From positions 1-64,000 of the forward strand of contig NZ_WAJS01000011.1 in assembly GCF_008831045.1 (NCBI RefSeq): DNA of 64,000 bases, read 5' to 3'. The number at the start of each line of letters is the position of its first letter. The first letter of the stretch is position 1. The stretch comes from Adlercreutzia muris. GTDB lineage: Bacteria; Actinomycetota; Coriobacteriia; Coriobacteriales; Eggerthellaceae. The position numbers and the translations under genes are program-made. Below the pieces are notes generated by a model. The model was not told the origin of the DNA and did not search any database. It worked only from the letters and a program-made list of their open reading frames with translations. Below are positions 1 through 64,000 of the stretch, one piece after another.

Positions 1-3000
1 GGGCTCCATGCCCTCGGGCAGGGTGGCCTTGATGACGGCGTCGGCGAGCTTGGAGTCCGGCGCGGCGTTGGTGGAGGTGACGGTCACCTGCAGGGTGTCG
101 CCCACCATGAAGCGGTCGCCGTCGTGCTCCTCGGTGTGCTCCTTCAGCTCCACCTTCACGGTGGTCTGGATGTCGGCCGCGGGCGGGTCCTTGGGCAGCA
201 CGGGGGTGGGGCCCACGGTGCCCGGGTTCGCCGGCTGCGGGTTGTCCGGGTTGTCGGGGTCCGGCTCGGCGTCGTCGCCGACGATGACGATGTCCTCGGG
301 CTCGAGCGGCTTCACGTCCGGGGTCTCGCCGGGCTTCACGTCGCCCTCGGGCTTGCCAAACTCGCCGCCGCCCGCGGGCTTGTTCACGATCTCGGGCAGC
401 TTGCCGTCCTCGGGGCGGTCGCCCAGGCCCTCGTTCTCCCCCACCGTGGCCTGGAAGCGCACCGAGGTGGACTGGCCGCCGTAGACCGAGCCGATGCCCT
501 TGGTGAGCGTGGAGGTGCCGTCGTCGAACTCGTAGCCGTCGGCGCCGCCGCGGTCCACAGCCTTCCAGCCCAGGCTAGGGTCGTCCCAGTCGAAGCCGTC
601 GTAGAAGGCTGCCGTGCCGAGGGAGGTGCTCTTGTCGGTGCGCGTGGCGTAGTTCGGAGCTATCTCCACCGACTTCGCGTCGAAAGAGAGCTTCGCGTCG
701 ATCATGTCCTTCAGCTCGGCGGCCTGCCAGGCGGAACCAGGCGTCAGGTTCAGGCCCGTGACCGTGTACTCCAGCACGTCGCCGGGGCGCGGCGGGGTGC
801 TCGCGCGACCGTCCGTCGCCCGGGCGGCGAAGGCGGCGGCGTCCCCGCTGGCCACAGCAGCCAGGCCGCGGGCCGCGAGGGCCATGGCCGGCTCTCCCTC
901 GGCCTCCTTAAGGGCCGTGAGGTTGCGCCAGGTGAGGCGGATCTGGATCTGGGGCCGGATGGAGGGGTCGGGGGTCACGTTCACCGTGAGGATGTACTTG
1001 ATGCCGGTATAGAGGGCGTTGGCCTTCTGCTCCACGGTGATGACCGAGGTGCCGCAGCTGTTAATCTGCACCTGGAGCTTACCGTCCTCGCCGATGAGCG
1101 GCGCGCCGTCCTCGCCGCGCACCAGATCGGCCACGGCGTTGTTGGACACGGCGTAGGTGGGCTTCACCGACGAGCTGGACTCAAGAGCCAGGGCGAAGAA
1201 GTCCTCCAGGTCGGGGTTGTCGGTGTCGTGAAAGTCGGCATAGCTGGCCGTGATGGTCTTGCGGATGACGGTCATCTTGCCCGTGGGGTCGTCCGGGTCG
1301 GTGCCGCCGGGACCCGGATCGGGCGTCTCCGATTCCTCGATATCCACCGGGCCGTCGGGCTTCACGTCGCCCGTGGGAGGCACCGGCACGATGAAGGCGT
1401 CGTCCTCGCCGGCGTTCTCCGGGTTCTTGTCCACGCCCTCGATATAGTTCTTGTCGGCGATGTACTCGAGGTTCACCTTGTGCTCCTCGCCGTTGCCGGC
1501 CGATTCCAGCAAATCGAGCAGGCCGTCGCGGTTGGCCGGATCCAGGTAGTAGGTCACCACCGTGGCATGGCGCGTCTCGGGCTTGCCGTCGGCCCCCTTC
1601 ACCGATATGTCCTTCTCCTCAATGGTGGAGTGGGCCGACCTCCCGATCTCCTCGGCCGTGAGCTTGATGGGGTCGCCCACTTTCTTACCGTCGATGCGCA
1701 CCTGGAAGCTGCCCGTGGGCGCCGCGCAGGTGAGCGCCGTGGTGTTGGCCGAGCGGATGTTGAAGGTGAGCTTCAGGCGGTTGCCCGCGATGCCGCTGGC
1801 AGTCTGGTCCTTGACGATGGGCTGCCAGGTTCCCGAGTCCACGTCGAGGTGGCCCCACTCCACGCCCTCAATCTCCAGCACTGCGGGCACCGGCGTAATC
1901 TTCGCCCAAGCAGTGATGCGGTGGCCCCAGTAGTTGCTCTCGAACGTGGCGTCGGTGGCGTATTCCTTTGACACCAGCTGCACGCGGAAGGTGCCGGTAT
2001 CGGCCGGCATGGCGGTACCGGTCACGACCGAGCTTCCCGGCAGGGGGCTTCCGTCCACGGCGTCGTAGGGTTGATAGGAGGTGGTCACGTGCTTCATGTC
2101 GGTGAGCGTGTACTTGTTGCCCTGTTCGGACACGAACTCGATGGGCTTGTCGGGCGTAATGGTCAGGGGCTCGAAGGAGAGCCCGTCGTACTCCTTCACA
2201 AGGCCCGAGAAGTACTTCTGCTGCTCCGCGCTTAGTTTCTCGACCTGGATGTCGATGTAGCGCTTCAGGGTGGAGCCCTGGTCGCCGCCCACCTCCTCGA
2301 CGTACATGGGCTCGATATCGTGCTCTTCGCCGTTCTTGTCGCGGTAGGACATGGTCACGGTCACCTTCTTGCCCGTGGCGCTCTCGGGCAGCCACAGGTA
2401 CAGCTTGCCCTTGTCCAGGTACGACGGCGCGCCGTACTCCTGCTCGATGTTGTCGATCTCCAGCTTCCACTTGGTCACGGGCACCGTCTTGTCGGCATCG
2501 GTGGCGCCCTTGTCGAACTCGCTCGACAGGTCGATGGTGAGCATCTGCACCTTGTCGGTGTCGGGCAGGCCGTCAACGCCGTTGTCAGCCTTGTACTGCT
2601 CCACGTCATCCCAGTTCTCGATGCCCTGCGTGTTGAACGCCGTATCGCCGATGCCCTGGAAGGCGGGCTTGCCGTTCGACTTCTTCTGCACCATGACCGA
2701 GCCGCCGGTGACAATAGTGTAGCCGAACGAGGCGCCCAGGGCGGCGCGGGGCGGATCGGCGCTGTTGATGTCATAAGTATTGGTGAGCAGCGTGCCGCCG
2801 GTGACGCGCACGATATGGTTGCGGTTGGAAGAGGGCCCATGGGCGCAGCTCTGGCCGAAGGCATTGCCGTGCTGACCGCTGTTGGCGGAGATGAAACCGC
2901 CGTTCACGGTGATATCGCCCGCCACGGTAAAGTAGTTGGTGTCCTTGGCAGAGCCGAGGTAGTGCACTCCCTGGGGACATGTTATATGAGCGGCCTTGCA

Positions 3001-4308
3001 GCAGAACCACTCTACGCTGTCGGGCCGGGCATCGAAGCTGTAACCGCCCGAGGCCGCCTCGCCCGTGGGAATGTTGATGGCATCGGCCTTGGGAGTGCCA
3101 CCGCGGTGATCGGCGGTATAGTAACCCAGGCCCGAGCCAATGCCGGCGCCGCAGGAGCCGGCCGTCGCCGTCACGTTGCCGCCGTTGAAGACCATCACGG
3201 TGCCCGATCCGGAAGAGCCGCCGCCGATACCGGCGCCGTTGGAGAGGGCCCAGCGATCCTTGTTCCAGGGCAGCACCTGGGACGTGATGATACCGCCGTT
3301 GAAGACGAGGGTGCCGGCGTTCTCGTTGGCCGCCGATCCGATACCGGCGGAATGGCCGCCGCCGGTCACGTTGAGCCTGCAATCGGGCGCCTCCATCTCC
3401 GCCAGCGAATCGCCGGCCTTCAAGCGGGTCACGCCATCGTAGAGAGTAACGTCCTCGGGCACCATGCCCCCCTTGGGCGTGACGATGTCGGCCAGATTGA
3501 ACTTGGAACCGCCGGCGCGCACATTCGTGAGGGCGTCGTCGATGACGAGGATGGAGCCCCAGCCGCAGCGAATGCCGGGAGAGCCGGTGGCGGTGGCGTT
3601 GTTGCAGACCAGCGTGTTCGTCGTACCTGCGCCAATGGTCAGGTAGAGCATGGTCTTGTTCGTGATCTGGTTGGCGTTGGTGACCTTCTTGCCGTCCTTG
3701 TCCTCATCGGAGTTGGTGACGAGATTGATGGGGGCCAGAGACGAGTTGATGTTCACGCCGGCCAGGGTGAGGTCGGCCTTCACACCGGCATTGATCTCGA
3801 TATTGTGGCCCGTGGCAGCCGCCGTGCTCACGGTGAGCGGCGTGGATGTGAGGATATGCAGCGTGGTGCCCTCGAAGAAGTAGTCGCCGTCGCCGGCCGT
3901 CTGGCTCGTGGCGGCCTTGCCGCCCACGACGGTGAAGCCGCCCGCAGTCTGCCCCTCCCGCGGAGCGGGAACCTCGGCGCCGAGGGCGCGGGGCACCAGA
4001 TTGCCGAGGGCGGCGGCCACGGAGGTCGCAGCGGCCCCCTCTTCAGCCGTGGGCGCGGCCTCGGCGGCAGTCGGGTCGGCGGCTGCGGCGTTCTCGCCGC
4101 CCGTCTCGGCGGCCGTGGCCCCGGGCGCGGGGGCGCCCGCATCGACGAGGGGCCCATCGAATGCCCCCTCGCCGGAGCTGCTTTCAGAACTTAGGGGGGG
4201 GGTAGCGGTATTTTCCCCGTCGGCGTAGGCGGCGCCGGCCGGGACCATCAGGCCCCAGGCGAGCACAGCGGCCAATGCGCTGCGGAGGAACCGATGCTGC
4301 TGCTTCAT
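1..4308 (-). CDS. Secreted surface protein with beta-helix, Ig-like and DUF11-like domains (3' end outside window)
   Basis: An open frame runs from ATG at 4306-4308 to the left edge (1,436 codons) with no stop, so the C-terminus is missing. The start follows AGGAG by 9 nt and opens a signal peptide: basic start (MKQQHRFLR), hydrophobic core, and a likely cleavage after AYA at residue 29. An Ala/Pro/Glu linker (about 34-135) contains a C9 tract. Residues about 135-540 carry 'AGIGS...GTLVFNGGIIT' and 'GAGIGGG...VMVFNGGNVT' repeats, typical of right-handed beta-helix regions of gut surface proteins. Then come beta-sandwich or Ig-like stretches, an MBG/Big-like domain (about 1015-1115), a DUF11-like domain from about 1174 ('RPGDVLEYTVTGL'), a Pro/Asp-rich linker, and a second DUF11-like domain cut by the edge. 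A wall anchor is expected beyond the window but not seen. It has its own promoter, downstream of the giant gene. The adhesin role is inferred; no ligand can be named. Confidence 0.88.
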   Translation of the reverse strand, partial: MKQQHRFLRSALAAVLAWGLMVPAGAAYADGENTATPPLSSESSSGEGAFDGPLVDAGAPAPGATAAETGGENAAAADPTAAEAAPTAEEGAAATSVAAALGNLVPRALGAEVPAPREGQTAGGFTVVGGKAATSQTAGDGDYFFEGTTLHILTSTPLTVSTAAATGHNIEINAGVKADLTLAGVNINSSLAPINLVTNSDEDKDGKKVTNANQITNKTMLYLTIGAGTTNTLVCNNATATGSPGIRCGWGSILVIDDALTNVRAGGSKFNLADIVTPKGGMVPEDVTLYDGVTRLKAGDSLAEMEAPDCRLNVTGGGHSAGIGSAANENAGTLVFNGGIITSQVLPWNKDRWALSNGAGIGGGSSGSGTVMVFNGGNVTATAGSCGAGIGSGLGYYTADHRGGTPKADAINIPTGEAASGGYSFDARPDSVEWFCCKAAHITCPQGVHYLGSAKDTNYFTVAGDITVNGGFISANSGQHGNAFGQSCAHGPSSNRNHIVRVTGGTLLTNTYDINSADPPRAALGASFGYTIVTGGSVMVQKKSNGKPAFQGIGDTAFNTQGIENWDDVEQYKADNGVDGLPDTDKVQMLTIDLSSEFDKGATDADKTVPVTKWKLEIDNIEQEYGAPSYLDKGKLYLWLPESATGKKVTVTMSYRDKNGEEHDIEPMYVEEVGGDQGSTLKRYIDIQVEKLSAEQQKYFSGLVKEYDGLSFEPLTITPDKPIEFVSEQGNKYTLTDMKHVTTSYQPYDAVDGSPLPGSSVVTGTAMPADTGTFRVQLVSKEYATDATFESNYWGHRITAWAKITPVPAVLEIEGVEWGHLDVDSGTWQPIVKDQTASGIAGNRLKLTFNIRSANTTALTCAAPTGSFQVRIDGKKVGDPIKLTAEEIGRSAHSTIEEKDISVKGADGKPETRHATVVTYYLDPANRDGLLDLLESAGNGEEHKVNLEYIADKNYIEGVDKNPENAGEDDAFIVPVPPTGDVKPDGPVDIEESETPDPGPGGTDPDDPTGKMTVIRKTITASYADFHDTDNPDLEDFFALALESSSSVKPTYAVSNNAVADLVRGEDGAPLIGEDGKLQVQINSCGTSVITVEQKANALYTGIKYILTVNVTPDPSIRPQIQIRLTWRNLTALKEAEGEPAMALAARGLAAVASGDAAAFAARATDGRASTPPRPGDVLEYTVTGLNLTPGSAWQAAELKDMIDAKLSFDAKSVEIAPNYATRTDKSTSLGTAAFYDGFDWDDPSLGWKAVDRGGADGYEFDDGTSTLTKGIGSVYGGQSTSVRFQATVGENEGLGDRPEDGKLPEIVNKPAGGGEFGKPEGDVKPGETPDVKPLEPEDIVIVGDDAEPDPDNPDNPQPANPGTVGPTPVLPKDPPAADIQTTVKVELKEHTEEHDGDRFMVGDTLQVTVTSTNAAPDSKLADAVIKATLPEGMEP
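4194..4202 (-). repeat. C9 homopolymer in the coding strand, candidate phase-variation tract
   Basis: Nine consecutive C residues on the coding strand lie in codons 36-39 of the 1-4308 gene, just after the signal peptide. As given, the frame is open (Thr-Pro-Pro-Leu). Loss of one C puts TAA directly after the tract. Gain of one C reads CCT AAG TTC TGA. Both slips stop translation within three codons, before any surface domain. Confidence 0.75.
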
Positions 4309-4317
4309 GGCGGTCAT

Positions 4318-4322
4318 CTCCT
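4318..4322 (-). promoter_or_regulatory. Ribosome binding site for the 1-4308 gene
   Basis: AGGAG on the minus strand lies 9 nt before the ATG at 4306-4308. It supports this start over the next upstream in-frame codons, and the signal peptide that follows agrees. Confidence 0.85.
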
Positions 4323-4401
4323 GGCTCTCTTATCGCGGGCGCCGGCACGGCCCCTTCGCCGTTCCGTTGCGCTTCCGTTACCAAGCTGTAGATAACAGCG
4401 C

Positions 4402-4431
4402 ATTATATACCCTTCTTGTCCCCGATGCCAA
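4402..4431 (-). promoter_or_regulatory. Sigma-A type promoter for the 1-4308 gene
   Basis: On the minus strand, TTGGCA (4426-4431, five of six matches to TTGACA) and a perfect TATAAT (4402-4407) are 18 bp apart. Transcription should start near 4395, giving a leader of about 87 nt. The site is an AT-rich patch in otherwise GC-rich DNA. The -35 box lies only 3 nt past the stem of the preceding hairpin. Confidence 0.82.
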
Positions 4432-4434
4432 GAT

Positions 4435-4461
4435 GCGCCCCCCGCCAGTGGCGAGGGGCGC
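4435..4461 (-). terminator. GC-rich hairpin, probable terminator of the giant gene
   Basis: An inverted repeat forms a 12-bp stem with one G-U wobble and a 3-nt loop on the minus-strand transcript. The following bases are ATCTTGG, so the U-tract is weak. Its position, 84 nt after the stop and just before the next promoter, fits a terminator that isolates the two genes, but termination is not certain. Confidence 0.6.
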
Positions 4462-4479
4462 TTGTCATCCCTTCTGACC

Positions 4480-4501
4480 GGGGCCCTCCGGAGAGGGCCC
4501 C
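4480..4501 (-). terminator. Perfect 9-bp hairpin with UNCG tetraloop after the giant gene
   Basis: A perfect 9-bp GC-rich stem (GGGGCCCTC/GAGGGCCCC) is closed by a C(UCCG)G loop on the transcript, a UNCG-type ultra-stable tetraloop. It lies 43 nt after the stop codon and has no U-tract. It may block 3' exonucleases or help termination together with the hairpin at 4435-4461. Confidence 0.55.
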
Positions 4502-4544
4502 TCCTTCCATCAGAGCCCTTAGGGACGTCTCTCTCGGTCTCTTC

Positions 4545-4676
4545 TTACTCCTCCTCCCCTTCCTCTTCCTCGTCTTCCTCCTTGCGGCGGCTGATGAGGA
4601 CGAGCAGCAGGGCCGCGGCGCCCAGCAGGGTGAGGCCGAACAGCCAGGGCATGAGCTCGTCGCCGGTCTGGGGCAG
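4545..4676 (-). other. LPQTG cell-wall sorting signal and acidic tail of giant protein
   Basis: The last 43 residues start with LPQTG (codons 4662-4676). About 20 hydrophobic residues rich in Leu and Ala follow, then RRK. This is the classic sortase signal: cleavage between Thr and Gly, membrane hold by the hydrophobic segment, basic stop-transfer. Unusually, RRK is followed by an 11-residue acidic tail (EEDEEEEGEEE) before the stop. Such tails normally end soon after the basic residues. Confidence 0.97.
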
Positions 4677-7600
4677 CTTCAGGTAGAACAGGTTCGTGCC
4701 CCACGGGGTGGTGACCACGACGGTGTTCCAGTCGTCATCGCTGCCGGTCATGCCAAGGTCCACGGAGCGATCCGTCTCGGGCGTCCAGTCGTAGGGCGCC
4801 AGCAGGTTGAACTTGTGGCCGTAGGCGTTGGGGGTGGTGCGCACCTCGGTGAAGGAGCCGAGCACCGCCATGGCCGGGGTGATGCCCACCTTGCCCGTGC
4901 CGAGCACCGAGCCGGCGGCCTCGCCCCAGTCGGAGTCGTTGTTATCGTCGCTGCCCACCTCGATGGGCACGAACTCCTTGCCGTCGGGCATGGTGGCACG
5001 CACCCGGTAGATATAGGGCGTGTTGGCGCCGTCGACCATGGGCAGCCCCTCGAAGCGGTAGGCGCCCTCGGCGTTGGTCTCCTGAGAGGCCACCTCGGTC
5101 CAGCCGTCGCCGCCCTCCACGGTCTGGCCCTTGATGGCAGCCAGGGCCGTGGGCTTGTAGGAGGCGCCGTTGAAGCCGACCGCCGCCGTATCTCCCAGGG
5201 TCTTGCGCTCCAGGTACACCGTCAGACCGGGCACCGGCTCGGCGGTCTCGTCCTGCAGACCGTCGGCCTCCGGATCGTCGAAGGCAATGCCGGCGATGGT
5301 GGCCAGGGCGTAGGGCACCAGGCCCGTGTCGTTGAAGTCGGAATCGACGCCCATGGAGATGACCCAGGTGGTGCCGTTCGGGCCGGCCAGGTAGGCTGCG
5401 CCGTTGCCGACCAGATCGGAGCGATCCGACGGGGAGGCCAGCACGATGAGGCCGCCGTGGGGATCGGCCGGATCGAGGAGCTTGGTGTCCTCGTTCAGGT
5501 CGGAGTCGGTCTCGTGGGAGCCCTTGTTCATATGGGTCACGCCGAAGCCGGCCGGCAGATCGTCCACGGTCACCTCGAAGCCGTAGAGCACGTAGGTTTC
5601 CTCGCCGTCCACCATGCGCTTGCCGGCCACGTCCAGGTCATCGAAGATCCAGCGGCCATCGGCGTCCGAGGTCACCGTCTGGCTGAAGGTCTCGTCCAGC
5701 TGCCAGCCGTCGGCGGAGTACCAGTAGCGCTTCAGGCTCACGGGCACGCCCGCGATCCGCCCGGTCTCACCGGCATCCTGGATGCCGTCGTAGTTGTCGT
5801 CGCGCCACACCACGCCGGCGATATGGGCCTGGGCGATGCGGAACAGGCCGTAGCCGTGGTGCAGCGAGCTGAACCAGTTGATGTCGGACCACATGTTGTC
5901 GCCCTCGAGCTCCATGCGGCGGGCCTGGTAGGCCTCGTACAGGTCGTGGTCGCCCGTGCCGTCGTAGACCGGCGCGTTGGCCGTGCCGTCGGCAGCGGTG
6001 GCGTCGGTGGTCTCCCGGCCGTCGGAGCCCAGGTACACCGGCTTGCCGCCGAGCATCTTCTGCTTGCCGAAGATGGCCTCGTGGTAGTCGGGGTGCGTCT
6101 CGTGCAGCTCGTCCAGGTCGGCCAGCAGGGCCTTCTCGATCCAGGCCAGCACCTCGTTCTTCAGGCTGTCGGTCACGGTAATGCGGGCCACCGGCCTATC
6201 GCCCTGGTAGAGCGTGGTGAGGAAGGCGGCCTCGGTGGCTGCGCGCACCGTGCAGTCGGCATGGGTGCAGCCGGCCTCGGTGCAGAAGCCGTCGCCGTCC
6301 TTCTCATGCAGGCACGCAGAGCAGGTGTCGCACAGGCCGTCGCCGTCGGTGTCGGCCACGGCGCGGTCGTCGTGGTTCGCCAGGCAGTCGCCGCACAGAT
6401 CGCAGCGGTTGTCCAGATCGCCGTCCACGTGCTCGCACTCGGTGCCAGCCGGAGCCGGGCAGCAGTCGCTGGCATGGTCGCAGCCCGGCTCGGTGCACAG
6501 GCCGCCATCCTTGACGTGGACGCACTCCTTGCAGGCATCGCAGAAGCCGTCGCCGTTGCCGTCCTCGTGATCGCAGTTCTCCGGATCGCGGTTGACCTGA
6601 GAATCGAAGGTGGCGTAGGCGCCCTGGGTCTTGGAGGATTCGGACTCCGTCGCATCGGCCAGGGTGGTCAGCACGATGAGGCCCTCGCTGGCGGCGTCGG
6701 CCGGGTCGATGGGCAGGGTGTAGTCGCCCTTGTGGCCGGCGGCGTCGGGGATGTTCGGGCGCAGGGAGCCGAACTCCTCATCGAAGTCGGAGTTGATGGT
6801 GTCATCCAGCTCGTCATCGACGTGCTGCAGGGTGGGCGCGTAGGCCTCGGGCTCGGGATAGCTCACCACTTCGGCCCTGTAGGCGAACAGCACCTTGAAC
6901 TCGGCGGTGTTCTCACCGGAGCGGTGGGTGCCGGTGCCGTAGGCCATGAACTCCCAGCGGCCGTTCTCGTCGGTGGTGGCGAAGCCGGAGCCGGGCACGT
7001 ACTTGAAGTACTGGTCGTTGCCGTCCTTGTCCTCGCTCACCCACTGCTCGCGCACCTCGTCGGCCGGGGCCACGGCCAGGGCCTCCTCCTCGGTCAGCGG
7101 CAGATAGGTGTGCTCGCCCAGGCCGTCCTTGGACAGATCGTGGACGCCCGTGAGCTCGGCCAGGTCGGCCTGGGAGAAGCTGTAGTCGCGGCGCCAGACG
7201 CCCTTCTCCCCTTCCGGCGTGGCCTCGCCGATCTTATCGATGCAGGCGTCGAAGGCCTCGCGGATGACCCGCCTGTTGTCGGGCCCCTCGGTGTAGCTGT
7301 TGAGGGAAGTGCCCTGGGTGGCCTCGAACACGTTGAGCTTGTTCAGGGCCGCGCGGTACACCGCCTCGCGGTCGGCAGCCGTGGCGTTATCCAGGTCGGC
7401 GCCGATGGCGCCGAGCCAGTCGATCATGGCCTGGGCCGCGGCCGCGGGATCGGCCACCGCGTCGTCCTCGTCCTCCACGTAGGCCGGGGCCATGGCCTCG
7501 ATGGCCTTGTACTCGTCCTTCGTGAGGCCGGAGTTCTTGTAGCTGCCGTCGCCAGCGGCGTTCTCCCAGTAGCCCATGCCGGCATCGTCGTACCAGTAGC

Positions 7601-10600
7601 GCACGAGGCGGATCACGGCGCCCTCGATGCCCGCCTCGCCCTCGGTCATGAGGCCGTCGGAGTTCTCGTCGTTCCACACGTCGCCGTCGATGAGCACCGG
7701 CAGGCGCTTGGTCAGGCCGGCGTCGAAGGCGCGCTTGTAGTACATGCGGTTCGCGAGGTCGTAGTCGTTCTCCATGTAGGTGATGGCATAGGCGCTGGCC
7801 AGCAGGCTGCCGTTCATATCGGCATCCTCGTCCACCTGCTCGGCCACCACGGCGTACACCTCGTTGGCCTTGTCGGCATCGTTCACGTTGTCGGTGAGCG
7901 ACGACTCGAAGGAGGTGAGGTCGGAGTTGTTGCCCGTGCCGGCACCGTCCACGTGGAAGCGGCTGGCCACGTACTCGCCAGAGTCGTCCACCACCTTGAT
8001 GGCGTAACCGGTCAGGTACGGGGTGGCCATGGTGAAGTTCGGGTCGGCATCGGCCAGGACCTGCATACGGTCGTCGTAGGCAGCCTTCAGCTCGGCGTCA
8101 GCCTGGATGAGCTTCATCTGCTCGCCGGACAGGGACTTGATGTCCTCGGCCGACAGCGACGCGATCATCTTCACCGACACCGGGCGGGCGTGCAGCACCT
8201 TCAGGTCGGAGGTGGACAGCGCCGTGCCGTTGGCGTTGGGCACACCGTAGGGCTGGTAAACCTTGGTCATGTCGGCCGGCTTGGAGGCGGTGACCACATC
8301 GCCGTCCACGAGCACGTAACCGGGCAGGTTGTTGAACTCGTAGATGCCCTCCGCGTTGGTGAGGGTCCACAGCTGGTGGGCCTCGATGACCACGCCGCCG
8401 CAGTCGTCGCACTTGCCGTCGCCCTTGCCGTCGGCGCCATCGGCATCGCGGTGGGCCGCCGCGGCGTCCACCACGGCCCCGCAGCCGGCGCAGGTGGCCG
8501 TATGGGTGTTATTCAGGTTGTCCTTGTAGGCGAGGCCCTTGCCCACATGGTCGCAGGCCGGGGTCGTGGCCAGGGAGGCCTTGCAGATATCGCAGACCTG
8601 GTCGGCGTCATCGTCCACGTGGGGCGCATCGTCGGCGAGCACCGTGTTGCAGCTGCCGCACGTCACATCATGGGTGCCGTCGCCGTTGTCGGTGGCCACC
8701 GCGCCGTTGTGCAGGCACGCACCGCAGGCGTCGCAGCAATCGTCGCCGTCGCCGTCGGAGCAAGCAACGTTGGCCTCGGTATAGGTGCAGGCCGGGTTAT
8801 CGCAGGTCACCGTATGGGTGCCATCGTTGTTGGCGGTCACGGTGCGGTTGTCGTGGGTGCAGCTCGGGTCGCCGGGGTCGGTCACCTGGGTGTTGCCGTC
8901 ACCCTCGCCGTCGGCCAGGGCCGCCGCACTCACGGGCACCGCCGCGGGCGCCACGCGCCGGGCCGCGGGCTCGCCGGCCTCTCCGCCGGCCTCGGGGTCG
9001 GTAGGCTCGCCCGGGTTCTCCGGGTCGGTAGGCTCGCCGCCCTCGCCCTCGTCGGGTTCGTCGGCGCCGTCCTGGTACTGGTAACCGCCGGCCAGGTTGG
9101 TGTTCTCCACCCACACGCCGGAGTCGCGCAGCACGCGGACATGGGCCTTGCGCAGGGCATCGTAGTCGTAGGTACGGCCGGAGCGCACCAGGTACACCTT
9201 GCCGTCGGCACCCACGACGATGTTGCCGCCCTTGCCGTCCACCAGGCGCAGGTCGCCGTCCTCGTTCTCGTAGAAGACGTTGCCGTCCTCGTCCTCCAGC
9301 AGCTGGTGGCCGCGGTCGTACTCGGGCACGAAGTAGTACTGGGTGAGGATGACGCGCAAGTTCTCCACGCCCTCCTCGGTTTTGTCGCTGTCCTCGGTGT
9401 CGAAGCGGTCGTCGGAGGTGTCGGAGTCGTTCACGCCGTCGTAGTCCTCGTCGTACCAGGCCTGGCCCACCAAGCTGGAGCGGTCCGGCGGCACGAAGCC
9501 GGCGTTCATGGAGGCCTGGTTCTGGCCCGCGGCGAAGTCGTAGCCGTTCTCGCCCGCGACCGTTTCCTTAACGGGGTTGCCGTCGGCGTCGTAGACCGGC
9601 TTGCCGTTCTCGTCGGTCTTCACGCGCTCCTCGGACCAGGGGAAGACGGCCTTCTGGGCCGCCAGGCTGGCATCGTCGGAGGCGCCGGCCAGCACGATGC
9701 GCCAGTCGGCGGCGTTCTTGGCGATCTCGCCCTCCACCGTGGTGCAGGTGCCCGCAGGCAGGGTGCAGGCGCCGTCGCTGTGGGCCCCATCGGCGGTCTG
9801 GATGTTCGGCTCGTCGAGGAACACCGGGTAGTTGTTGTTCTCGTAGTGCTTCCACACCTCGGCCAGGCCATCAGGGTTGCCGGCGTCCTTGTCCTCGGCG
9901 GTCACCATGGGCTGCACCCGGGAGTTCACGACATCGTGGGCCGTGGTCTGGGCCTCGAAGGTGGTCACGAGCAGCGAGCCCATGCCGTCGTCGGCCTTCA
10001 CACCGTTCACCTCCACGGTGTAGGACGCGAGGGTGTACTCGTACTTCTTCGCCGCGGCGTTCCACTGGCGGTAGGCCGTGGGCAGCTTGTCGAAGAGGTA
10101 GTAGCCGGTCACGGCCTTGCCGCCGAGCTTGCCCTCGGAGACGAGGGTCGGATGGGTGCCGGTCAGCACGGCCACCTTGCCGCCGCCCAGGTTCTTCGAG
10201 CCCGGGATGGTCTGAGTGAGGTTGGCGGTCTCGCCGGGCTTCAGGGTGTTCTTGCCCGGGGTGGTCACGTCGGCGGCCTTCACGTTGGTGTCGTTGCCGA
10301 AGTCGGCGTTCTGCACCCAGGTGCCGTCGGCGGCCAGCAGCCACTGCTTCAGGATGACCTGCTTGCTGTTGTAGCCGTACTCGATGAAGTCCTCGGTGAC
10401 CTCCTTGCCGTCCTTGGTGAGCGTCTTGCGCACCTCGGTGTTGTAGTTGTACAGGCCGTCGTAGTCGGCATCCTCCCAGACGAAGCCGTCGATGGCGTAG
10501 GTGGGCGGGATGATGATGCCGCCGTCGTTGTGGTCGCGGCTGGCGCCCATCATGAGGTCGTAGGCCACCAGGTCGCCCTTGCGCATCGGCTCGGCCACCA

Positions 10601-13600
10601 CGGGGTTGCCCTCGCCGTCGGTCACCACGTCGCCGTTCTCGTCGCGCTCGTAGTTGGGCGTCTGGTCGGCGTTGTGGGAGGCCGGGGCGTACACGATGTT
10701 GGAGCCGTGGGAGGTCAGGCCGTCGGGGGTCTGGCCGTCGGCGTTCACGGTCTCCAGCAGCACGATCATCTCGCTGCCATCGGTGTCCACCAGGTAGTTG
10801 TCCTCGGACAGGTCGGAGTCGTGACGGTAGTCCACGGGCGCCTCGGCGGTGCCGCGCACCTGGTACTTGGCCTTGAAGTCGGCCGCATCCGCCACGGAAT
10901 CCTCGGTGACGCGCACCTGGTAGCCGTAGACGACCCACTGGGTGGTGCCGCCCACGGTGCGCAGGCCCGCGGTCTCCAGGTTCTCGAAGCTGTAGGTGCC
11001 GTTGCGGTACAGGTCGTTGCCCACCAGCTCCTCGTTGAAATCGAGGGTGAGCGCGGTCTTGTCCGTATCCTCCTCCACGAGCACCTTGCCGGTCACGGCC
11101 TTGGCCTCGCTGGTGCCGTCGGGCGCCCAGGCCGTGGTGTCGAGCACCCAGTCGGTGCCGTTGAACCAGTAGCGCTCCAGGGCCACGGCGTAGCCGTTGA
11201 TCGGAGCCTCGTCGGTGCGGGCGCCGGTCTCCTCGTCCACGAAGGTGTCCTGGATGCCGTTGTTGTTGGCGTCGTTCCACAGGATGCCGCGGATGGACTG
11301 GCGCGTGGGATGGGTGGCGCCCACGTAACCGCCGGCCAGCGGGATGCTGTAGCGATCCCACACCTCGTGCTCGAGACCGCCCTCATCGGTCCAGCTGTCC
11401 ACGAGCACGCGCTCGGTGTCCACGGTCAGCCAGTCGTAGGCCGCCGTGCCGGCCGTGCCGGCCAGCAGCTGGGACAGGGGCACCCGCGCGTAGTCGGCCG
11501 GGTCGGCCAGCTTGGTCTTGCCCTCGCCGTCGCTCACGCCTTCGCTGGCCAGCACGATGCGGCCGCCGTTATCGTTGCCACCGAGGTTGCCCTGGGCGGT
11601 GCGGGTGCCGGCGATCACGGTGCCGTCCTCGGCCACAACCTCGGCCCGGTCGGTCACCACGCGGCCCGCGCCGCCGGTCAGGGGCGCTACGCCGGTGCGG
11701 TCGAGGTTCTCAGCATCGGAATCCACCGTGACGTCCTCGCCCACATGGTAGCGGGTGAGCAGCCAGTTCTCGCCGTCGGCCGCATCGGAGCCGCCGGCGC
11801 CGAGGCCGTCGAACTCCACCTGGTAGCCGGCGAGCGCGTAGGTGTCGCCTGCCAGGGCCACGGTGCGGTCGGCGGCGATCTTCAGGGCAGAGGCCTCGGC
11901 ACCGACGCCCACGATGGCGCTCGGCAGCTTGTCGAAGCCGTAGGTGCCCGCGTCCAGATCGGTCTTCACCGTCTTGCCGTCGCGGTCGTAGCCCACCGGG
12001 CCGGTGGTCACGGTGCGGACGCCGCTGTTGTTGGGGGTCAGAGTCTGCTGCCAGGAGGTGGTGCCGGTGTCGGCATCGGTCACCGACTCCCACTTCACCT
12101 CGGCACCGAAGCCGGTCACCTGGGCCCAGGTCTGGGCATTGCGGTCGTAGGCCCACTGGGTCAGGGCCACGGTGCGCCCGGGCAGGCCGGCCTCGTAGAC
12201 CGTCTTGCCGTTCTCGGCCCAATGGTCGCGAATGCCGTTGTAGGAGCGCTCGCGCTCGGCACGGTCGAGCAGCAGATCGCCGGACCAGGTGTCCTGATAG
12301 GAGTCGTCCCACATAATGCCGTTGATGGAGGCGGTCGGCACGGCGATGAGGCCGCCGTCGCCGCCCTGGGCCGACTGCACGTTCATATCGGTGTCGTAGG
12401 TGACGCCCTTGTAGGTCTTCTGGGTCTTGTCGTTGGTGGACGTGGAGTGCTTCTCGCGGGCGATGATGACCATGCCGTCGGCGCGGGTGGGGGTGCTGCC
12501 GTCGTCGGCCTTGTCGGCCACGCGGTTCACGAGCGTGAACTGGCCGCCGTCGATGTTGGTGCCGCCCATGTTGCGGAACAGGTCGGAGTCGGCCGTGTAG
12601 TCCTCGGCCGCTTCCACTCCGTCGTCGCCGTTGGCATGGGCGCGGGTCAGCGTGTAGCCGGCCGGCACCGATTCCACCTCCACGGTGTAGCCGCACAGGT
12701 AGTCGGTGTCGGTGCTCTCATCGGGCTTGCTGAAGCGCGTGGGCACCTCCTCGCTCTTGTAGGTGCCGAGCGGCAGATCCTGGATGATGGTGGTGCCGTC
12801 CACGTCGTAGACGGGCTTGCCGTTGGAGGTGGTGCAGGTGGTGGCCGGCACGTCCACGTGGGTCACGCCGTCGGCCGCCAGGGTATAGGTGCGCTTCCAG
12901 GTGCCGTCGGTCCCACCGCTCTTGTCGGCGGTGTCGAGGTACCACTGGATGATGCGGATGCGCACGCCGGCGATGCCTTTCTCTCCCTCGTCCTGGACGC
13001 CGTTGTAGTTGGCGTCGTCCCAGATGCGGCCGGTGATGGGCGCCGCGGGGGGCATGATGTAGCCGCCGTTGATGCGGGTCTCGTTCTTGCCGAAGGTCAG
13101 ATCGAAGGACACGTCGGTGGCGCCGGCGTCTCCCTCGTGGTTCTTGCCCGAGGCCGCCAGGGGGTACTGGGTACCGCTCACGCGGGCGCCGGCGGCGTCG
13201 GCCGTCGTCGAGCCGGCCAGCACCAGCATGGAGTCCAGGGTATGGATGTCGCCGTCGGAGCTGTACGCGTCGCTGCGCACGAGCGGGAAGGTGTCCAGGC
13301 CGAAGCGGTACTCGCGGGGCAGCCCGGCGTTCACGTTGGACTGGCCCTTGGAGTTCCACAGGTCGTGGTCGGCGTCATCCACGCTGGTATCGTGCGTGGT
13401 AGACATCTCGTACTTGCCCGGGGTGAACGACAGGTTGCCGCGGATGGCCACGGTGTAGCCGGCCAGGTACTCCTTGCCGTCCACGAACACGCGCACCGGC
13501 AGGTCGTCGAACTCGTAGTAGCCGTCGTTGGCCTTGCCGAAGTCGGCAGCGGCCTTGGTCGTGGTGGTGGCGAAGTAGAAGCCGGTCTGGTCGCGGTCGG

Positions 13601-16600
13601 TGTCGTAGGCGCGCACCGGGAACCAGTGGTTGTCGCCGTTGAAGCTGTCGGCGGTGTTCACCCGGGTGGGATCGTAGTACCACTGGCGCAGGTACATGGT
13701 GGTGCCCACGCGACCCTCCTCGGCCGCCTCCAGAGTCAGGTCCTCGCTCGGGTCGTCGGGGTCGGGGTAGGTGCCAGGCGTGCGGGAGTACCAGCCGTCC
13801 TTGTAGGCGTTGTCGCGCCACACGTAGCCGCCGATGGCGCGGTAGGCCGGGGCCACCTCGCCCACATCGCCGGCCTCCTCGGTGGCCACGGGGCGGGTCC
13901 ACTGGTAGGTAGCCGCGCCCGCAGTGTCCATGGCGCTTCCCGCCGGGATGGCGGCGAAGGCGGCCGGGATGCCCTGGGTGGTGTCGGCCTGGACGGTGCC
14001 CAGGATGACCTGGCCGTCGTTGGCGCGCAGGGTCTTGTCGGCGTAGCGCTCGATGACCGGGAAGCTGTGGTAGTAGGCCCGGGCCGGCTCGGCGGCGGCC
14101 AGGCCGATCTCGTCGGCATTAGCGGCCGGGCCGGTGGTGCCGTCGTCGGTGGCGTTGGAGTCCACCGTGAGGTCGGTGCCCTCGTTCACCGCGGTGATGT
14201 GCCACGGGTCGGCCAGCGTGCCGTCGGACTTCAGGTAGTTCTTCGCGGCGGCCAGCTCCACACGGTAGGCGGCCAGGAAGTACTCGTCGGTGCCGGTGGC
14301 GTCGTTGTAGACCACCACGGCCGTAGGCAGGTTGTCGAAGACGTACTCGCCGTCGGCCACGGGAACCTGCGTGCCGTCGGCGGCGGTCTTGGTCGCGGCG
14401 CCCTGGGCGTAGGTGCGCACGGCCACCACGGCGTCCTTGCCGCGGCCGTCGGCGCGATTCTCGCCGCCGGTCACCACGGGCACGCGCTCGAAGTGGCCCG
14501 GATCGGTGAGGTCGGCCGGATCCTTCACGAACTTCAGCTCGGTGGTCACCCAGTCGGAGCCGAACCCGATGTTCTGCACCCAGGCGCCCTGGGCCCCGGC
14601 GGGGGCGGCCTCGTCGGTGGAGGTGGTGCCGTCGGCGGCCACCCACTCCACGATGCCGGCGGCCTCGCCGGTGGCGATCTGATCGAAGATGGGGCTCGTC
14701 GCGGGCACGTAGTACCACTGGGTGGCCAGCACCACTTCGCCGGCCAGGCCCTTCTCGTCGGCATCGCGGACGCCATTGGGAGCCGTGTTGTCGTCGGCAT
14801 CGGTGTCGTTCCACACGATACCGGTGATCTGGGAGGTGGGCACGCGGAACAGGCCGGTGTTCACCGACGCGCGGGCGGCCACCTGATGGGCCGTATCGTA
14901 GTCCACCCCGCCCATGGAGGCGCGGTAGGGCGTGTTCGCGGGCACGGAGCCGTCGGCGAGGGTGGAGGCGTCGGCCGTCAGGATGAAGCCGGTGTCCTTG
15001 GCAAAGCCGCCGTCGGGCTGCTCGCCGGCCGCCGCAAACTGCGGGTAGGCCGTGACGATGGGCGTGTCGTAGCCGTCCACCTCGGCCGAGCGTCGTACGT
15101 CGCGCTTGGCGTCGGAGTCGGTGTCGGAGGAGCCCACGCCGCTGTGGTACACGGTGAGCACGTGGCCGGCCGGCACCTCGGGCACCGTCACGCGGTAGGA
15201 GGCCAGGGCCAGCACGTCGTCGGTGGCGGCCGGGTCACCGGCGGCCAAGGGGTTGCCCTCGGCGTCGAACTGCACGTAGGGCAGCAGCCCCTCGGTGGAG
15301 CCGGCCGCGCCGTCCTCGTCGTGGAAGCGGTAGGCGCCGTTGGCGTCGGTGTCCATGGCATAGAAGCCGGTGCGGCCCGTGACCGTACCCGTGACCTCGT
15401 CGACGACCTCCTCGCCGAAGGCGGGGTTCTTGATCCAGGCGCCCACTACGGCGTCGGCGTCGTCGCGCACCAGCTCGATGCCGTGGATGTCGTTCACGTC
15501 CACGTCCTCGTAGGTCTTGGCGGCCCGCAGCACCTGGCCCTTGTTGTTGGTCACGGCGGCGGCCTGGAAGCGCGACACCACCTTGCCGTCCACGGTGACG
15601 TTCACGAGCGAGCCGTCCAGGTAGAACCACTGGGCCAGGCGCACCTCGGTGTCGGCCAGGGCGGCATCGCCATCGGTGCCGATCTCCTGCACGCCGTCGA
15701 AGTCGGCGTCGTACCACAGGGTGCCGGCCACCTCGGTGGTGCCGAAGTAACCGTAGCCGCCGGAGAGCTTCTCCTCGCTGCGGCCCGTGGCCATGTCGAA
15801 GGACACCTTCACGCCGTCACGCACCTGGTCGATCTTGTAGTTGTCGTCCTGGGTGTAGGTGGTGGTGTTGCCGGCCAGCACGATCATGCCGTCCAGGGTG
15901 GAGTTCGAGGTGTTGTTGTGCAGGGCCACGTCGTCGTTGTCGAACATCTGCGGCGCCTGGCCGGTGAGGTTCTGCCAGCCGAGCGGGTAGTTGGCGTTGC
16001 CGTAGGTGTCGATGGAGGCCGCGCCGTCGGTGTAGGTCACCGTGCCGCCCACGTTCTCCAGCAGCTGGGTGCCGATGACCTGGGCCGTGGACTCGTGCTC
16101 GTCTTCGGCCAGGGCATCACCCCGCTCCTCGATGCGGGTCACGGGCACATTCAGGGTCTCGCTGGTGGCCACGGCGTCGCCACCGGCCACCTCCACGGTG
16201 TAGCCGGCCAGGTACTCGGTACCGTTCACGGCCACGTACACGGGCAGGTTGTCGAAGGAGTAGAAGCCGTCGTAGTGGCCCTCGTCGGTGCCGGGGGCAT
16301 CGGCGGCCACGGTGCGGGTGAAGCACTCCACCGTACCGGCGGCCGCAGCGGCCGCGGCGCGGAGACCGGCGGCCACGAAGGCGGCCAGGGCGCCATCGGC
16401 CCCGTCGCCGCCGGTCGGGGGCACCGGGGCGTCGACGTTGGTGAAGTCGGCCACCTGAACCCACTGGCCGCCCGTGCCGTTGCCGTCGGCGTCGACGGCG
16501 GTGCCGGGCACGAAGTACCACTGCTTCAGGATGACCTTCTTGCCCACCAGGCCGCGCTCGGTGTAGTCGGTGCCGCCCACGGTGAAGCGGTCGGACGCAC

Positions 16601-19600
16601 CGGCGACGTCGTAGATGCCGTTGTAGTTGGCATCGTGGAACAGATAGCCGGAGATATGGTGCTTCGGCACGTCCATGACGCCGGCGTCGTTAAAGGCGCG
16701 GTCGGCGCCCTTGGCGCGGTCGTAGCGCAGGGTGGCGCCGTCGCCGGCTGCGGCGGGCGCACGGCCGTAGCGGTCGGCGGTGTTCTGGTTCGGGTTGCCG
16801 GAGGCGGTGGCCACGGCCACGTTGGCCCCCTGGGAGGCCACGGTCACGGCCGCAGCCCCGCCGTTGGTGGGGTTGCCCTCGATGTCGGCCAGGGTGCCGT
16901 GGACGTAGCCGTCGGTCTCCTCGGTGTTCAGGAGCACCGTGTACTCGTCGGCGCCCATGACGTAGCCGTCGGAGTAGATGAGGTCGGAGTCCACCGTATA
17001 GTCGCTGCCCTCGTGGATGTTGGCGGCCAAGAGGCGGCGGGCCCGGAACTCCTCGTCGGTGACGCGCACCTTGTAGCCGTAGATGACGACCTCGTCCACG
17101 CCATCGCCGTTCACGTCGCGCACGTCCGAGCTCTTCAAGTTCTTGAACTCGTAGGTGCCGTCCACACCGGCCACGGTGGCAGTGTCTCCGTTGGCGTAGG
17201 GGGCGGCGGTGTAGCTGTAGGTGCCGTCGGCCTCGCGCGTCCAGCCCAGGGCCACGGCCGGCTTCATGGGCGAGGTCTTCGCCTGCACGGTGTCGTTGTA
17301 GTCGGCCGGGTAGGCGGCGGCCCACTGGTCGTCCCAGACAAAGCCGTTGTCGGAGCCCACCACGGTGTAGTAGCGCTCCAGGGACACCTGGATGCCGTTC
17401 ACGCCGGGCTCGGCGGCCACGGTGCCGTTCTCGTCGGTGTAGTCGCCCTGAAGGCCGTCGTTGTTCATGTCCTTCCACACGCGGCCCGTGATGGTCTGGT
17501 ACGGGGGCAGCACCTCGCCCACGTCGCCGCCGTGGTGCAGGGCGGTGCCGTCGGGCAGCTCCAGCATCCAGTCGTACTGGACCTGGTTGTCCCACATGTT
17601 GTTGCCCTGGTCCACGTCCTCGGTGGTGTTGTCGTTGCCCTTCTCGCCGTCGCCCACGAGGGTGGCCAGGATGATCTGGCCGTGGTTCTGGCGCTCCTTG
17701 GGCTCGCCGGAGGCGGTGTCCAGCTCGTCGTTCTGCTGGGACACGATGAAGCCGCCGGCCACGCCGATGTTGCCGGCCGCGCCGTCGCGGGTCTCCTCTA
17801 CCGGCCAGGCGTTCAAGTTGGCCACGTCGGAATCCAGCTTGGCCGAGGCCAGGTCGGCCTTGTCCAGCTGTTGGGTGGCGCGGTGGCGCGTGAGCAGCCA
17901 GATGTCGTCGGCGGTGCCGGTCACGGTGTCGCGGGCGGTCGTCACGTTCATAGACGGGATCTCCACGCGGTAGGCCGCCAGGTAGAACTCGTCGTAGGTG
18001 GCGTTCTGCACCACGGCCACGGTGGGCAGCTTGTCGAACAGGTACACGCCCCGCTCGATGGCGTCGCCGGCCGCGGTGGTCTTGGTGCCGTCGTGGGTGT
18101 TCACGGCCACGATGCCGTCGCCGCGGTACCAGGAATCGGTCATATAAGGTTTATGGACGGTGTTGCCGTTCTCGTCCTGCTCGGTGAGGGCCGTGTAGCG
18201 CTCCTCGCCGAACTGGGTGTTGCGGATCCACACGCCCTGGGCGATGGACGCCACGGGGTTGCCGTCGGCACCCTCGATGCCGTCGGTATGACCGAAGGAG
18301 GCGCGCACGAGGTCCTCGTGGTTGGCCACGAACTGCGCCCACTTGTCCTGGGGCACGTACATCCACTGGGACAGGCGCACTTCCTCGCCCTCGATGCCGG
18401 GCTCGGCGTCGGTGTCCACCACGGTGGTCTCCTTGCCGTCCACGGTCACGGTCTTGGTGGCCTGCAGGCCGTCGTAGTTGCGGTCGTCCCACACACGGCC
18501 GGAGATGTTGGCCTTCAGCAGTTCCACGAGGCCCGCATCGCCGCCGGCGAGCGGCTCGTCCACGCAGCGGGGCACGTCGTAGCGCTTGCCGTTGTAGAAC
18601 ACCTCGGCGCCGATGAAGGCGGCACCGGAAGCGGCATCCGCGTTGTTGGTCATCTGGTACTGGCCGGCGGCCGGCGTGTTGGCGGCCGCGTCATCGGTGA
18701 TCTCGGCGGCCACGATGACGTAGCCGTCGGTACGGGCCGGGCCCACGTTGCCGGTGCCGTCGTCCACGGTGACAGCCAGGTTCTGACCGGCGTTGGTCTC
18801 GCCGGGCACCTGCTCGAACAGCTCCACGACGTTGCCGTCCTGGCGCAGGGCGTCGGAATCGTTGGTAATGTTCAGGCCGGCGGCCAGGTTGGCGGCCGTG
18901 GCGGCCGCATCGGGGTTCTGGGCCTGGCTCGGGAAGGTGAGCGCGTAGTCGGGCTCAGTCTCGTCCAGGGACACCCGGTAGGCCGTCATGTAGATATGGT
19001 CGCGGGTGACCTGGGCCGCGGCCAGGGCCACCGGGTCGGCGTCGGTGTCCACCACGTCCAGAGTCACGCCCTCGCCCACGGCGGGCTCGGTCGGCTCCTC
19101 GGGCTCGCCGCCCTCGGTGCCCTCACCATCGGTGCCGTTGCCGTCGGCCTCGTCGCCCTCGGCCGCGGCCAGGGTCACCTCGCCCACGGGCAGGTTCACG
19201 TGCTCGCGGTTCGGGAAGTAGGGCTGGATGTCGGAGAGGGCCGTGGTGGCCGCATCGCCCTCGCCCTGGGTGAGCATGTCCACATAGACGTAGCTCGTCA
19301 GCTCCTCGAACAGGTAGTCGCCCGCGCTCTGGGCAGGATCGGCGGCGTAGGGGTTGAAGCCCGATACCGTGCCCTCGAACCAGCCGCTGGCATCCACGGC
19401 CACGCGCGGATCCAGGGTGGCGGGCTGCTGGGTCACGGTGCCGTCGTCGCCCTTCACGTCCACCAGGGGCAGATCGGCCACGTTGGTGCGGTAGCTGAAG
19501 GTCTTGGACTTGAACCAGATGCCGTCGTCGGAAGCGGTGTCGTCGAACTCGAAGCCCGCGGCCTTGAGGGCTACGGCCGTGTCGGTGCCGTCGGCCAGCG

Positions 19601-22600
19601 TATCGCCAGCGGGCACGAAGAACCACTGGGATAGCTGGAGGGTCTCCCCCGCCACCGGCTTGTCGCCCGTCTCCTTGGCGTTCACGTCCTTCTCGCTGTA
19701 GAAGCCGTCCACGTTCTTGTCCTGGAACACGGTGCCGGTGATCTTGCCGGTCTCATAGGCGCCGAAGCCGCCGTCGAGGTTGCGCTCGTCACGGCCGAGG
19801 TTCCAGTCGAAGGCCACCGTGGCGCCGGGATTGACGGCGTCGTCGGAGGTGCGGGTCGTCACCGTGGAGGCGGCCGGGCTGTTGGCCTCGGCCACGCCGG
19901 CCAGAATGATCTTGCCGTCCATGGTGTGCTTGGTGAAGGCGTTGCCCGCCTCGTCGGTGCCGTAGGTGGACTGCTCGGTGGCCTCGTTCCAGGCCAGGCG
20001 ATAGTTGCCGTTGAGATCGCCGTCGACGTTCCTGGTGGCGGAGACCGTCATGTTGGCGGCCTGGGAGTTCACCACGTCGTCGTCGCGGGTGCCGTCGGTG
20101 GGGCGCTGCTGCTTCAAGGTGGCCGGCAGGCCGGTCACGGCCTGGGCCTTCTGGCCGGGCTCCACCGAAGCGCCGTTGATGTTGCCGAGCACCTCCACGG
20201 TGTAGCCGGCCAGGTACTCGGTACCCAGCTCATGGCCCTTGTGGGCCTTCACGAAGCGGGTGGGCAGCTTCTCGAAGAGGTAGGAGCCCACGGCCGCGGC
20301 ATCCACGGTCTCGGTGGTGGTGCCGTCGCCGTTGTCCACCACGGTCTTGCCGTCAGAGGTGAGCAGCCAGATACCGCCCTCGGTGCTGTCGTAGGTGGAG
20401 CCGGGGATGGTGGTGAGCGTGGCACCGGCGGCGGTCACCGTGGCGCCGAACTCGGCCTGGGTGTAGTTGTCGTTGCCGAAGTCGGTGTTCTGGATCCATT
20501 GGCCAGTCGCGCCATCCTCGCTGGGCACGTAGTACCACTGCTTCAGGATAACGCGCTTGCCGGCCAGGCCCGGCTCGCCCTCGTCGCGAATGCCGTCGTA
20601 GTCGGTCGCGGCAGCGGCGGTGAAGGCGTCATCGGCATCGCGCCACAGCACGCCGCCGATCTTCTGGAACAGCGGCACGCGCAGGCCGCCGTCGTTGTGA
20701 ACGCGGGTGATGCCCCACGCCATGTCGTAGCGGCGAGTGGCGCTCGTCACGTCGGACACCTCGTTGGCCGGCTTGCCGGCCTCGGCCGCGGCCTCGTCCT
20801 CGCCGTTGTTCGGGTTCTTGGAGTTCGGCGCGAAGCGGCGGTTGGAAGCTGGCGAGTTGTCGTCGGCCACCTGGAGCAGCACGTCGTACTCGTCGGCGCC
20901 CATGAGGTAGCCGGTGTTGAACACCAGGTCGGAATCGTGGTCGTAGTCGTCGCCGGCAAATCCGGACACCTGCATCTTGGCCGTGCCGAAGAAGCGATCC
21001 CACCAGCGAGCGTCGGTGACGCGCACCTTGTAGGCGTAGATGACCTGCACATCCTCGGTGACGGTGGCGCCGTCCACCTCGTGGGTGAGGCGCGCCCACT
21101 CCTGGGTCTTCAGGCCGCCGAAGCGGTAGACGCCGTCGTCGCCGGTGGCCAGGGTGCGGGCGATGCCGTCGCCGTGATCGGCAGCGGCGCCCAGGCCGGC
21201 CGTCGGGTCGGCGTCGTAGGCCTTCCACTGGTCGGCAGAGGCCCAAGCGGACTTCGCCAGGGCATCGACGCCGGCGGGCAGGGCGTCGTCGCGCACCCAG
21301 TCGGTGGCGGCCACGGTGCCGTCGGCGGTCACGATGGCGTAGTAGCGCTCGAGGGTCACCTCGATGCCGGCGGCCAGGGTGTCCTTGCCGGTGCCGGGCT
21401 CGTCGTCCAGGTCGTCGGCGGTCAGCAGACCGTCGTTGTCGTCGTCGTACCAGATGCGACCCTCGATATCGTCGATGGGGGCCTGCACCTCGCCCACGTC
21501 GCCGCCGGCCACGCGGGTCACGCCGTTCTCGTCCACGGTCACCTTGCCGTCGGCCGTGGCCGGGGCCGTGCGGCTCCAGTCGTAGGCCACCAGGCGGTCG
21601 GTGTCCATGGCCTGGCCGGCGGGCACGGTGACCACGGACTTGGAACCCGAGGTGGCACCGCCGGTGATGAGGCTGCCGCCGTCGCGCGTGCCGGCCAGAA
21701 TGACCTGGCCGTCGTTAGCGCGCGCCTGCACGCCGGCCTCATCGTAGCTGCCGATGACCTTGATGCCGGCAATGCCGGTGTTGGTGATGTCGTCGGCATC
21801 GGAGTCGGCCTGGCGGTCGTCGCCCTGGAAGTGGCGGGTGAGCAGCCACTGGTTGTCAGTGCCGTCCTCGTTCTCGGTGTGCTCCACATCGGCGAGCTCC
21901 ACGCGATAGGCGGCCAGGTAGTACTGGTCGTCGTCGGTCACGTAGGCCGTCGGCAGGTTGGCGAAGTGATACAGACCGAGCTGCTCGGCATCCTTCACGA
22001 CCTCGCCGTTCTCGCCGGTGACTTCACGCACGTCGCCGGTGGTGGTGGCCAGCACGCCCGGAACCAGATCGGCCTCGGTCACCACGGTGCCGTCGCCGTT
22101 GGTGCCCAGCTCGTACAGGGTACCCTTGGCATCCACGCTGTGGCCGTTCACACGGTACACGTACTTGAGCGGCGTCATGGCGTTGCCGTCCAGGAGGATG
22201 GGGGTGAGCACCTCCACGTCCCCCGTGGCGGGGTTCACGTCGCCCGCCTTCACGAGGGCGGTGTTCCCGGCCTGGTAGGCGCCGTCGATATTGGAGGTGT
22301 AGCGGTCGCGGCCGAATTCCTTGTTCTGCACCCAGGCGTAGCGGACGGCCTTGTCGGCATCCACGACGGCACCCGCGGCGTCCACCGGCGCCCAGTACCA
22401 CTGGGTCACCAGCACCGTCTCGCCGGCGATGCCCACCTCGTCGGGATCCTGGATGCCGTTGTAGGTGTTGGGCGAGGCGGAGCCGTCGGTCGGGTCGATG
22501 TCGTTCCACACCCGGCCCGTGATGTCGGCCCGGGGCACGGCGTACAGGCCGGCGTCGCCGCCGCGCTGAGTACCCATGGGATCGGGCACGTCGTAGGCGA

Positions 22601-25600
22601 CCGAACCGGTGGCCCCGCTGCCGTAGGCCTGCTCGTACTGATGGCCGTCGCCGCGCAGGGCATGATCGCTCACGAGCACGTAGCCGTCGGTGCGCCAGGC
22701 GGCCAGCACGCCGTCGAAGAACTCCTCGCGCAGCTCGATCTCGTCGGCGGGGTTGCGGATGGCGTCGGAGTCCGCGTCCTCGCGGCCGTCGGTACCGGTG
22801 CCGGTGCCGTCGGTGGCGCCGGGATGATCGGCCGGCTTGGAGGTGGTGGTCAGGTTGCCGGCACCGTCCACGGTATCGGTCTCGATGTTCATGCCCACGT
22901 GGGTCTTGGTGAGCGAGAAGGACGGGGCGATCTCGGAGAGCACGAGGCGGTAGCTCACCAGGTAGAGCTTGTCGGTGTCCACCTTCTCGCTATTCTCGTC
23001 GGGACGGCCCGCGGCCTGCTTCTCGCCAGGCTGGTAGATGCCGGCGTTGGCACCGTCCTGGGCGTAGACGAAGCTCGGCAGACCGGAGAAGGCGTAGTCG
23101 CCGGCCCCATCGGTGACGGCGGTCATGGCACCGCCGCCGTTGAAGCCGTCCACGCGCACCCAGGCGCCCACCACGGCATCGGCGTTCGTGCCGTCGCCGC
23201 GCACGGGGCGCACCGTGGCGTTCGCGGGCACCACTTCGCCGGTGTCGGCCACGAAGTGGGCGGCGTCGCCCTCCCCTTCCATGGTGCCTTCCACGTAGTA
23301 CCACTGGGTCAGGGTCAGGCTCATGTCGGCCAGGCCGTGCTCGCCGTCGGCGGTCTCGAACAGGCCGTCGAAGTCGTCGTCCTGCCACACGGTGCCCTCC
23401 ACGGTGGTGGTGCCGAACAGGCCGAAGCCAGCGTTCAGGCTCACCTCGTCGCGGCCCACGGAGAAGTCGAAGTCCACGGGCACGTCCGTGTCGTCGGCGG
23501 CCCCGTCGTTCTTCCACAGGCCCGTGGTGGTCACACGGTACTGGCCCGCAGTGGCGTTGGCGTTCACGGCGGGGGTCAGCTCACCCTCGGCCGGGGCGGC
23601 CAGGATGATGCGGCCGTCCAGAGTGGCCTTGGTGAAGGGGGCGCTCACGCCGTCGGCCGCAGGGGCCTCGGCCTGGCAGGTGTACTCGTTCCAGCGCACC
23701 GGGTAGTTGCCGGCAGCGCAGACGTCGGGCACCAGAGCGCCCTCGGCGGCGGTCTCGGCGGAGACCGCCTGGGAGTTCACTCGGTCGGCGTCCCCGTCGA
23801 TGGTCCAGCTCTCCTGGCCGTTGGCATTCACCTGCAGGCGCGTGGCCGGCAGGCCGTTCATGGACTGGGCGGCGCCATCGTCGTTGCCGAGCACCTCCAC
23901 GGTGTAGCCGGCCAGGTACTCGCGGGCCGGCTGCTTCACGCCGTCCACCGTAGCGCGAACCGCGGTGTAGCGGGCCGGCAGGTGGTCGAACAGGTAGTCG
24001 CCGGCCGTATCGGTGGTCACCCACACGCCCTTGCGGGCGGCATCGTAGGTGGCACCGGCAATGGTGAACAGGGCGGAAGCGGCCGCGGAGGTAGTGGCCG
24101 TGGCACCAAACTCGGCGCGGGTGTAGTAGTCGTTGCCGAAGTTCTCGTTAAGCTGCCAGGTGCCCTTGGCATTCCCCTCGCCGGGCACGTAGTACCACTG
24201 CTTGAGGATGACCTTCTTGCCCTCGAAGCCGGGCTCGCGCACCAGGGTGGTCTCCGGCTTGCCGTCGGTGCCGAGCACCGGGTTGCCATCGCCGTCGAGC
24301 ACCGGCTCGGTGCGGTTCAGGGTGCCGTCGTAGTCGGTGTCGTTGAACACCACGCCGGCGATCTTGTTGGCCACGGGCGTGCGCAGGCCGCCGTCGGAAG
24401 AGGCGCGGTCGGCGCCCAGGCCCAAATCGTAGGTGAAGCGGGCGCCGTCGTCGGTGGACACGGCGTAGCCGGAGCCGTCCACCACACCGGCCAGGGCCCC
24501 GCCGTTGCGGTCGGTGACCGCCTCGGGCAGGGTGAGCGTGGCGGCGTCGCCGGCGGCCACGGCCTTCTCGTAGAGGGCCGCGGCGTTGCGGTCGGCGCTG
24601 TTCTGGTTGGCGTTGCCGGAGGCGGGCACGATGGCGTGGTTCGCCCGCGGCGACTCGGCGGTCACCACGTTCAGGAGCACGTCGTACTCGCCCGGGGCGT
24701 TCAGGTAGCCGTCGGTGTAGATAAGGTCGGAGTCCACGGTGCAGTCGTCGCCCATACGGTACTTCGCGGCGCCGATGGTGCGCTCCCAGAAGTCGGTGTC
24801 GATGAGGCGCACCCGGTAGCCGTAGATGGTCACCGAGGCGGGAATGACCGTGACCTGCACGCTCTCCTCGCCGGTATCGGGATCGGTGAAGGGAGTCTCC
24901 ACCTTCTGGGCCGGGTTGTAGCGGTGGCTCGGCAGGTCGGAGAACTCGTAGCGGCCGTCGGCGTCAGTGGTGGTGCCGCGGGTGCCGAGGCCCGTGGTCG
25001 GGTCGGCGTCGTAGGCATCCCACGCGGCCTGGTCGGCCCAGGTGAGGTCGCGCTCCCACGCGGCGCCGTCGGCCACGGCGAAGGAGCCGTCGGCCTGTTG
25101 CACGGCGGTAATGGCCCAGCGCTCCAGAGCCAGGGCGCGATCGGCCTCGCCGGGCTCGCCGGCAGCGCTGCCGTCGGCGGCCGGGCCGTCGTAGATGCCG
25201 TCGTTGTCGGTGTCGTTCCAGATAAGGCCGCTGATGGTCTGGCGCGGGGCCTGGGTCTCGCCCACATCGCCGGCCTCCACGGGAACCACGGTCTCGGTGG
25301 TCACGTTCGTGTCGGGGTCGGTCACCGTGGCGGTCTCGGGATCCATGATCCAGTCGTACACCTCGGCGCCCGTGCCCATGCCGGCCCCGGCGGGCAGCGC
25401 CACGAAGGCGTTGGCATTGGCGTGGGTGTACTCGCCCGCCTCGTTGGTGGTCGTATCCTGGGCGGCCCAGGCCAGGATGGTCTGGCCCTTGAAGCCGCGG
25501 GTGGTGCGGGTGGCGGCCGTGCCGTCCACGGCGGTGCCCTCGGAGGCCAGGCCGCAGGTGGCGGCGTCCAGGCGGCCGGCGATGACCATGCCGCCGGCGA

Positions 25601-28600
25601 TGCCGGTGCGCTCGGTCACCGACAGGTCGGCAGCCACGTCGGAGTCGTCGGTCACGGAAGCCGTGCCGTTCACGCGGGACAGCTCGGCCCCGTCGCCGTT
25701 GTGGTGGTAGCGGGTGAGCACCCACTGGTTGTCGGTGCCGTCGGCGGCGTTGCCGGCCGGCTCGCGGTACAGATCGGCCAGCTCGGTGCGGTAGGCGGCC
25801 AGGTAGTACTGGTCGTCGTCGCTCACGAACACCGTGGGCAGGTTCTCGGCCAGCCACTGGCCGTCCTCGTTGGTGGTGGCCGCCAGGGCGCCCTCCACCC
25901 CGTTCACCCTCGCCAGAGGCGTCTGGGCGGCGGCGTTGCCGTCGTAGATGATGGGCTCCACAGGCTCGCCGTCGGCGCGGGCGCCGTACTTGTTGGAGGT
26001 GTAGGTGTCGGCGCCGAAGAGGCTGTTGCGCACCCAGGCGCCCACGCAGTCGTCGCCGGGGACGAAGTCGGCGGCATCGGCGGCGGCCACGGAGGTGACG
26101 GTGCCGTCGGCGGCCACGAAGTCGGCCTCGGTGTCGGCGATGGCCTCGAAGGCGGTGCTTCCGGCCGGCGCCCAGTACCACTGGGTGAGGTAGACGGTCT
26201 GGTCGGCCAGGCCGCGCTCGCCGTCGTCCTGCACGCCGTTGTAGCCGCAGGACACGTCGTAGGTGCCGTCGGCGTTGTAGATGCCGGTGTCGTCCCACAC
26301 GCGGCCCGTGAGGCTCGTGCGCGGGATCTTCACGAGGCCCGCGTGGCCGCCGCGCTGGGCGAACAGCGGGCGCGGCACGTCGTAGCGCACCCCGTTGTAG
26401 ATCTGCTCGTACTGGTAGCTGGCCGCATCGCGCTCGGTGCCGGCGTCGTTGTAGCGGTTGCCGTCGGCGCCGCGGGCGGCCACGATCACATAGCCGTCGG
26501 TGCGCCAGAAGCTGGCGTTGTTCTTGTTCTCGTCGGCCTCGTCGCGGTCGTCCTTGTTGTAATTGTCCTCGGTGTTCTTGTCGTACTCGTCGAAGGTGCC
26601 CTCGCCCATCCAGGAGTTGTCGAAGTACTCGTCGACGATCTGGATGACGCGGTCGCCCGCCGGATCGGGGCGCAGGGCGTCGGAGTCGGAGCCCTCCAGG
26701 CCGGGCACGGTGATGGCGGACATATCGCCCAGGGTCTTGTCGCCCACGTTCACGCCCACGTGCGGCGTGGTCAGGCTGAAGTCGGGGGCCACCTCGGCCA
26801 GGGTGATGCGGTAGGAGGCCAGGTACAGCTTGTCCAGGGCCACCTCGTTGGCCTCCAGGGCGCCGGTCAGGTCGGTGTCGTTGGGCTGGAGCACGTACAG
26901 GTCGTTGGCGGCCGGCGTGCCCGGGGTGTTCTCGTCGCCCTCGGTGGCGGCGGTGAAGCTGCCGCCCAGGTACACGAAGCTCGGGAGCTGCTCGAAGGCA
27001 TAGGCCCCGGCCGCGGCGTCGGTCACGGAGTCGGGACGGGAGAAGCTCGTGCGCACATCGGCCACGTCGATGGTCGAGGCGCCGGCCTCGGCAACCTCGG
27101 CGTCGTAGGCGGCCTGCTTCTCGGCGGCGGTCTTCACGTGGACCCACGCGGCCTTCACGGTCTCGTTCGGGGTCTTGTCGGGGTTGCGGGTGATGACGTT
27201 GTCGATGCGGTCCACGGTGAAGTTCTCGGGGTCGGCGGCCAGGGCCTCGATGAGGGCCGCATCGTCCACGTAGAACCACTGGGTGATGGACAGCTTCTGG
27301 CCGGGCACCGGCTCCTCGCCGACGTTCAGGATGCCGTCGAAGTTGTGGTCGCGCCACACCTTGCCGGTGATGGCGGTGTAGCCGTACTCGCCGAAGCCGG
27401 CGTGCATGCGGGTCTCGTCGCGGCCACAGGACCAGTCGTAGATGACGGTCTGGTCGGCCGGCTGGCCGTTCTCGTCGCGGGCGGCCACCTCGGCGCCGGC
27501 GGCAGAGCCGGCGGCCTCAGCCCCGCGGGTCTCGTTCACGTAGTACTGGGGCTGGGTGCCGCGGGACGTGGCGGCGGCCGCATCGGCGCGGGCGCCGGAG
27601 GCGGCGTCGCGGGTGGGCTCGCCGTCGCCGGCGGTCGGCTGGGCCTCGGCCTGGCGGGCCAGGACGATCTTGCCGTCGAGCGCGGCCTTCACCGTGGCTC
27701 CGGCGTCGTCGGTCACCTGAACGGTCAGCTCGTTCATGCGCACGGGATAGTTGCCGTCGGTGTAGTCGGCGAAGTTCTGCTCATGGGAGCCCTTGGCCGC
27801 CAGCGCGCTCACGGCCTTGGAGTTCATGGCGTCGTCGGCATCGTCGGTCTGCAGCAGCGTAGCGGGCAGGCCCGGGATGGCCTCGGCGTTAGTGGTATCC
27901 ACCGCGCCTCCCAGCACCTCCACGGTGTAGCCGGCCAGGTACTCGCCGGCGGGCACGGCCAGGTTGCTCGGGTCCACGACCACGGGCTGTTCGTCCTCGT
28001 CCTCCGGCTCGCTCATGATGTCGCCGTGGCGGGCGGCCACGAAGCGGGTGGGCAGGCGATCGAACAGGTAGTCGCCGGCCACGGTGAGGGTGCTGCCGTC
28101 GTCGGCGGTGCTGTCGCCGTCGGTGAGCACGGTGACGCCCACGCCCTCCAGGTAGGTGGCGTTCGGGATGATGGTGGTGAGCCCCTCGGCGTAGGCCTCG
28201 TCGGTCGTGGTATCCACCACGGACACGTCCTCGGTGGAGCCGTCGGGACGGGTAACCGTCTCGGTGCGGTAGGTCACCGATCCCTCGGCCACGGTGTAGC
28301 CGTCGTTGCCGAAGTTCCCGTTCAGGATCCACTCGTTGGCGGTCACGGCCTCGGCGGTCACGCCGTCGGCCAGGGTGGTCTGGTCTTCGTCGACGAAGGC
28401 ATCGGCCTCGTCGATGACCTCGCCGGCGGCGTTCTTGTACACCGTGCGGGTCACGGGGGCCCAGTACCACTGCTTCAGGATGACGCGCTTGCCGGCCAGG
28501 CCCAAATCGCCGGTCGGAGCGGTGCCGCCCTCGCCGTCGCCCTCGCCGTCGGCCTCGGCGTCCGCAAGGGGCGCCTCGGCAGCGGGCAGGGCGTTCATCT

Positions 28601-31600
28601 GGCGGGTGCGGGCCAGGGTGCCGTCGTAGTCGGCGTCGTGGAACACCCGGCCGCCGATCTTCTGCTGCACGGGCACGCGCAGGCCGGCGTCGTTGCCGGC
28701 GCGGTCGGCGCCGCGGGCCAGGTCGAAGGCGAGCACGGGACGGAACTTGCCCGCGCCATCGTCGGCCGCAGCGGCCTCAGCGGCCGTCGCGGCGCCGCCG
28801 GCTGCGGCCGCGGCGGCGTTGGTGGTGTACACCCACTCCACCGGGTCGCCGTCGTAGCGGTCGTTATCGCCGTAGCGGTCATGGCTGTTCTGGTTCGGGT
28901 TGTCGGGGTTCAGGGCGCGGCGCAGGTTCACCGACGGCGAATCGCCGGCCTTCACGTCCAGCAGCACGGTGTACTCGGACGAATCGCCCTCGGCGGCGGT
29001 GCCGCTCATGAGGTAGCCGTCGGCGTGGACCAGGTCGGAGTCGGCCTTCCAGTCCTCGGCATCGGCGGCGTAGGAGGAACCCTGGAGGTACTTGGCCGTG
29101 CCCCAGTAGCGGTTCCACCAGTCGGCCTCGGTCAGGCGCACCCGGTAGCCGAACACCACGAGCTTGGGCTCGGCGCCCTCGGTGCCGTCGGCCACGGCCA
29201 CGCCGTCCTTGAACGGCAACCAGCCCTGGGTCTTCAAGTTGGTGAACTCGTAGGAGCCGTCGGCCAGGGTGATGGCGTTGTGGGTGCCGTCCACCTCGGA
29301 CTTCACGGGCACGGGAATGCCGTACTCGTTCAGCACCAGGGTCACCGGCGCGTACTCGGCGGGCTTGGTCTCGTCGCCGTTCTCGTCCACCTCGGCATCG
29401 GCCACGCAGGCGAAGGCCTCAACCTCGGTCACCTTATCGGTGAACAGGGCGGCCAGCTCGGCCTCGTCGTAGGCCTCGTAGGTGCCGGCGGTCTCCTTGT
29501 AGTAGGTCTCCACCTCCATCTTCGGGCAGATGACGCCGTTGGCGTACTGCATGAGCAGCACCTTCTCGTAGACGCCCTTCACGCCCACGGCCGGGGCCAC
29601 CACCTGGCGGTACACCTCGGCGGTGGTCATGGGGGCCGGGAAGAGGGCCGCCAGGTCGGCCTCGCTGTAGGCAGCGTAGCTCACGGTGCCGTCGGTGGGA
29701 TCGGTCACCTCGCGGTACCAGGTCTCGTCCTCCCCTTCCTCGGGAGCCTCCCAGGCGCCGTAGTGGTTGTCGCCGGCCAGGCCCTGGGTGCGGTCGGCCT
29801 CGTAGGCGGCCTGCTCCGCAGCGGTGGACCAGGTGGGATCGGCGTGCCAGCCGTTACCGGCCACCGAGGCCTCGTCGGTGCCGAGGTCCTCGGCCAAGGT
29901 GTAGAAGCGCTCCAGGGTCAGCTGGGCGCCCTTCACCGGGGCGTCGGCGGCCTCATCGCCCTCGCCGGCGTTCACGGTGCCGTTGATACCGTCGTTGTCG
30001 GCGTCGTTGAATACCACGCCGGTGATCTTCTGCGTGGGCGGCTTGATCTCGCCGGCGTCGCCGCCGCGTACCATCTTCTTGGGCAGGCCCGTGGCCGGGT
30101 CGATGACATCGGTGCCGTCGTCGTTCTTCAGGGTGCGGTAGGTCAGCCAGTCGTAGGTGAGGTAGCGGTCGGTGGGAACGAGCACCTTCGTGCCGTCGGC
30201 CATGACGTAGGCGTCGTCACCCGGGGTGTCGTCGACGGTCTTGTTGACGACGTCGGCCAGGGGCACGGTCACCTTGGAGGCCTGCAGGTCGCGAGCGGCC
30301 GTATCCGGGTCGATGTTGGAGTGCTTCACGCTCTCGGCCTCGCCGGCCAGGATGATGTGGCCGGAATGGGACCGCACGCCGGCGTGGGCGCCGCCGTCCA
30401 GGGTCAGCACCTCGTCCTGGGCCGTGATGGCGATGCCGCCGTTCTTGCCCAGGGTGCCCTCGGCGTCGGAATCCACATCGTAGGCCGCGGTCGGGTCGGA
30501 GCCGTCGGCACCGGGCAGGGTCTTGTGGTAGCGGGTGAACAGCCACTGCTCGTCGTCGGCCGTGACGGTCTGGTCGCCGGTGGTGAACAGGCGCTTGCCC
30601 ACCTCCACGCGGTAGCTGGCCAGGTAGTGGCCGCCGTCGGGGGCGGTGTAGGCCGCGGGCAGGTTGTCGAAGGTGTACACGCCGCGGGTGCTCTCGTCCA
30701 CGCGGTCCACCTCCACGTCCACGGCATCGTCGCCGGTGCCCTCGGTGACGGCCTCGGTGTAGTGGCGCGCGTCGGCCGTCTTCACGGCGATGACGCCGCG
30801 GGCGCCCTCCACGTTCCACGCATCGGTGGAGCGGGGGTTCACCTGGTCCTCCTCGGCCGGCAGGCCGGTGACCGGATCGGTGGCCTGCTCGCCGGTGACC
30901 GGATCGATGACCGGCACCTTCACGGTGTGGCTCGTCATCTTGTCGGTGCCGAAGGCGAGGTTGCGCACCCAGAAGCCAGATCCGTCGGAGGCGGGCTCGA
31001 AGTCGCCAGCCTCGAGGGCCTCGGCGGGCACGCCGGCCTCCTCGGCCAGCTCCGCCACGCGGGCGGCGTCCTCCTCGGAGAGCGTATCCTTGGCGGCCAG
31101 CTCAGCCAGCTCGGCGTTCACCGTGAAGCGGAAGGCATCGGCGGCGCCGTCGGCGGCCTGGTTGCCGTTCAGATCGGCGTAGGGCAGGTAGTACCACTGG
31201 GTCAGGTACACGGCCTGGTCGGCCAGGCCCGGCTCCCCGTCGTCCTGGATGCCGTTGTAGGCACGTTCGCGGGCCGCGGCGTCGTGGGCGTTCTCGTCGG
31301 TCTCGTAGAACGAGTCGTCCCACACCTTGCCGGAGATGCTGGAGCGCGGCACCATGACCAGGCCGGCGTCCCAGTTGTACAGACGGGCCGCGTCGCCCAG
31401 GTCGTAGACGGTGTTCACGTCGCCGAAGAGCATCTTGCCGTTGCCGTAGTCCTCCTCGGACTCGTACTCCAGCTTCTCGGCCAGGTAGGTCTTGTACTTG
31501 CCCTTGTAGGTGGCGTACTCGTCGTTCAGGGTGTTGTAGATGGCCAGGGCCTCCTCGTAGCGGGCGGTCTTGGCGTCAAAGTCGGCCTTGAGGTGGTCGT

Positions 31601-34600
31601 AGATGGCCTTGTAGCCGGGGAACTCCTCCTTGGAAAGCGTGTCGGTGGTCACCGTGGTGCCCTTGTCGCACAGGCCGTAGAGGTAGGTGTCGTCGCCCTC
31701 GTAGGCGGCGCAGTACACGAGCCACTCGTCCTGCTCGGTCTCGCCCTGGATGACGATGCCGTGCTTGTTATAGGGCTGGGTGAACACGTTGGTGGCCTCG
31801 GTGTTCACCTTGTAGGTGATGAGCTCGCCGTTGGCGTCGGCATAGACGAAGCCGAGGGTCTTGCTCCACGTGGTGAGGAAGTTGTTCCAATCGGTGGACC
31901 AGGCCTTGTCGGCGGCCTCCCGGGCGCGCTTGCGCTCGTCGTCGGTCGGGTTGTTCGGGTCCACCACCTTGATGGCGTCGTAGAAGTTCTCCTCGTTGTA
32001 CTTCTCGTTGGCGCGGGAGAGCTCCTCGGGCGTGGGCGGCGTCTTCGGGGCGACCGGGATCTCCTTCTTCAGATCCTGGGCGGCCTTCCACAGGTTGTTC
32101 AGGGCCTCCTCCACGGCCTCGGTGGACTCGTAGCGGTTCACGGCCTTGCCGCCCAGGGTGAGCAGGGGCAGGTACAGGCCCGTGGCGATGCCGTCCTCGT
32201 CGATCTTCTCCTGGCCGTAGACCTTGTTGTCGGAGCTCTCCAGGCCGTTGTCGGCCCAGGTGACGCCGAGCACGTTTATGGCCGCGTCGCGCGGGCCGGC
32301 CACGATGAGGTTCACCGGGGAGCCCTCGTGCTTCAGCAGGCCGGCGACGGGCACCTGGCCGATCACCGTGCCCGGCGGCGCGCTGCCCGTGAGCTCGGTC
32401 TTGAAGATGACGCGGCCCACGGAAAGACCGTCGGCCTCGATGGCCGCCGTGGCCTGGGCGAAGCTCTTGCCCGTCACGTAGTCGCCAGTGGCGATGGTGG
32501 GGGCCACGCGCTCGGTCTCCTGGCCGTTCTCGTCGTAGGTCACCTTGTCGCCGTCGCGCAGCATGGAGCTCTGGTACAGCGGCAGCACCGGACGCAGGGC
32601 CTCCAGATCGCGCTTGACCTTGTGGGCCACGGTGTTGGTCTCCACCTCGCCATCCTCGGTACCGCCGATGACGGCATGGTGCACCACGGTCTTCACAGTG
32701 CGGAAGCGGTAGGTGGCCGTCACGGTCACGGACTCGCCCGGGGCCAGCTTGATGCGGCCGGTGTAGGCGCCGGAGCCGTCCACGTCGTCAGTGCCGAAGC
32801 GCACCACGGGGTTGCCCTCGGCATCGGTGGCGTTCATGTTCACGGGCACGCCGGCCTTGTCGCAGGCAGCGTCCACGCAGACCACGTCGGTCGCGGCCGT
32901 GAGGCCCTTGCCCGTCGGGTAGGGATCGGTGATGGTAATCTGCTGGGTGGCGTCGGTCTCGTTGCGGTACACCGTGGTGTAGGTGACCTCCACCGGGGTG
33001 TTCTCGTTCAGCTCAGCAAACGGCGCCAGCTCCGGCGAGTCGGCCAGGGGCGCGCCGGTCACGCGGTCGATGAGCGTGCCGGTGGCGGAGTGCTGGCCGA
33101 TGGAGGCGAGCACGATGTAGCCGTCGGCGAAGGAGCCGGGCTCCGGCGTCCAGCCCTCGTCCCGCTGCTCGTTCAGGTAGTAGGTCAGGGTCGTGGCGTC
33201 CTCGGAGTTGGTGCCATCGGCGCTCTGGGTGCCGTTGAAGCCCTCGCCGGGCTCCTCCGCCTCGCCGTCGCCCTCATCCACGGAGCCGGGGGCGAAGGGC
33301 GCGTCGGCCACGGCCACGTAGATGTCGTCGCCGGCGGCGTTGCCGTTGGCCACCTTCACGTAGCGGGTCACGGCCGGGTCGGTGCCGGCGGGCATGGGCT
33401 CGAAGACCGAGCCGTTCTTGATGTAGTAGGCGGTGCCGTCGGTGTAGCCGGAGGCCACGTCGTTGGCCTGACGCAGCACGCCAGTGGCCACGGGCTTGGT
33501 CATGAGGTCGGAGTCGGAGTCCACCGACTGGCCGAGGTTGCCCGTGTTGTCGGTCATGAAGGCGTTGCGCACGGTGATGGCGTAGTCCTCATCGAGCGCG
33601 TTCAGATCCTCCTGATCGATGCGCAGGCGGTAGCCGGCCAGACGCTTGGTCTTGTAGTCGTTGTCCAGGTTGCGGGTGTCGCGCGGGTCAACCACGTAGG
33701 AGGACACGTCGCGGAACAGGTAGGTGCCCGCCGCGGCCGCGTCGCCCGTGTAGGCCTCGCGCAGCTCATCGCCGGGGTACAGCTGCCAGCGGAACTCGCC
33801 CTCATCGGTCATGGTCCACTCCATGACCGGGGTCTTCTCGCCGGTGTCGGGGTCGATCACCGGCACGCCGGCGGCGTTGGTCTTCCACAGCGGGTTGCCG
33901 TTGGAATCCTTCTTCTGGACGTACTCCATGCGGGTCTCGGTCGGGCCGTAGTACCAGGTTTCCAGCTTCACCTTCACGCCGCCGTTATCGCGGCCCTGGC
34001 CCACGCCCTCCTCGTCGGCCTGCTGCACGCCGTCGTAGTTGGCATCGCTCCACACGTTGTTGCCCAAATAGCCCTTGGTGCCGTCCACGTAGCCCAAAGC
34101 CAGCTTGTCCTGGCGCTCGTAGCCGAGCCACTTGTTGGCGGGATCCTGGTAGATCACCTTGCCGTCCGCGTCCAGCGGCAGGGCGGCCGTGAGCGGGTAG
34201 GTGCGGGCGGAGCCGGACACGTAGCGCAGGTCGTTGTCGGCCACGAGCACGTCGGAGTCGTGGTAGTAGAAGCCGTCGCGCTGGTAGGCCGTCGCATCGT
34301 TGCTCCAGGTGTTCAGCGTGGGCTTGATGAGGCGGTTGGCCACGGTCTCGGAGGTCTTGATGATGTAGGTCTTGCCGGCCTTCAGGCGGAAGCGGAAGAA
34401 GCCGGTGTCGTCGGTCACGATGGTGGCGGCGTTGCCGTCGGCATCGGTGGCCAGAGTGGACGAGATGGACCCCTTCGCCTTGTCGTACTCGTAGACGTTC
34501 ACGCGGATGCCCTCGAGGCGGCGCTCGGGCTTGGCATCGGCTCCGGCCATCTGCTCTTCAGTGGTGCCGGTGCCCACGCCCACGGAATCCAGCAGGGAGT

Positions 34601-37600
34601 TGATCTGGATGTCCTCCTCCGGCGTGCCGTCGGCCAGGATATCGTCGCGGTAGGTGACGCCCTCGAAGGTGATGCCCTGGGCGATGCCGAGCTTCATGGA
34701 GGTGGCCTTCTTGTCGTAGGCCTCGTGCACGGCCTTGTCGTAAGCGTCGGTGCCGGCGTTGGCCTGATCGTAGGCCACGGGCTCCACCTCGATGGTGGAG
34801 GTGGTCACCACAAGCGCCGCGTCCACGCCGTTGGCATGGTCGGCCTCGATGCGCTCCACGGTGAGGTCCTTGTCCTCGGCGTTGGCGTAGATGTCCGTCT
34901 CGCCGATGGACTTCTGGGTGGGTGAGAAGTTGTAGTACTCCTCGGGGAAGGTGTAGCGCAGGCGGTACTTGCCCGGCTCCAGGTTACTGAACACGTAGTA
35001 GCCCGGGTTGCCGTAGTAGTCGGTCTCGGTGTAGTAGACGCAGGGCGCGCCCGAGTCGGCGGAGATGTAGTTGCCCCAGGCGTCGAACTCCGGCTTGCCG
35101 GTGCGCTCGTCGCAGCGGACCCAGCGGTCCTGGCGGCCGGTCTTGTCGTTGTTCACGAGCACCGACACCTCGCCGTCGCGGTTGACAGGGTTGCCGTACT
35201 CGTTCAGGAGCTCCACCTTGACGTCGTTGATGCCCGGGTCTTCCTTCTCCAGGTCGTAGTCCAGATCCTTCAGGCGGCTCTGGTCGCGGTCGTTGGCATC
35301 CTTGTAGGTGGTGTTGTCGAAGCGCTTGAGCATCTGCTTCTCGTAGTACACCGGGTTGCCGTCCTTGTCGACCACCTGGTTGCCGTCGCGGTCGATGGCC
35401 GGCTCGCGCACGGTCTCGTACTCGGGCTTGCCGGTAACCGGGTCCACCACCACGCCGCGCAGCAGCTTGCGGCCGTTGAGCGAGGTCTGGTAGGCGGAAT
35501 TCAGCACGTTGCCGTCGGCATCCTTCTCCGCCTCCTTGCCGTTCATATCCAGCACGTCGTCCTCGGGGGTGCCGGACCAGTCGGAGTCGAGCCACACGTA
35601 GTCGCCGATGTAGCCGCGGTTGTCCGGGGCGTCCACGAAGGTACCGGCGCGCACGTCCTCCACGTGGTAGGCGCCGGAGATGTCGCCGGAGTCGTTGATG
35701 TTCACGCGGCAGTAGAAGGTGTTCCACTGCACGGCGGAGCGCAGCTCGGCGGCGCGGGCACGACGCTTGTTGTAGAGGGCCTTCTCGGCCTCGGTGTACT
35801 TGTCGTACTCCTCCTGCTTCACCTCGGCCTGCATGTCAACGGCCGGGTCGCCCGTCTTGGTGCCCAGGAACTTGGGCAGGTTCAGCGGGGCCTTCAGGTC
35901 GTAGACGAGGCGCAGGTAGCCCTTGCGCGGGATGAAGGTGTCGATCTTCGGCTGGGCCCAGATGGCTACCAGGCCCCGGGTCAGCTCCTCCTTCTCCTCG
36001 GGGTACTCCTCCACGTACTCCTTCAGGTCGGCCAGCTTCACGAGCTTGTAGCGGCGCTTCATGGTGTCGGCGTCGGTGATGAGGTTGCCGGTCACTTCGT
36101 CGTACTCGCCGAGGCGCACCTTCTCGAACTCGTAGTAGGAGCTGTCAGTCCACTGCTCCAGGTCGTCGGGGTCCTTGCCGTCCTCGAAGGAGCCGTAGTT
36201 CGGCCCGTAGACGACCTTGTCGCCGTACATGTACATCCAGAACAGGTCGGAGGGATCGGCTAGGCTGATGCGGCCCGTGGCCGGATCCTCCTCGTAGGGG
36301 CCGACCCAGATGTCCATGTCCACGCCGTCGGTGAGGGTGATGCCGTCGGCGGGCATGGTGGAGTCGGCGGCGGAGAACCGCTTCACCTTGATGGAGTCCA
36401 GGTCCTTCAGCCAGCCGGACCACTGGGAGCCGCGGCTGATGGGCTCGGCGTTGTTGTTCGTCCAGATCTGGTAGTCGCCCTCGAACGGCAGGATGTCGTA
36501 GAGTGCGATGTTGTTGAAGTTGCGGGCCTTCGACTCGTCGGCCTCGGGGTTCACCGCACTGGTGTAGTAGCTGTAGGTGGTGCCCTCGGGCACAGCGGCC
36601 GCGCCGTTGGAGGCGTAGGTGGCCAAGTCCTCCATCTGGGTGGAGGCCGTCTTGGTGTTGGACAGGTTCTGCTCGCCGGTGAACTCCAGGGCCTTCAGCT
36701 GCATCATGACCATGGACTGCGAGGTCTGGCCGTCCAGGTTCACGTCGCGGGTATCGGACACCAGGCCGCGAGTGGAGCCGTCGTTATCGGAGGTGGCCGG
36801 CGTGTAGGGCATGAACGAGCCGGGCTTGTAGCCGTAGCCGGAGGTGGTCAGCAAGTCTTCCGACAGCAAGTCGGAGGACTCCTTCTGCACCGGCATGATG
36901 AGCTCGATGACGATGCCCTGGCCCGGGGACAGGATGCCGCGGTCGTACTCGGTGACCTGGGTCACGTTGCCGTTCTCGTCCTCCACGTCCTTGATGGACT
37001 TCTGGCCGCTGAAGCGCCAGTTGAACATCTTGCGGTTGAAGTTGGAGCCCGCGTCCACGCCGGCGGCCTTGTCGGCCACGAGGAAGGCCGAGCCCTTGCT
37101 GTTGATGGGGCCGGGGTCGTTCATGCGCGGCGCCGAGGAGGAGTTGGAGCGCACCACGTCGCCCACTTCGAGGTAGTCGGTCATGTCGGCCACGTAGTAG
37201 GTCCAGATGGGCTGCTTCGCGTCCAGGTTGGGATGGGGCTTGTTGCCCACCTTGGTGGACACGTAGTCCCAGTCGAAGTAGCTGTAGACCGGGTTGGGCA
37301 CGGTCTCGGTGGTGGTAGTGTTGTCGGGGTTGGTCACCGTCTTGGTGGTGTACAGGTCGTCGTAGGCCACGTACTGCAGCTTGTCGTCGGTCATGTCCTG
37401 GGAGGCGCCGAAGCCCTCCACATAGGGCAGGATCTGGGAGATCTGCGGGTTGGCGCAGTAGTCCTGCTCGTAGCCCTTGTAGTTCAGGGCGGCCATCTGC
37501 TCGTCGGAGAGGTTGGACAGGATGATCTTGTAGCGCATCATGCGCGAGGAGCCCTTGTCGATGGTGGAGGCGCCGGTGACCCACTTGTAGCCGGTGGTGC

Positions 37601-40600
37601 CGGAGCCGGAGAAGTAGCCCTGGATGATCTCGAGGGCCAGCACCGGCGACTCGGGCGTGCGGATGAAGCCGGCGCGGCTGCGCTCGGTCTCCACGCTCTT
37701 GGTGTCGTCGTAGCGCGGCACCGCCGAGACGAAGTGGTTCACGTGCACCGACGGGTCGGCCTCGGCCGAGGGGGCCTCGTTGTCGGGCGGGTTCTGGGAG
37801 GCCTGGCCCACGGTGGGCGTGTTCAGAAGCGACGTGGCGAAGTCCACCATGGGGGCGTTGTCGGTGATGCCGGAGTGCAGGGCCACGGTGGTGTCCGGGT
37901 AGTAGTTGCCCGCCGCGTCCAGGATCTGCACCTGGCCGTGGTTGTTCTTCTTGTAGCCCCAGCCGGCGTTCAGGCGCAGCGGGTCGAACTCGTCGGCCTC
38001 CTGCTTGCCGGCGGTGACGACCTCCTTGCCGTTCTGGTCGTAGAGCTTCTCGTCGGAATCGGGCACGGCGTCCACGTCGAGGCGGAAGCCGTGGGGCACG
38101 GCCACCTCGTGGGACAGGCGGTCGTCGTCGACGCGCGGGGTGATGGCGCGGCCCCTCTCGTCGGTGGTGGGCACGGCCTTCACCACCCAGCGGATCTGAC
38201 GCACCTGGCAGCCCTCGTACTTGTCGAGGAAGCTGTCGTCGATGGTGACGTTCTCCTTGTCGGAGATGGCGTAGCCGCCCGGCTCGCCGATCTGGATCCA
38301 GCGCTGCTCGTCGGCGGTGTTGTAGTCGGTGGAGTCGCCGAACACCTCGTCGATCTCGTCCTCGCCGTACCAGTAGTCGCGGTCGGCATCGCTGCCGGGC
38401 AGGGCGAAGTTCTCATGGTCGGTGTAGGTGGGGCCGTTCTGCTCGTTGTAGGCGTTCACGCACTCGGCACGGTCGGTGGACACGATGCGGGCGAACATGA
38501 ACAGGCGCAGCTGGCTCTCGGTCTCAGCGGCCTCGTTGGCGGGCAGGGCGCCCGCCTCGTTGGCGGCCAAAGGCGTGCCCTTATTATCGCCGGTGTCGGT
38601 GTAGAGGGCCCCGGGGACCTCCCACACGCCCGTGGACACGCGCTCGAACACCGAGCTCAGGCGACCCACGGCGTAGGCAGTGGACTCGAAGGGCGCGTTG
38701 TTCACGGTCATGGCGTTGTCGTTGGCCGTGGCGCCGGCAGTGGCCCAGAAGGGCACCTGCCAATCCACCACGAAGCTGTTCACGGCGCCGCCGGTGTTCA
38801 CGGCCTGGGTCAGGTAGAACCCGTTGGAGCCGCGCAGCTGCACGTCCTGGCCGGTGTAGACGTTCATGTCGGAGTTGTAGATGAGGCTGCGCAGCTTCTC
38901 GGTGTCGGAGCGCACCGACACGCTGGGCTTGCGCACGTGGAACCAACCGGAGGTGGCGGTCACGTACAGGTCGTCGAAGTCCTTGTCGCGGTCGTAGTTG
39001 ATATTCTCGTACTGGTTGTCCTCGGCCTTCTTGCCGGCGCGGAAGAAGCGGTTCACCGACTGGCCGTGGAACGACGTGCCGATGAGGGTCTTGATCTGGT
39101 CGTCCTCAAGCTTGGGCTTGGTGGCCGCCGAGCCGCCGGCGCTGCCGGGATCGATGGGGTTGCCGTTCTCGTCCTTGCCCAGACCGGTGTTCTCGCTGCC
39201 ACCGGTACCATCGAACTTGTCATCATAGATATGATCCCAGGCGCCGTCCTCCGGGTCGTCGGACAGCCAGTTCAGCTTGGTCTCGTGGGCCGTGGCGTAG
39301 AACTGGGAGTCGTCGCCGTCCCAGGAGGCCACGGTCTCCATCTGCTTCTTGAAGCTGACCAGGTTGCCGTCCTCGTAGAGGCTGTCGTCCATGGCCGACT
39401 CCACGTCGCCCAGGTTGTCCAGGCGGGTCTTCACCTTCACGGTGATGGCGTCGCCGTAGCCCAGGTAGCCGTCGGCGTGGGCGCCGGCGTAGAAGGCGTT
39501 CAGCAAGCTGTCGAACTCGGCGAACTCGCTGTCGGTGGCGTCGTCGGGGGCGGCCAGCTCGAACACGACCACCTCGCGATCGTGGGCGTGGGCCTTCGGC
39601 GTGGTCAGCGCGCCCACGCCCTGGTTCTCCTCGGACTCGCCGGCCAGGCGGTCGTGGACGAGGTTGCGGCTCGCCAGGGTGTCGGTCGGGTCGTCCAGGT
39701 CGGCCTTGCCGTAGTGGGCGTTGTCGGCGCCGCCGCGGCCGGCCGTGGGACCGGTCGTGGCGAAGGTGTCGTCACCGTAGTTGGGCTGGTAGGTCACCTT
39801 CACGGTCCAGCCCTCGGCCAAAAGCTGCTTGGGAGTCAGCCGCTCGATGCGCATGACGCCCTCGCCCAGGGCCTTGTCGGCCCAGGTCTTGGCCACGAGC
39901 TTCTCGCCCGCGGCGTTGGCCACGTACTCGCCGGCCTTGGTGTCGGCCTCGGTCTTGGGCACCAGGGTGCCGGTGCCGTCGTCGACCATGGCCGGAGTGC
40001 CGTCGGCGGCCCGCACGGTCTCGCCGGCCGCGGTGTCGGGCTTGGTCTTGGGGGCGTTGTCCTTGTCGTTGTTCTCGGCCACGGTCACCCAGCGCTCGAT
40101 CTTGTGGGCGGCGGCGTCCACCACGTAGTCGCCGGCGGCCGGGTCGGCCACCTCGGCGTGGCGGTCGCGGTAGGTGCGCTCCACGTAGAAGGCGTACTCG
40201 TCGTCCTCGTAGTCGCCGATCCACTGGTAGTTGCTGTCGGTGGAGGTGGTGCCGTCCCAGCCGGCCAGCTCCTTGTCGTCGGTGAGCATGCGGTCGTCGT
40301 AGAAGGTCACCTGGCTCGGCAGGTGCAGGGCGTACACGAGCTTGGCGTGCTTCAGGTTGCCTTGGGCCTCCACGATGTCGGTGTAGTCCTCAGGCTCCAG
40401 CTTGTCCGCGGAGTTGGTGATGGTGGCTGCGAACCAGGGGTGCTCGTTGTACTGCCAGGCGTCGTTCTCGCCCGAGGGCAAGAACAGGGTGTCGTGCTCG
40501 ATCCAGTTGTTGTCCATGCCGAAGGACTCCAGGAAGGCCGGATCGTACTGGATCTCGTTGTGGTGGAAGTACGGGTCGTTGTCGCCCGTGGCCACCCAGG

Positions 40601-43600
40601 CCAGGGTACGGCCGTCCACGCGGTAGTTGTTGAAGGTGTAGGGGATGATCTCCCACACCTCCGGGTCGTAGGTGCCCAGGTTCGGGGTGCCGTCGGCGTT
40701 GTAGTCCACGGGCGTGGACACATCGCTCGTCAGGATGTCGGTGCCCTTCTCGCGCAGCATCCACTCGCCCGCCTCGTTGGTCTTGTAGGGAATGCCCGGA
40801 TCCTTCAGCGGGATGTGGAAGATCACGTTGCGCGTCTGGGTGGTGCGGATGTCGTCCACGGTCTCGTTGCGGCTGTACTCGAACTCGTCGTAGGCGTCGG
40901 GGGCCTTCGGCGGCTCCTCGTCCTTCACGCGGATGATCTCCACGGGCAGATAGATCGAGGGGCCCTCGTTGGAATCGGACGCCGGGGACTTCACCTCGAT
41001 GTAGAGCTGGTTGGCCTCGGCCTCCATGTAGTCGCCGAGCTTGTCGGTGCCGGGCACCAGGTCGCGGCGGAACGACTTCTCGGTGACCACCACGCCGTCG
41101 CGCACGACGTTCCACGTGCCCTCGGTGCCCTCGGTGCCGTCGGTGCTGCTCGGATCGGGGTCGCTGAAGGTGTAGAAGGTCTCCCCCACGGCCGTGAAAC
41201 GGCCCTCGTCGGCGGTGATGGTCGCCCCGTCGGGGGCCTTCACCTGGGCCACGTAGTGGGCGTAGCGCTCCTTCACGGGGTTCTTGTCCGCATCCACGAG
41301 CGGCTTGCCGGTGCTGTCCAGCTTGTTCTTCTCCACCTCGGTGTAGAGGTAGTAGTTCTCGCCGATCTTGACCAGGCGGCCGAGGCCGGCGGTGGTGTAG
41401 ACGTACTTGGTACGCGGATCCACGTTCTTCTTGAAGATGGTGGCCTTTGTGTAGTCGGTCTCGGCGGTGCCGGAGCCCGTGTGCTTGTACAGCTGCGGGG
41501 CGCTCGGGCCGGTGTACTGGTCGAGGTTGGTGGAGTTCAAGGTCACGGCATCGTAGCTGACCCGGGTGATGAACTCGGGCACCTCGGGCTTCTCCGGGTC
41601 GGTCGGCTTGCCGTCGCCCGTGCCGCCGTCGCCAGAGCCGTCGCCAGAGCCGTCGCCAGAGCCGTCGCCCGTGCCGTCGCCCTTGTCGCCGTCGCCCTTG
41701 TCGCCGTCCTCGCCCTCGGTGGGCGGTGTGTAGTCGGGGTTGGGCACCTGGGTCTCGGTGCGCACGTAGAAGGTGAGGTCGTCCAGCGGGTGCTCCACGA
41801 GGGCGCCCGGGGAGTCCTTATCGCCTTCCAGGGTGTACACGTAGTCGTCGAAGAAGCCCACTTCCAGGGCACGCAGCTTGGCGTTCACGTAGGTGACCTG
41901 GCCGCGCACGATCTGCTTCACGAAGATGTCGGGAGCCGCGTCGCTCGCGTAGAAGGCCAGCTGGGTGGCCGAGGACAGGTCCTTCTTCTCGTAGGTGCCC
42001 TTGGCGTCGTTGTAGGTGTAGAAGGTGGCGCCCAGAGCACTCTGCTCCGGCACCGCTCCCAGGCTGTAGTCGAAGTAGCTGTAGGGGTCCACCACCTCGC
42101 CGGTCGCCGGGGCCTTGTGGGCCACGCGCACGGAGACGAAGGCGTCGCCCTCGCCCACGAACAGCGGGGTGCCCGCGTCGGCCAGGCTGCCCAGGACGTA
42201 CTTGTCCCGCGGCACGGCGGTGTACACTTCCTCGCGCTTGTAGACCGTGTCGGCGGACGGGTCGTAGTCGGTGGCATCGGCCACGGCCACGTAGATGAAC
42301 TGGCCCGGGTTGGCTGTATCGGGGCGCTTGATGTACTTCGTGCCGTCGTAGCCGGCCTCGGCCTCGCTGTAGACGTACTCGCGGGTGTAGAAGGTCGTGC
42401 CCGCGGCGTCGTCCCATTTGCGGTCGGCGTCGGGAATGGGGTTGGTGGTCACCTTCTTGGTGCGCTTGTAGTTCTCGGTCAGCACGAGCTTGCCGCCGCC
42501 GTCGCAGTCGCCGGCGTACAGGTCGGCCACGGTCTGGTCCAGCTCGCCGGTCAGAAGCGACAGGGTGAAGGTCTTCTTGAGGGACCACACCACGTTGCCG
42601 TTCTCGTCGTAGGACTTCAGCGTCAAGGTGACGACGTTTCCGTTCTTCACGCGCTTGGCGTAGTTCTTCATGGTGCCGTCTTCGTAGCGCTCGCTCATCT
42701 CGGTGGTGATGACGCCGTTGTTGTCGGTCTCGATCACCTTGATGCGCTCGTGGCCCTCGGTGTCGCGCAGCACGCGGTCGGTGAACTTGATGCCATTCTC
42801 CCACCAGGTGCGCGGCGCGGTGATGATGGAGCCGTCCACGGAGATGATGGAATCCTCGTCGGCGCCCATGCCCGTGGCCGAGGTGCCCGGGATGCCGTCG
42901 TTGGCATAGTCCGCGCCGGTATCGCTCGGACGGTCGCTCGGGTTGGCCTCCACCTCGTAGTCGGCGTTCAAGGTGGGCACCTTGGTGCGCAGCTTCATGG
43001 TGGAGTACACGCCGGAATCCCCGTGCTCGCGGGCCTCGCCGGCCAGACGGTTCACGAACTTCTCGCGATGGGTGGCCGCGGTGTCGGGCACCAGGGCGCC
43101 GTCGCCGTTCACGTCGCGATGGCCGTTCAGGGCCAGGGTGGTGGCCGCCGACAGGCCGTAGGCGTTGGCGGCGAACTCGTAGTCGCCCACCGTGAGGCCC
43201 TTGCCCTGGTTCAGCGGCGTGGCCAGCGGCTCGCCGGCGGGGTCCTTGGTCACGGTGTCGGTGCCCACGAGCGGCAGGCCCGCGGCGGGCAGGCCGCCCA
43301 GGGCGTTGGCGGAGCGGATGGTGCCGTAGCGCTCGGTGTAGGTGCCGTTGTAGCCGGCCAGGTAGTTGTAGGGCACCTTCTCGCCCAGGGAGGCGCCGGT
43401 CTTCGGATCGCCCGTCTTGATGTACTTGGCGGGGATGAAGCCCTCAGTGCGCGGCACAGCCGCATACTCGCTGCCCGAGGCGTTCTGGGCCTCGTACTCG
43501 TAGTAGGTGCTCTCGGTGGCATCGAGGCGCTTGTCGGCCAGATAGTAGCCGGTGGCCTTGGCGATGTTGTTGTAGGTGGTGGAGTTCACCGTGGTCCAGT

Positions 43601-46600
43601 TGGAATGCTCGGCGCGGTACTTCAGCCACGTGAGCTTCTTCTGGTGGCCCTTCAGGGGATGGCCGTCGCCGAACAGGCCGAGCTGGGCCTCGGCACCCGG
43701 GGTGAAGGGGTTGGCGTCGCTGGCGGCCACCAGGGTGACGTTGCCCGTGGTCATGCCCGTGGACTGGGTGACGCGGTCGGCCGCGGCGGCGTTGGCCACC
43801 TTGATGTCCTCGTCGACGAGGTGCTTGGCGCCGTCCACCTTGGAGGTGACGAAGGCGCGGATGTTCTCGTAGCTCTTGGTCATGGAGGCCGGGTCCAGGC
43901 CCATCTTCGGCTCGTCGTAGGTGAGCACGTTGAACTTGAAGGTGTCCAGGCCACCCGAGACGATCTGGGTCACCAGGTCGCGGGCGTCGTTGTAGCCCGT
44001 GGCCTTGGGCTCGAAGCGCAGGACGTAGCGCCATTCCACCGAGCCCGTGTCGGTGGTCACCGGCTCGAAGGCGTAGGTGGCATCCCAGTTGGCTTCCTTC
44101 CAGGCCGCCGCCATGTTGTCGTTCACGCTGGCCAGGGTCTGATACCCCGTGGCGTCGCCGGCCGGGGCGGGGGTAGCCGTCAGGTTGTCGTAGTTATCGG
44201 CATCGGCGCCCACCACGGCGGACACGTCCCAGTCCTCAGTGGCCAGGGTCCAGTTCGCCATGCCCTTGTTCTCGCCCTTGATGGAATAGGGCTGGCCGGT
44301 GGTCTTGGAGTACGGAGCCACGCCGTAGGGCAGCACCACAGTCAGCACGGGCAGCGTGAGCGAGCCCTTGGAGCCGCCGTCCACGGCGTAGTTGTTGTGG
44401 TACTTGGAGTTGTAGGTGGTGCCGTTGTGCACGTTGGCCGTGTTGTTGTACTGCCACTGGTAGGGCTGGTCGTTCAGCCAGTAGCGGTTCTCGATGTGCA
44501 CGTTGATCTGGCGGCGGTCCGCCTCGGTGTCCACATAGTAGGTCTCGTTCACCGCTTCCACGGCGTTGGAGGTCTTGCCGGCCTCAGGGCTATACTCGCT
44601 CACGGTGCTCCACACGCGCACGAGCGGCTTGCGCATGACCGCATGGGTGCCAGTCTGGGCGTAGAGGGTCTGCGGCTCGCCGGCAGCGTTCTTCTTCAGG
44701 GCGTCGTTGTAGTTCACCTGGGCGGCGTTGGTCACCACGAGGCCCATGGCGGCCAGGGCCCGCTGGCCGTCGTTGGCGGCCAGGGCCTCGTCAGCCAGCA
44801 CCGAGTTGGTCATGGTGGTGAACCCGTTCACGGCCGGGAAGTTCGGAGAGCCGTAGAACTCGCCGTAGAGCGGCGCGTGCACGCCGAGGCGGCCCTTGGC
44901 GATGAGGGTCCAGGAGTAGTCCATGCCGTAGGGCTGCACGTTCTGGCGGCGGCTGCGCAGGGCGGCGTTGCCCTCGTACACATCTACGTCGTAGATCTGG
45001 TAGTAGGCGCTCGCGTTGAAGGGACGGGTGCCCTCGGTGCCGGCGGTGGCCTCGGCGGTCTTCTTGTAGAAGGTCACGGTGCCGTCGGTGGGATCGGCGG
45101 CCGTGGCGGTGCGGTAGGTGCCGTCGGCCTCGCGCACGTACAGGGTGCCGGTCTCGGCGGTCGGGTCGGCCACGGCCTCGTAGACGGCCGCGGTGCCGGG
45201 GGTGCCGGGGGTGGCGGCGTCGGTCGGGTCGCTCGTCTGGGGCTCGTCGGTGTGCTCCGCATCGTCCCACGGGGCGGTGAGCAGGCGGTCGTACCAGGCC
45301 TCGTCCTCGTTGTTGCCGAAGACGTGGCTGGCCAGGTTCACGCGCAGCTTGTAGCCGCCCTCGGTGTAGCAGTCGGCCATGGACGCCGGGTCGGGGTCGG
45401 TGGCGTTGGCCACGCCGGCCACCGCCGCGCCGCCGTCGATGGCGCGGCCGAACCACTTGCCGAGGTCCTGCTTCACGGTGATCTTCAGCACCCAGGGCTG
45501 GGAGCTCTGGGTGTAGGCGGAGCCGGTCATCTTGGCGGTGTCCACCACGGGCGCCTCGCCGGCGCCGGGCACCGAGTCGGCGCCGGTGGCGGCGCTCACG
45601 CTGGAGTAGGTGGCCTGCTCCACAGCCCGGGACAGGTCGGTGGCGGCCGTGGTCACGTTGCCCTCGCGGTAGAAGGCCGGATCCTGGATGGCCGCCGGAG
45701 CGTCGTAGCCCGCATAGGCGCTATAGGGCGTCTGGAGCACCTCCACCTCGATGCGGTCCTCATCGATGGCCTCGTAGGTCTCGTCCACATAGGGGGCGCC
45801 GTCGTTGGCGGCCGCGCCGGTGGCACCGCGGCCGTTGGAGACGCTGCCGACCTTCTTCAGCAACTCGGCGCCCACCTCGATGGCTCCGTCCTCGCCGATC
45901 ACCGGCTCCACGCCGCGGGGCATGATGTAGGTGAACTCCACGCCGTCCAGGTTGCGGTCGCCGTAGTTGTAGGCCGTGAGCTGGCTCGTGAAGGTCTGGC
46001 CGAATTCCAGAGCGTCCTCGTACTGGCCGAACTCCACCTCCGGGTCCTCGGTCAGCTGCCAGTGGGTCAGATTGTTCTGGCCGTTGTCGTAGATGTCCTT
46101 GTTCGGGTCGGTGTAGTTCACGTCGGCGGCCGTGGGGAAATCGGTGTTGATGGCGGCCGAGCCCGAGGCACCGGTGGTCACGCGGGTCACGCCGTTGTAG
46201 CGGCGGCCCGTCGGCAAATCTTGGGCCACGTTGCCGCTGTAGCGGCGAGCGGCCTGGTAGTCGTCGGCCGCATTGGCATCGCCCACGCGGCTGTCGAAGT
46301 CGCTCACCATCTCGGAGGTGGTGGTCAGCCACGCCTTCTGCATGTGCAGGCGGGTCTGGGACCACACCAGCGGGGTGGCCGACACCTGGCTGGCCAGGGC
46401 GCGGTCCACGTCCACCGTGCTCTGCTTCTTGGCGGTCAGTTTCTTCTCGCCGAAGGTGTTCAGGGCGTCGGCGATGCGGCTGGCGGTGACGAAGGCGAAG
46501 TAGTCGCGGGCCACAAGACCGGTGGTGGTGTCGCCCTTAATGTCCCAGGCGTCGCGGGTCACGAAGGAGAACTGGTTCGGCAGGCTGTCCTTGGCATCGG

Positions 46601-49600
46601 CCACGGTGTTGTCGCCGGTGGTGGGGGTGCCCGTCAGCAGGTAGCTCACCTTCTGGTTGTTGGCCTTGCCGCCGCGCAGGGTCATCACGTCGGCATCCAT
46701 GAACTGGCCGTTGGACCCGGAGGAGCCGTAGTCGTTGGCGTTCACGTTGGGGGCCGTGACCACGTTCTCGCCGATGTAGCCGCCGCTCGGGCGCTTCACG
46801 TTGGAATCGGTGCCGGGAATGAAGGTGTAGGCGTGATTGAACATCTCGTAGGTGTCCACGTGCTTGGGCTTGTCGGCCGTGAAGGCGGCCTCGTGGAGCA
46901 GGGAGTCCATGTCCATGAGCACGTTCTGGGTCTCCACGCGGTTCACGCCGGTGACGGCATTGGACAGGCCGAAGGTGGCAGAGCCCACGCCGGGGTTGGT
47001 GAAGAAGCTGCCGGCGGCGCAGCCCACGTGCCCGCAGTGCAGGTGGTAGCCGGAGAAGTAGTACTCGCCCAAGCGGGGCAGGAAGGCCGGCTTCTTGCCC
47101 GTGGTGTTGCTCGTGCCGTCGGCGTTGGTGGCGGTGGTGGTGGAGGCGTCCAGGTCCTTGTACACCTGGGGCAGATTCTCCTCGGCGGCGCGCACCGGGA
47201 AGGCGATGGCCACGGTGTCGCCCACCTCCACCACGGCGGAGGTGTAGTCGGGGCGGTCCACCGGGCGCAGGGCCACCATGTCATCGGAGGCCACGGTGCC
47301 GTTCTCGGGCACGGAGCCGTCGGTCAGTTGAGAGCCCGTATTCAGTTCGTTCTCGTCCAGGAAACGGCTGTCGGCCGGGTCGGTGATGTAGGTGCGGCCC
47401 GTGGCATCCTTATACTCGGGGTCTACCACCCATTCGATCTTGAACAGGCCGAACGTAGTCGGGTTTGACACGTTCTTGTCCCGGGGGTCCAGATCGTTGT
47501 AGGTCTTGCCCCAGGTGTACTTGTTGGAACCGCCGTCCAGACAGGGGTTGTTCAGGCCGCCGTTGGTGCACAGGCCCAGCTCCTGGGAAGCGTAGTTCAT
47601 GGAGCCGCCGTAGTCGGCAGCCTCGGTCTCGGTGCCCACCAGGGTGGCCTTCAGCTTCAGACCGCGGGTGCGCTCGGCGGTCACGTCGTTGCCGAAGCGA
47701 TCGTACCAGGCGATGCCCAAAGCCGAGCCGTCGTCGGCCTTGGCGTTCAGCACGGACTCGAGGTACTCCTCGGTGATGCGGGCGCCCAGGTTGCCCGACA
47801 CGGAGGCCGCGTCGTCGTAGGCGTACTGGGAGGCCTGGCGCAGGTAGTCCAGGGGAATGCGCTCGTAGAACACCGGGTTGTAGATCTCGCCCTCGCCGGC
47901 GCCCTCCTCGTGGGTCTTCAACACCTGGAGCTTGGTCTTCTCCTCGGCAGACCCCTCCCCCACGGACTGGTCGATGGCGTCGGCCACGTTGATGTTGCGG
48001 ATGTAGGCGCGGTCGTCGCCGCTGTGGACGGAGCCGTCCTTGCGGTAGTAGAAGTACACCTCGTAGTTGCCCGCCGACACGTTGTAGCTCGGCCAGGTCT
48101 GCCAGCCGGTGTTGCCGCCGTAGTTGCCGCCGTTCATGGAGCTGACCAGGGCGCCGTTGCGGTACACACGCCAGTACAGGTAGTCGTAGCTCGCGCTCTC
48201 GGAGCTCACGCGGTACTGCCACGACACCTTGGTGTCGGAATAGGCAGTGAAGGAGAACGACATGGAGGACGTCGAGCTATTCACGTGGTAGTTGGAGTTG
48301 CTGTAGTACTCCGTGCCGTTGAAGGCCCAGCCGCCCATGCTCATCACCGGCTTGGTGGCCACGGCCGCCAGCTTGGCGTTCACGAGGGTATCGCGGTACC
48401 AGAAGGTCTCGCCGGCCACGTAGCCGCTCTTCTGATCGGCGTTCTCATCGTAGGCCGCAATGGCCTCCTCCTGGGTCTGGAAGACCTGGTTCTGGAACTG
48501 CACGTTGGGGCTCTTGCGGTACACGCGGATGGGCTCGTCGATGGCGTCCCACTGGTTCTGGTGGGTGCGCCACTCGCCGTGCTCCACGTTAGTGGAGGCC
48601 GCATCACCGAAGGTGGCGCCCTGGATGACGTCGTCGGTGTACAGCGGGTTCTGGAAGTCCAGGGTGGTGGTCTCGTTGTGGAGGTGGCTGTAGGCCACGT
48701 CCACAGCCACGGTGCCCTCGTAGTAGTTGGCGATGTCGGTCCACAGGTTCAGCGGGCTGCGGGTGTCGTTGAAGCGGGCCACGCCCTCAAGCTCCACGTC
48801 GTTCAGGGCGAAGGGCGCCAGACCGTCGGCCGTGAAAGTGCCGTCGGCGTTCTTCACCGACGCCGTGGCCGGCACGTCGAAGTAGGTCCAGCGCATGGCC
48901 TGGGCCTCGCGGAACAGGTTGATGTTGTACACGCCGCGCCTGTCGTAGGTGGTGCCCGTGGTGTCGGTCAGGCCCGAGAAGCGGTTCACGGTGCCGTCCA
49001 CGTAGTGGGTCTGGCCGGCGAAGGTGCGGCCGGCAAACTCGCCGGTGGTGGCGGTAAATCCGCCCATGTAGTTGCGCAGGGCCTCGCGGTCCTGGTCCTC
49101 GGCCAGCCACGCGCCCACGATGGCCTCGGTGGCCGGGGCGGTCTCGTTGCCGTTCCCGTCAACCTGGGCCGGGGTCTTCTTCGTGACGATCTCCACGGCC
49201 TCCTCGCCGCCCAGGGCCGGGTCGGCCTTGATGGCCAGGGCCTTGTCGATCTCCTCCTGGGTGGTCAGGGCCACGTAGTACTCCACCATGATGTTCTTGC
49301 GGCCGTCGGGGCGCACGGCGGAGCCCGCGGCCACGGTGCGGTTGGCCTCGGTGGTGGCGAAGGACTGGGTGGGGTTGATGGCCTCGCCCATGACGTTGCC
49401 CGCCGCATCCATCATGGCCTCGTTGTCGGGCATGGTCTCCGGGTAGGCCAGGTTGTGACCCGTGAACTCGAAGATCTGGCGGCCCGTGGGCTGCTGGTTC
49501 TCGGCGTTGAAGCCCTCGGTGAAGCGCACCGTGGTGCGGATGTCGCTCGTATGGAAGGTGGGGTTCTTCAGGTTGGACACGGTCAGCTTCAGCGGGTTGC

Positions 49601-52600
49601 CGTCCTGGTTCGCCTCGGTGCGGCGCGTCGTGGACTTCTCCGTGTAGGCGGCCGTGATCTGCACGTCGTTCTGATGGTTGTCCGCAATGCGGGCCATGCG
49701 CTTGCTGGATGTGGCACCGGTGGCGCCGGCGGCGCTGTAGGCGGTGTTGGCCGTGGTGGTCACCTGGCCGTACTTATCGCGGTTCGCGCCCGTGGCGGTC
49801 AGCAGGTCGGCGGCCAGGGCGTTGCCCTGGGTGTCGGTGCCGCCCAGGGAGAGGCTGGCCACCTGGGCATGGGTGCCGGAACCGGCCCCGTCGGTGTTGC
49901 CGTTCTTGTAGAAGCGCACCTGCGACTCCACGGCCGAGCCGTACTGGTCGCGGCCCGTGAGGTTGGCGGCCACGTCGGTGGGATGGCGGTGGTCGATGGG
50001 GTCGAGGGCCTCGTCGTCCACGGACTTGTACACGTCCTCGCCCACGGCATCGGACTGCTCCACGCGGTACTGGCTGAAGCCGTGGCGCGGGGCGGCGGTC
50101 ACGGTGTAGGCGGCGGTCACGGCACTGGCGGCGTAGGCCGGGCGCTCGGCGTCGTAGGGCTCCCGCCCGTCGCCGTTGCTGCTGTTGAAAGCTTTGTTCT
50201 CCGAGACGTTGTAGGCGTCGCGAGCCGCGGCGTCGCCCTGAAGCTCGTCGGTCATCTGGGTGATGACGCGGATGTAGACGCCCTCGCCGGGCATCATCTG
50301 CTGAGTGGGCGAGCCCACGGAGAACACGAGGGCGCGGTTCATGTCGTAGTGCTCCCCCACCGTGTCGGGCTGGGTGGCCCGGGCCACAGCGTCGGCAGCC
50401 ACGGCCGGAGCCGCGGGAGCAACGGAAGTCGGGGCCGGGGCCTCGCCGCCGTCGGGGCTCTCGGTATCGGTGCCATCGGGGTTCTCCCCCTCGCCGCCGT
50501 CGGGGCTCTCCGGGTCCACGGGCTCGGGCTCCGGGTCGGGCAGCACGATATCGTCGTGGGCCAGCAGGGTCAGGTCCGTGGAGGCCGGGGCGAAGGCCAT
50601 GGTCACCACGTCGGCGCCGGCGGCGTTGGGCTCGCCCAGCAGCTTCGCGGTCACGCGGGCGGCGTTCGCGTCGGCATCGTAGTAGGCCGCATCGGTGGTC
50701 AGCGGCGGGTTGGCGGTGTTGATGGCGGGGGCATCCGGGCCGAACTCGCCCGTGACGCCAAGCTTGTCGTTGGCGCCCACGAAGTTGAGCTGGGTTTTCC
50801 CGGAGGCGGCGCCGGTGGCGCCGGGCACTTCATCGGTCACCACCTCCCAACCGACGATGCGCTGTCCGCGGTTCACTTCAAAGCGGGCATCCACGTGCTG
50901 CAGGGGCAGCATCGACTTCAGGTTCGCGCCCACAAACAGGGTGTACTCCACGTAGTCGCCGGCGTACAGGGCGCCGTCGGGGATGTCGTTGGCCGTGGTG
51001 GTGGGCTCGTAGCTGAAGATGCTCGTGGAGGAGCGCTCGTCAGCATCGTAGGCGAACACGGTGTCCTTCTGGCGCAAGGTGGTGGCGTCGTCGCGACCGT
51101 AGCCCACGGTGGGCTCAATCTTGCGCCCGCGCACATAGGAGGTGTCCATGGTGCCCAGCTTGTGGGCCACGCGGTAGGAGGCGGTGTCGTCCACGAAGGC
51201 GGTGAGGCCCTCGGTGTTGGGATCCTTCGCCTTCAGCTCCACGGTCAGCTTGTGGCGCGAGTCGGTGCCCGTGAATGCGCTCGACTGCTTGCCGAACGAC
51301 GGCGTGGAGTTGTAGTCCCACTGCCCCGCGTTCAGCTTGTCGCCGTCGCGATCGGCTGCCAGGACGTTGTCCTTGGTGAGGGCCTGGTTCGTAGCGGCCT
51401 TGGCCGTGCGGAACAGCTCCACCGGGCGATCGGCGTAGACGCCCTCGTACTTGAAGGCGTAGTTCACCATGAGGTTGCTGGCCTTGTAGGTGGCCTGGGT
51501 GGTGCCCACGTTGTACTGGCTCTTGCGGGTGAGCCACTGGCCGGCGTCCAGCATGGTGCTATCGAAACGGCGGTTGGCGTTGGCGGCCTCGAAGGTGATC
51601 TGGAGGGAGGTGAACAGCGGCTTGGCGTAGGTCTGGTCCACCTCGGCGCTGTCGTAGGGACCCACCGCGGCCCCGGTGTTGGCGAAGCCCTTGATGGTAT
51701 CCGTCGCCTCTGTAGCCTTATAAACATTATATGTTATAACGTCATCGCGGAAGAAGCTCTCGAAGTCGATGACGTAGTCGCCGTCGGCGTCGAAGGTCGG
51801 CAGGCCATCGGCGTCGTAGACTACCTGCGCCGTGGCGTCGTCGATCTTCCAGGGACCGCTCACGCGACCGGCTTCCTTCAGCTCGCCCCACGTGACGGAC
51901 TTCGTCTGCTCCACGCCGTCGCCGTCCACGTAGGTGAAGGTGAAGTCGGTGGCGTTGAACCAGCCGCCGTCGCACTCCAGGCAGGCGCAGGCAGCGCCGT
52001 CCTGGCCGCCGCAGGCCACGGCCTCGATGAAGGCCGCGTCGTCCTTGGTGTAGGTGTCGCCGACGATGGTCAGGTAGATCTGCTTGCCGTCGTGGGCGCC
52101 GCCGTCGGCCACCTGCTTGCCGCCCTCGAGTCTGCGGGGTCCGTCATAGGACACATAGTCGTCGCCCACCTTCACATAGGGAGCGTACTGGTAGCTGATG
52201 CAGGTGCCCTGGGCGTGGTCGTTGCACTTGTGATCGCCGTCGTTCACCAGGTAGGCGGGCACGTACACGTTCTGGAGGCGGAACACCTTGTCGCCGGCCG
52301 CGGCGATGTTCTCGTCGAAGGTGCTCTTCAGCTTCACGCGGGACATATGGGCCGCACGGGTATGGTCCTCGGTGGGCTTGCCGGCCGCCGGATCGTCGAA
52401 CTGGTTCTGGAAGCGCACCTCGTAGGTGGCCTTCGTGGGCGTCAGGTTGTCGGCATCGGCGTTGGCCACCTCCTGGCCGCCCACCAGATCGTACACCCGC
52501 TCATCGCCGTAGTCGTAGACGCGCTTGGTGTCGGTCTTCCAGGTGATGGTGTTGGTGGTGTAGCCGCTGGACGTGGAGGACGTGTAATCGTTGGCGCCGT

Positions 52601-55600
52601 TTCTCAGCCACGCGCCCTGGGGCACCACCGAGGCGTTGGCGGCGTTGTAGCCGTAGCTGTCGGTGCGGGTGATCACCTGGGTGCGGTAGTTCTCGTTGAG
52701 CACGCCATGGCTGGTGGTATCTCCGCTATGATCGCCGTGGTTGTAGTTCTCGGTGTTGTCCGTCAGGGCGCCGTTGTTCTCGGTCTGGATGCCGGTGTTG
52801 TAGCCGTAGCGCACCTTGTAGCCCACCATCCAGGCAGTGTCGTAGGCCGAGTTGCGCGGCACCCAGGTGTAGGCCCAGCCGGTGTAGTTGTACTGGCGCT
52901 CGAAGGCGTTCACGATGCGCCACTGGTTGTTGGAGTACAGGGCCTTCTCCACGCTCGTCAGATAGGTGGCAGGGGCGGAGAAGCGGCTGTAGTCCACATG
53001 GGCCGTAGAGATGGCGTTGTCGATGTAGCTCTGGAAACGGGTCTCCTGGGCCGTGGTGCCATCGGCGTACAGCTTGTTCGCCTGCCCCTTGAAGATGTAG
53101 GGGCGCCCGAGCACCTGGTAGTCGGACACGGCCTGGCCCGAACCCCGATCGCCGTCGTAGGCGCGGGCGGTCTCGGCCGTGGCGTCGGCATCGCCGCCGT
53201 AGGGGCCCAGATCGATGGTGTAGCTCGTCACGAACTCGCCGTCGGGCAGGTTGATGGTCAAAGGCTGGTGGTCGCTCTCGTCGGCCACCTTGGTCAGGCG
53301 GTTGACCACCGGCTTGCCGTCGGTGCCCACCACCGGGTTGCCGTCGGCGTCCTTGCCCTTCTTCACGTACTCGTACTTGGGCGCGCTCGTCCAGTTCGCG
53401 GCGTCCATGAACTCGGGGGTGTAGTCGTAGGGGCGCTTGAAATAGATGATGGCGTCGCCGTCCTTGTTCAGGCCCTTGGAGAACAGGTAGGTCAGGCCCG
53501 GGGAGCCGGTGTCGTCGGCCGGGTCGGTCTTCTCGTGGTTCGACGGGCGCAACGACTCGTCCACCATGGTCTCCTTGCCGGAGGCGTCCACGAGGAACAT
53601 GCCATGCTCGCGGATGCGGATGGTGCGGTTCACCGTGTGGGTGACCTCCTTGCCGTCGGAGGTGGTGAACTCGTAGGTGGAGGAGCCGGCCTTCTTCTTC
53701 CAGCCGTTGTCGGTGGCGGCGTCGGCCTCGGTCCAGGTGCTGTCCTTCTCCCAGGCAGTGGTGCGCAGGGTGATGAACACCTTGTCCATGTTGGCCGCGC
53801 GCTCCCAGCGGGCGTAGTTGGTCAGTGGGTTCAGGTGGGCCCACACGTTCGCGCCGTCCATGGCGCTGATGGAGCTCTCGGGGTTGCCCGTGTTCGCCCC
53901 GCTCGTGCGGAAGAACTTCAGGCCCGTGCCCAAATAGCCGTAGTACTCGGTGTCCTGATCGGGATAGATGGTGGGCAGCGAGTCGTTGATGCGGATGTTG
54001 TCGGCCGCCGAGATGTTGGTGCCCCAGGGCTTGTAGTCGTGGTCGCTGTAGCTGTTGTTGTTGCTGCCGGGCTCCCAGCGGTACAGGGACATGAAATAGC
54101 CCTCGTCGTCGGCGAAGATGCGCTGGTCGTCGTGGTTGTCCGACACATTGGTGTTGCCGGCCCAGCCGATGGAGCCCCGATCGCGCACCACGGACTTCTG
54201 CACGTAGTTGCGGCTCTCGTAGGTGATGACCGAGGAGGAGGTGCGCAGGTGGCGCATCTTGCCCTCGTCGAACTGGTAGTAGTGGTAGTGGTGGTGATAG
54301 GTGTTGTGGTAGGAGCACCAGCCCGACTTGCAGCAGGCGCCCACCCGGTGGAAGTTCTTGTAGCCCCAGGTGCCGCGGTTGTACTCGTCGTAGAAGATGT
54401 TCAGGCACTCAGCGGCCCCGCCGGTATCGTAGTCGCCGTAGATGGTGCGCGCCTGCTTGTTGGCCTTGTCCTGGGCGTTGGCACCGTCGGCGCGCTGGTC
54501 GGGCGAGTCGTAGCGGGTGGCGGCGGCATGGACGTACTTGTCGCCGGAGTACTGGCCGCCGATGGTCATGTTAACCGTGGTAGTGGAGGCCACGGTGTTG
54601 TTGGCCGTGGGCTCGGTGGCCTGGTCAGTTTTGATGAAGCGGCCGGTCACCTCGAAGGACATGGCCTTGGTCCACTCGGCGGAGGAGGCCGAGAGGCTCT
54701 CGGAGAACCACTGGCCCCAGTCGGGCATCTTCGGGTAGCCGTTGGCATCCAGGGTGCCCTGGTTGATGGTCACGTCGTAGGTGATCTTCTTCACCTTGAA
54801 GCGCGGCACCTGCTGGGTGTAGTCGTTGAAGGTGTCGCGGTAGGCGTAGGTGGGATCGGTGCCGAAGTCGGCCTCGTGGCGGTCGTAGGCCGCACTCGGG
54901 TTGGCCGCCAGATCCACGGGCTTGCCGCCCTTGTCCACCACCTTCATGAGGTTCAGGCGGAAGAAGTAGTTGCCCTGGTTGTCCAGCTGCACCGAGGTGG
55001 GGGTGGCCGCGCCCCCGGCCGTGGCCAGGGAGCTATAGTACTGCTGGCGGATGGTGTTGCCGTCCACCACCAGCTTCTTGCCGTCGCTGTACTCCACGGT
55101 CACCTTATCCAGGTAGGACAGGGCCTGCTGCTTGATCTTGATGTAGTAGGCATCGAAGCCGTCGCCGGTGATCTCCTGGACCATCTCCAGGTGGGCACCG
55201 GTGTTGTAGGTGTAGGAGCCCACGGAGTTGTAGCGGGGGCTGCCGTTGGCCCAGTTGTAGCAGTAGTCGTAGTTGTGGTAGTAGGTGGAGTGGTTGTGCA
55301 CCTGGTCCACGATGGAGCCGGCCTTGTCGCGCAGGGAGCCGTCAACGAAGCCGGAGCCGTAGATCCAGCGGGTGTTCTTGTCGTAGTAGGCCCAGTTGGA
55401 ATAGCAGCCCGGGCAGCGGGTGTTGTAGAAGTTGGAGTTGCCCTGCTCCATGAAGAAGGTGCCCTCGGGGGCCACGGCGGAGATGCCGCCACGGGCGTTG
55501 TTGTCATAGGGCGAGCCGTTGGTGGAGGTGCGGTTCGCCGGCTTGTAGGTGATGTTGCCGAGGTTCTCGTTGGGCGTGGTGTCCACCTGGCGGAAGTCCA

Positions 55601-58600
55601 CGAGGAAGGAGCCCTGGGACTTGTAGCCAATGGCCAAGTTGCCCGAGGTCTCGTCGAGGGAGCTGCCCCAGCAGGCAGAATGGCCCGCCTGGCCGTGGGC
55701 GTCATTGGAGCCGGCGGAGTAATTCGTGAAGCGGGTGGCCTGGGCATCGCCGGTCAGGTAGTCGGCCCCCAGTTTCTGGGGCATGAGGTACCAGGACGGG
55801 TAGGTGCCGTCGGCCAGCTTCTCGTCATAGCCGCTGCTGGCGGGGTCCTTCGCGCTCCAACTGGGGGTGACGGTCAGCTTGCCCGGCTGCGCGCCGCTCG
55901 CGCTGCCGGAGGTATCGGGACCGGAGGACACCACGAGGCGGGCGCGGCGGATGTCAGTGGGCGTGTCGTCGCCGGTGAGCACGTCCTCGCTGCCGTCCTC
56001 GTTCACGCGCACCAGACCGACGCAGATGACGGCCCCCTCGTCGATGGAGGCGCTCGCCTGCTTGTCAGTCACCTCGTCCACGGTGTAGCCGCCGGCCACG
56101 AGCAGGGCCGTGGCCTCTTCCACGGTCTTGCCCACGCACTCGGCGAACAGCTGGGCGCGCAGGTACTCCTCGGTGGGGCCGTCGGAGACGTACACCTTCA
56201 CGGCGCCGCGGTTCTCGCGGTCCTCGGAGTAGTCGCCGATGCGCTCCACCTTGAACACGAGGCCGGCGGCCACGACGTTGTTCTTCTCATGGACGACGTC
56301 ATTGGCCTCGTCCACGGTGTAGTGGTTGTCGGTGAGCAGCTGGATGGCCTCGGCCAGGGTCTTGCCGGTGTAGGCGCTCGCCAGCTCCTCCTTCTCCAGG
56401 TCGCCGGGGTGCTTGCCCTCGGAGATGGTCAGCTGCACGGTGCCGAGGTAGTCCTTGGCCGGCTGCGGCTTCACGGCCCACAGCAGGTCCTCGTCCGTGG
56501 GCACCTCCACGCGCTCCTCGCCGTCGGCGTACACGTAATTCGGGTCGAAGCGCGGGTCGGCGTACACGCCGGCCACGGCCGGCTGGGTCCAGGGGCCGCG
56601 GGTCAGGGCCAGGTCGATGAGCTGGCCGGCGGGCACCGCGTTGCTGTACTCCTTCACCGTGTCGGTCTCGACGAAGTAGCCCAAATCCAGCAGCTTCGCC
56701 CGGGCCTCGCTCTCGGTGAGGTAGGTGGTGGTGACGTTGCCGTCCTCATCGGTGGAGGTGGTGGGACGCAGGTCCTTGAAGGCATCGGGGCCCTTGGAGA
56801 TGACCACGGCCACCTGGCCGAGGGTGTCCACCTTGGTGGGATCGTCGGCGTTGTACACCGGCTCGGAGAGCTTCCGGGCCGAGATGATGAGCCCGGCGGC
56901 CACGGTATCGCTGTACTCGTAGGTCACCTGGGCATCGGGAATCTCGAAGTTCAGGGGCGCCAGGGCCGCCTTCGCATCGGCCAGGGTCTTGCCCACCTGG
57001 TCGGCGGCCTCGTCCACCTCCTCGGCCGGGCCGGCGGACACGTACACGGTCACGACGGCCTTGGCGGTGTTGGTGGCCTCGCTCTTCAGCTCGGCGCGGA
57101 TGACGTTGCCCTCAGCGATGCCGGGGCTCAGCCAATAGAGCTGCTCGCCGGCGGCGATGGCGCCGGGCTTGTCGGTCACGCGCTCGTAGGAGGTGGTGCC
57201 GTCCTCGGCGGTCACGAGACGGTACAGGTCGATGGCGTTGATATCCTCGGACCCATCGAGGGGGTGATAGGTGTCGTTACTGTTCTCGAAGCGCAGCTCG
57301 ATGGTGTAGTCCGAATCGCGCAGCAGCCACTTGGCGGTCTTCTTCTCCGCCTCGGGAGCCTTGTCGAAGTCGCCGCCGGAATGCCAGTAGGTGAGCACCT
57401 TCTTGGAGGCGTCGTCGCGGTCGGCGTTCTCCTCCACGACCACTTTGCCGTAGGTGCCGTCGTCGTTGCGCACGAACAGCTGCTCGCCGGGGGTGTCCCC
57501 CGCCCCGTTCTGGGTGGCCAGCTCGGAGCCGCCGGGCACGACGAAGTACCCATCGTGCACGAGGGCCCCGTCGTAGGTGAAGAAGGCCACGCCCTCGGCG
57601 GGAATGGGGGTCGCGTCGGCGGCCATGGCATCGGTGCGGTAGCCGAGGGTGTCCGCGGCACCGTCGGCGCCGGGCACCGTCACCACGGTCACCTTCTGAT
57701 AGGCGCCCTTCTCGTCGCGCACATAGGCCTGGGTGGCGCCGCCCACGAGGGCGGCCGGGTCGTCTACGGCCACATAGCCGTCGTGGACTGCCTTGGCATC
57801 GTAGCGGTAGAAGGCCACGCCGTCGGCGCTCGGGTCGGGATCGATCTCGAAGAGCGTGTCCACGATCTTCTCGAAGAGGCTCTTGTTCTCGTTCTCGTCG
57901 TTCTTGTCCTCCACAGCCTCGCCGGAATCCACGTCAGCATAGGCCGAGCGGCTCACGGCATCGAAGTACATCTTGGACACGAAGATGAGGGAGCGGTCGA
58001 TGCGGGTGAGGGTGTAGTTGTCCGCCGTGCCGTTGAGCACCTTATCGCCGTTGAAGCCGTAGTTGGCCTTGTTGCCGTCGGCGGTGAGGGCGCCGCTCGC
58101 GGCGCCGAAGGCCGGCAGGTCCAGGGGCGCCTCGCGGAAAGAGTCTAAATGATTATATGTTGCAATGTTTATAGTGCGCTGGGTCTCGAAGTTGCTGTCG
58201 GTGTAGCCCTGGATGAAGACGTTCTGGTCGTCGACAGTCTTGCCGGCCATATCCTCGGCCATATCCTTCCAGGAGTACAGCTGGAACATGGTGGGCACCT
58301 CGATGCCCATGTCGTAGACCTGCTGCTCGGTGAGCAGGAAGCTGCCGTTGGCCTGGAGCGGGATGCGCACGCGGCCGTCCACCACGTCGAAGCCGTGGTC
58401 CCGCAGGGTGGCCTCGCTCACGGCCGCGGAACTGTAGGACAGAGCGCCGCGGGCCTGGAGCGAGCGGTTGGCGGTGCTGGTGCCCGTGGCGTACTCCAGC
58501 TCGAAGCCGGCCAGGCGCTTCTTGCCGGCCACCTCGGTGTAATAGGGCCACAGCACCACCTTGGTGGTGCTCGTCTGGGCCACCTTGCGACTGATCTGGT

Positions 58601-61600
58601 AGGGCGAGTAGCCGAAGATGCGGATCTTGCCCACCTTGTCATCGGGGAAGCACTTCAGGTAGCCGCGGGAGATGGTGTAGCCGATGGGATGGAAGCCCGT
58701 GTAGGCGCTCGTCTTACCGTTGTTGCCCACCACGGAGGCCTTGCCGGTCTGGAAGGTCTCCCACTCCACGGGGAACGTGATGTTCACGTCGGTATCGTCC
58801 AGCTTGGAGATGCCGGACTCGTTCTTCAGCGTGGCCCAGTAGTTGAAGGTCTTGGCGTAGGGCACGCTCACCTCGGTGCGGGTGCCGTCGGAGGCGTAGG
58901 CCGTGGACTCGCTCACGGTCTTGCCCGTGTAGTTGTTCACGTTGCCGTAGCGCACGTAGGAGTGCACTTCCATATAGGGGCGGGCCACCGACAGGGCGGC
59001 GCACTTGCGCACCGTGTCGTAGCGGTAGTCCCGGGACAGGGCCTGGGCCTTGTCCTTCTCGGCGGTGTTCACGGCGGAGTTGTCCTGCCAGTCGGCCGTG
59101 CGCGCGCCGCGGGTGTCAAAGGCACCCTTCTGCTTCAGGAACAGGCGGGCGTGCAGAGTCTGGTTGTGCGGGTAGTACCAGTTGTAGTTCCGCGTGCCGT
59201 TGCTGCTCGTGGAGTAGTAGGTGCGGTAGTTGTTCACGCAGGGGGTGAGGGTCTTGTCGGTGCCGTTGACGAACAGGCCCGCCGCCGACCAGCTGTTGCT
59301 GTAGGTGGCAGTGTTGCCCACGGAGTTGTACCAGTCGGCCTTGCCCGTGGCGGTCACCGTGAGCTCGCCGGCGGCATCGGCGGGGTCGGCGTAGCCGTTG
59401 TTGGCCGAGCTGGCCGGCACCTTGGCATCGGCGTTCCACGAGGCGGCCGAGGCAGCCGGGCTGCTGTTGGCCGTCGTGTTGCCGTTGGCATCCTGCACCA
59501 CCCAGTCCTCGGCCCCAGCGGAATTCTGCAGGCCGGGGCGCCAGGAGGGCTCCAGCGAATCGTAGTGGAAGTCCACCTGGTACAGATAGCAGTCGTCGAT
59601 GGTGTAGGCCGTGGTGTTCTGGTGGATGGGGCCGGTGTAGTTCGCCGCGGTGTAGGCCTCACTCTTGCCGGCCACCGTGGGCACCGTGGTCGTGGCGTCG
59701 TAGCCCGCGTCGCCCGAGGGGGTGCGCACAAGGCCCACGGCCTCAAATCCGTCGATGGCATTCACCACGGTATCGCCCGCGGCGTCGCTGTTCCAGGCGT
59801 CGTGGAAGTTCAGAGTGGTGGCCGCGCCGTCGGCGCCGAGGAGCGCCGAGTCGGCCGGCACCGTGATAATGAACTTCTCGCCGTTGGGTTGGTAGAAGGT
59901 CAGGTCGATGGAATCAAGCTGGCCCATGGTCTTCAGCGCCGTGCCGATTTCCAGCTCGGCGGTCTTGAAGCCGCGCACCACGCCCCGGTAGCCGTAGTAG
60001 TTGTTGGTGTCCAGATCGGCGGCGTTGCCGGCGTTGGCCTCGGCATAGCCCGGGGCCAGCATGGCCTTCGCCTTCATGGACACGCTCTCGATGCGCATAG
60101 ACAGCGTAGCCGCGTCGGAACGGGCGCGGGTGGCGTTGCGCAGGGTGAAGGTGTAACCGGCGCCGTCAGCCTTATTGGCCACCGACACCGTGGCGGAGTT
60201 GCCCGAGCCGAGCGTGCCGTTGCCCGTGCCGTTGGTGGTGCCGTTATCGACCCATTCGGGCGTGGAAACGCTGGTCGCACCGTTGGTCGGGCGGCTAGCG
60301 GCGTCCTTGAAGGCCGCAGCCTCCGAGGCGCCCAGGTACTTGTCCACCACGAGCTTCTTCTCCGAGGCGCGGTCGATGTTGCCGTAGAAGCTCGACAGCG
60401 GGAAGTAGTACATGGTGGAGGCCATGCGGTTGTCGTAGCTGGTGTTCACGGTGCCGCCGGCCACGGCCGTAGGCGTGCCGTGGGTGCGCACGTCGCCGTA
60501 GATGCGGGCCGTGAGCGTGGTGTTGCTGCCCGCCTTGGCCGGGGTCAGGCCGTCGGCCGGGTACTCCTCGTACAGCTCGGCGGCCATGGAGTTGTACAGC
60601 AGGCGCACGTTGGCGATGACCTCGTAGTCGAAGGCGCCATCCGCATCCTCGCGCAGCTTGATGGAGGCGCCGGCGTCCTTCAGGGCCGCAAGGCCGGCCT
60701 CGGTCAGGGGCAGGTGCGCGATGGCCTCGTCCACCGAGGCGCCGTCGGTGCCGGCGGCCGTGGTGAAGTCGATGGCGGTACCGCCGTTCTTGACCAGCAG
60801 TTCGATGGTGGCGTCGTCCAGGGTGACCGTGGCCACGGGCGCCGTTACGGTCTTGGAGCCGTCGGAGAGGCGGGTGACCTCCACCTCGCCGGTGGCGGCG
60901 TTCACCGAGCGGCGGTACTTCTGGCCGTCGGTCCCGGTGAAGTCCTCGGAGGAGGCGTGGGGCACCACCGTGGAACAGCCGTAGAGCCACAGCTTGCTCA
61001 CCGTGCCGGCGCGGTTGGTCCACTTGGTGCTTGTCACCGTGGTGTCGGCCGGCAGCTTGGTGCGGGTGGCGTCGCCGTCGCGGTAGCGGTAGTAGCCGTC
61101 GATCTGCAACTCGTCGGCGATGAAGCCGCGGGCCTGCTCCACGATCTCGTTCGTGGCCCGCTGGTAGGTGCCGTTGGCGTCCTTGGTCACCTTCATCATG
61201 GACACGCCGTCGATGGCCAGGTCCAGGTATCCGTTCTCGGCCGTGGACTTCGACTTGTTGGTGAGGATGTACTCGTACCAGGCGTCCTCGCGCGGATTAT
61301 CGCTCGTCTTATCGGGGGCGGCCAGGGTGTCGGTGAAGCGCGGGGTGGCGTGGTCCTGGCCCACCTTCCAGCCCTCTCCTTCCCCGTTGCCGAAGTCGAG
61401 GTAGCTGAAGTCGCCCTCGCCCCAGCGGTAGGGCACATTGGTGATGGGGCGGTACAGGGTGCCGCCGATGACCTGGCTGTCCACCTTGTTGCCGGCGGCG
61501 TCCAGCGTGTAGGTGAGCGGGCGGTGGGTGGTCTGGTCCACCTCGATGTTGCCCTCGCCGGTCTTGCCGCCGGTCCAGTTGAAGTAGGTCTGGATCTCCG

Positions 61601-64000: not shown

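Follow-up and report, generated by a model that had tools for sequence, protein, structure and literature searches.

A nine-cytosine run behind the signal peptide probably phase-varies a large surface protein of Adlercreutzia muris

We analyzed a 64,000-nt stretch of DNA from Adlercreutzia muris (the window), in which a run of nine C lies early in a gene for a large secreted protein. On sequence comparison, this run is very probably a slipped-strand contingency tract by which a surface protein, secreted and probably anchored by sortase, undergoes phase variation. The coordinates of the gene, the tract and the predicted signals around them are listed in Table 1.

Table 1. Features of the tract-bearing gene in the window
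Feature	Position	Strand	Basis
Candidate C9 slippage tract, codons 36-39	4194..4202	-	Read from sequence; C9 = ON frame
TAA, immediate stop in the C8 (-1) frame (ACC CCC CCC TAA)	4191..4193	-	Read from sequence
TGA, stop three codons downstream of the run in the C10 (+1) frame (CCC CCT AAG TTC TGA)	4184..4186	-	Read from sequence
Surface-protein gene in the ON frame; 1436 codons within the window	1..4308	-	Translation
Predicted Sec signal peptide MKQQHRFLRSALAAVLAWGLMVPAGAAYA	4222..4308	-	Translation; cleavage site assigned by visual inspection
AGGAG ribosome-binding site, 9 nt upstream of ATG 4308	4318..4322	-	Read from sequence
Promoter-like TTGGCA-18-TATAAT, 11/12 consensus positions	4402..4431	-	Sequence
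Conserved all-beta domain, residues 110-460	2929..3981	-	Confident fold model
Several beta domains, residues 455-1140	889..2946	-	Fold model
DUF11-type / isopeptide fimbrial-like domain, residues 1171-1297	418..798	-	Profile match

The run is read as G9 on the plus strand and as C9 on the coding (minus) strand, at the place where an earlier note on this DNA had reported nine C. The tract reads ACC CCC CCC CTA AGT TCT GAA and is translated in frame as ...ENTAT-PP-LSSE, so that the residues after the signal peptide and across the tract are DGENTAT-PP-LSSESSSGEG (translation of 4308-1). The predicted signal peptide ends seven residues before the tract, which bears out the claim that the run sits just past it. 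The note had also claimed that slips of -1 and +1 both lead to a stop within three codons, and we confirmed both stops. A pure homopolymer of at least eight bases early in the ORF and prompt termination after a change of one base in either direction are features of phase-variable genes, and the window gene has both. It is currently in the ON state. No comparable run had been noticed elsewhere in the window; the longest other C/G run in the 64 kb is indeed six, and A/T runs do not exceed five.

The C terminus of the window protein is missing because the gene runs off the start of its contig (C11). Ahead of the tract, the Sec signal has a hydrophobic core and an AYA cleavage motif, an arrangement similar to that of the pilin-type genes of Bifidobacterium breve. 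The promoter-like sequence upstream is likely to be the gene's own promoter. A fold search against the PDB with residues 110-460 gave nothing usable, and residues 455-1140 showed a weak Ig-like resemblance, with low TM-scores, to S-layer and giant-adhesin arrays. A Pfam search with the window protein returned no domain. In residues 1171-1297 the profile match to the DUF11 repeat was above the cut-off and that to the isopeptide domain below it. The relative in Adlercreutzia mucosicola ends in LAQTG, a hydrophobic stretch and RRGREEGAR, a sortase-type anchor; in the window copy this part is cut by the contig end. The window protein is probably a secreted, sortase-anchored surface protein, and adhesion is our guess at its role. 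The neighboring ORF, on the minus strand of the window (4545-64000) and continuing to about position 78,600 of contig C11, comprises 24,693 codons from stop to stop. It ends with LPQTG, a hydrophobic stretch and a charged tail, as in a giant sortase-anchored protein, and, if correctly assembled, ranks with the largest ORFs known from bacteria.

About ten relatives of the window protein are encoded in the same genome; further ones occur in four genomes of the same genus (G002-G005), one of the same family (G012) and one of the same order (G038), and none was found in the viral collection. In the search of genome contigs, the closest named relative, and the sole named match, was A. mucosicola DSM 19490. 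At least ten paralogues in the genome, and about 20 more genes of four congeners and one further genus, have a C9/C10 or G9/G10 run in the corresponding position. Among 29 relatives with a visible signal peptide, the run lies just downstream of it, with a length of nine in 23 and of ten in six. Seven of them are in frame (the window gene, L011, L024, L043, L057, L071 and L077) and 22 are out of frame. Tract length was independent of which length would be ON (nine:ten, 7:3 vs 15:4; P = 0.66), which is what one would expect of lengths determined by slippage and not by current need. The on/off switch proposed from the window alone is therefore supported by about 30 homologues with a same-place tract, of C9/C10 or G9/G10 and in both frame states. 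Breakage of the tract in relatives, which would have spoken against it, was seen in a minority only: L060, an orthologue of L024, no longer has the tract and reads in frame, L059 has C6 and is ON, and the run is absent from three paralogues with another N terminus (L059, L050 and L064). The six homologues in G038 have no tract.

Tract length also varies among close relatives. At the same locus, L001 of the A. muris genome (G10, OFF) and L077 of G003 (G9, ON) are 98% identical over 413 residues downstream, and another same-locus pair, L044 (C9) and L048 (C10), is 82% identical. Both pairs combine a varying tract with an intact downstream ORF, a further feature of phase-variable genes. L057 (C9, ON) and L059 (C6, ON) are 87% identical. 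The paralogues L043 (C9, ON) and L051 (C10, OFF) have common flanks, and the window gene (C9, ON) has a C10, OFF relative in A. mucosicola. In OFF copies, the downstream frames stay open for about 1000-1700 codons. The dN/dS ratios of OFF/OFF pairs were 0.33-0.49 and that of an ON/ON pair was 0.30; OFF copies are under purifying selection. They should be expressed at least sometimes, because permanently off genes would decay.

One subfamily, here called type B, behaved differently from what a free three-state switch would predict. In its members, which were found in a related genus as well as in four genomes of Adlercreutzia, the signal peptide ends in ...TET and is followed by PPPIEFSE, and the ON lengths are C8 or C11. 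Of the copies whose signal peptide is visible, all 17 were OFF, with C9 or C10; neither ON length was seen. Similarly, a length-agnostic pattern run against 138 genomes found C9 or C10 in 15 of 15 type B copies. If the three frames were equally likely, the probability of all being OFF would be about 0.001, although the copies are related. Type B might be a default-OFF reserve that is turned ON only in the host, or slippage during transcription or at the ribosome might give a low, constant level of expression, the tract being tuned to this and not to heritable switching; we put this forward as a minor possibility. There is a precedent in B. breve, whose pilus G-tracts are OFF in the reference strain.

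A broader alternative is that the tracts act mainly at the level of expression, with RNA polymerase slippage or ribosomal frameshifting giving a fixed full-length fraction from 'OFF' genes and no heritable switching. The constancy of type B at C9 or C10, with frames intact and constrained, is what such a model would lead one to expect. A +1 shift can occur at CCC-C, a known motif for it, and would bring type B copies at C9 back into frame. However, the same shift does not restore C10, and no single programmed shift fits both lengths. In addition, seven genes, including that of the window, are read in frame at nine without any shift, and orthologue pairs differ by one base at the DNA level. We therefore consider this alternative improbable. 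We rejected programmed frameshifting on its own as an explanation, since C9 and C10 copies of type B would need different shifts.

It is less probable still that the run arose by chance in a GC-rich genome, or as a by-product of codon bias, and has no function. A dinucleotide shuffle of the window gave an expectation of 2.6 runs of at least nine, and this null by itself does not reject chance for the window C9. The shuffle is a poor null, because it expects 85 runs of at least six where four exist; the organism therefore avoids such runs. In 290 kb of the A. muris genome, the counts fell from 555 runs of five to 35 of six, five of seven and three of eight. Counted by exact length, the whole genome has 16 runs of eight (three of them cut by contig ends), 33 of nine, seven of ten and one of eleven. 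The C9 run has no counterpart within the window, but genome-wide there are 41 runs of at least nine. Even if the 16 runs of eight are taken as the expectation, 33 runs of nine have a P value of about 1e-4. The nine-base runs are a separate excess, forming a second mode in the run lengths of the genome. CCC-CCC encodes only five of the 130 Pro-Pro pairs of the family and the neighboring giant gene (tract excluded), compared with about 43 expected from codon usage, and it is nevertheless retained at the tract. At the 5′ ends of family genes there are ten tracts against about 0.05 expected with relatedness ignored; such P values are too strong, because paralogues are not independent. One tract site has been kept in about 30 diverged homologues, and none is present in the homologues of G038, which belongs to another family. 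Pure chance was rejected on this recurrence across the family, although the shuffle null alone would permit it. Hardly any weight can be given to sequencing or assembly errors at homopolymers, by which all copies would truly be in one state: the assemblies are drafts and some contigs end within runs, but C9 and C10 co-occur within one assembly, type B is out of frame at C9 and C10 alike (including in G002, with a main contig of 2.95 Mb), and a length error would neither conserve the run nor create a second mode at nine.

If the run is a contingency tract, as we prefer to read it, the gene would be transcribed from its own promoter, translation would start at the ATG at 4308 and the ribosome would meet the C run after the signal peptide. 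At C9 (or C6 or C12), the remainder of the large protein would follow in frame. At C8 or C10, a stop within three codons would leave only a short exported peptide. DNA polymerase slippage would alter the tract by one base, and such slips would go uncorrected by known mismatch repair, since its components were not found: MutS domain V was absent from 60 of 60 genomes of the family, none of nine Adlercreutzia genomes had the MutL domain, and NucS was not found in the A. muris genome, while the controls were detected. Because the same device is present in at least ten paralogues, the cells of a clone should differ in the surface proteins that they display. From these comparisons we infer heritable switching within one clone, loss of the protein in the OFF state and a benefit of switching to the bacterium.

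Further runs of at least nine in the genome touch genes for a GT2 glycosyltransferase, a LytTR response regulator and another secreted protein and lie at the start of an HsdS-like frame; all of these are typical classes of phase-variable genes. The over-representation of tracts (33 nines vs 16 eights) is thus accompanied by their presence in surface, restriction and glycosylation genes. At L027:1459-4051 (minus strand), a G10 run, out of frame, joins the GT2 glycosyltransferase (363 codons) and a 520-codon frame. A G11 run at L025:2992-3576 splits the LytTR response regulator inside its receiver domain, possibly making it a phase-variable regulator. At L008:1239-2338, a G9/C9 run marks the junction of two HsdS-type specificity frames that lie on opposite strands; a type I restriction system may here combine shuffling with slippage. 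The gene for the secreted protein (L019:3-3170, minus strand; about 1000 codons or more) carries an in-frame G9 run within the signal-peptide region. Of the other runs of at least nine, many are intergenic or have no assigned gene, and we do not claim all 41 as switches. Three contigs of the A. muris genome (G000 C27:1, C40:17221 and C61:1) and one of G012 (the end of C134) break off within C/G runs of 8-9, which could be caused by mixed tract lengths in the reads. Within the genus, the number of C9 positions ranges from two (G007) to 262 (G004) at similar genome sizes.

These results point to a sizeable set of probable contingency loci in Adlercreutzia gut commensals: one genome has 41 runs of at least nine, ten of which lie in the 5′ parts of genes from a single surface-protein family. 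Surface make-up would then vary between isolates and between strains even where gene content is the same, which is relevant to host interaction, to phage sensitivity and to the interpretation of 'frameshifted' annotations.

Homopolymer phase variation is a classical mechanism, and the probable slippage tracts in Adlercreutzia are a new instance of it. In the literature library searched, we found no report of slippage phase variation in Adlercreutzia or Eggerthella, nor for their class; a preprint on phase variation in E. lenta concerns inversions. In Cutibacterium acnes, another high-GC actinobacterium, 54 variable homopolymeric tracts include those of dermatan-sulphate adhesins (PMC4746626). 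As in Adlercreutzia, they are nearly all G/C and lie in or before surface-protein genes, but their variation is documented across 90 strains, whereas ours is known from comparisons between species and paralogues. Gardnerella has many tracts of at least eight, LPXTG surface-protein genes among their targets, and lengths of 9 and 10 between colonies (PMC11287997). Most of its tracts are upstream of genes, whereas the Adlercreutzia family has its tract within the ORF, behind the signal peptide. The closest known system is that of the sortase-dependent pilus G-tracts of B. breve UCC2003 (bbr_0113 and bbr_1889), which lie between the Sec signal and the LPXTG ORF, are OFF in the reference strain and have ON variants enriched in mice (Penno et al. 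2022, PMC9187656). Both are gut actinobacteria with a G/C homopolymer between a Sec signal peptide and a long surface-protein ORF, and in B. breve the omission of a single base from the OFF reference genome gives the ON state. B. breve does not belong to the Coriobacteriia, its protein family is unrelated and its slippage was measured, whereas that in Adlercreutzia is inferred from comparison. Conversely, at least ten tract-bearing paralogues are present in one Adlercreutzia genome, compared with the pilus loci of B. breve.

Follow-up and report, generated by a model that had tools for sequence, protein, structure and literature searches.

How large is the gene whose minus-strand frame dominates this stretch of DNA, is the frame real, and what would a cell do with its product? 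The stretch analysed, hereafter the window, comprises bases 1–64000 of an 88,406-bp contig (C11) in a 2.77-Mb draft genome of 94 contigs. In the ORF reading of the window, a minus-strand frame runs without stops from 4548 to 63998 (19,817 codons) and terminates at a TAA codon at 4545–4547 on the same strand.

Extent and integrity of the giant gene

The original prediction held that the window contains a single gene of more than 59 kb that encodes a wall-anchored protein of at least 19,817 residues, that the gene is real rather than a chance frame, and that it runs past the right edge. All three points stand. The frame closes at position 78623 of the same contig, which places the whole gene within an open frame (4545–78623) of 24,692 codons that contains zero N. 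The uninterrupted frame, its terminal LPQTG and a PF00746 match above cut-off agree with the predicted wall-anchored product. A dinucleotide model predicts about 531 stops in 24,692 codons (log10 P of no stop, −233); none is present, which rules out a chance frame. The other two sense frames contain 663 and 205 stops.

Further support for a real gene comes from a syntenic locus and from orthologues that are 53–71% identical over the whole length. End-to-end identity is 70.9% for A. caecimuris B7, 56.0% for A. mucosicola DSM 19490, and 53.2% for A. faecimuris JBNU-10; these orthologues sit in independent assemblies, one of them (A. caecimuris B7) on a 2.95-Mb contig. Against A. caecimuris B7, the third codon position is the most variable and pN/pS is below 1 in all 25 segments compared. 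The ratio is below 1 in 24/25 segments and above 1 in one against A. mucosicola, and below 1 in 19/25 and at or above 1 in six against A. faecimuris. We do not accept the values near or above 1 in the distant pairs as positive selection, since the gene prefers C/G-ending codons so strongly that synonymous change is compressed and dN/dS becomes a weak test of selection in it. The order PPDK-mtnA-parA-hypothetical-giant, in which the neighbours lie upstream, recurs in 4 of the 10 named loci, all from Adlercreutzia; the PPDK and mtnA-like labels are ones we presume from the sequences of these genes, without a family search. The upstream gene set had no match in the other six named loci, three of which begin near the giant gene, so that this result is no proof of absence.

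The draft state of the genome (94 contigs) and the presence of super-repeats of about 1,250 residues inside the gene raise the suspicion that the assembly strung repeats together or collapsed them and so produced a spurious giant gene. We consider such an artefact exceedingly improbable. The longest exact direct repeat in the gene is 40 bp, self-matches at the DNA level number only four, and TRF reports no long array in the window. Moreover, orthologues of similar length and order occur on the 2.95-Mb contig of A. caecimuris B7 and in a 2.26-Mb genome assembled as one contig, and a Sanger-finished relative has been reported to carry 74-kb genes (PMC3778203). Misassembly and internal stops, named in advance as the results that would count against the gene, were looked for in the assemblies and neither was found. 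Orthologue identity, the repeat check, synteny and frame statistics together were the grounds for rejecting an assembly artefact, a chance frame and contamination. The giant gene is real and complete, a single intact gene of about 74 kb that encodes a protein of about 24,600 residues.

Architecture of the encoded protein

Read from residue 54 of the frame, the protein comprises 24,639 amino acids with a mass of 2,656 kDa (~2.66 MDa) and a pI of 4.37. Its composition is acidic and poor in Lys, Arg and Cys (Asp 9.6%, Thr 9.2%, Ser 5.1%, Cys 0.43%). The C-terminus reads LPQTGDELMPWLFG...ISRRK, followed by an acidic tail, and scores 28.4 bits against PF00746 (cut-off 20) and 23.1 against the NCBIfam model LPXTG_anchor (cut-off 15.9). 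Near the other end, a hydropathy scan locates a hydrophobic signal/TM segment at residues 239–265, which is followed by SIAEAR, is kept among orthologues, and is preceded by an atypically long N-terminal part. This preceding part (residues 54–238; contig 77910–78464) is unusually long and Ala/Glu-rich, and its length varies between orthologues. The strong TM-like segments in the simple scan are the signal segment and a C-terminal one (24,660); three further weak peaks are absent from the orthologues compared. An N-terminal signal/TM segment together with a C-terminal TM segment was present in 5/5 fetched orthologue frames that are whole at both ends (G002, G005, G057 and two of G185). The genome contains three sortase-like matches, two of them above cut-off. 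For a comparison with serine-rich repeat proteins, which use an accessory SecA2 system, the genome has one SecA_DEAD match above cut-off with a second below it, and the Ser content of the giant protein is only 5.1%. With its sorting signal, its signal segment and a sortase in the genome, the giant protein bears the sequence marks expected of an LPXTG sortase-anchored wall protein.

Table 1 Features of the giant gene and its flanks (window positions unless the contig is named; residues count from the first codon of the open frame)
Feature	Position	Strand	Basis or remark
C-terminal 19,817 codons and stop of the giant gene	4545..64000	-	Continues on contig to 78623; likely start codon at contig 78464, beyond the window
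C-terminal sorting signal: LPQTG (4662–4676), hydrophobic segment, RRK, acidic tail	4548..4676	-	PF00746 above cut-off; coordinates counted from translated C-terminus
SdrD_B-like stalk, residues about 15,763–24,530	5034..31337	-	25 domain-start motifs, diverged super-repeats of ~1,250 residues; PF17210
Second Cys-rich CxxC segment, residues about 24,016–24,135	6219..6578	-	Read from translation; no family match
Cys-rich CxxC segment, residues about 23,250–23,412	8388..8876	-	Read from translation; no family match
Second PASTA domain, residues about 15,383–15,442	32298..32477	-	PF03793 35.1 bits, above cut-off
PASTA-like repeats, residues about 7,167–7,338	56610..57125	-	PF03793 44 bits, above cut-off; partial match to NCBIfam PASTA kinase model
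Low-GC upstream region with conserved promoter/inverted-repeat block	contig 78464–78860 (L004:18465–18860)		Common to five Adlercreutzia species
Two strong GC-rich hairpins right after the stop codon, without a T run	4425..4544	-	RNA fold −68.9 kcal/mol, z −4.66, 0/200 shuffles as stable
Promoter-like site of next downstream gene, TTGGCA-18-TATAAT	4402..4431	-	11/12 consensus matches; 0.1 expected in shuffles

The statement that coherent domains are encoded throughout is only partly right as judged by family searches; where these find nothing in the first 6,500 residues, it is conservation among orthologues that shows coherence. Pfam matches lie almost entirely in residues 7,200–7,600 and 14,500–24,692, with nothing in residues 1–6,500 and no family over most of residues 1–14,000. 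Searches with phmmer that covered the entire frame matched no PDB sequence at E 0.01, and a Pfam search of the first 9,512 residues of the A. faecimuris orthologue, in ten pieces, returned only PASTA and one sub-threshold inhibitor match.

SdrD_B-like domains extend from about residue 14,500 to 24,530. PF17210 exceeded its cut-off of 29.7 bits in 2/30 chunks of the protein (82.1 bits in residues 23,868–24,692 and 52.3 bits in 13,992–14,981) and matched others more weakly. Counting by motif placed 25 SdrD_B-like domain starts between residues 15,763 and 24,443, and self-comparison of the super-repeats revealed 25–55% identity. A structural model of the stalk, built with six internal repeats, reached a pLDDT of 38.6 and gave no usable fold. 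Both CxxC segments lie near the wall-proximal end of a protein that is otherwise poor in Cys.

For the N-terminal region, a model was built on the stretch of the A. caecimuris orthologue that is equivalent to residues about 1,003–2,001 (pLDDT 71.5). The model contains an Ig-like domain that lies near MSCRAMM and pilin domains at borderline Z scores of 8–9. Comparison of this domain with ClfB, FnBPA, and SdrG gave Z scores of 7.6–8.8, and pilins and FXIIIa were equally close. A Z score near 8 may reflect merely the common Ig arrangement, and we take the matches to integrin, FXIIIa and arrestin folds as generic Ig-like similarity.

Several known surface proteins share parts of this architecture. 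Staphylococcal SdrD and the MSCRAMMs resemble the giant protein in their LPXTG anchor, SdrD_B-like stalk repeats, and the Ig-like likeness of one N-terminal region. However, the giant protein is about 18 times longer than SdrD (model length 1,379) and scores 20.5 against the NCBIfam SdrD model, the cut-off of which is 2,500; the N2/N3 ligand-binding domain of MSCRAMMs was not found in it by sequence. The giant adhesin of Mobiluncus mulieris (7,651 amino acids), as described in the available part of the source (PMC10619420), is likewise a surface protein with a long chain of Ig-like domains, but it has one third the length, and every one of its domains has an ester, isopeptide, disulfide or thioester cross-link. 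Family-level searches detected no cross-linking families of the Mobiluncus type in the giant protein. Giant1-5 of Apilactobacillus kunkeei are also giant secreted surface proteins that occupy several percent of the genome; according to the portion of the text available (PMC12863079), they differ in their size (3,000–8,000 amino acids), beta-solenoid tip, helical repeats and DUF5776 C-terminus, and LPXTG goes unmentioned there. Lengths comparable to or greater than that of the giant protein are described for Omnitrophota ORFs, one of 39,678 amino acids, for which adhesion or predation has been proposed (PMC10066038). These ORFs belong to another phylum, and the available part of that account describes them as poorly conserved, with numerous predicted TM helices and sparse domain annotation, and does not report sortase anchoring.

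Start, transcription unit and codon usage

Following the frame to the right, as had been proposed for finding the start and signal peptide, located both the signal/TM segment at residues 239–265 and a likely start at residue 54 (contig 78464). Evidence for this start comes from the A. caecimuris and A. mucosicola N-termini and from five aligned upstream regions, in which an invariant ribosome-binding sequence, GAGAGAACGAG, precedes it. A TTTACT-16-GATAAT block, strongly conserved and with a short inverted repeat after it, is located about 170 bases further upstream. The block is preceded by about 250 bases of 24–29% GC in a locus where the window averages 67% GC. Start, ribosome-binding sequence, and promoter block are kept in five Adlercreutzia species; in a scan of 19 loci, only five, all from Adlercreutzia, showed the block ahead of the giant gene. 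Our promoter call is based on this conservation, because consensus scanning is weak evidence by itself: the upstream scan found 2 sites where shuffling predicts 1.9.

The hairpins that follow the stop codon (Table 1) likely mark the transcript end, and the promoter-like site of the next gene suggests that the giant gene forms a transcription unit by itself. From these two features together, the gene is likely transcribed as a monocistronic message of about 74 kb. The next gene downstream (window 1–4317, minus strand) encodes a large secreted protein of at least 1,439 amino acids with the signal-like N-terminus MTAMKQQHRFLRSALAAVLAWGLMVPAGAAYA, and runs off the contig start.

Codon usage sets the giant gene apart from ordinary genes. 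Its GC3 is 0.938 compared with 0.848 for 211 background genes, and its codon score of 0.838, with weights from the ribosomal region, lies above all 211 (mean 0.645, sd 0.092); these comparisons are approximate in that the background genes and 13 ribosomal-region ORFs were called by a simple script. GCG, GGG, CGG, TCG, and ACG are rarer in the giant gene, while GCC, GGC, CGC, TCC, and ACC are commoner. The shift is not mere GC drift, because G-ending codons fall while their C-ending synonyms rise. Such a preference is indirect evidence, in keeping with translational selection for a product that is costly or made in quantity. We consider the giant protein probably expressed.

Only 9 of the 24,692 sense codons are TTA, CTA, or TCA, so that long antisense frames stay open (up to 5,096 codons in this gene and 14,254 in A. 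caecimuris). We reject these frames as genes and regard them as a by-product of that near-absence. A gene caller could take them for genes. Homopolymer runs of at least six bases are also scarce in the giant gene, with 1 seen compared with 23.3 expected from synonymous shuffles. We do not claim this as selection against frameshifts, since ordinary genes show avoidance too (45 seen compared with 165 expected) and the ratios of orthologues range from 0 to 0.78.

Family, loss and proposed role of the giant protein

The belief that no coriobacterial example had been described proved mistaken. Two genes with an LPXTG motif, 74,766 and 74,247 nt long, have been on record in A. equolifaciens DSM 19450T since 2013 (Toh et al. 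2013, PMC3778203), and for subsp. celatus the available part of a later source lists shorter homologues, 37,689 and 61,890 bp in length (PMC8142583). Our literature search recognised no further work on these Adlercreutzia giant proteins. The A. equolifaciens giants share with the window gene the genus, a single frame of about 74 kb, a C-terminal LPXTG and an acidic composition poor in Lys, Arg and Cys; they come from a different species, and the 2013 report describes neither their domains nor their start, promoter or distribution. A. equolifaciens DFI.6.87 contains an orthologue of the window gene (24,860 codons) together with a 20,475-codon frame, and through this strain we infer that the window gene is orthologous to the AEQU_0093/AEQU_1251 type. 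The window gene is a member of a giant family known since 2013, which is more widespread than those reports indicate and includes some larger members.

A profile of the N-terminal region matched 19 of 138 Eggerthellaceae genomes, in 6 of 48 genera. Sixteen frames reach 20,000 codons or more; they occur in 12 of the 138 genomes and in four genera, and all lack internal stops; a second class of related frames, about 8,000–13,400 codons long, accompanies them. The largest frame (34,927 codons, C-terminus LPQTS) belongs to Slackia sp. ZJ119, about 9% of whose genome is taken up by three related frames, and a 30,639-codon frame lies in the one-contig 2.26-Mb genome of the same genus. The window gene has a colinear, LPXTG-anchored paralogue of 12,636 codons in its own genome (G000:C2:115814–153724; L006–L008), which is related to it over most of its length; the two account for about 4% of that genome. 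Judged by these frames, the giant gene is unexceptional within its own family.

In Slackia sp. ZJ119 (L073:10143; G184:C39), a 13-G tract lies between the signal segment, which is upstream and in another frame, and the 34,927-codon frame. The tract is the only homopolymer of at least eight bases in that 105-kb frame, and is a candidate for either phase variation or sequencing error. It is tempting to speculate, although we hold the idea only tentatively, that the Eggerthellaceae (Adlercreutzia, Parvibacter and the Slackia group) maintain an old lineage of sortase-anchored fibres at least as long as the cell, that these are perhaps the largest known sortase substrates, and that at least one of them is switched by slippage at the 13-G tract.

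At least one relative has lost most of the gene. The complete genome of a congener (G001; 2.91 Mb in one contig) has parA, which is followed at the syntenic locus by an open remnant of 4,094 codons (G001:C1:1348398–1360679; L109/L110) that matches residues about 20,993–24,681 at 35–73% identity and contains no stops. A terminator-like hairpin precedes the remnant, which has neither promoter block nor signal segment; about 21,000 codons and the promoter have been lost in this sister species. Because G001 keeps only this promoterless remnant, the giant gene is dispensable. Three draft Adlercreutzia genomes (G003, G004, and G006) yielded no giant-class frame. These findings raise the alternative that the window gene, although intact, is largely silent or decaying and has been retained by chance, which we regard as very unlikely given the conserved promoter block, 24,692 codons without a stop, the third-position excess in 25/25 segments and a codon preference stronger than that of ordinary genes.

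The giant protein is probably a secreted, sortase-anchored, Ig-like fibrillar surface adhesin; the length of the fibre and its adhesive role are the parts of this reading that we infer. The first steps of the corresponding model draw direct support from the sequence. The gene has its own conserved promoter block, ribosome-binding sequence and start, and the product runs from an unusually long N-terminal part through the signal/TM segment and about 24,400 mostly beta-type extracellular residues to LPQTG. The chain would then be exported through the ordinary Sec channel and its C-terminus linked to the wall by sortase. The SdrD_B-like repeats may form a wall-proximal stalk, from which the N-terminal two-thirds would project outward as an Ig-like fibre of roughly 0.8 micrometres (estimated from about 195 domains of 4 nm each), perhaps as long as the cell. 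Some way out from the wall, such a fibre could bind mucus or other cells.

The very high acidic content and the length of the protein would also suit a dense surface coat that shields the cell from phage, bile or immune factors rather than binding a ligand. Strong use of preferred codons would fit an abundant product of this kind, and a Pfam search for a defined ligand-binding domain in the protein found none. Against this, the single LPXTG anchor and the SdrD_B/MSCRAMM-like parts fit the stalk of an adhesin, and conservation falls in discrete regions, beyond composition alone. We consider a coat without an adhesive function unlikely, although shield and adhesin are compatible with each other.

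The belief that no coriobacterial example is on record is corrected, and in place of a single oddity there is a family whose start, promoter, locus and range of lengths are defined and for which a natural deletion mutant exists. Three matters are now testable: how a 2.7-MDa chain is exported through one Sec channel, what role a wall fibre that matches the cell in length has in the gut, and why some Adlercreutzia keep giant genes while others lose them.

Follow-up and report, generated by a model that had tools for sequence, protein, structure and literature searches.

We conclude that the SdrD_B-type array at the C-terminal, LPXTG-anchored end of a giant surface protein of the gut bacterium Adlercreutzia is probably a super-repeat stalk, in which a module of four domains was expanded by in-frame block duplication before the genera split and was fixed thereafter. 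This conclusion is founded on the typing of the units, their block history, their conservation, an in-register loss, and the anchor. The array is best read as a bacterial counterpart of the super-repeats of titin and nebulin, and as the opposite of the variable periscope adhesins.

The array lies within a single open frame on the minus strand, which runs from contig position 78623 to 4545 (24,693 codons from the most upstream ATG) and extends beyond the end of the window, the 64,000-nucleotide stretch of Adlercreutzia muris DNA analyzed here, where it occupies positions 4545 to 64000. The C terminus has the features of an LPXTG surface protein, namely, an LPQTG sortase anchor, a hydrophobic membrane helix, and a charged tail (positions 4572 to 4679, minus strand; LPQTGDELMPWLFGLTLLGAAALLLVLISRRKEEDEEEEGEEE), and scores 21.3 bits against the Gram_pos_anchor profile (cut-off, 20). 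A hydrophobic segment at approximately residues 243 to 268 of the giant frame, outside the window, is likely the signal peptide.

The 26 units of the array, all on the minus strand, extend from the start of the first at 31337 to the end of the last at 4677. In order of translation, the first cycle comprises U01 (type A, 30027 to 31337), U02 (B, 28659 to 30026), U03 (C, 27372 to 28658), and U04 (D, 26313 to 27371), and the second comprises U05 (A, 25236 to 26312), U06 (B, 24363 to 25235), U07 (C, 23403 to 24362), and U08 (D, 22524 to 23402). These are followed by U09 (A, 21468 to 22523), U10 (B, 20661 to 21467), U11 (C, 19743 to 20660), and U12 (D, 18507 to 19742) and then by U13 (A, 17493 to 18506), U14 (B, 16656 to 17492), U15 (C, 15732 to 16655), and U16 (D, 14829 to 15731). 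The fifth cycle is missing its B unit and consists of U17 (A, 13836 to 14828), U18 (C, 13038 to 13835), and U19 (D, 12327 to 13037), the last being weak by single-sequence BLAST and clear with profiles. The sixth is complete, with U20 (A, 11295 to 12326), U21 (B, 10494 to 11294), U22 (C, 9474 to 10493), and U23 (7692 to 9473), which has CxxC-rich inserts and is assigned to type D by its best profile match. The array ends with U24 (X; 5823 to 7691, 623 amino acids, untyped, with CxxC-rich inserts), U25 (Y, 5298 to 5822), and U26 (Z; 4677 to 5297, an untyped SdrD_B unit). Two related units precede A01 on the same strand: P1, an untyped SdrD_B-like unit in a region with a Pfam SdrD_B match (34068 to 35609), and D', which starts at 34067, is D-like by hhalign (E = 6e-18 to D19), and is followed by PASTA and other sequence up to A01 (31338 to 34067).

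Membership in SdrD_B (PF17210) is clearest near the cell wall, where the segment from 4545 to 17999 scores 92.9 bits against a gathering cut-off of 29.7 and where U25 and U26 each exceed the cut-off singly. The segment from 18000 to 31499 reaches 24.6 bits as a whole, below the cut-off, and we count its units as SdrD_B because profile-profile comparisons link them to units that pass. Among B-type units, 31 of 50 match the profile at an E value of ≤0.1 (best, 8e-7). The AlphaFold model of the B unit U10 is one compact domain (pLDDT, 88; pTM, 0.88). It has no Foldseek match in the PDB (best E value, 0.39), possibly because long insertions enlarge the predicted domain, and a sequence search of the PDB with the block profile also gave no match. 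A model of four units, of modest confidence and with little information on interfaces (pLDDT, 70; pTM, 0.55), shows similarity to the tandem pilins SpaD and SpaA and a weaker similarity to SdrD (best E value, 2.6e-4, with low TM). A Pfam DPC2 match of one C unit fell below the cut-off and was dismissed as chance. Judged from sequence, a DxNxDG-like loop, a putative calcium motif, is most frequent in D units (97%), followed by B (83%), C (61%), and A (15%), and a DSD-like motif occurs in 80 to 95% of A, B, and D units versus 23% of C units.

The periodicity of the array is evident from all-against-all BLAST within this one protein, in which unit similarity is highest at lags 4, 8, and 12. For units 1 to 17, the mean bit scores at lags 1 to 12 are 24, 32, 27, 93, 22, 32, 22, 86, 21, 32, 22, and 62. 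The excess at multiples of four is 57.8 bits, compared to a permutation maximum of 39.9, and none of 100,000 permutations of unit order was as strong. The nearest neighbor is of the same type for 21 of 23 typed units by single sequence and for all 23 with profiles built from orthologs. Core identity is 27.5% between neighbors versus 46.5% at lag 4, so that domains in the same position of successive cycles are more alike than adjacent ones, as defines a super-repeat. In a tree of 356 units, including those from relatives, exact clades are formed by type A (support, 0.998), type B (0.89), and type C (1.0) and, once D23 is excluded, by type D; 23 of 24 unit positions are themselves exact clades. 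D23 finds its best profile match in D08 (E = 3e-16), and its assignment to type D is weak.

These results bear out the original prediction that the units follow the order ABCD four times, then A-C-D, then ABCD, and cluster by type, as adjacent units did not group in the tree; the proposed cycle lengths (5.0, 3.8, 4.0, 3.7, 2.5, and 4.6 kb) were recovered exactly from the A starts, and the A-C-D exception is also present in relatives. The tail had been described as diverged. X24 and Z26 stay untyped, but Y25 groups with B (clade support, 0.98; hhalign to B21, E = 7e-26), and because it is a B-type unit, the tail is not formless.

That the cycle was copied as a block, as had been proposed, is supported by alignments of four-unit blocks (B-C-D-A, four blocks, 11 proteins, 1,088 columns), in which each block is one clade at 100 and the species order agrees inside each block as far as it is resolved. 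The trios B02/06/10, C03/07/11, and D04/08/12 each have support of 100. The type A trees fit neither an A-B-C-D nor a B-C-D-A register cleanly (A05 with A09 at 91; A01 with A13 at 73), and the per-type trees leave the order of cycles 1 to 3 and the start and end of the block unsettled. We give almost no credence to the idea that the types reflect convergence of positions rather than common descent: we found no support for it, and the types are clades over whole-domain alignments that match the history at the block level.

The giant protein is restricted to the family (20 of 397 genomes of the order), and relatives from Adlercreutzia, Enterorhabdus, Parvibacter, and Slackia carry the same units one to one. 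The full set of 26 units is found in unchanged order in ten proteins, including that of Adlercreutzia muris, and in two further proteins 25 of 26 units could be cut or labeled. An assembly artifact was rejected because other assemblies carry an identical order. Within Adlercreutzia and Enterorhabdus, each of 720 comparisons placed orthologs closer to one another than paralogs, and concerted evolution between copies was thus seen in none. The array is old and frozen.

Satellites are made of near-identical, homogenized copies that are unstable in number. The original prediction had likened the array to satellite higher-order repeats. On such a reading, the cycle would be a recently copied block that is still homogenizing and varies in number between strains. 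The block is indeed the unit of change, as one whole cycle is gone from two proteins. However, same-type copies share only 35 to 56% of core residues, DNA self-matches within the array are short patches of at most ~290 bp, orthologs rather than paralogs are closest, and unit number and order are constant across genera. At the DNA level the likeness is refuted for this array, and we regard this reading as very improbable.

The two exceptional proteins, from A. mucosicola and one A. equolifaciens copy, lack exactly one block, C07-D08-A09-B10 (U07 to U10), and have 22 units. The loss is in register, with breakpoints at the B06|C11 boundary, and no hybrid unit or chimera at a unit boundary was found there in either protein. 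An AU test argues, marginally, against the two being sisters (P = 0.026). Since the absent block and its breakpoints are identical in both proteins, the 22-unit form could be ancestral and the block gained by the others. We consider this quite unlikely, as Parvibacter, Slackia, and further groups placed on either side of a midpoint-rooted protein tree have the 26-unit form, and as the units of the block fall in the right position clades.

We favor block duplication followed by fixation. An ancestral Eggerthellaceae surface protein would have carried a four-domain module, its SdrD_B-type domains having already diverged, in the layout D'-A-B-C-D-Y-Z, and in one lineage several in-frame tandem copies of the whole module would have arisen by block duplication, giving about six cycles. 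The expansion would predate the split of Adlercreutzia, Parvibacter, and the Slackia group, with units 2 to 12 as its presumed youngest part and similarity declining toward the cell-wall end. Thereafter, each of the 26 positions appears to have been inherited separately, without detectable exchange among the copies. The length changes seen are confined to a single B unit lost long ago (at A17-C18) and the loss of the cycle C07-D08-A09-B10 in two proteins. Most likely, the array is a long sortase-anchored spacer that holds the N-terminal 15,000 residues off the cell wall. The order was probably kept because recombination between units of the same type would alter length only in whole cycles and because a mixed cycle would leave neighbors unlike (27% core identity versus 46% at lag 4), which would lower the risk of misfolding between neighbors. 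The stalk role, the misfolding argument, and the recombination mechanism are what we infer from the observations above.

Two other accounts of the fixed order are possible, although we favor neither. In the first, function maintains the order through dedicated A|B, B|C, C|D, and D|A interfaces that set a fixed geometry, such as a ruler or superhelix, with wrong neighbors selected against. Exit linkers and metal-loop patterns are type specific and conserved across species, the order is unchanged across genera, position-specific conservation in titin has served to locate binding sites (PMC10665226), and the folding of SasG depends on neighbors (PMC4458895). Yet relatives stably retain the unusual A17|C18 junction, in short paralogs A is also joined to A and D to Y, some proteins have 22 units, and the interface models are weak. 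A bolder version, which we think rather doubtful, is that each cycle acts as a functional ruler, as one superhelix turn or one station for a partner such as a cell wall polymer, another giant protein, or host mucin; if so, this bacterial stalk would have a periodic scaffold resembling that of titin, its length being fixed in units of whole cycles. The second account, about as tentative as the first, is neutral: the order would be a trace of block duplication, frozen by divergence that blocks recombination, without selection for the cycle. The copies now differ too much at the DNA level to recombine often, and the titin and nebulin patterns have also been interpreted as duplication history (PMC10665226, PMC1553488). 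Against this, number and order survive across genera though single domains could still be deleted, and the observed losses comprise a single unit, lost long ago, and one whole in-register cycle.

Of the closest known patterns, two are eukaryotic. In the titin A-band (C-zone), domains in the same position are more alike than neighbors, this resemblance being greatest in inner repeats and weak toward both ends, and the super-repeats are explained by recursive duplication of super-repeats (PMC10665226). The array shares these features, but its cycle has four bacterial, sortase-anchored SdrD_B-type domains rather than 11 eukaryotic, intracellular Ig/FnIII domains. The seven-domain blocks of nebulin give an autocorrelation peak at the block size and grew by several domains at a time (PMC1553488), as in the Adlercreutzia array. 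Multidomain duplications are mostly eukaryotic, and in nebulin the exon pattern matches (PMC1553488), whereas here about six cycles, frozen across genera, lie in one intronless bacterial gene.

Among bacterial proteins, the E-G5 stalk of SasG/Aap is likewise attached to the cell wall and alternates related domain types in fixed order, but with a period of two and a copy number that varies between strains (PMC4458895), compared to a period of four, diverged copies, and a near-fixed number here. Periscope proteins also use tandem folded domains as a cell-surface stalk, a role that we presume for this array; their neighbors are highly similar and their length varies (PMC8201768), in contrast to the unlike neighbors (27.5% core identity) and near-constant length (26 units in ten proteins, 22 in two) found here. 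The giant adhesin of Mobiluncus mulieris is also actinobacterial and has two kinds of Ig-like domain per chain, but the part of its description that we cite reports 51 cross-linked Ig-like domains in 7,651 residues and no fixed multitype cycle (PMC10619420). The statement that ordinary SdrD-type arrays are near-identical proved inexact, as neighbors in a 32-unit control SdrD_B array of the same phylum have a median identity of 44%; the autocorrelation of that array is flat, without a period.

The giant A. equolifaciens genes AEQU_0093 and AEQU_1251 were reported in 2013 as large open reading frames (74 kb, LPXTG), and the cited portions of these accounts give no domain typing or super-repeat (PMC3778203, PMC8142583). 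By genus, size class, and LPXTG, compared without alignment, they very probably belong to the same family as the Adlercreutzia muris protein. The claim that such a cycle is not described for adhesins calls for qualification: in the literature we found no account of a bacterial cycle or super-repeat with four types, but the two-domain E-G5 alternation of SasG (PMC4458895), multidomain block duplication in eukaryotes (PMC1553488, PMC10665226), and the giant genes were already known. Titin-style super-repeats have arisen in bacteria too, in surface proteins of gut Eggerthellaceae, and here their order is fixed and their number near-fixed across genera, unlike in the commonly studied repeat adhesins of variable length. 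Natural variants with one, about six, and six minus one cycles make the roles of domain order and number directly askable, as well as whether unlike neighbors protect giant proteins from misfolding.

The one-cycle variants are short paralogs with the layout D'-A-B-C-D-Y-Z. They are not basal in every type tree and may therefore be reduced rather than ancestral. In some of them, A is triplicated as a single unit; single-unit duplication is thus possible, and mechanism alone does not impose a strict cycle of four.

We conclude that the SdrD_B-type array of Adlercreutzia muris, part of a sortase-anchored protein, is a cycle of four unit types that was duplicated as a block and has since stayed frozen. 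It occupies the last third of a single open frame of 24,693 codons (contig positions 78623 to 4545, minus strand), the C-terminal end of which carries LPQTG followed by a hydrophobic helix and a charged tail. The window is the beginning of an 88-kb contig from a GC-rich genome of 2.77 Mb. When 26 units were delimited at a conserved start motif and compared by BLAST within the protein, those 4, 8, and 12 positions apart scored high and other lags stayed at background. None of 100,000 permutations matched the observed excess (units 1 to 17; a single period was tested, with no scan over periods, because the period came from the original prediction beforehand). With position profiles from orthologs, the closest match of every one of the 23 typed units is a unit of the same type. 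The predicted A-B-C-D order is correct, as are the predicted cycle lengths (2.5 to 5.0 kb) and the clustering by type.

The proposed likeness to satellite higher-order repeats fails. Core identity is just 46.5% at lag 4, compared to 27.5% between neighbours, and the array DNA matches itself in short patches, of which the largest spans about 290 bp (66%). An SdrD_B protein from the same phylum (5,235 amino acids [aa], 32 units) has a flat autocorrelation with neighbours at 44%, which, in a control set of this long array plus two short arrays, argues that the period is not a general feature of SdrD_B arrays.

In a phylogeny of 356 units, A, B, and C are exact clades, D is a clade without D23, and B forms a clade with the tail unit Y25; 23 of 24 positions are also exact clades. 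Concatenated four-unit blocks give one fully supported clade per block, inside which the species order matches as far as it is resolved. The duplications are therefore older than the split of genus groups g1, g23, g32, and g47. Within Adlercreutzia/Enterorhabdus no paralog is closer than the ortholog (0 of 720 comparisons); over all pairs this occurs in 190 of 4,950, 184 of them with same-type units. Neither the unit tree nor the block trees show any sign of exchange between copies since duplication. The per-type trees recover the trios B02/06/10, C03/07/11, and D04/08/12 (support 100 each) and profile similarity declines toward the anchor, the pattern expected of block duplications in which the distal cycles would be youngest. 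The block register is ambiguous, as the A units fit neither register scheme cleanly.

C-terminal arrays from sixteen giant or truncated proteins were labelled unit by unit, using the best match among the window's 26 units. Ten proteins, including that of the window, have all 26 in identical order; 25 of 26 were cut or labelled in G136a and Slackia a, and the arrays of Slackia b and c were fetched in part only. Unit order along the chain, which is independent of the similarity-based labels, is monotonic in the labelled arrays. The nearest named relative, Adlercreutzia caecimuris, shares 71% identity in one C unit and 72% in the shared core columns. Family-wide, B units occur in 20 of 138 genomes; across the order, 20 of 397 genomes have C units, every carrier lying inside the family. 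In the finished genome of A. hattorii, a 4,094-aa ORF starts at D16, past the middle of the array; this giant gene is truncated or split. Three giant relatives share the small genome of Slackia sp. ZJ119: an open frame on contig C39 with 34,927 aa and two others, of about 22,000 and 30,000 aa.

The B unit missing between A17 and C18 is missing in relatives too. Exactly C07-D08-A09-B10 is absent from A. mucosicola and from a second giant protein of A. equolifaciens. At this gap, 40-residue windows almost throughout show the preceding unit as B06-like and the following one as C11-like, and neither protein has a hybrid unit. The protein tree does not group the two as sisters (AU P = 0.026, marginal), and the absence may therefore reflect one loss or two.

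The same genomes encode short paralogs (9,000 to 13,000 aa) with a single cycle in the layout D'-A-B-C-D-Y-Z, where D' is a D-like unit; several have three copies of the A unit, as does the second giant protein of the window's genome (contig C2, about 105000 to 160000; 12,636 aa, one cycle). This looks like the founding layout. Alternatively, short paralogs may be reductions of a longer array, a reading compatible with trees in which their units are not all basal within each type. Short paralogs of two genomes (G087 and G089) show other expansions, in which C-D-like pairs recur; this hints at separate lineages having expanded the same module in different ways.

We infer that the array would act as a spacer, the length of which would change in whole cycles through same-type recombination. 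Unlike neighbours would avoid misfolding, given the precedent of large multidomain proteins, in which neighbours usually share <50% identity, periscope proteins being the exception (PMC8201768). Against unit order being strictly required stand the A-C junction and the paralogs with a triplicated A unit. The claim that such a cycle is undescribed for adhesins needs qualifying. A 2013 report described 74-kb giant LPXTG genes in A. equolifaciens (PMC3778203), and smaller homologs are known from a subspecies (PMC8142583); super-repeats are known from titin (PMC10665226) and nebulin (PMC1553488), and alternation of two types from SasG (PMC4458895). What appears new is a bacterial surface protein with a cycle of four domain types, of which we found no report in the literature open without subscription.

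A structural model of a four-unit block (16 rows) has beta-rich units at modest confidence (pLDDT 70, pTM 0.55) and resembles tandem pilins and SdrD weakly. The single B unit, modelled from 50 rows, folds confidently as one domain (pLDDT 88) with no match in the PDB. SdrD_B membership rests on sequence profiles, which match 31 of 50 B units.

Downstream (3') of the giant gene, the minus strand has an ORF (window 1-4317) that extends for 1,439 aa or more and has no Pfam match at E ≤ 1. PASTA domains, usually associated with cell-wall binding, lie on the minus strand at about 56.2-57.1 kb of the window, in the N-terminal part, and at about 32.4 kb, just before the array. Weakly similar segments recur in the N-terminal part (window 35.6-64 kb, on to contig 78.6 kb; for example, residues 3207 and 4403, 23% over 398 aa), as does a GWRFxxxNxS motif; the segments suggest a second, much older repeat family. 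CxxC-rich inserts of the form H-x-D-x-D-G-x-C-D-x-C, which resemble small metal-binding ribbons, recur within units U23 and U24 (minus strand, window 8400-9000 and 6200-6600); the remainder of both units is SdrD_B-type.
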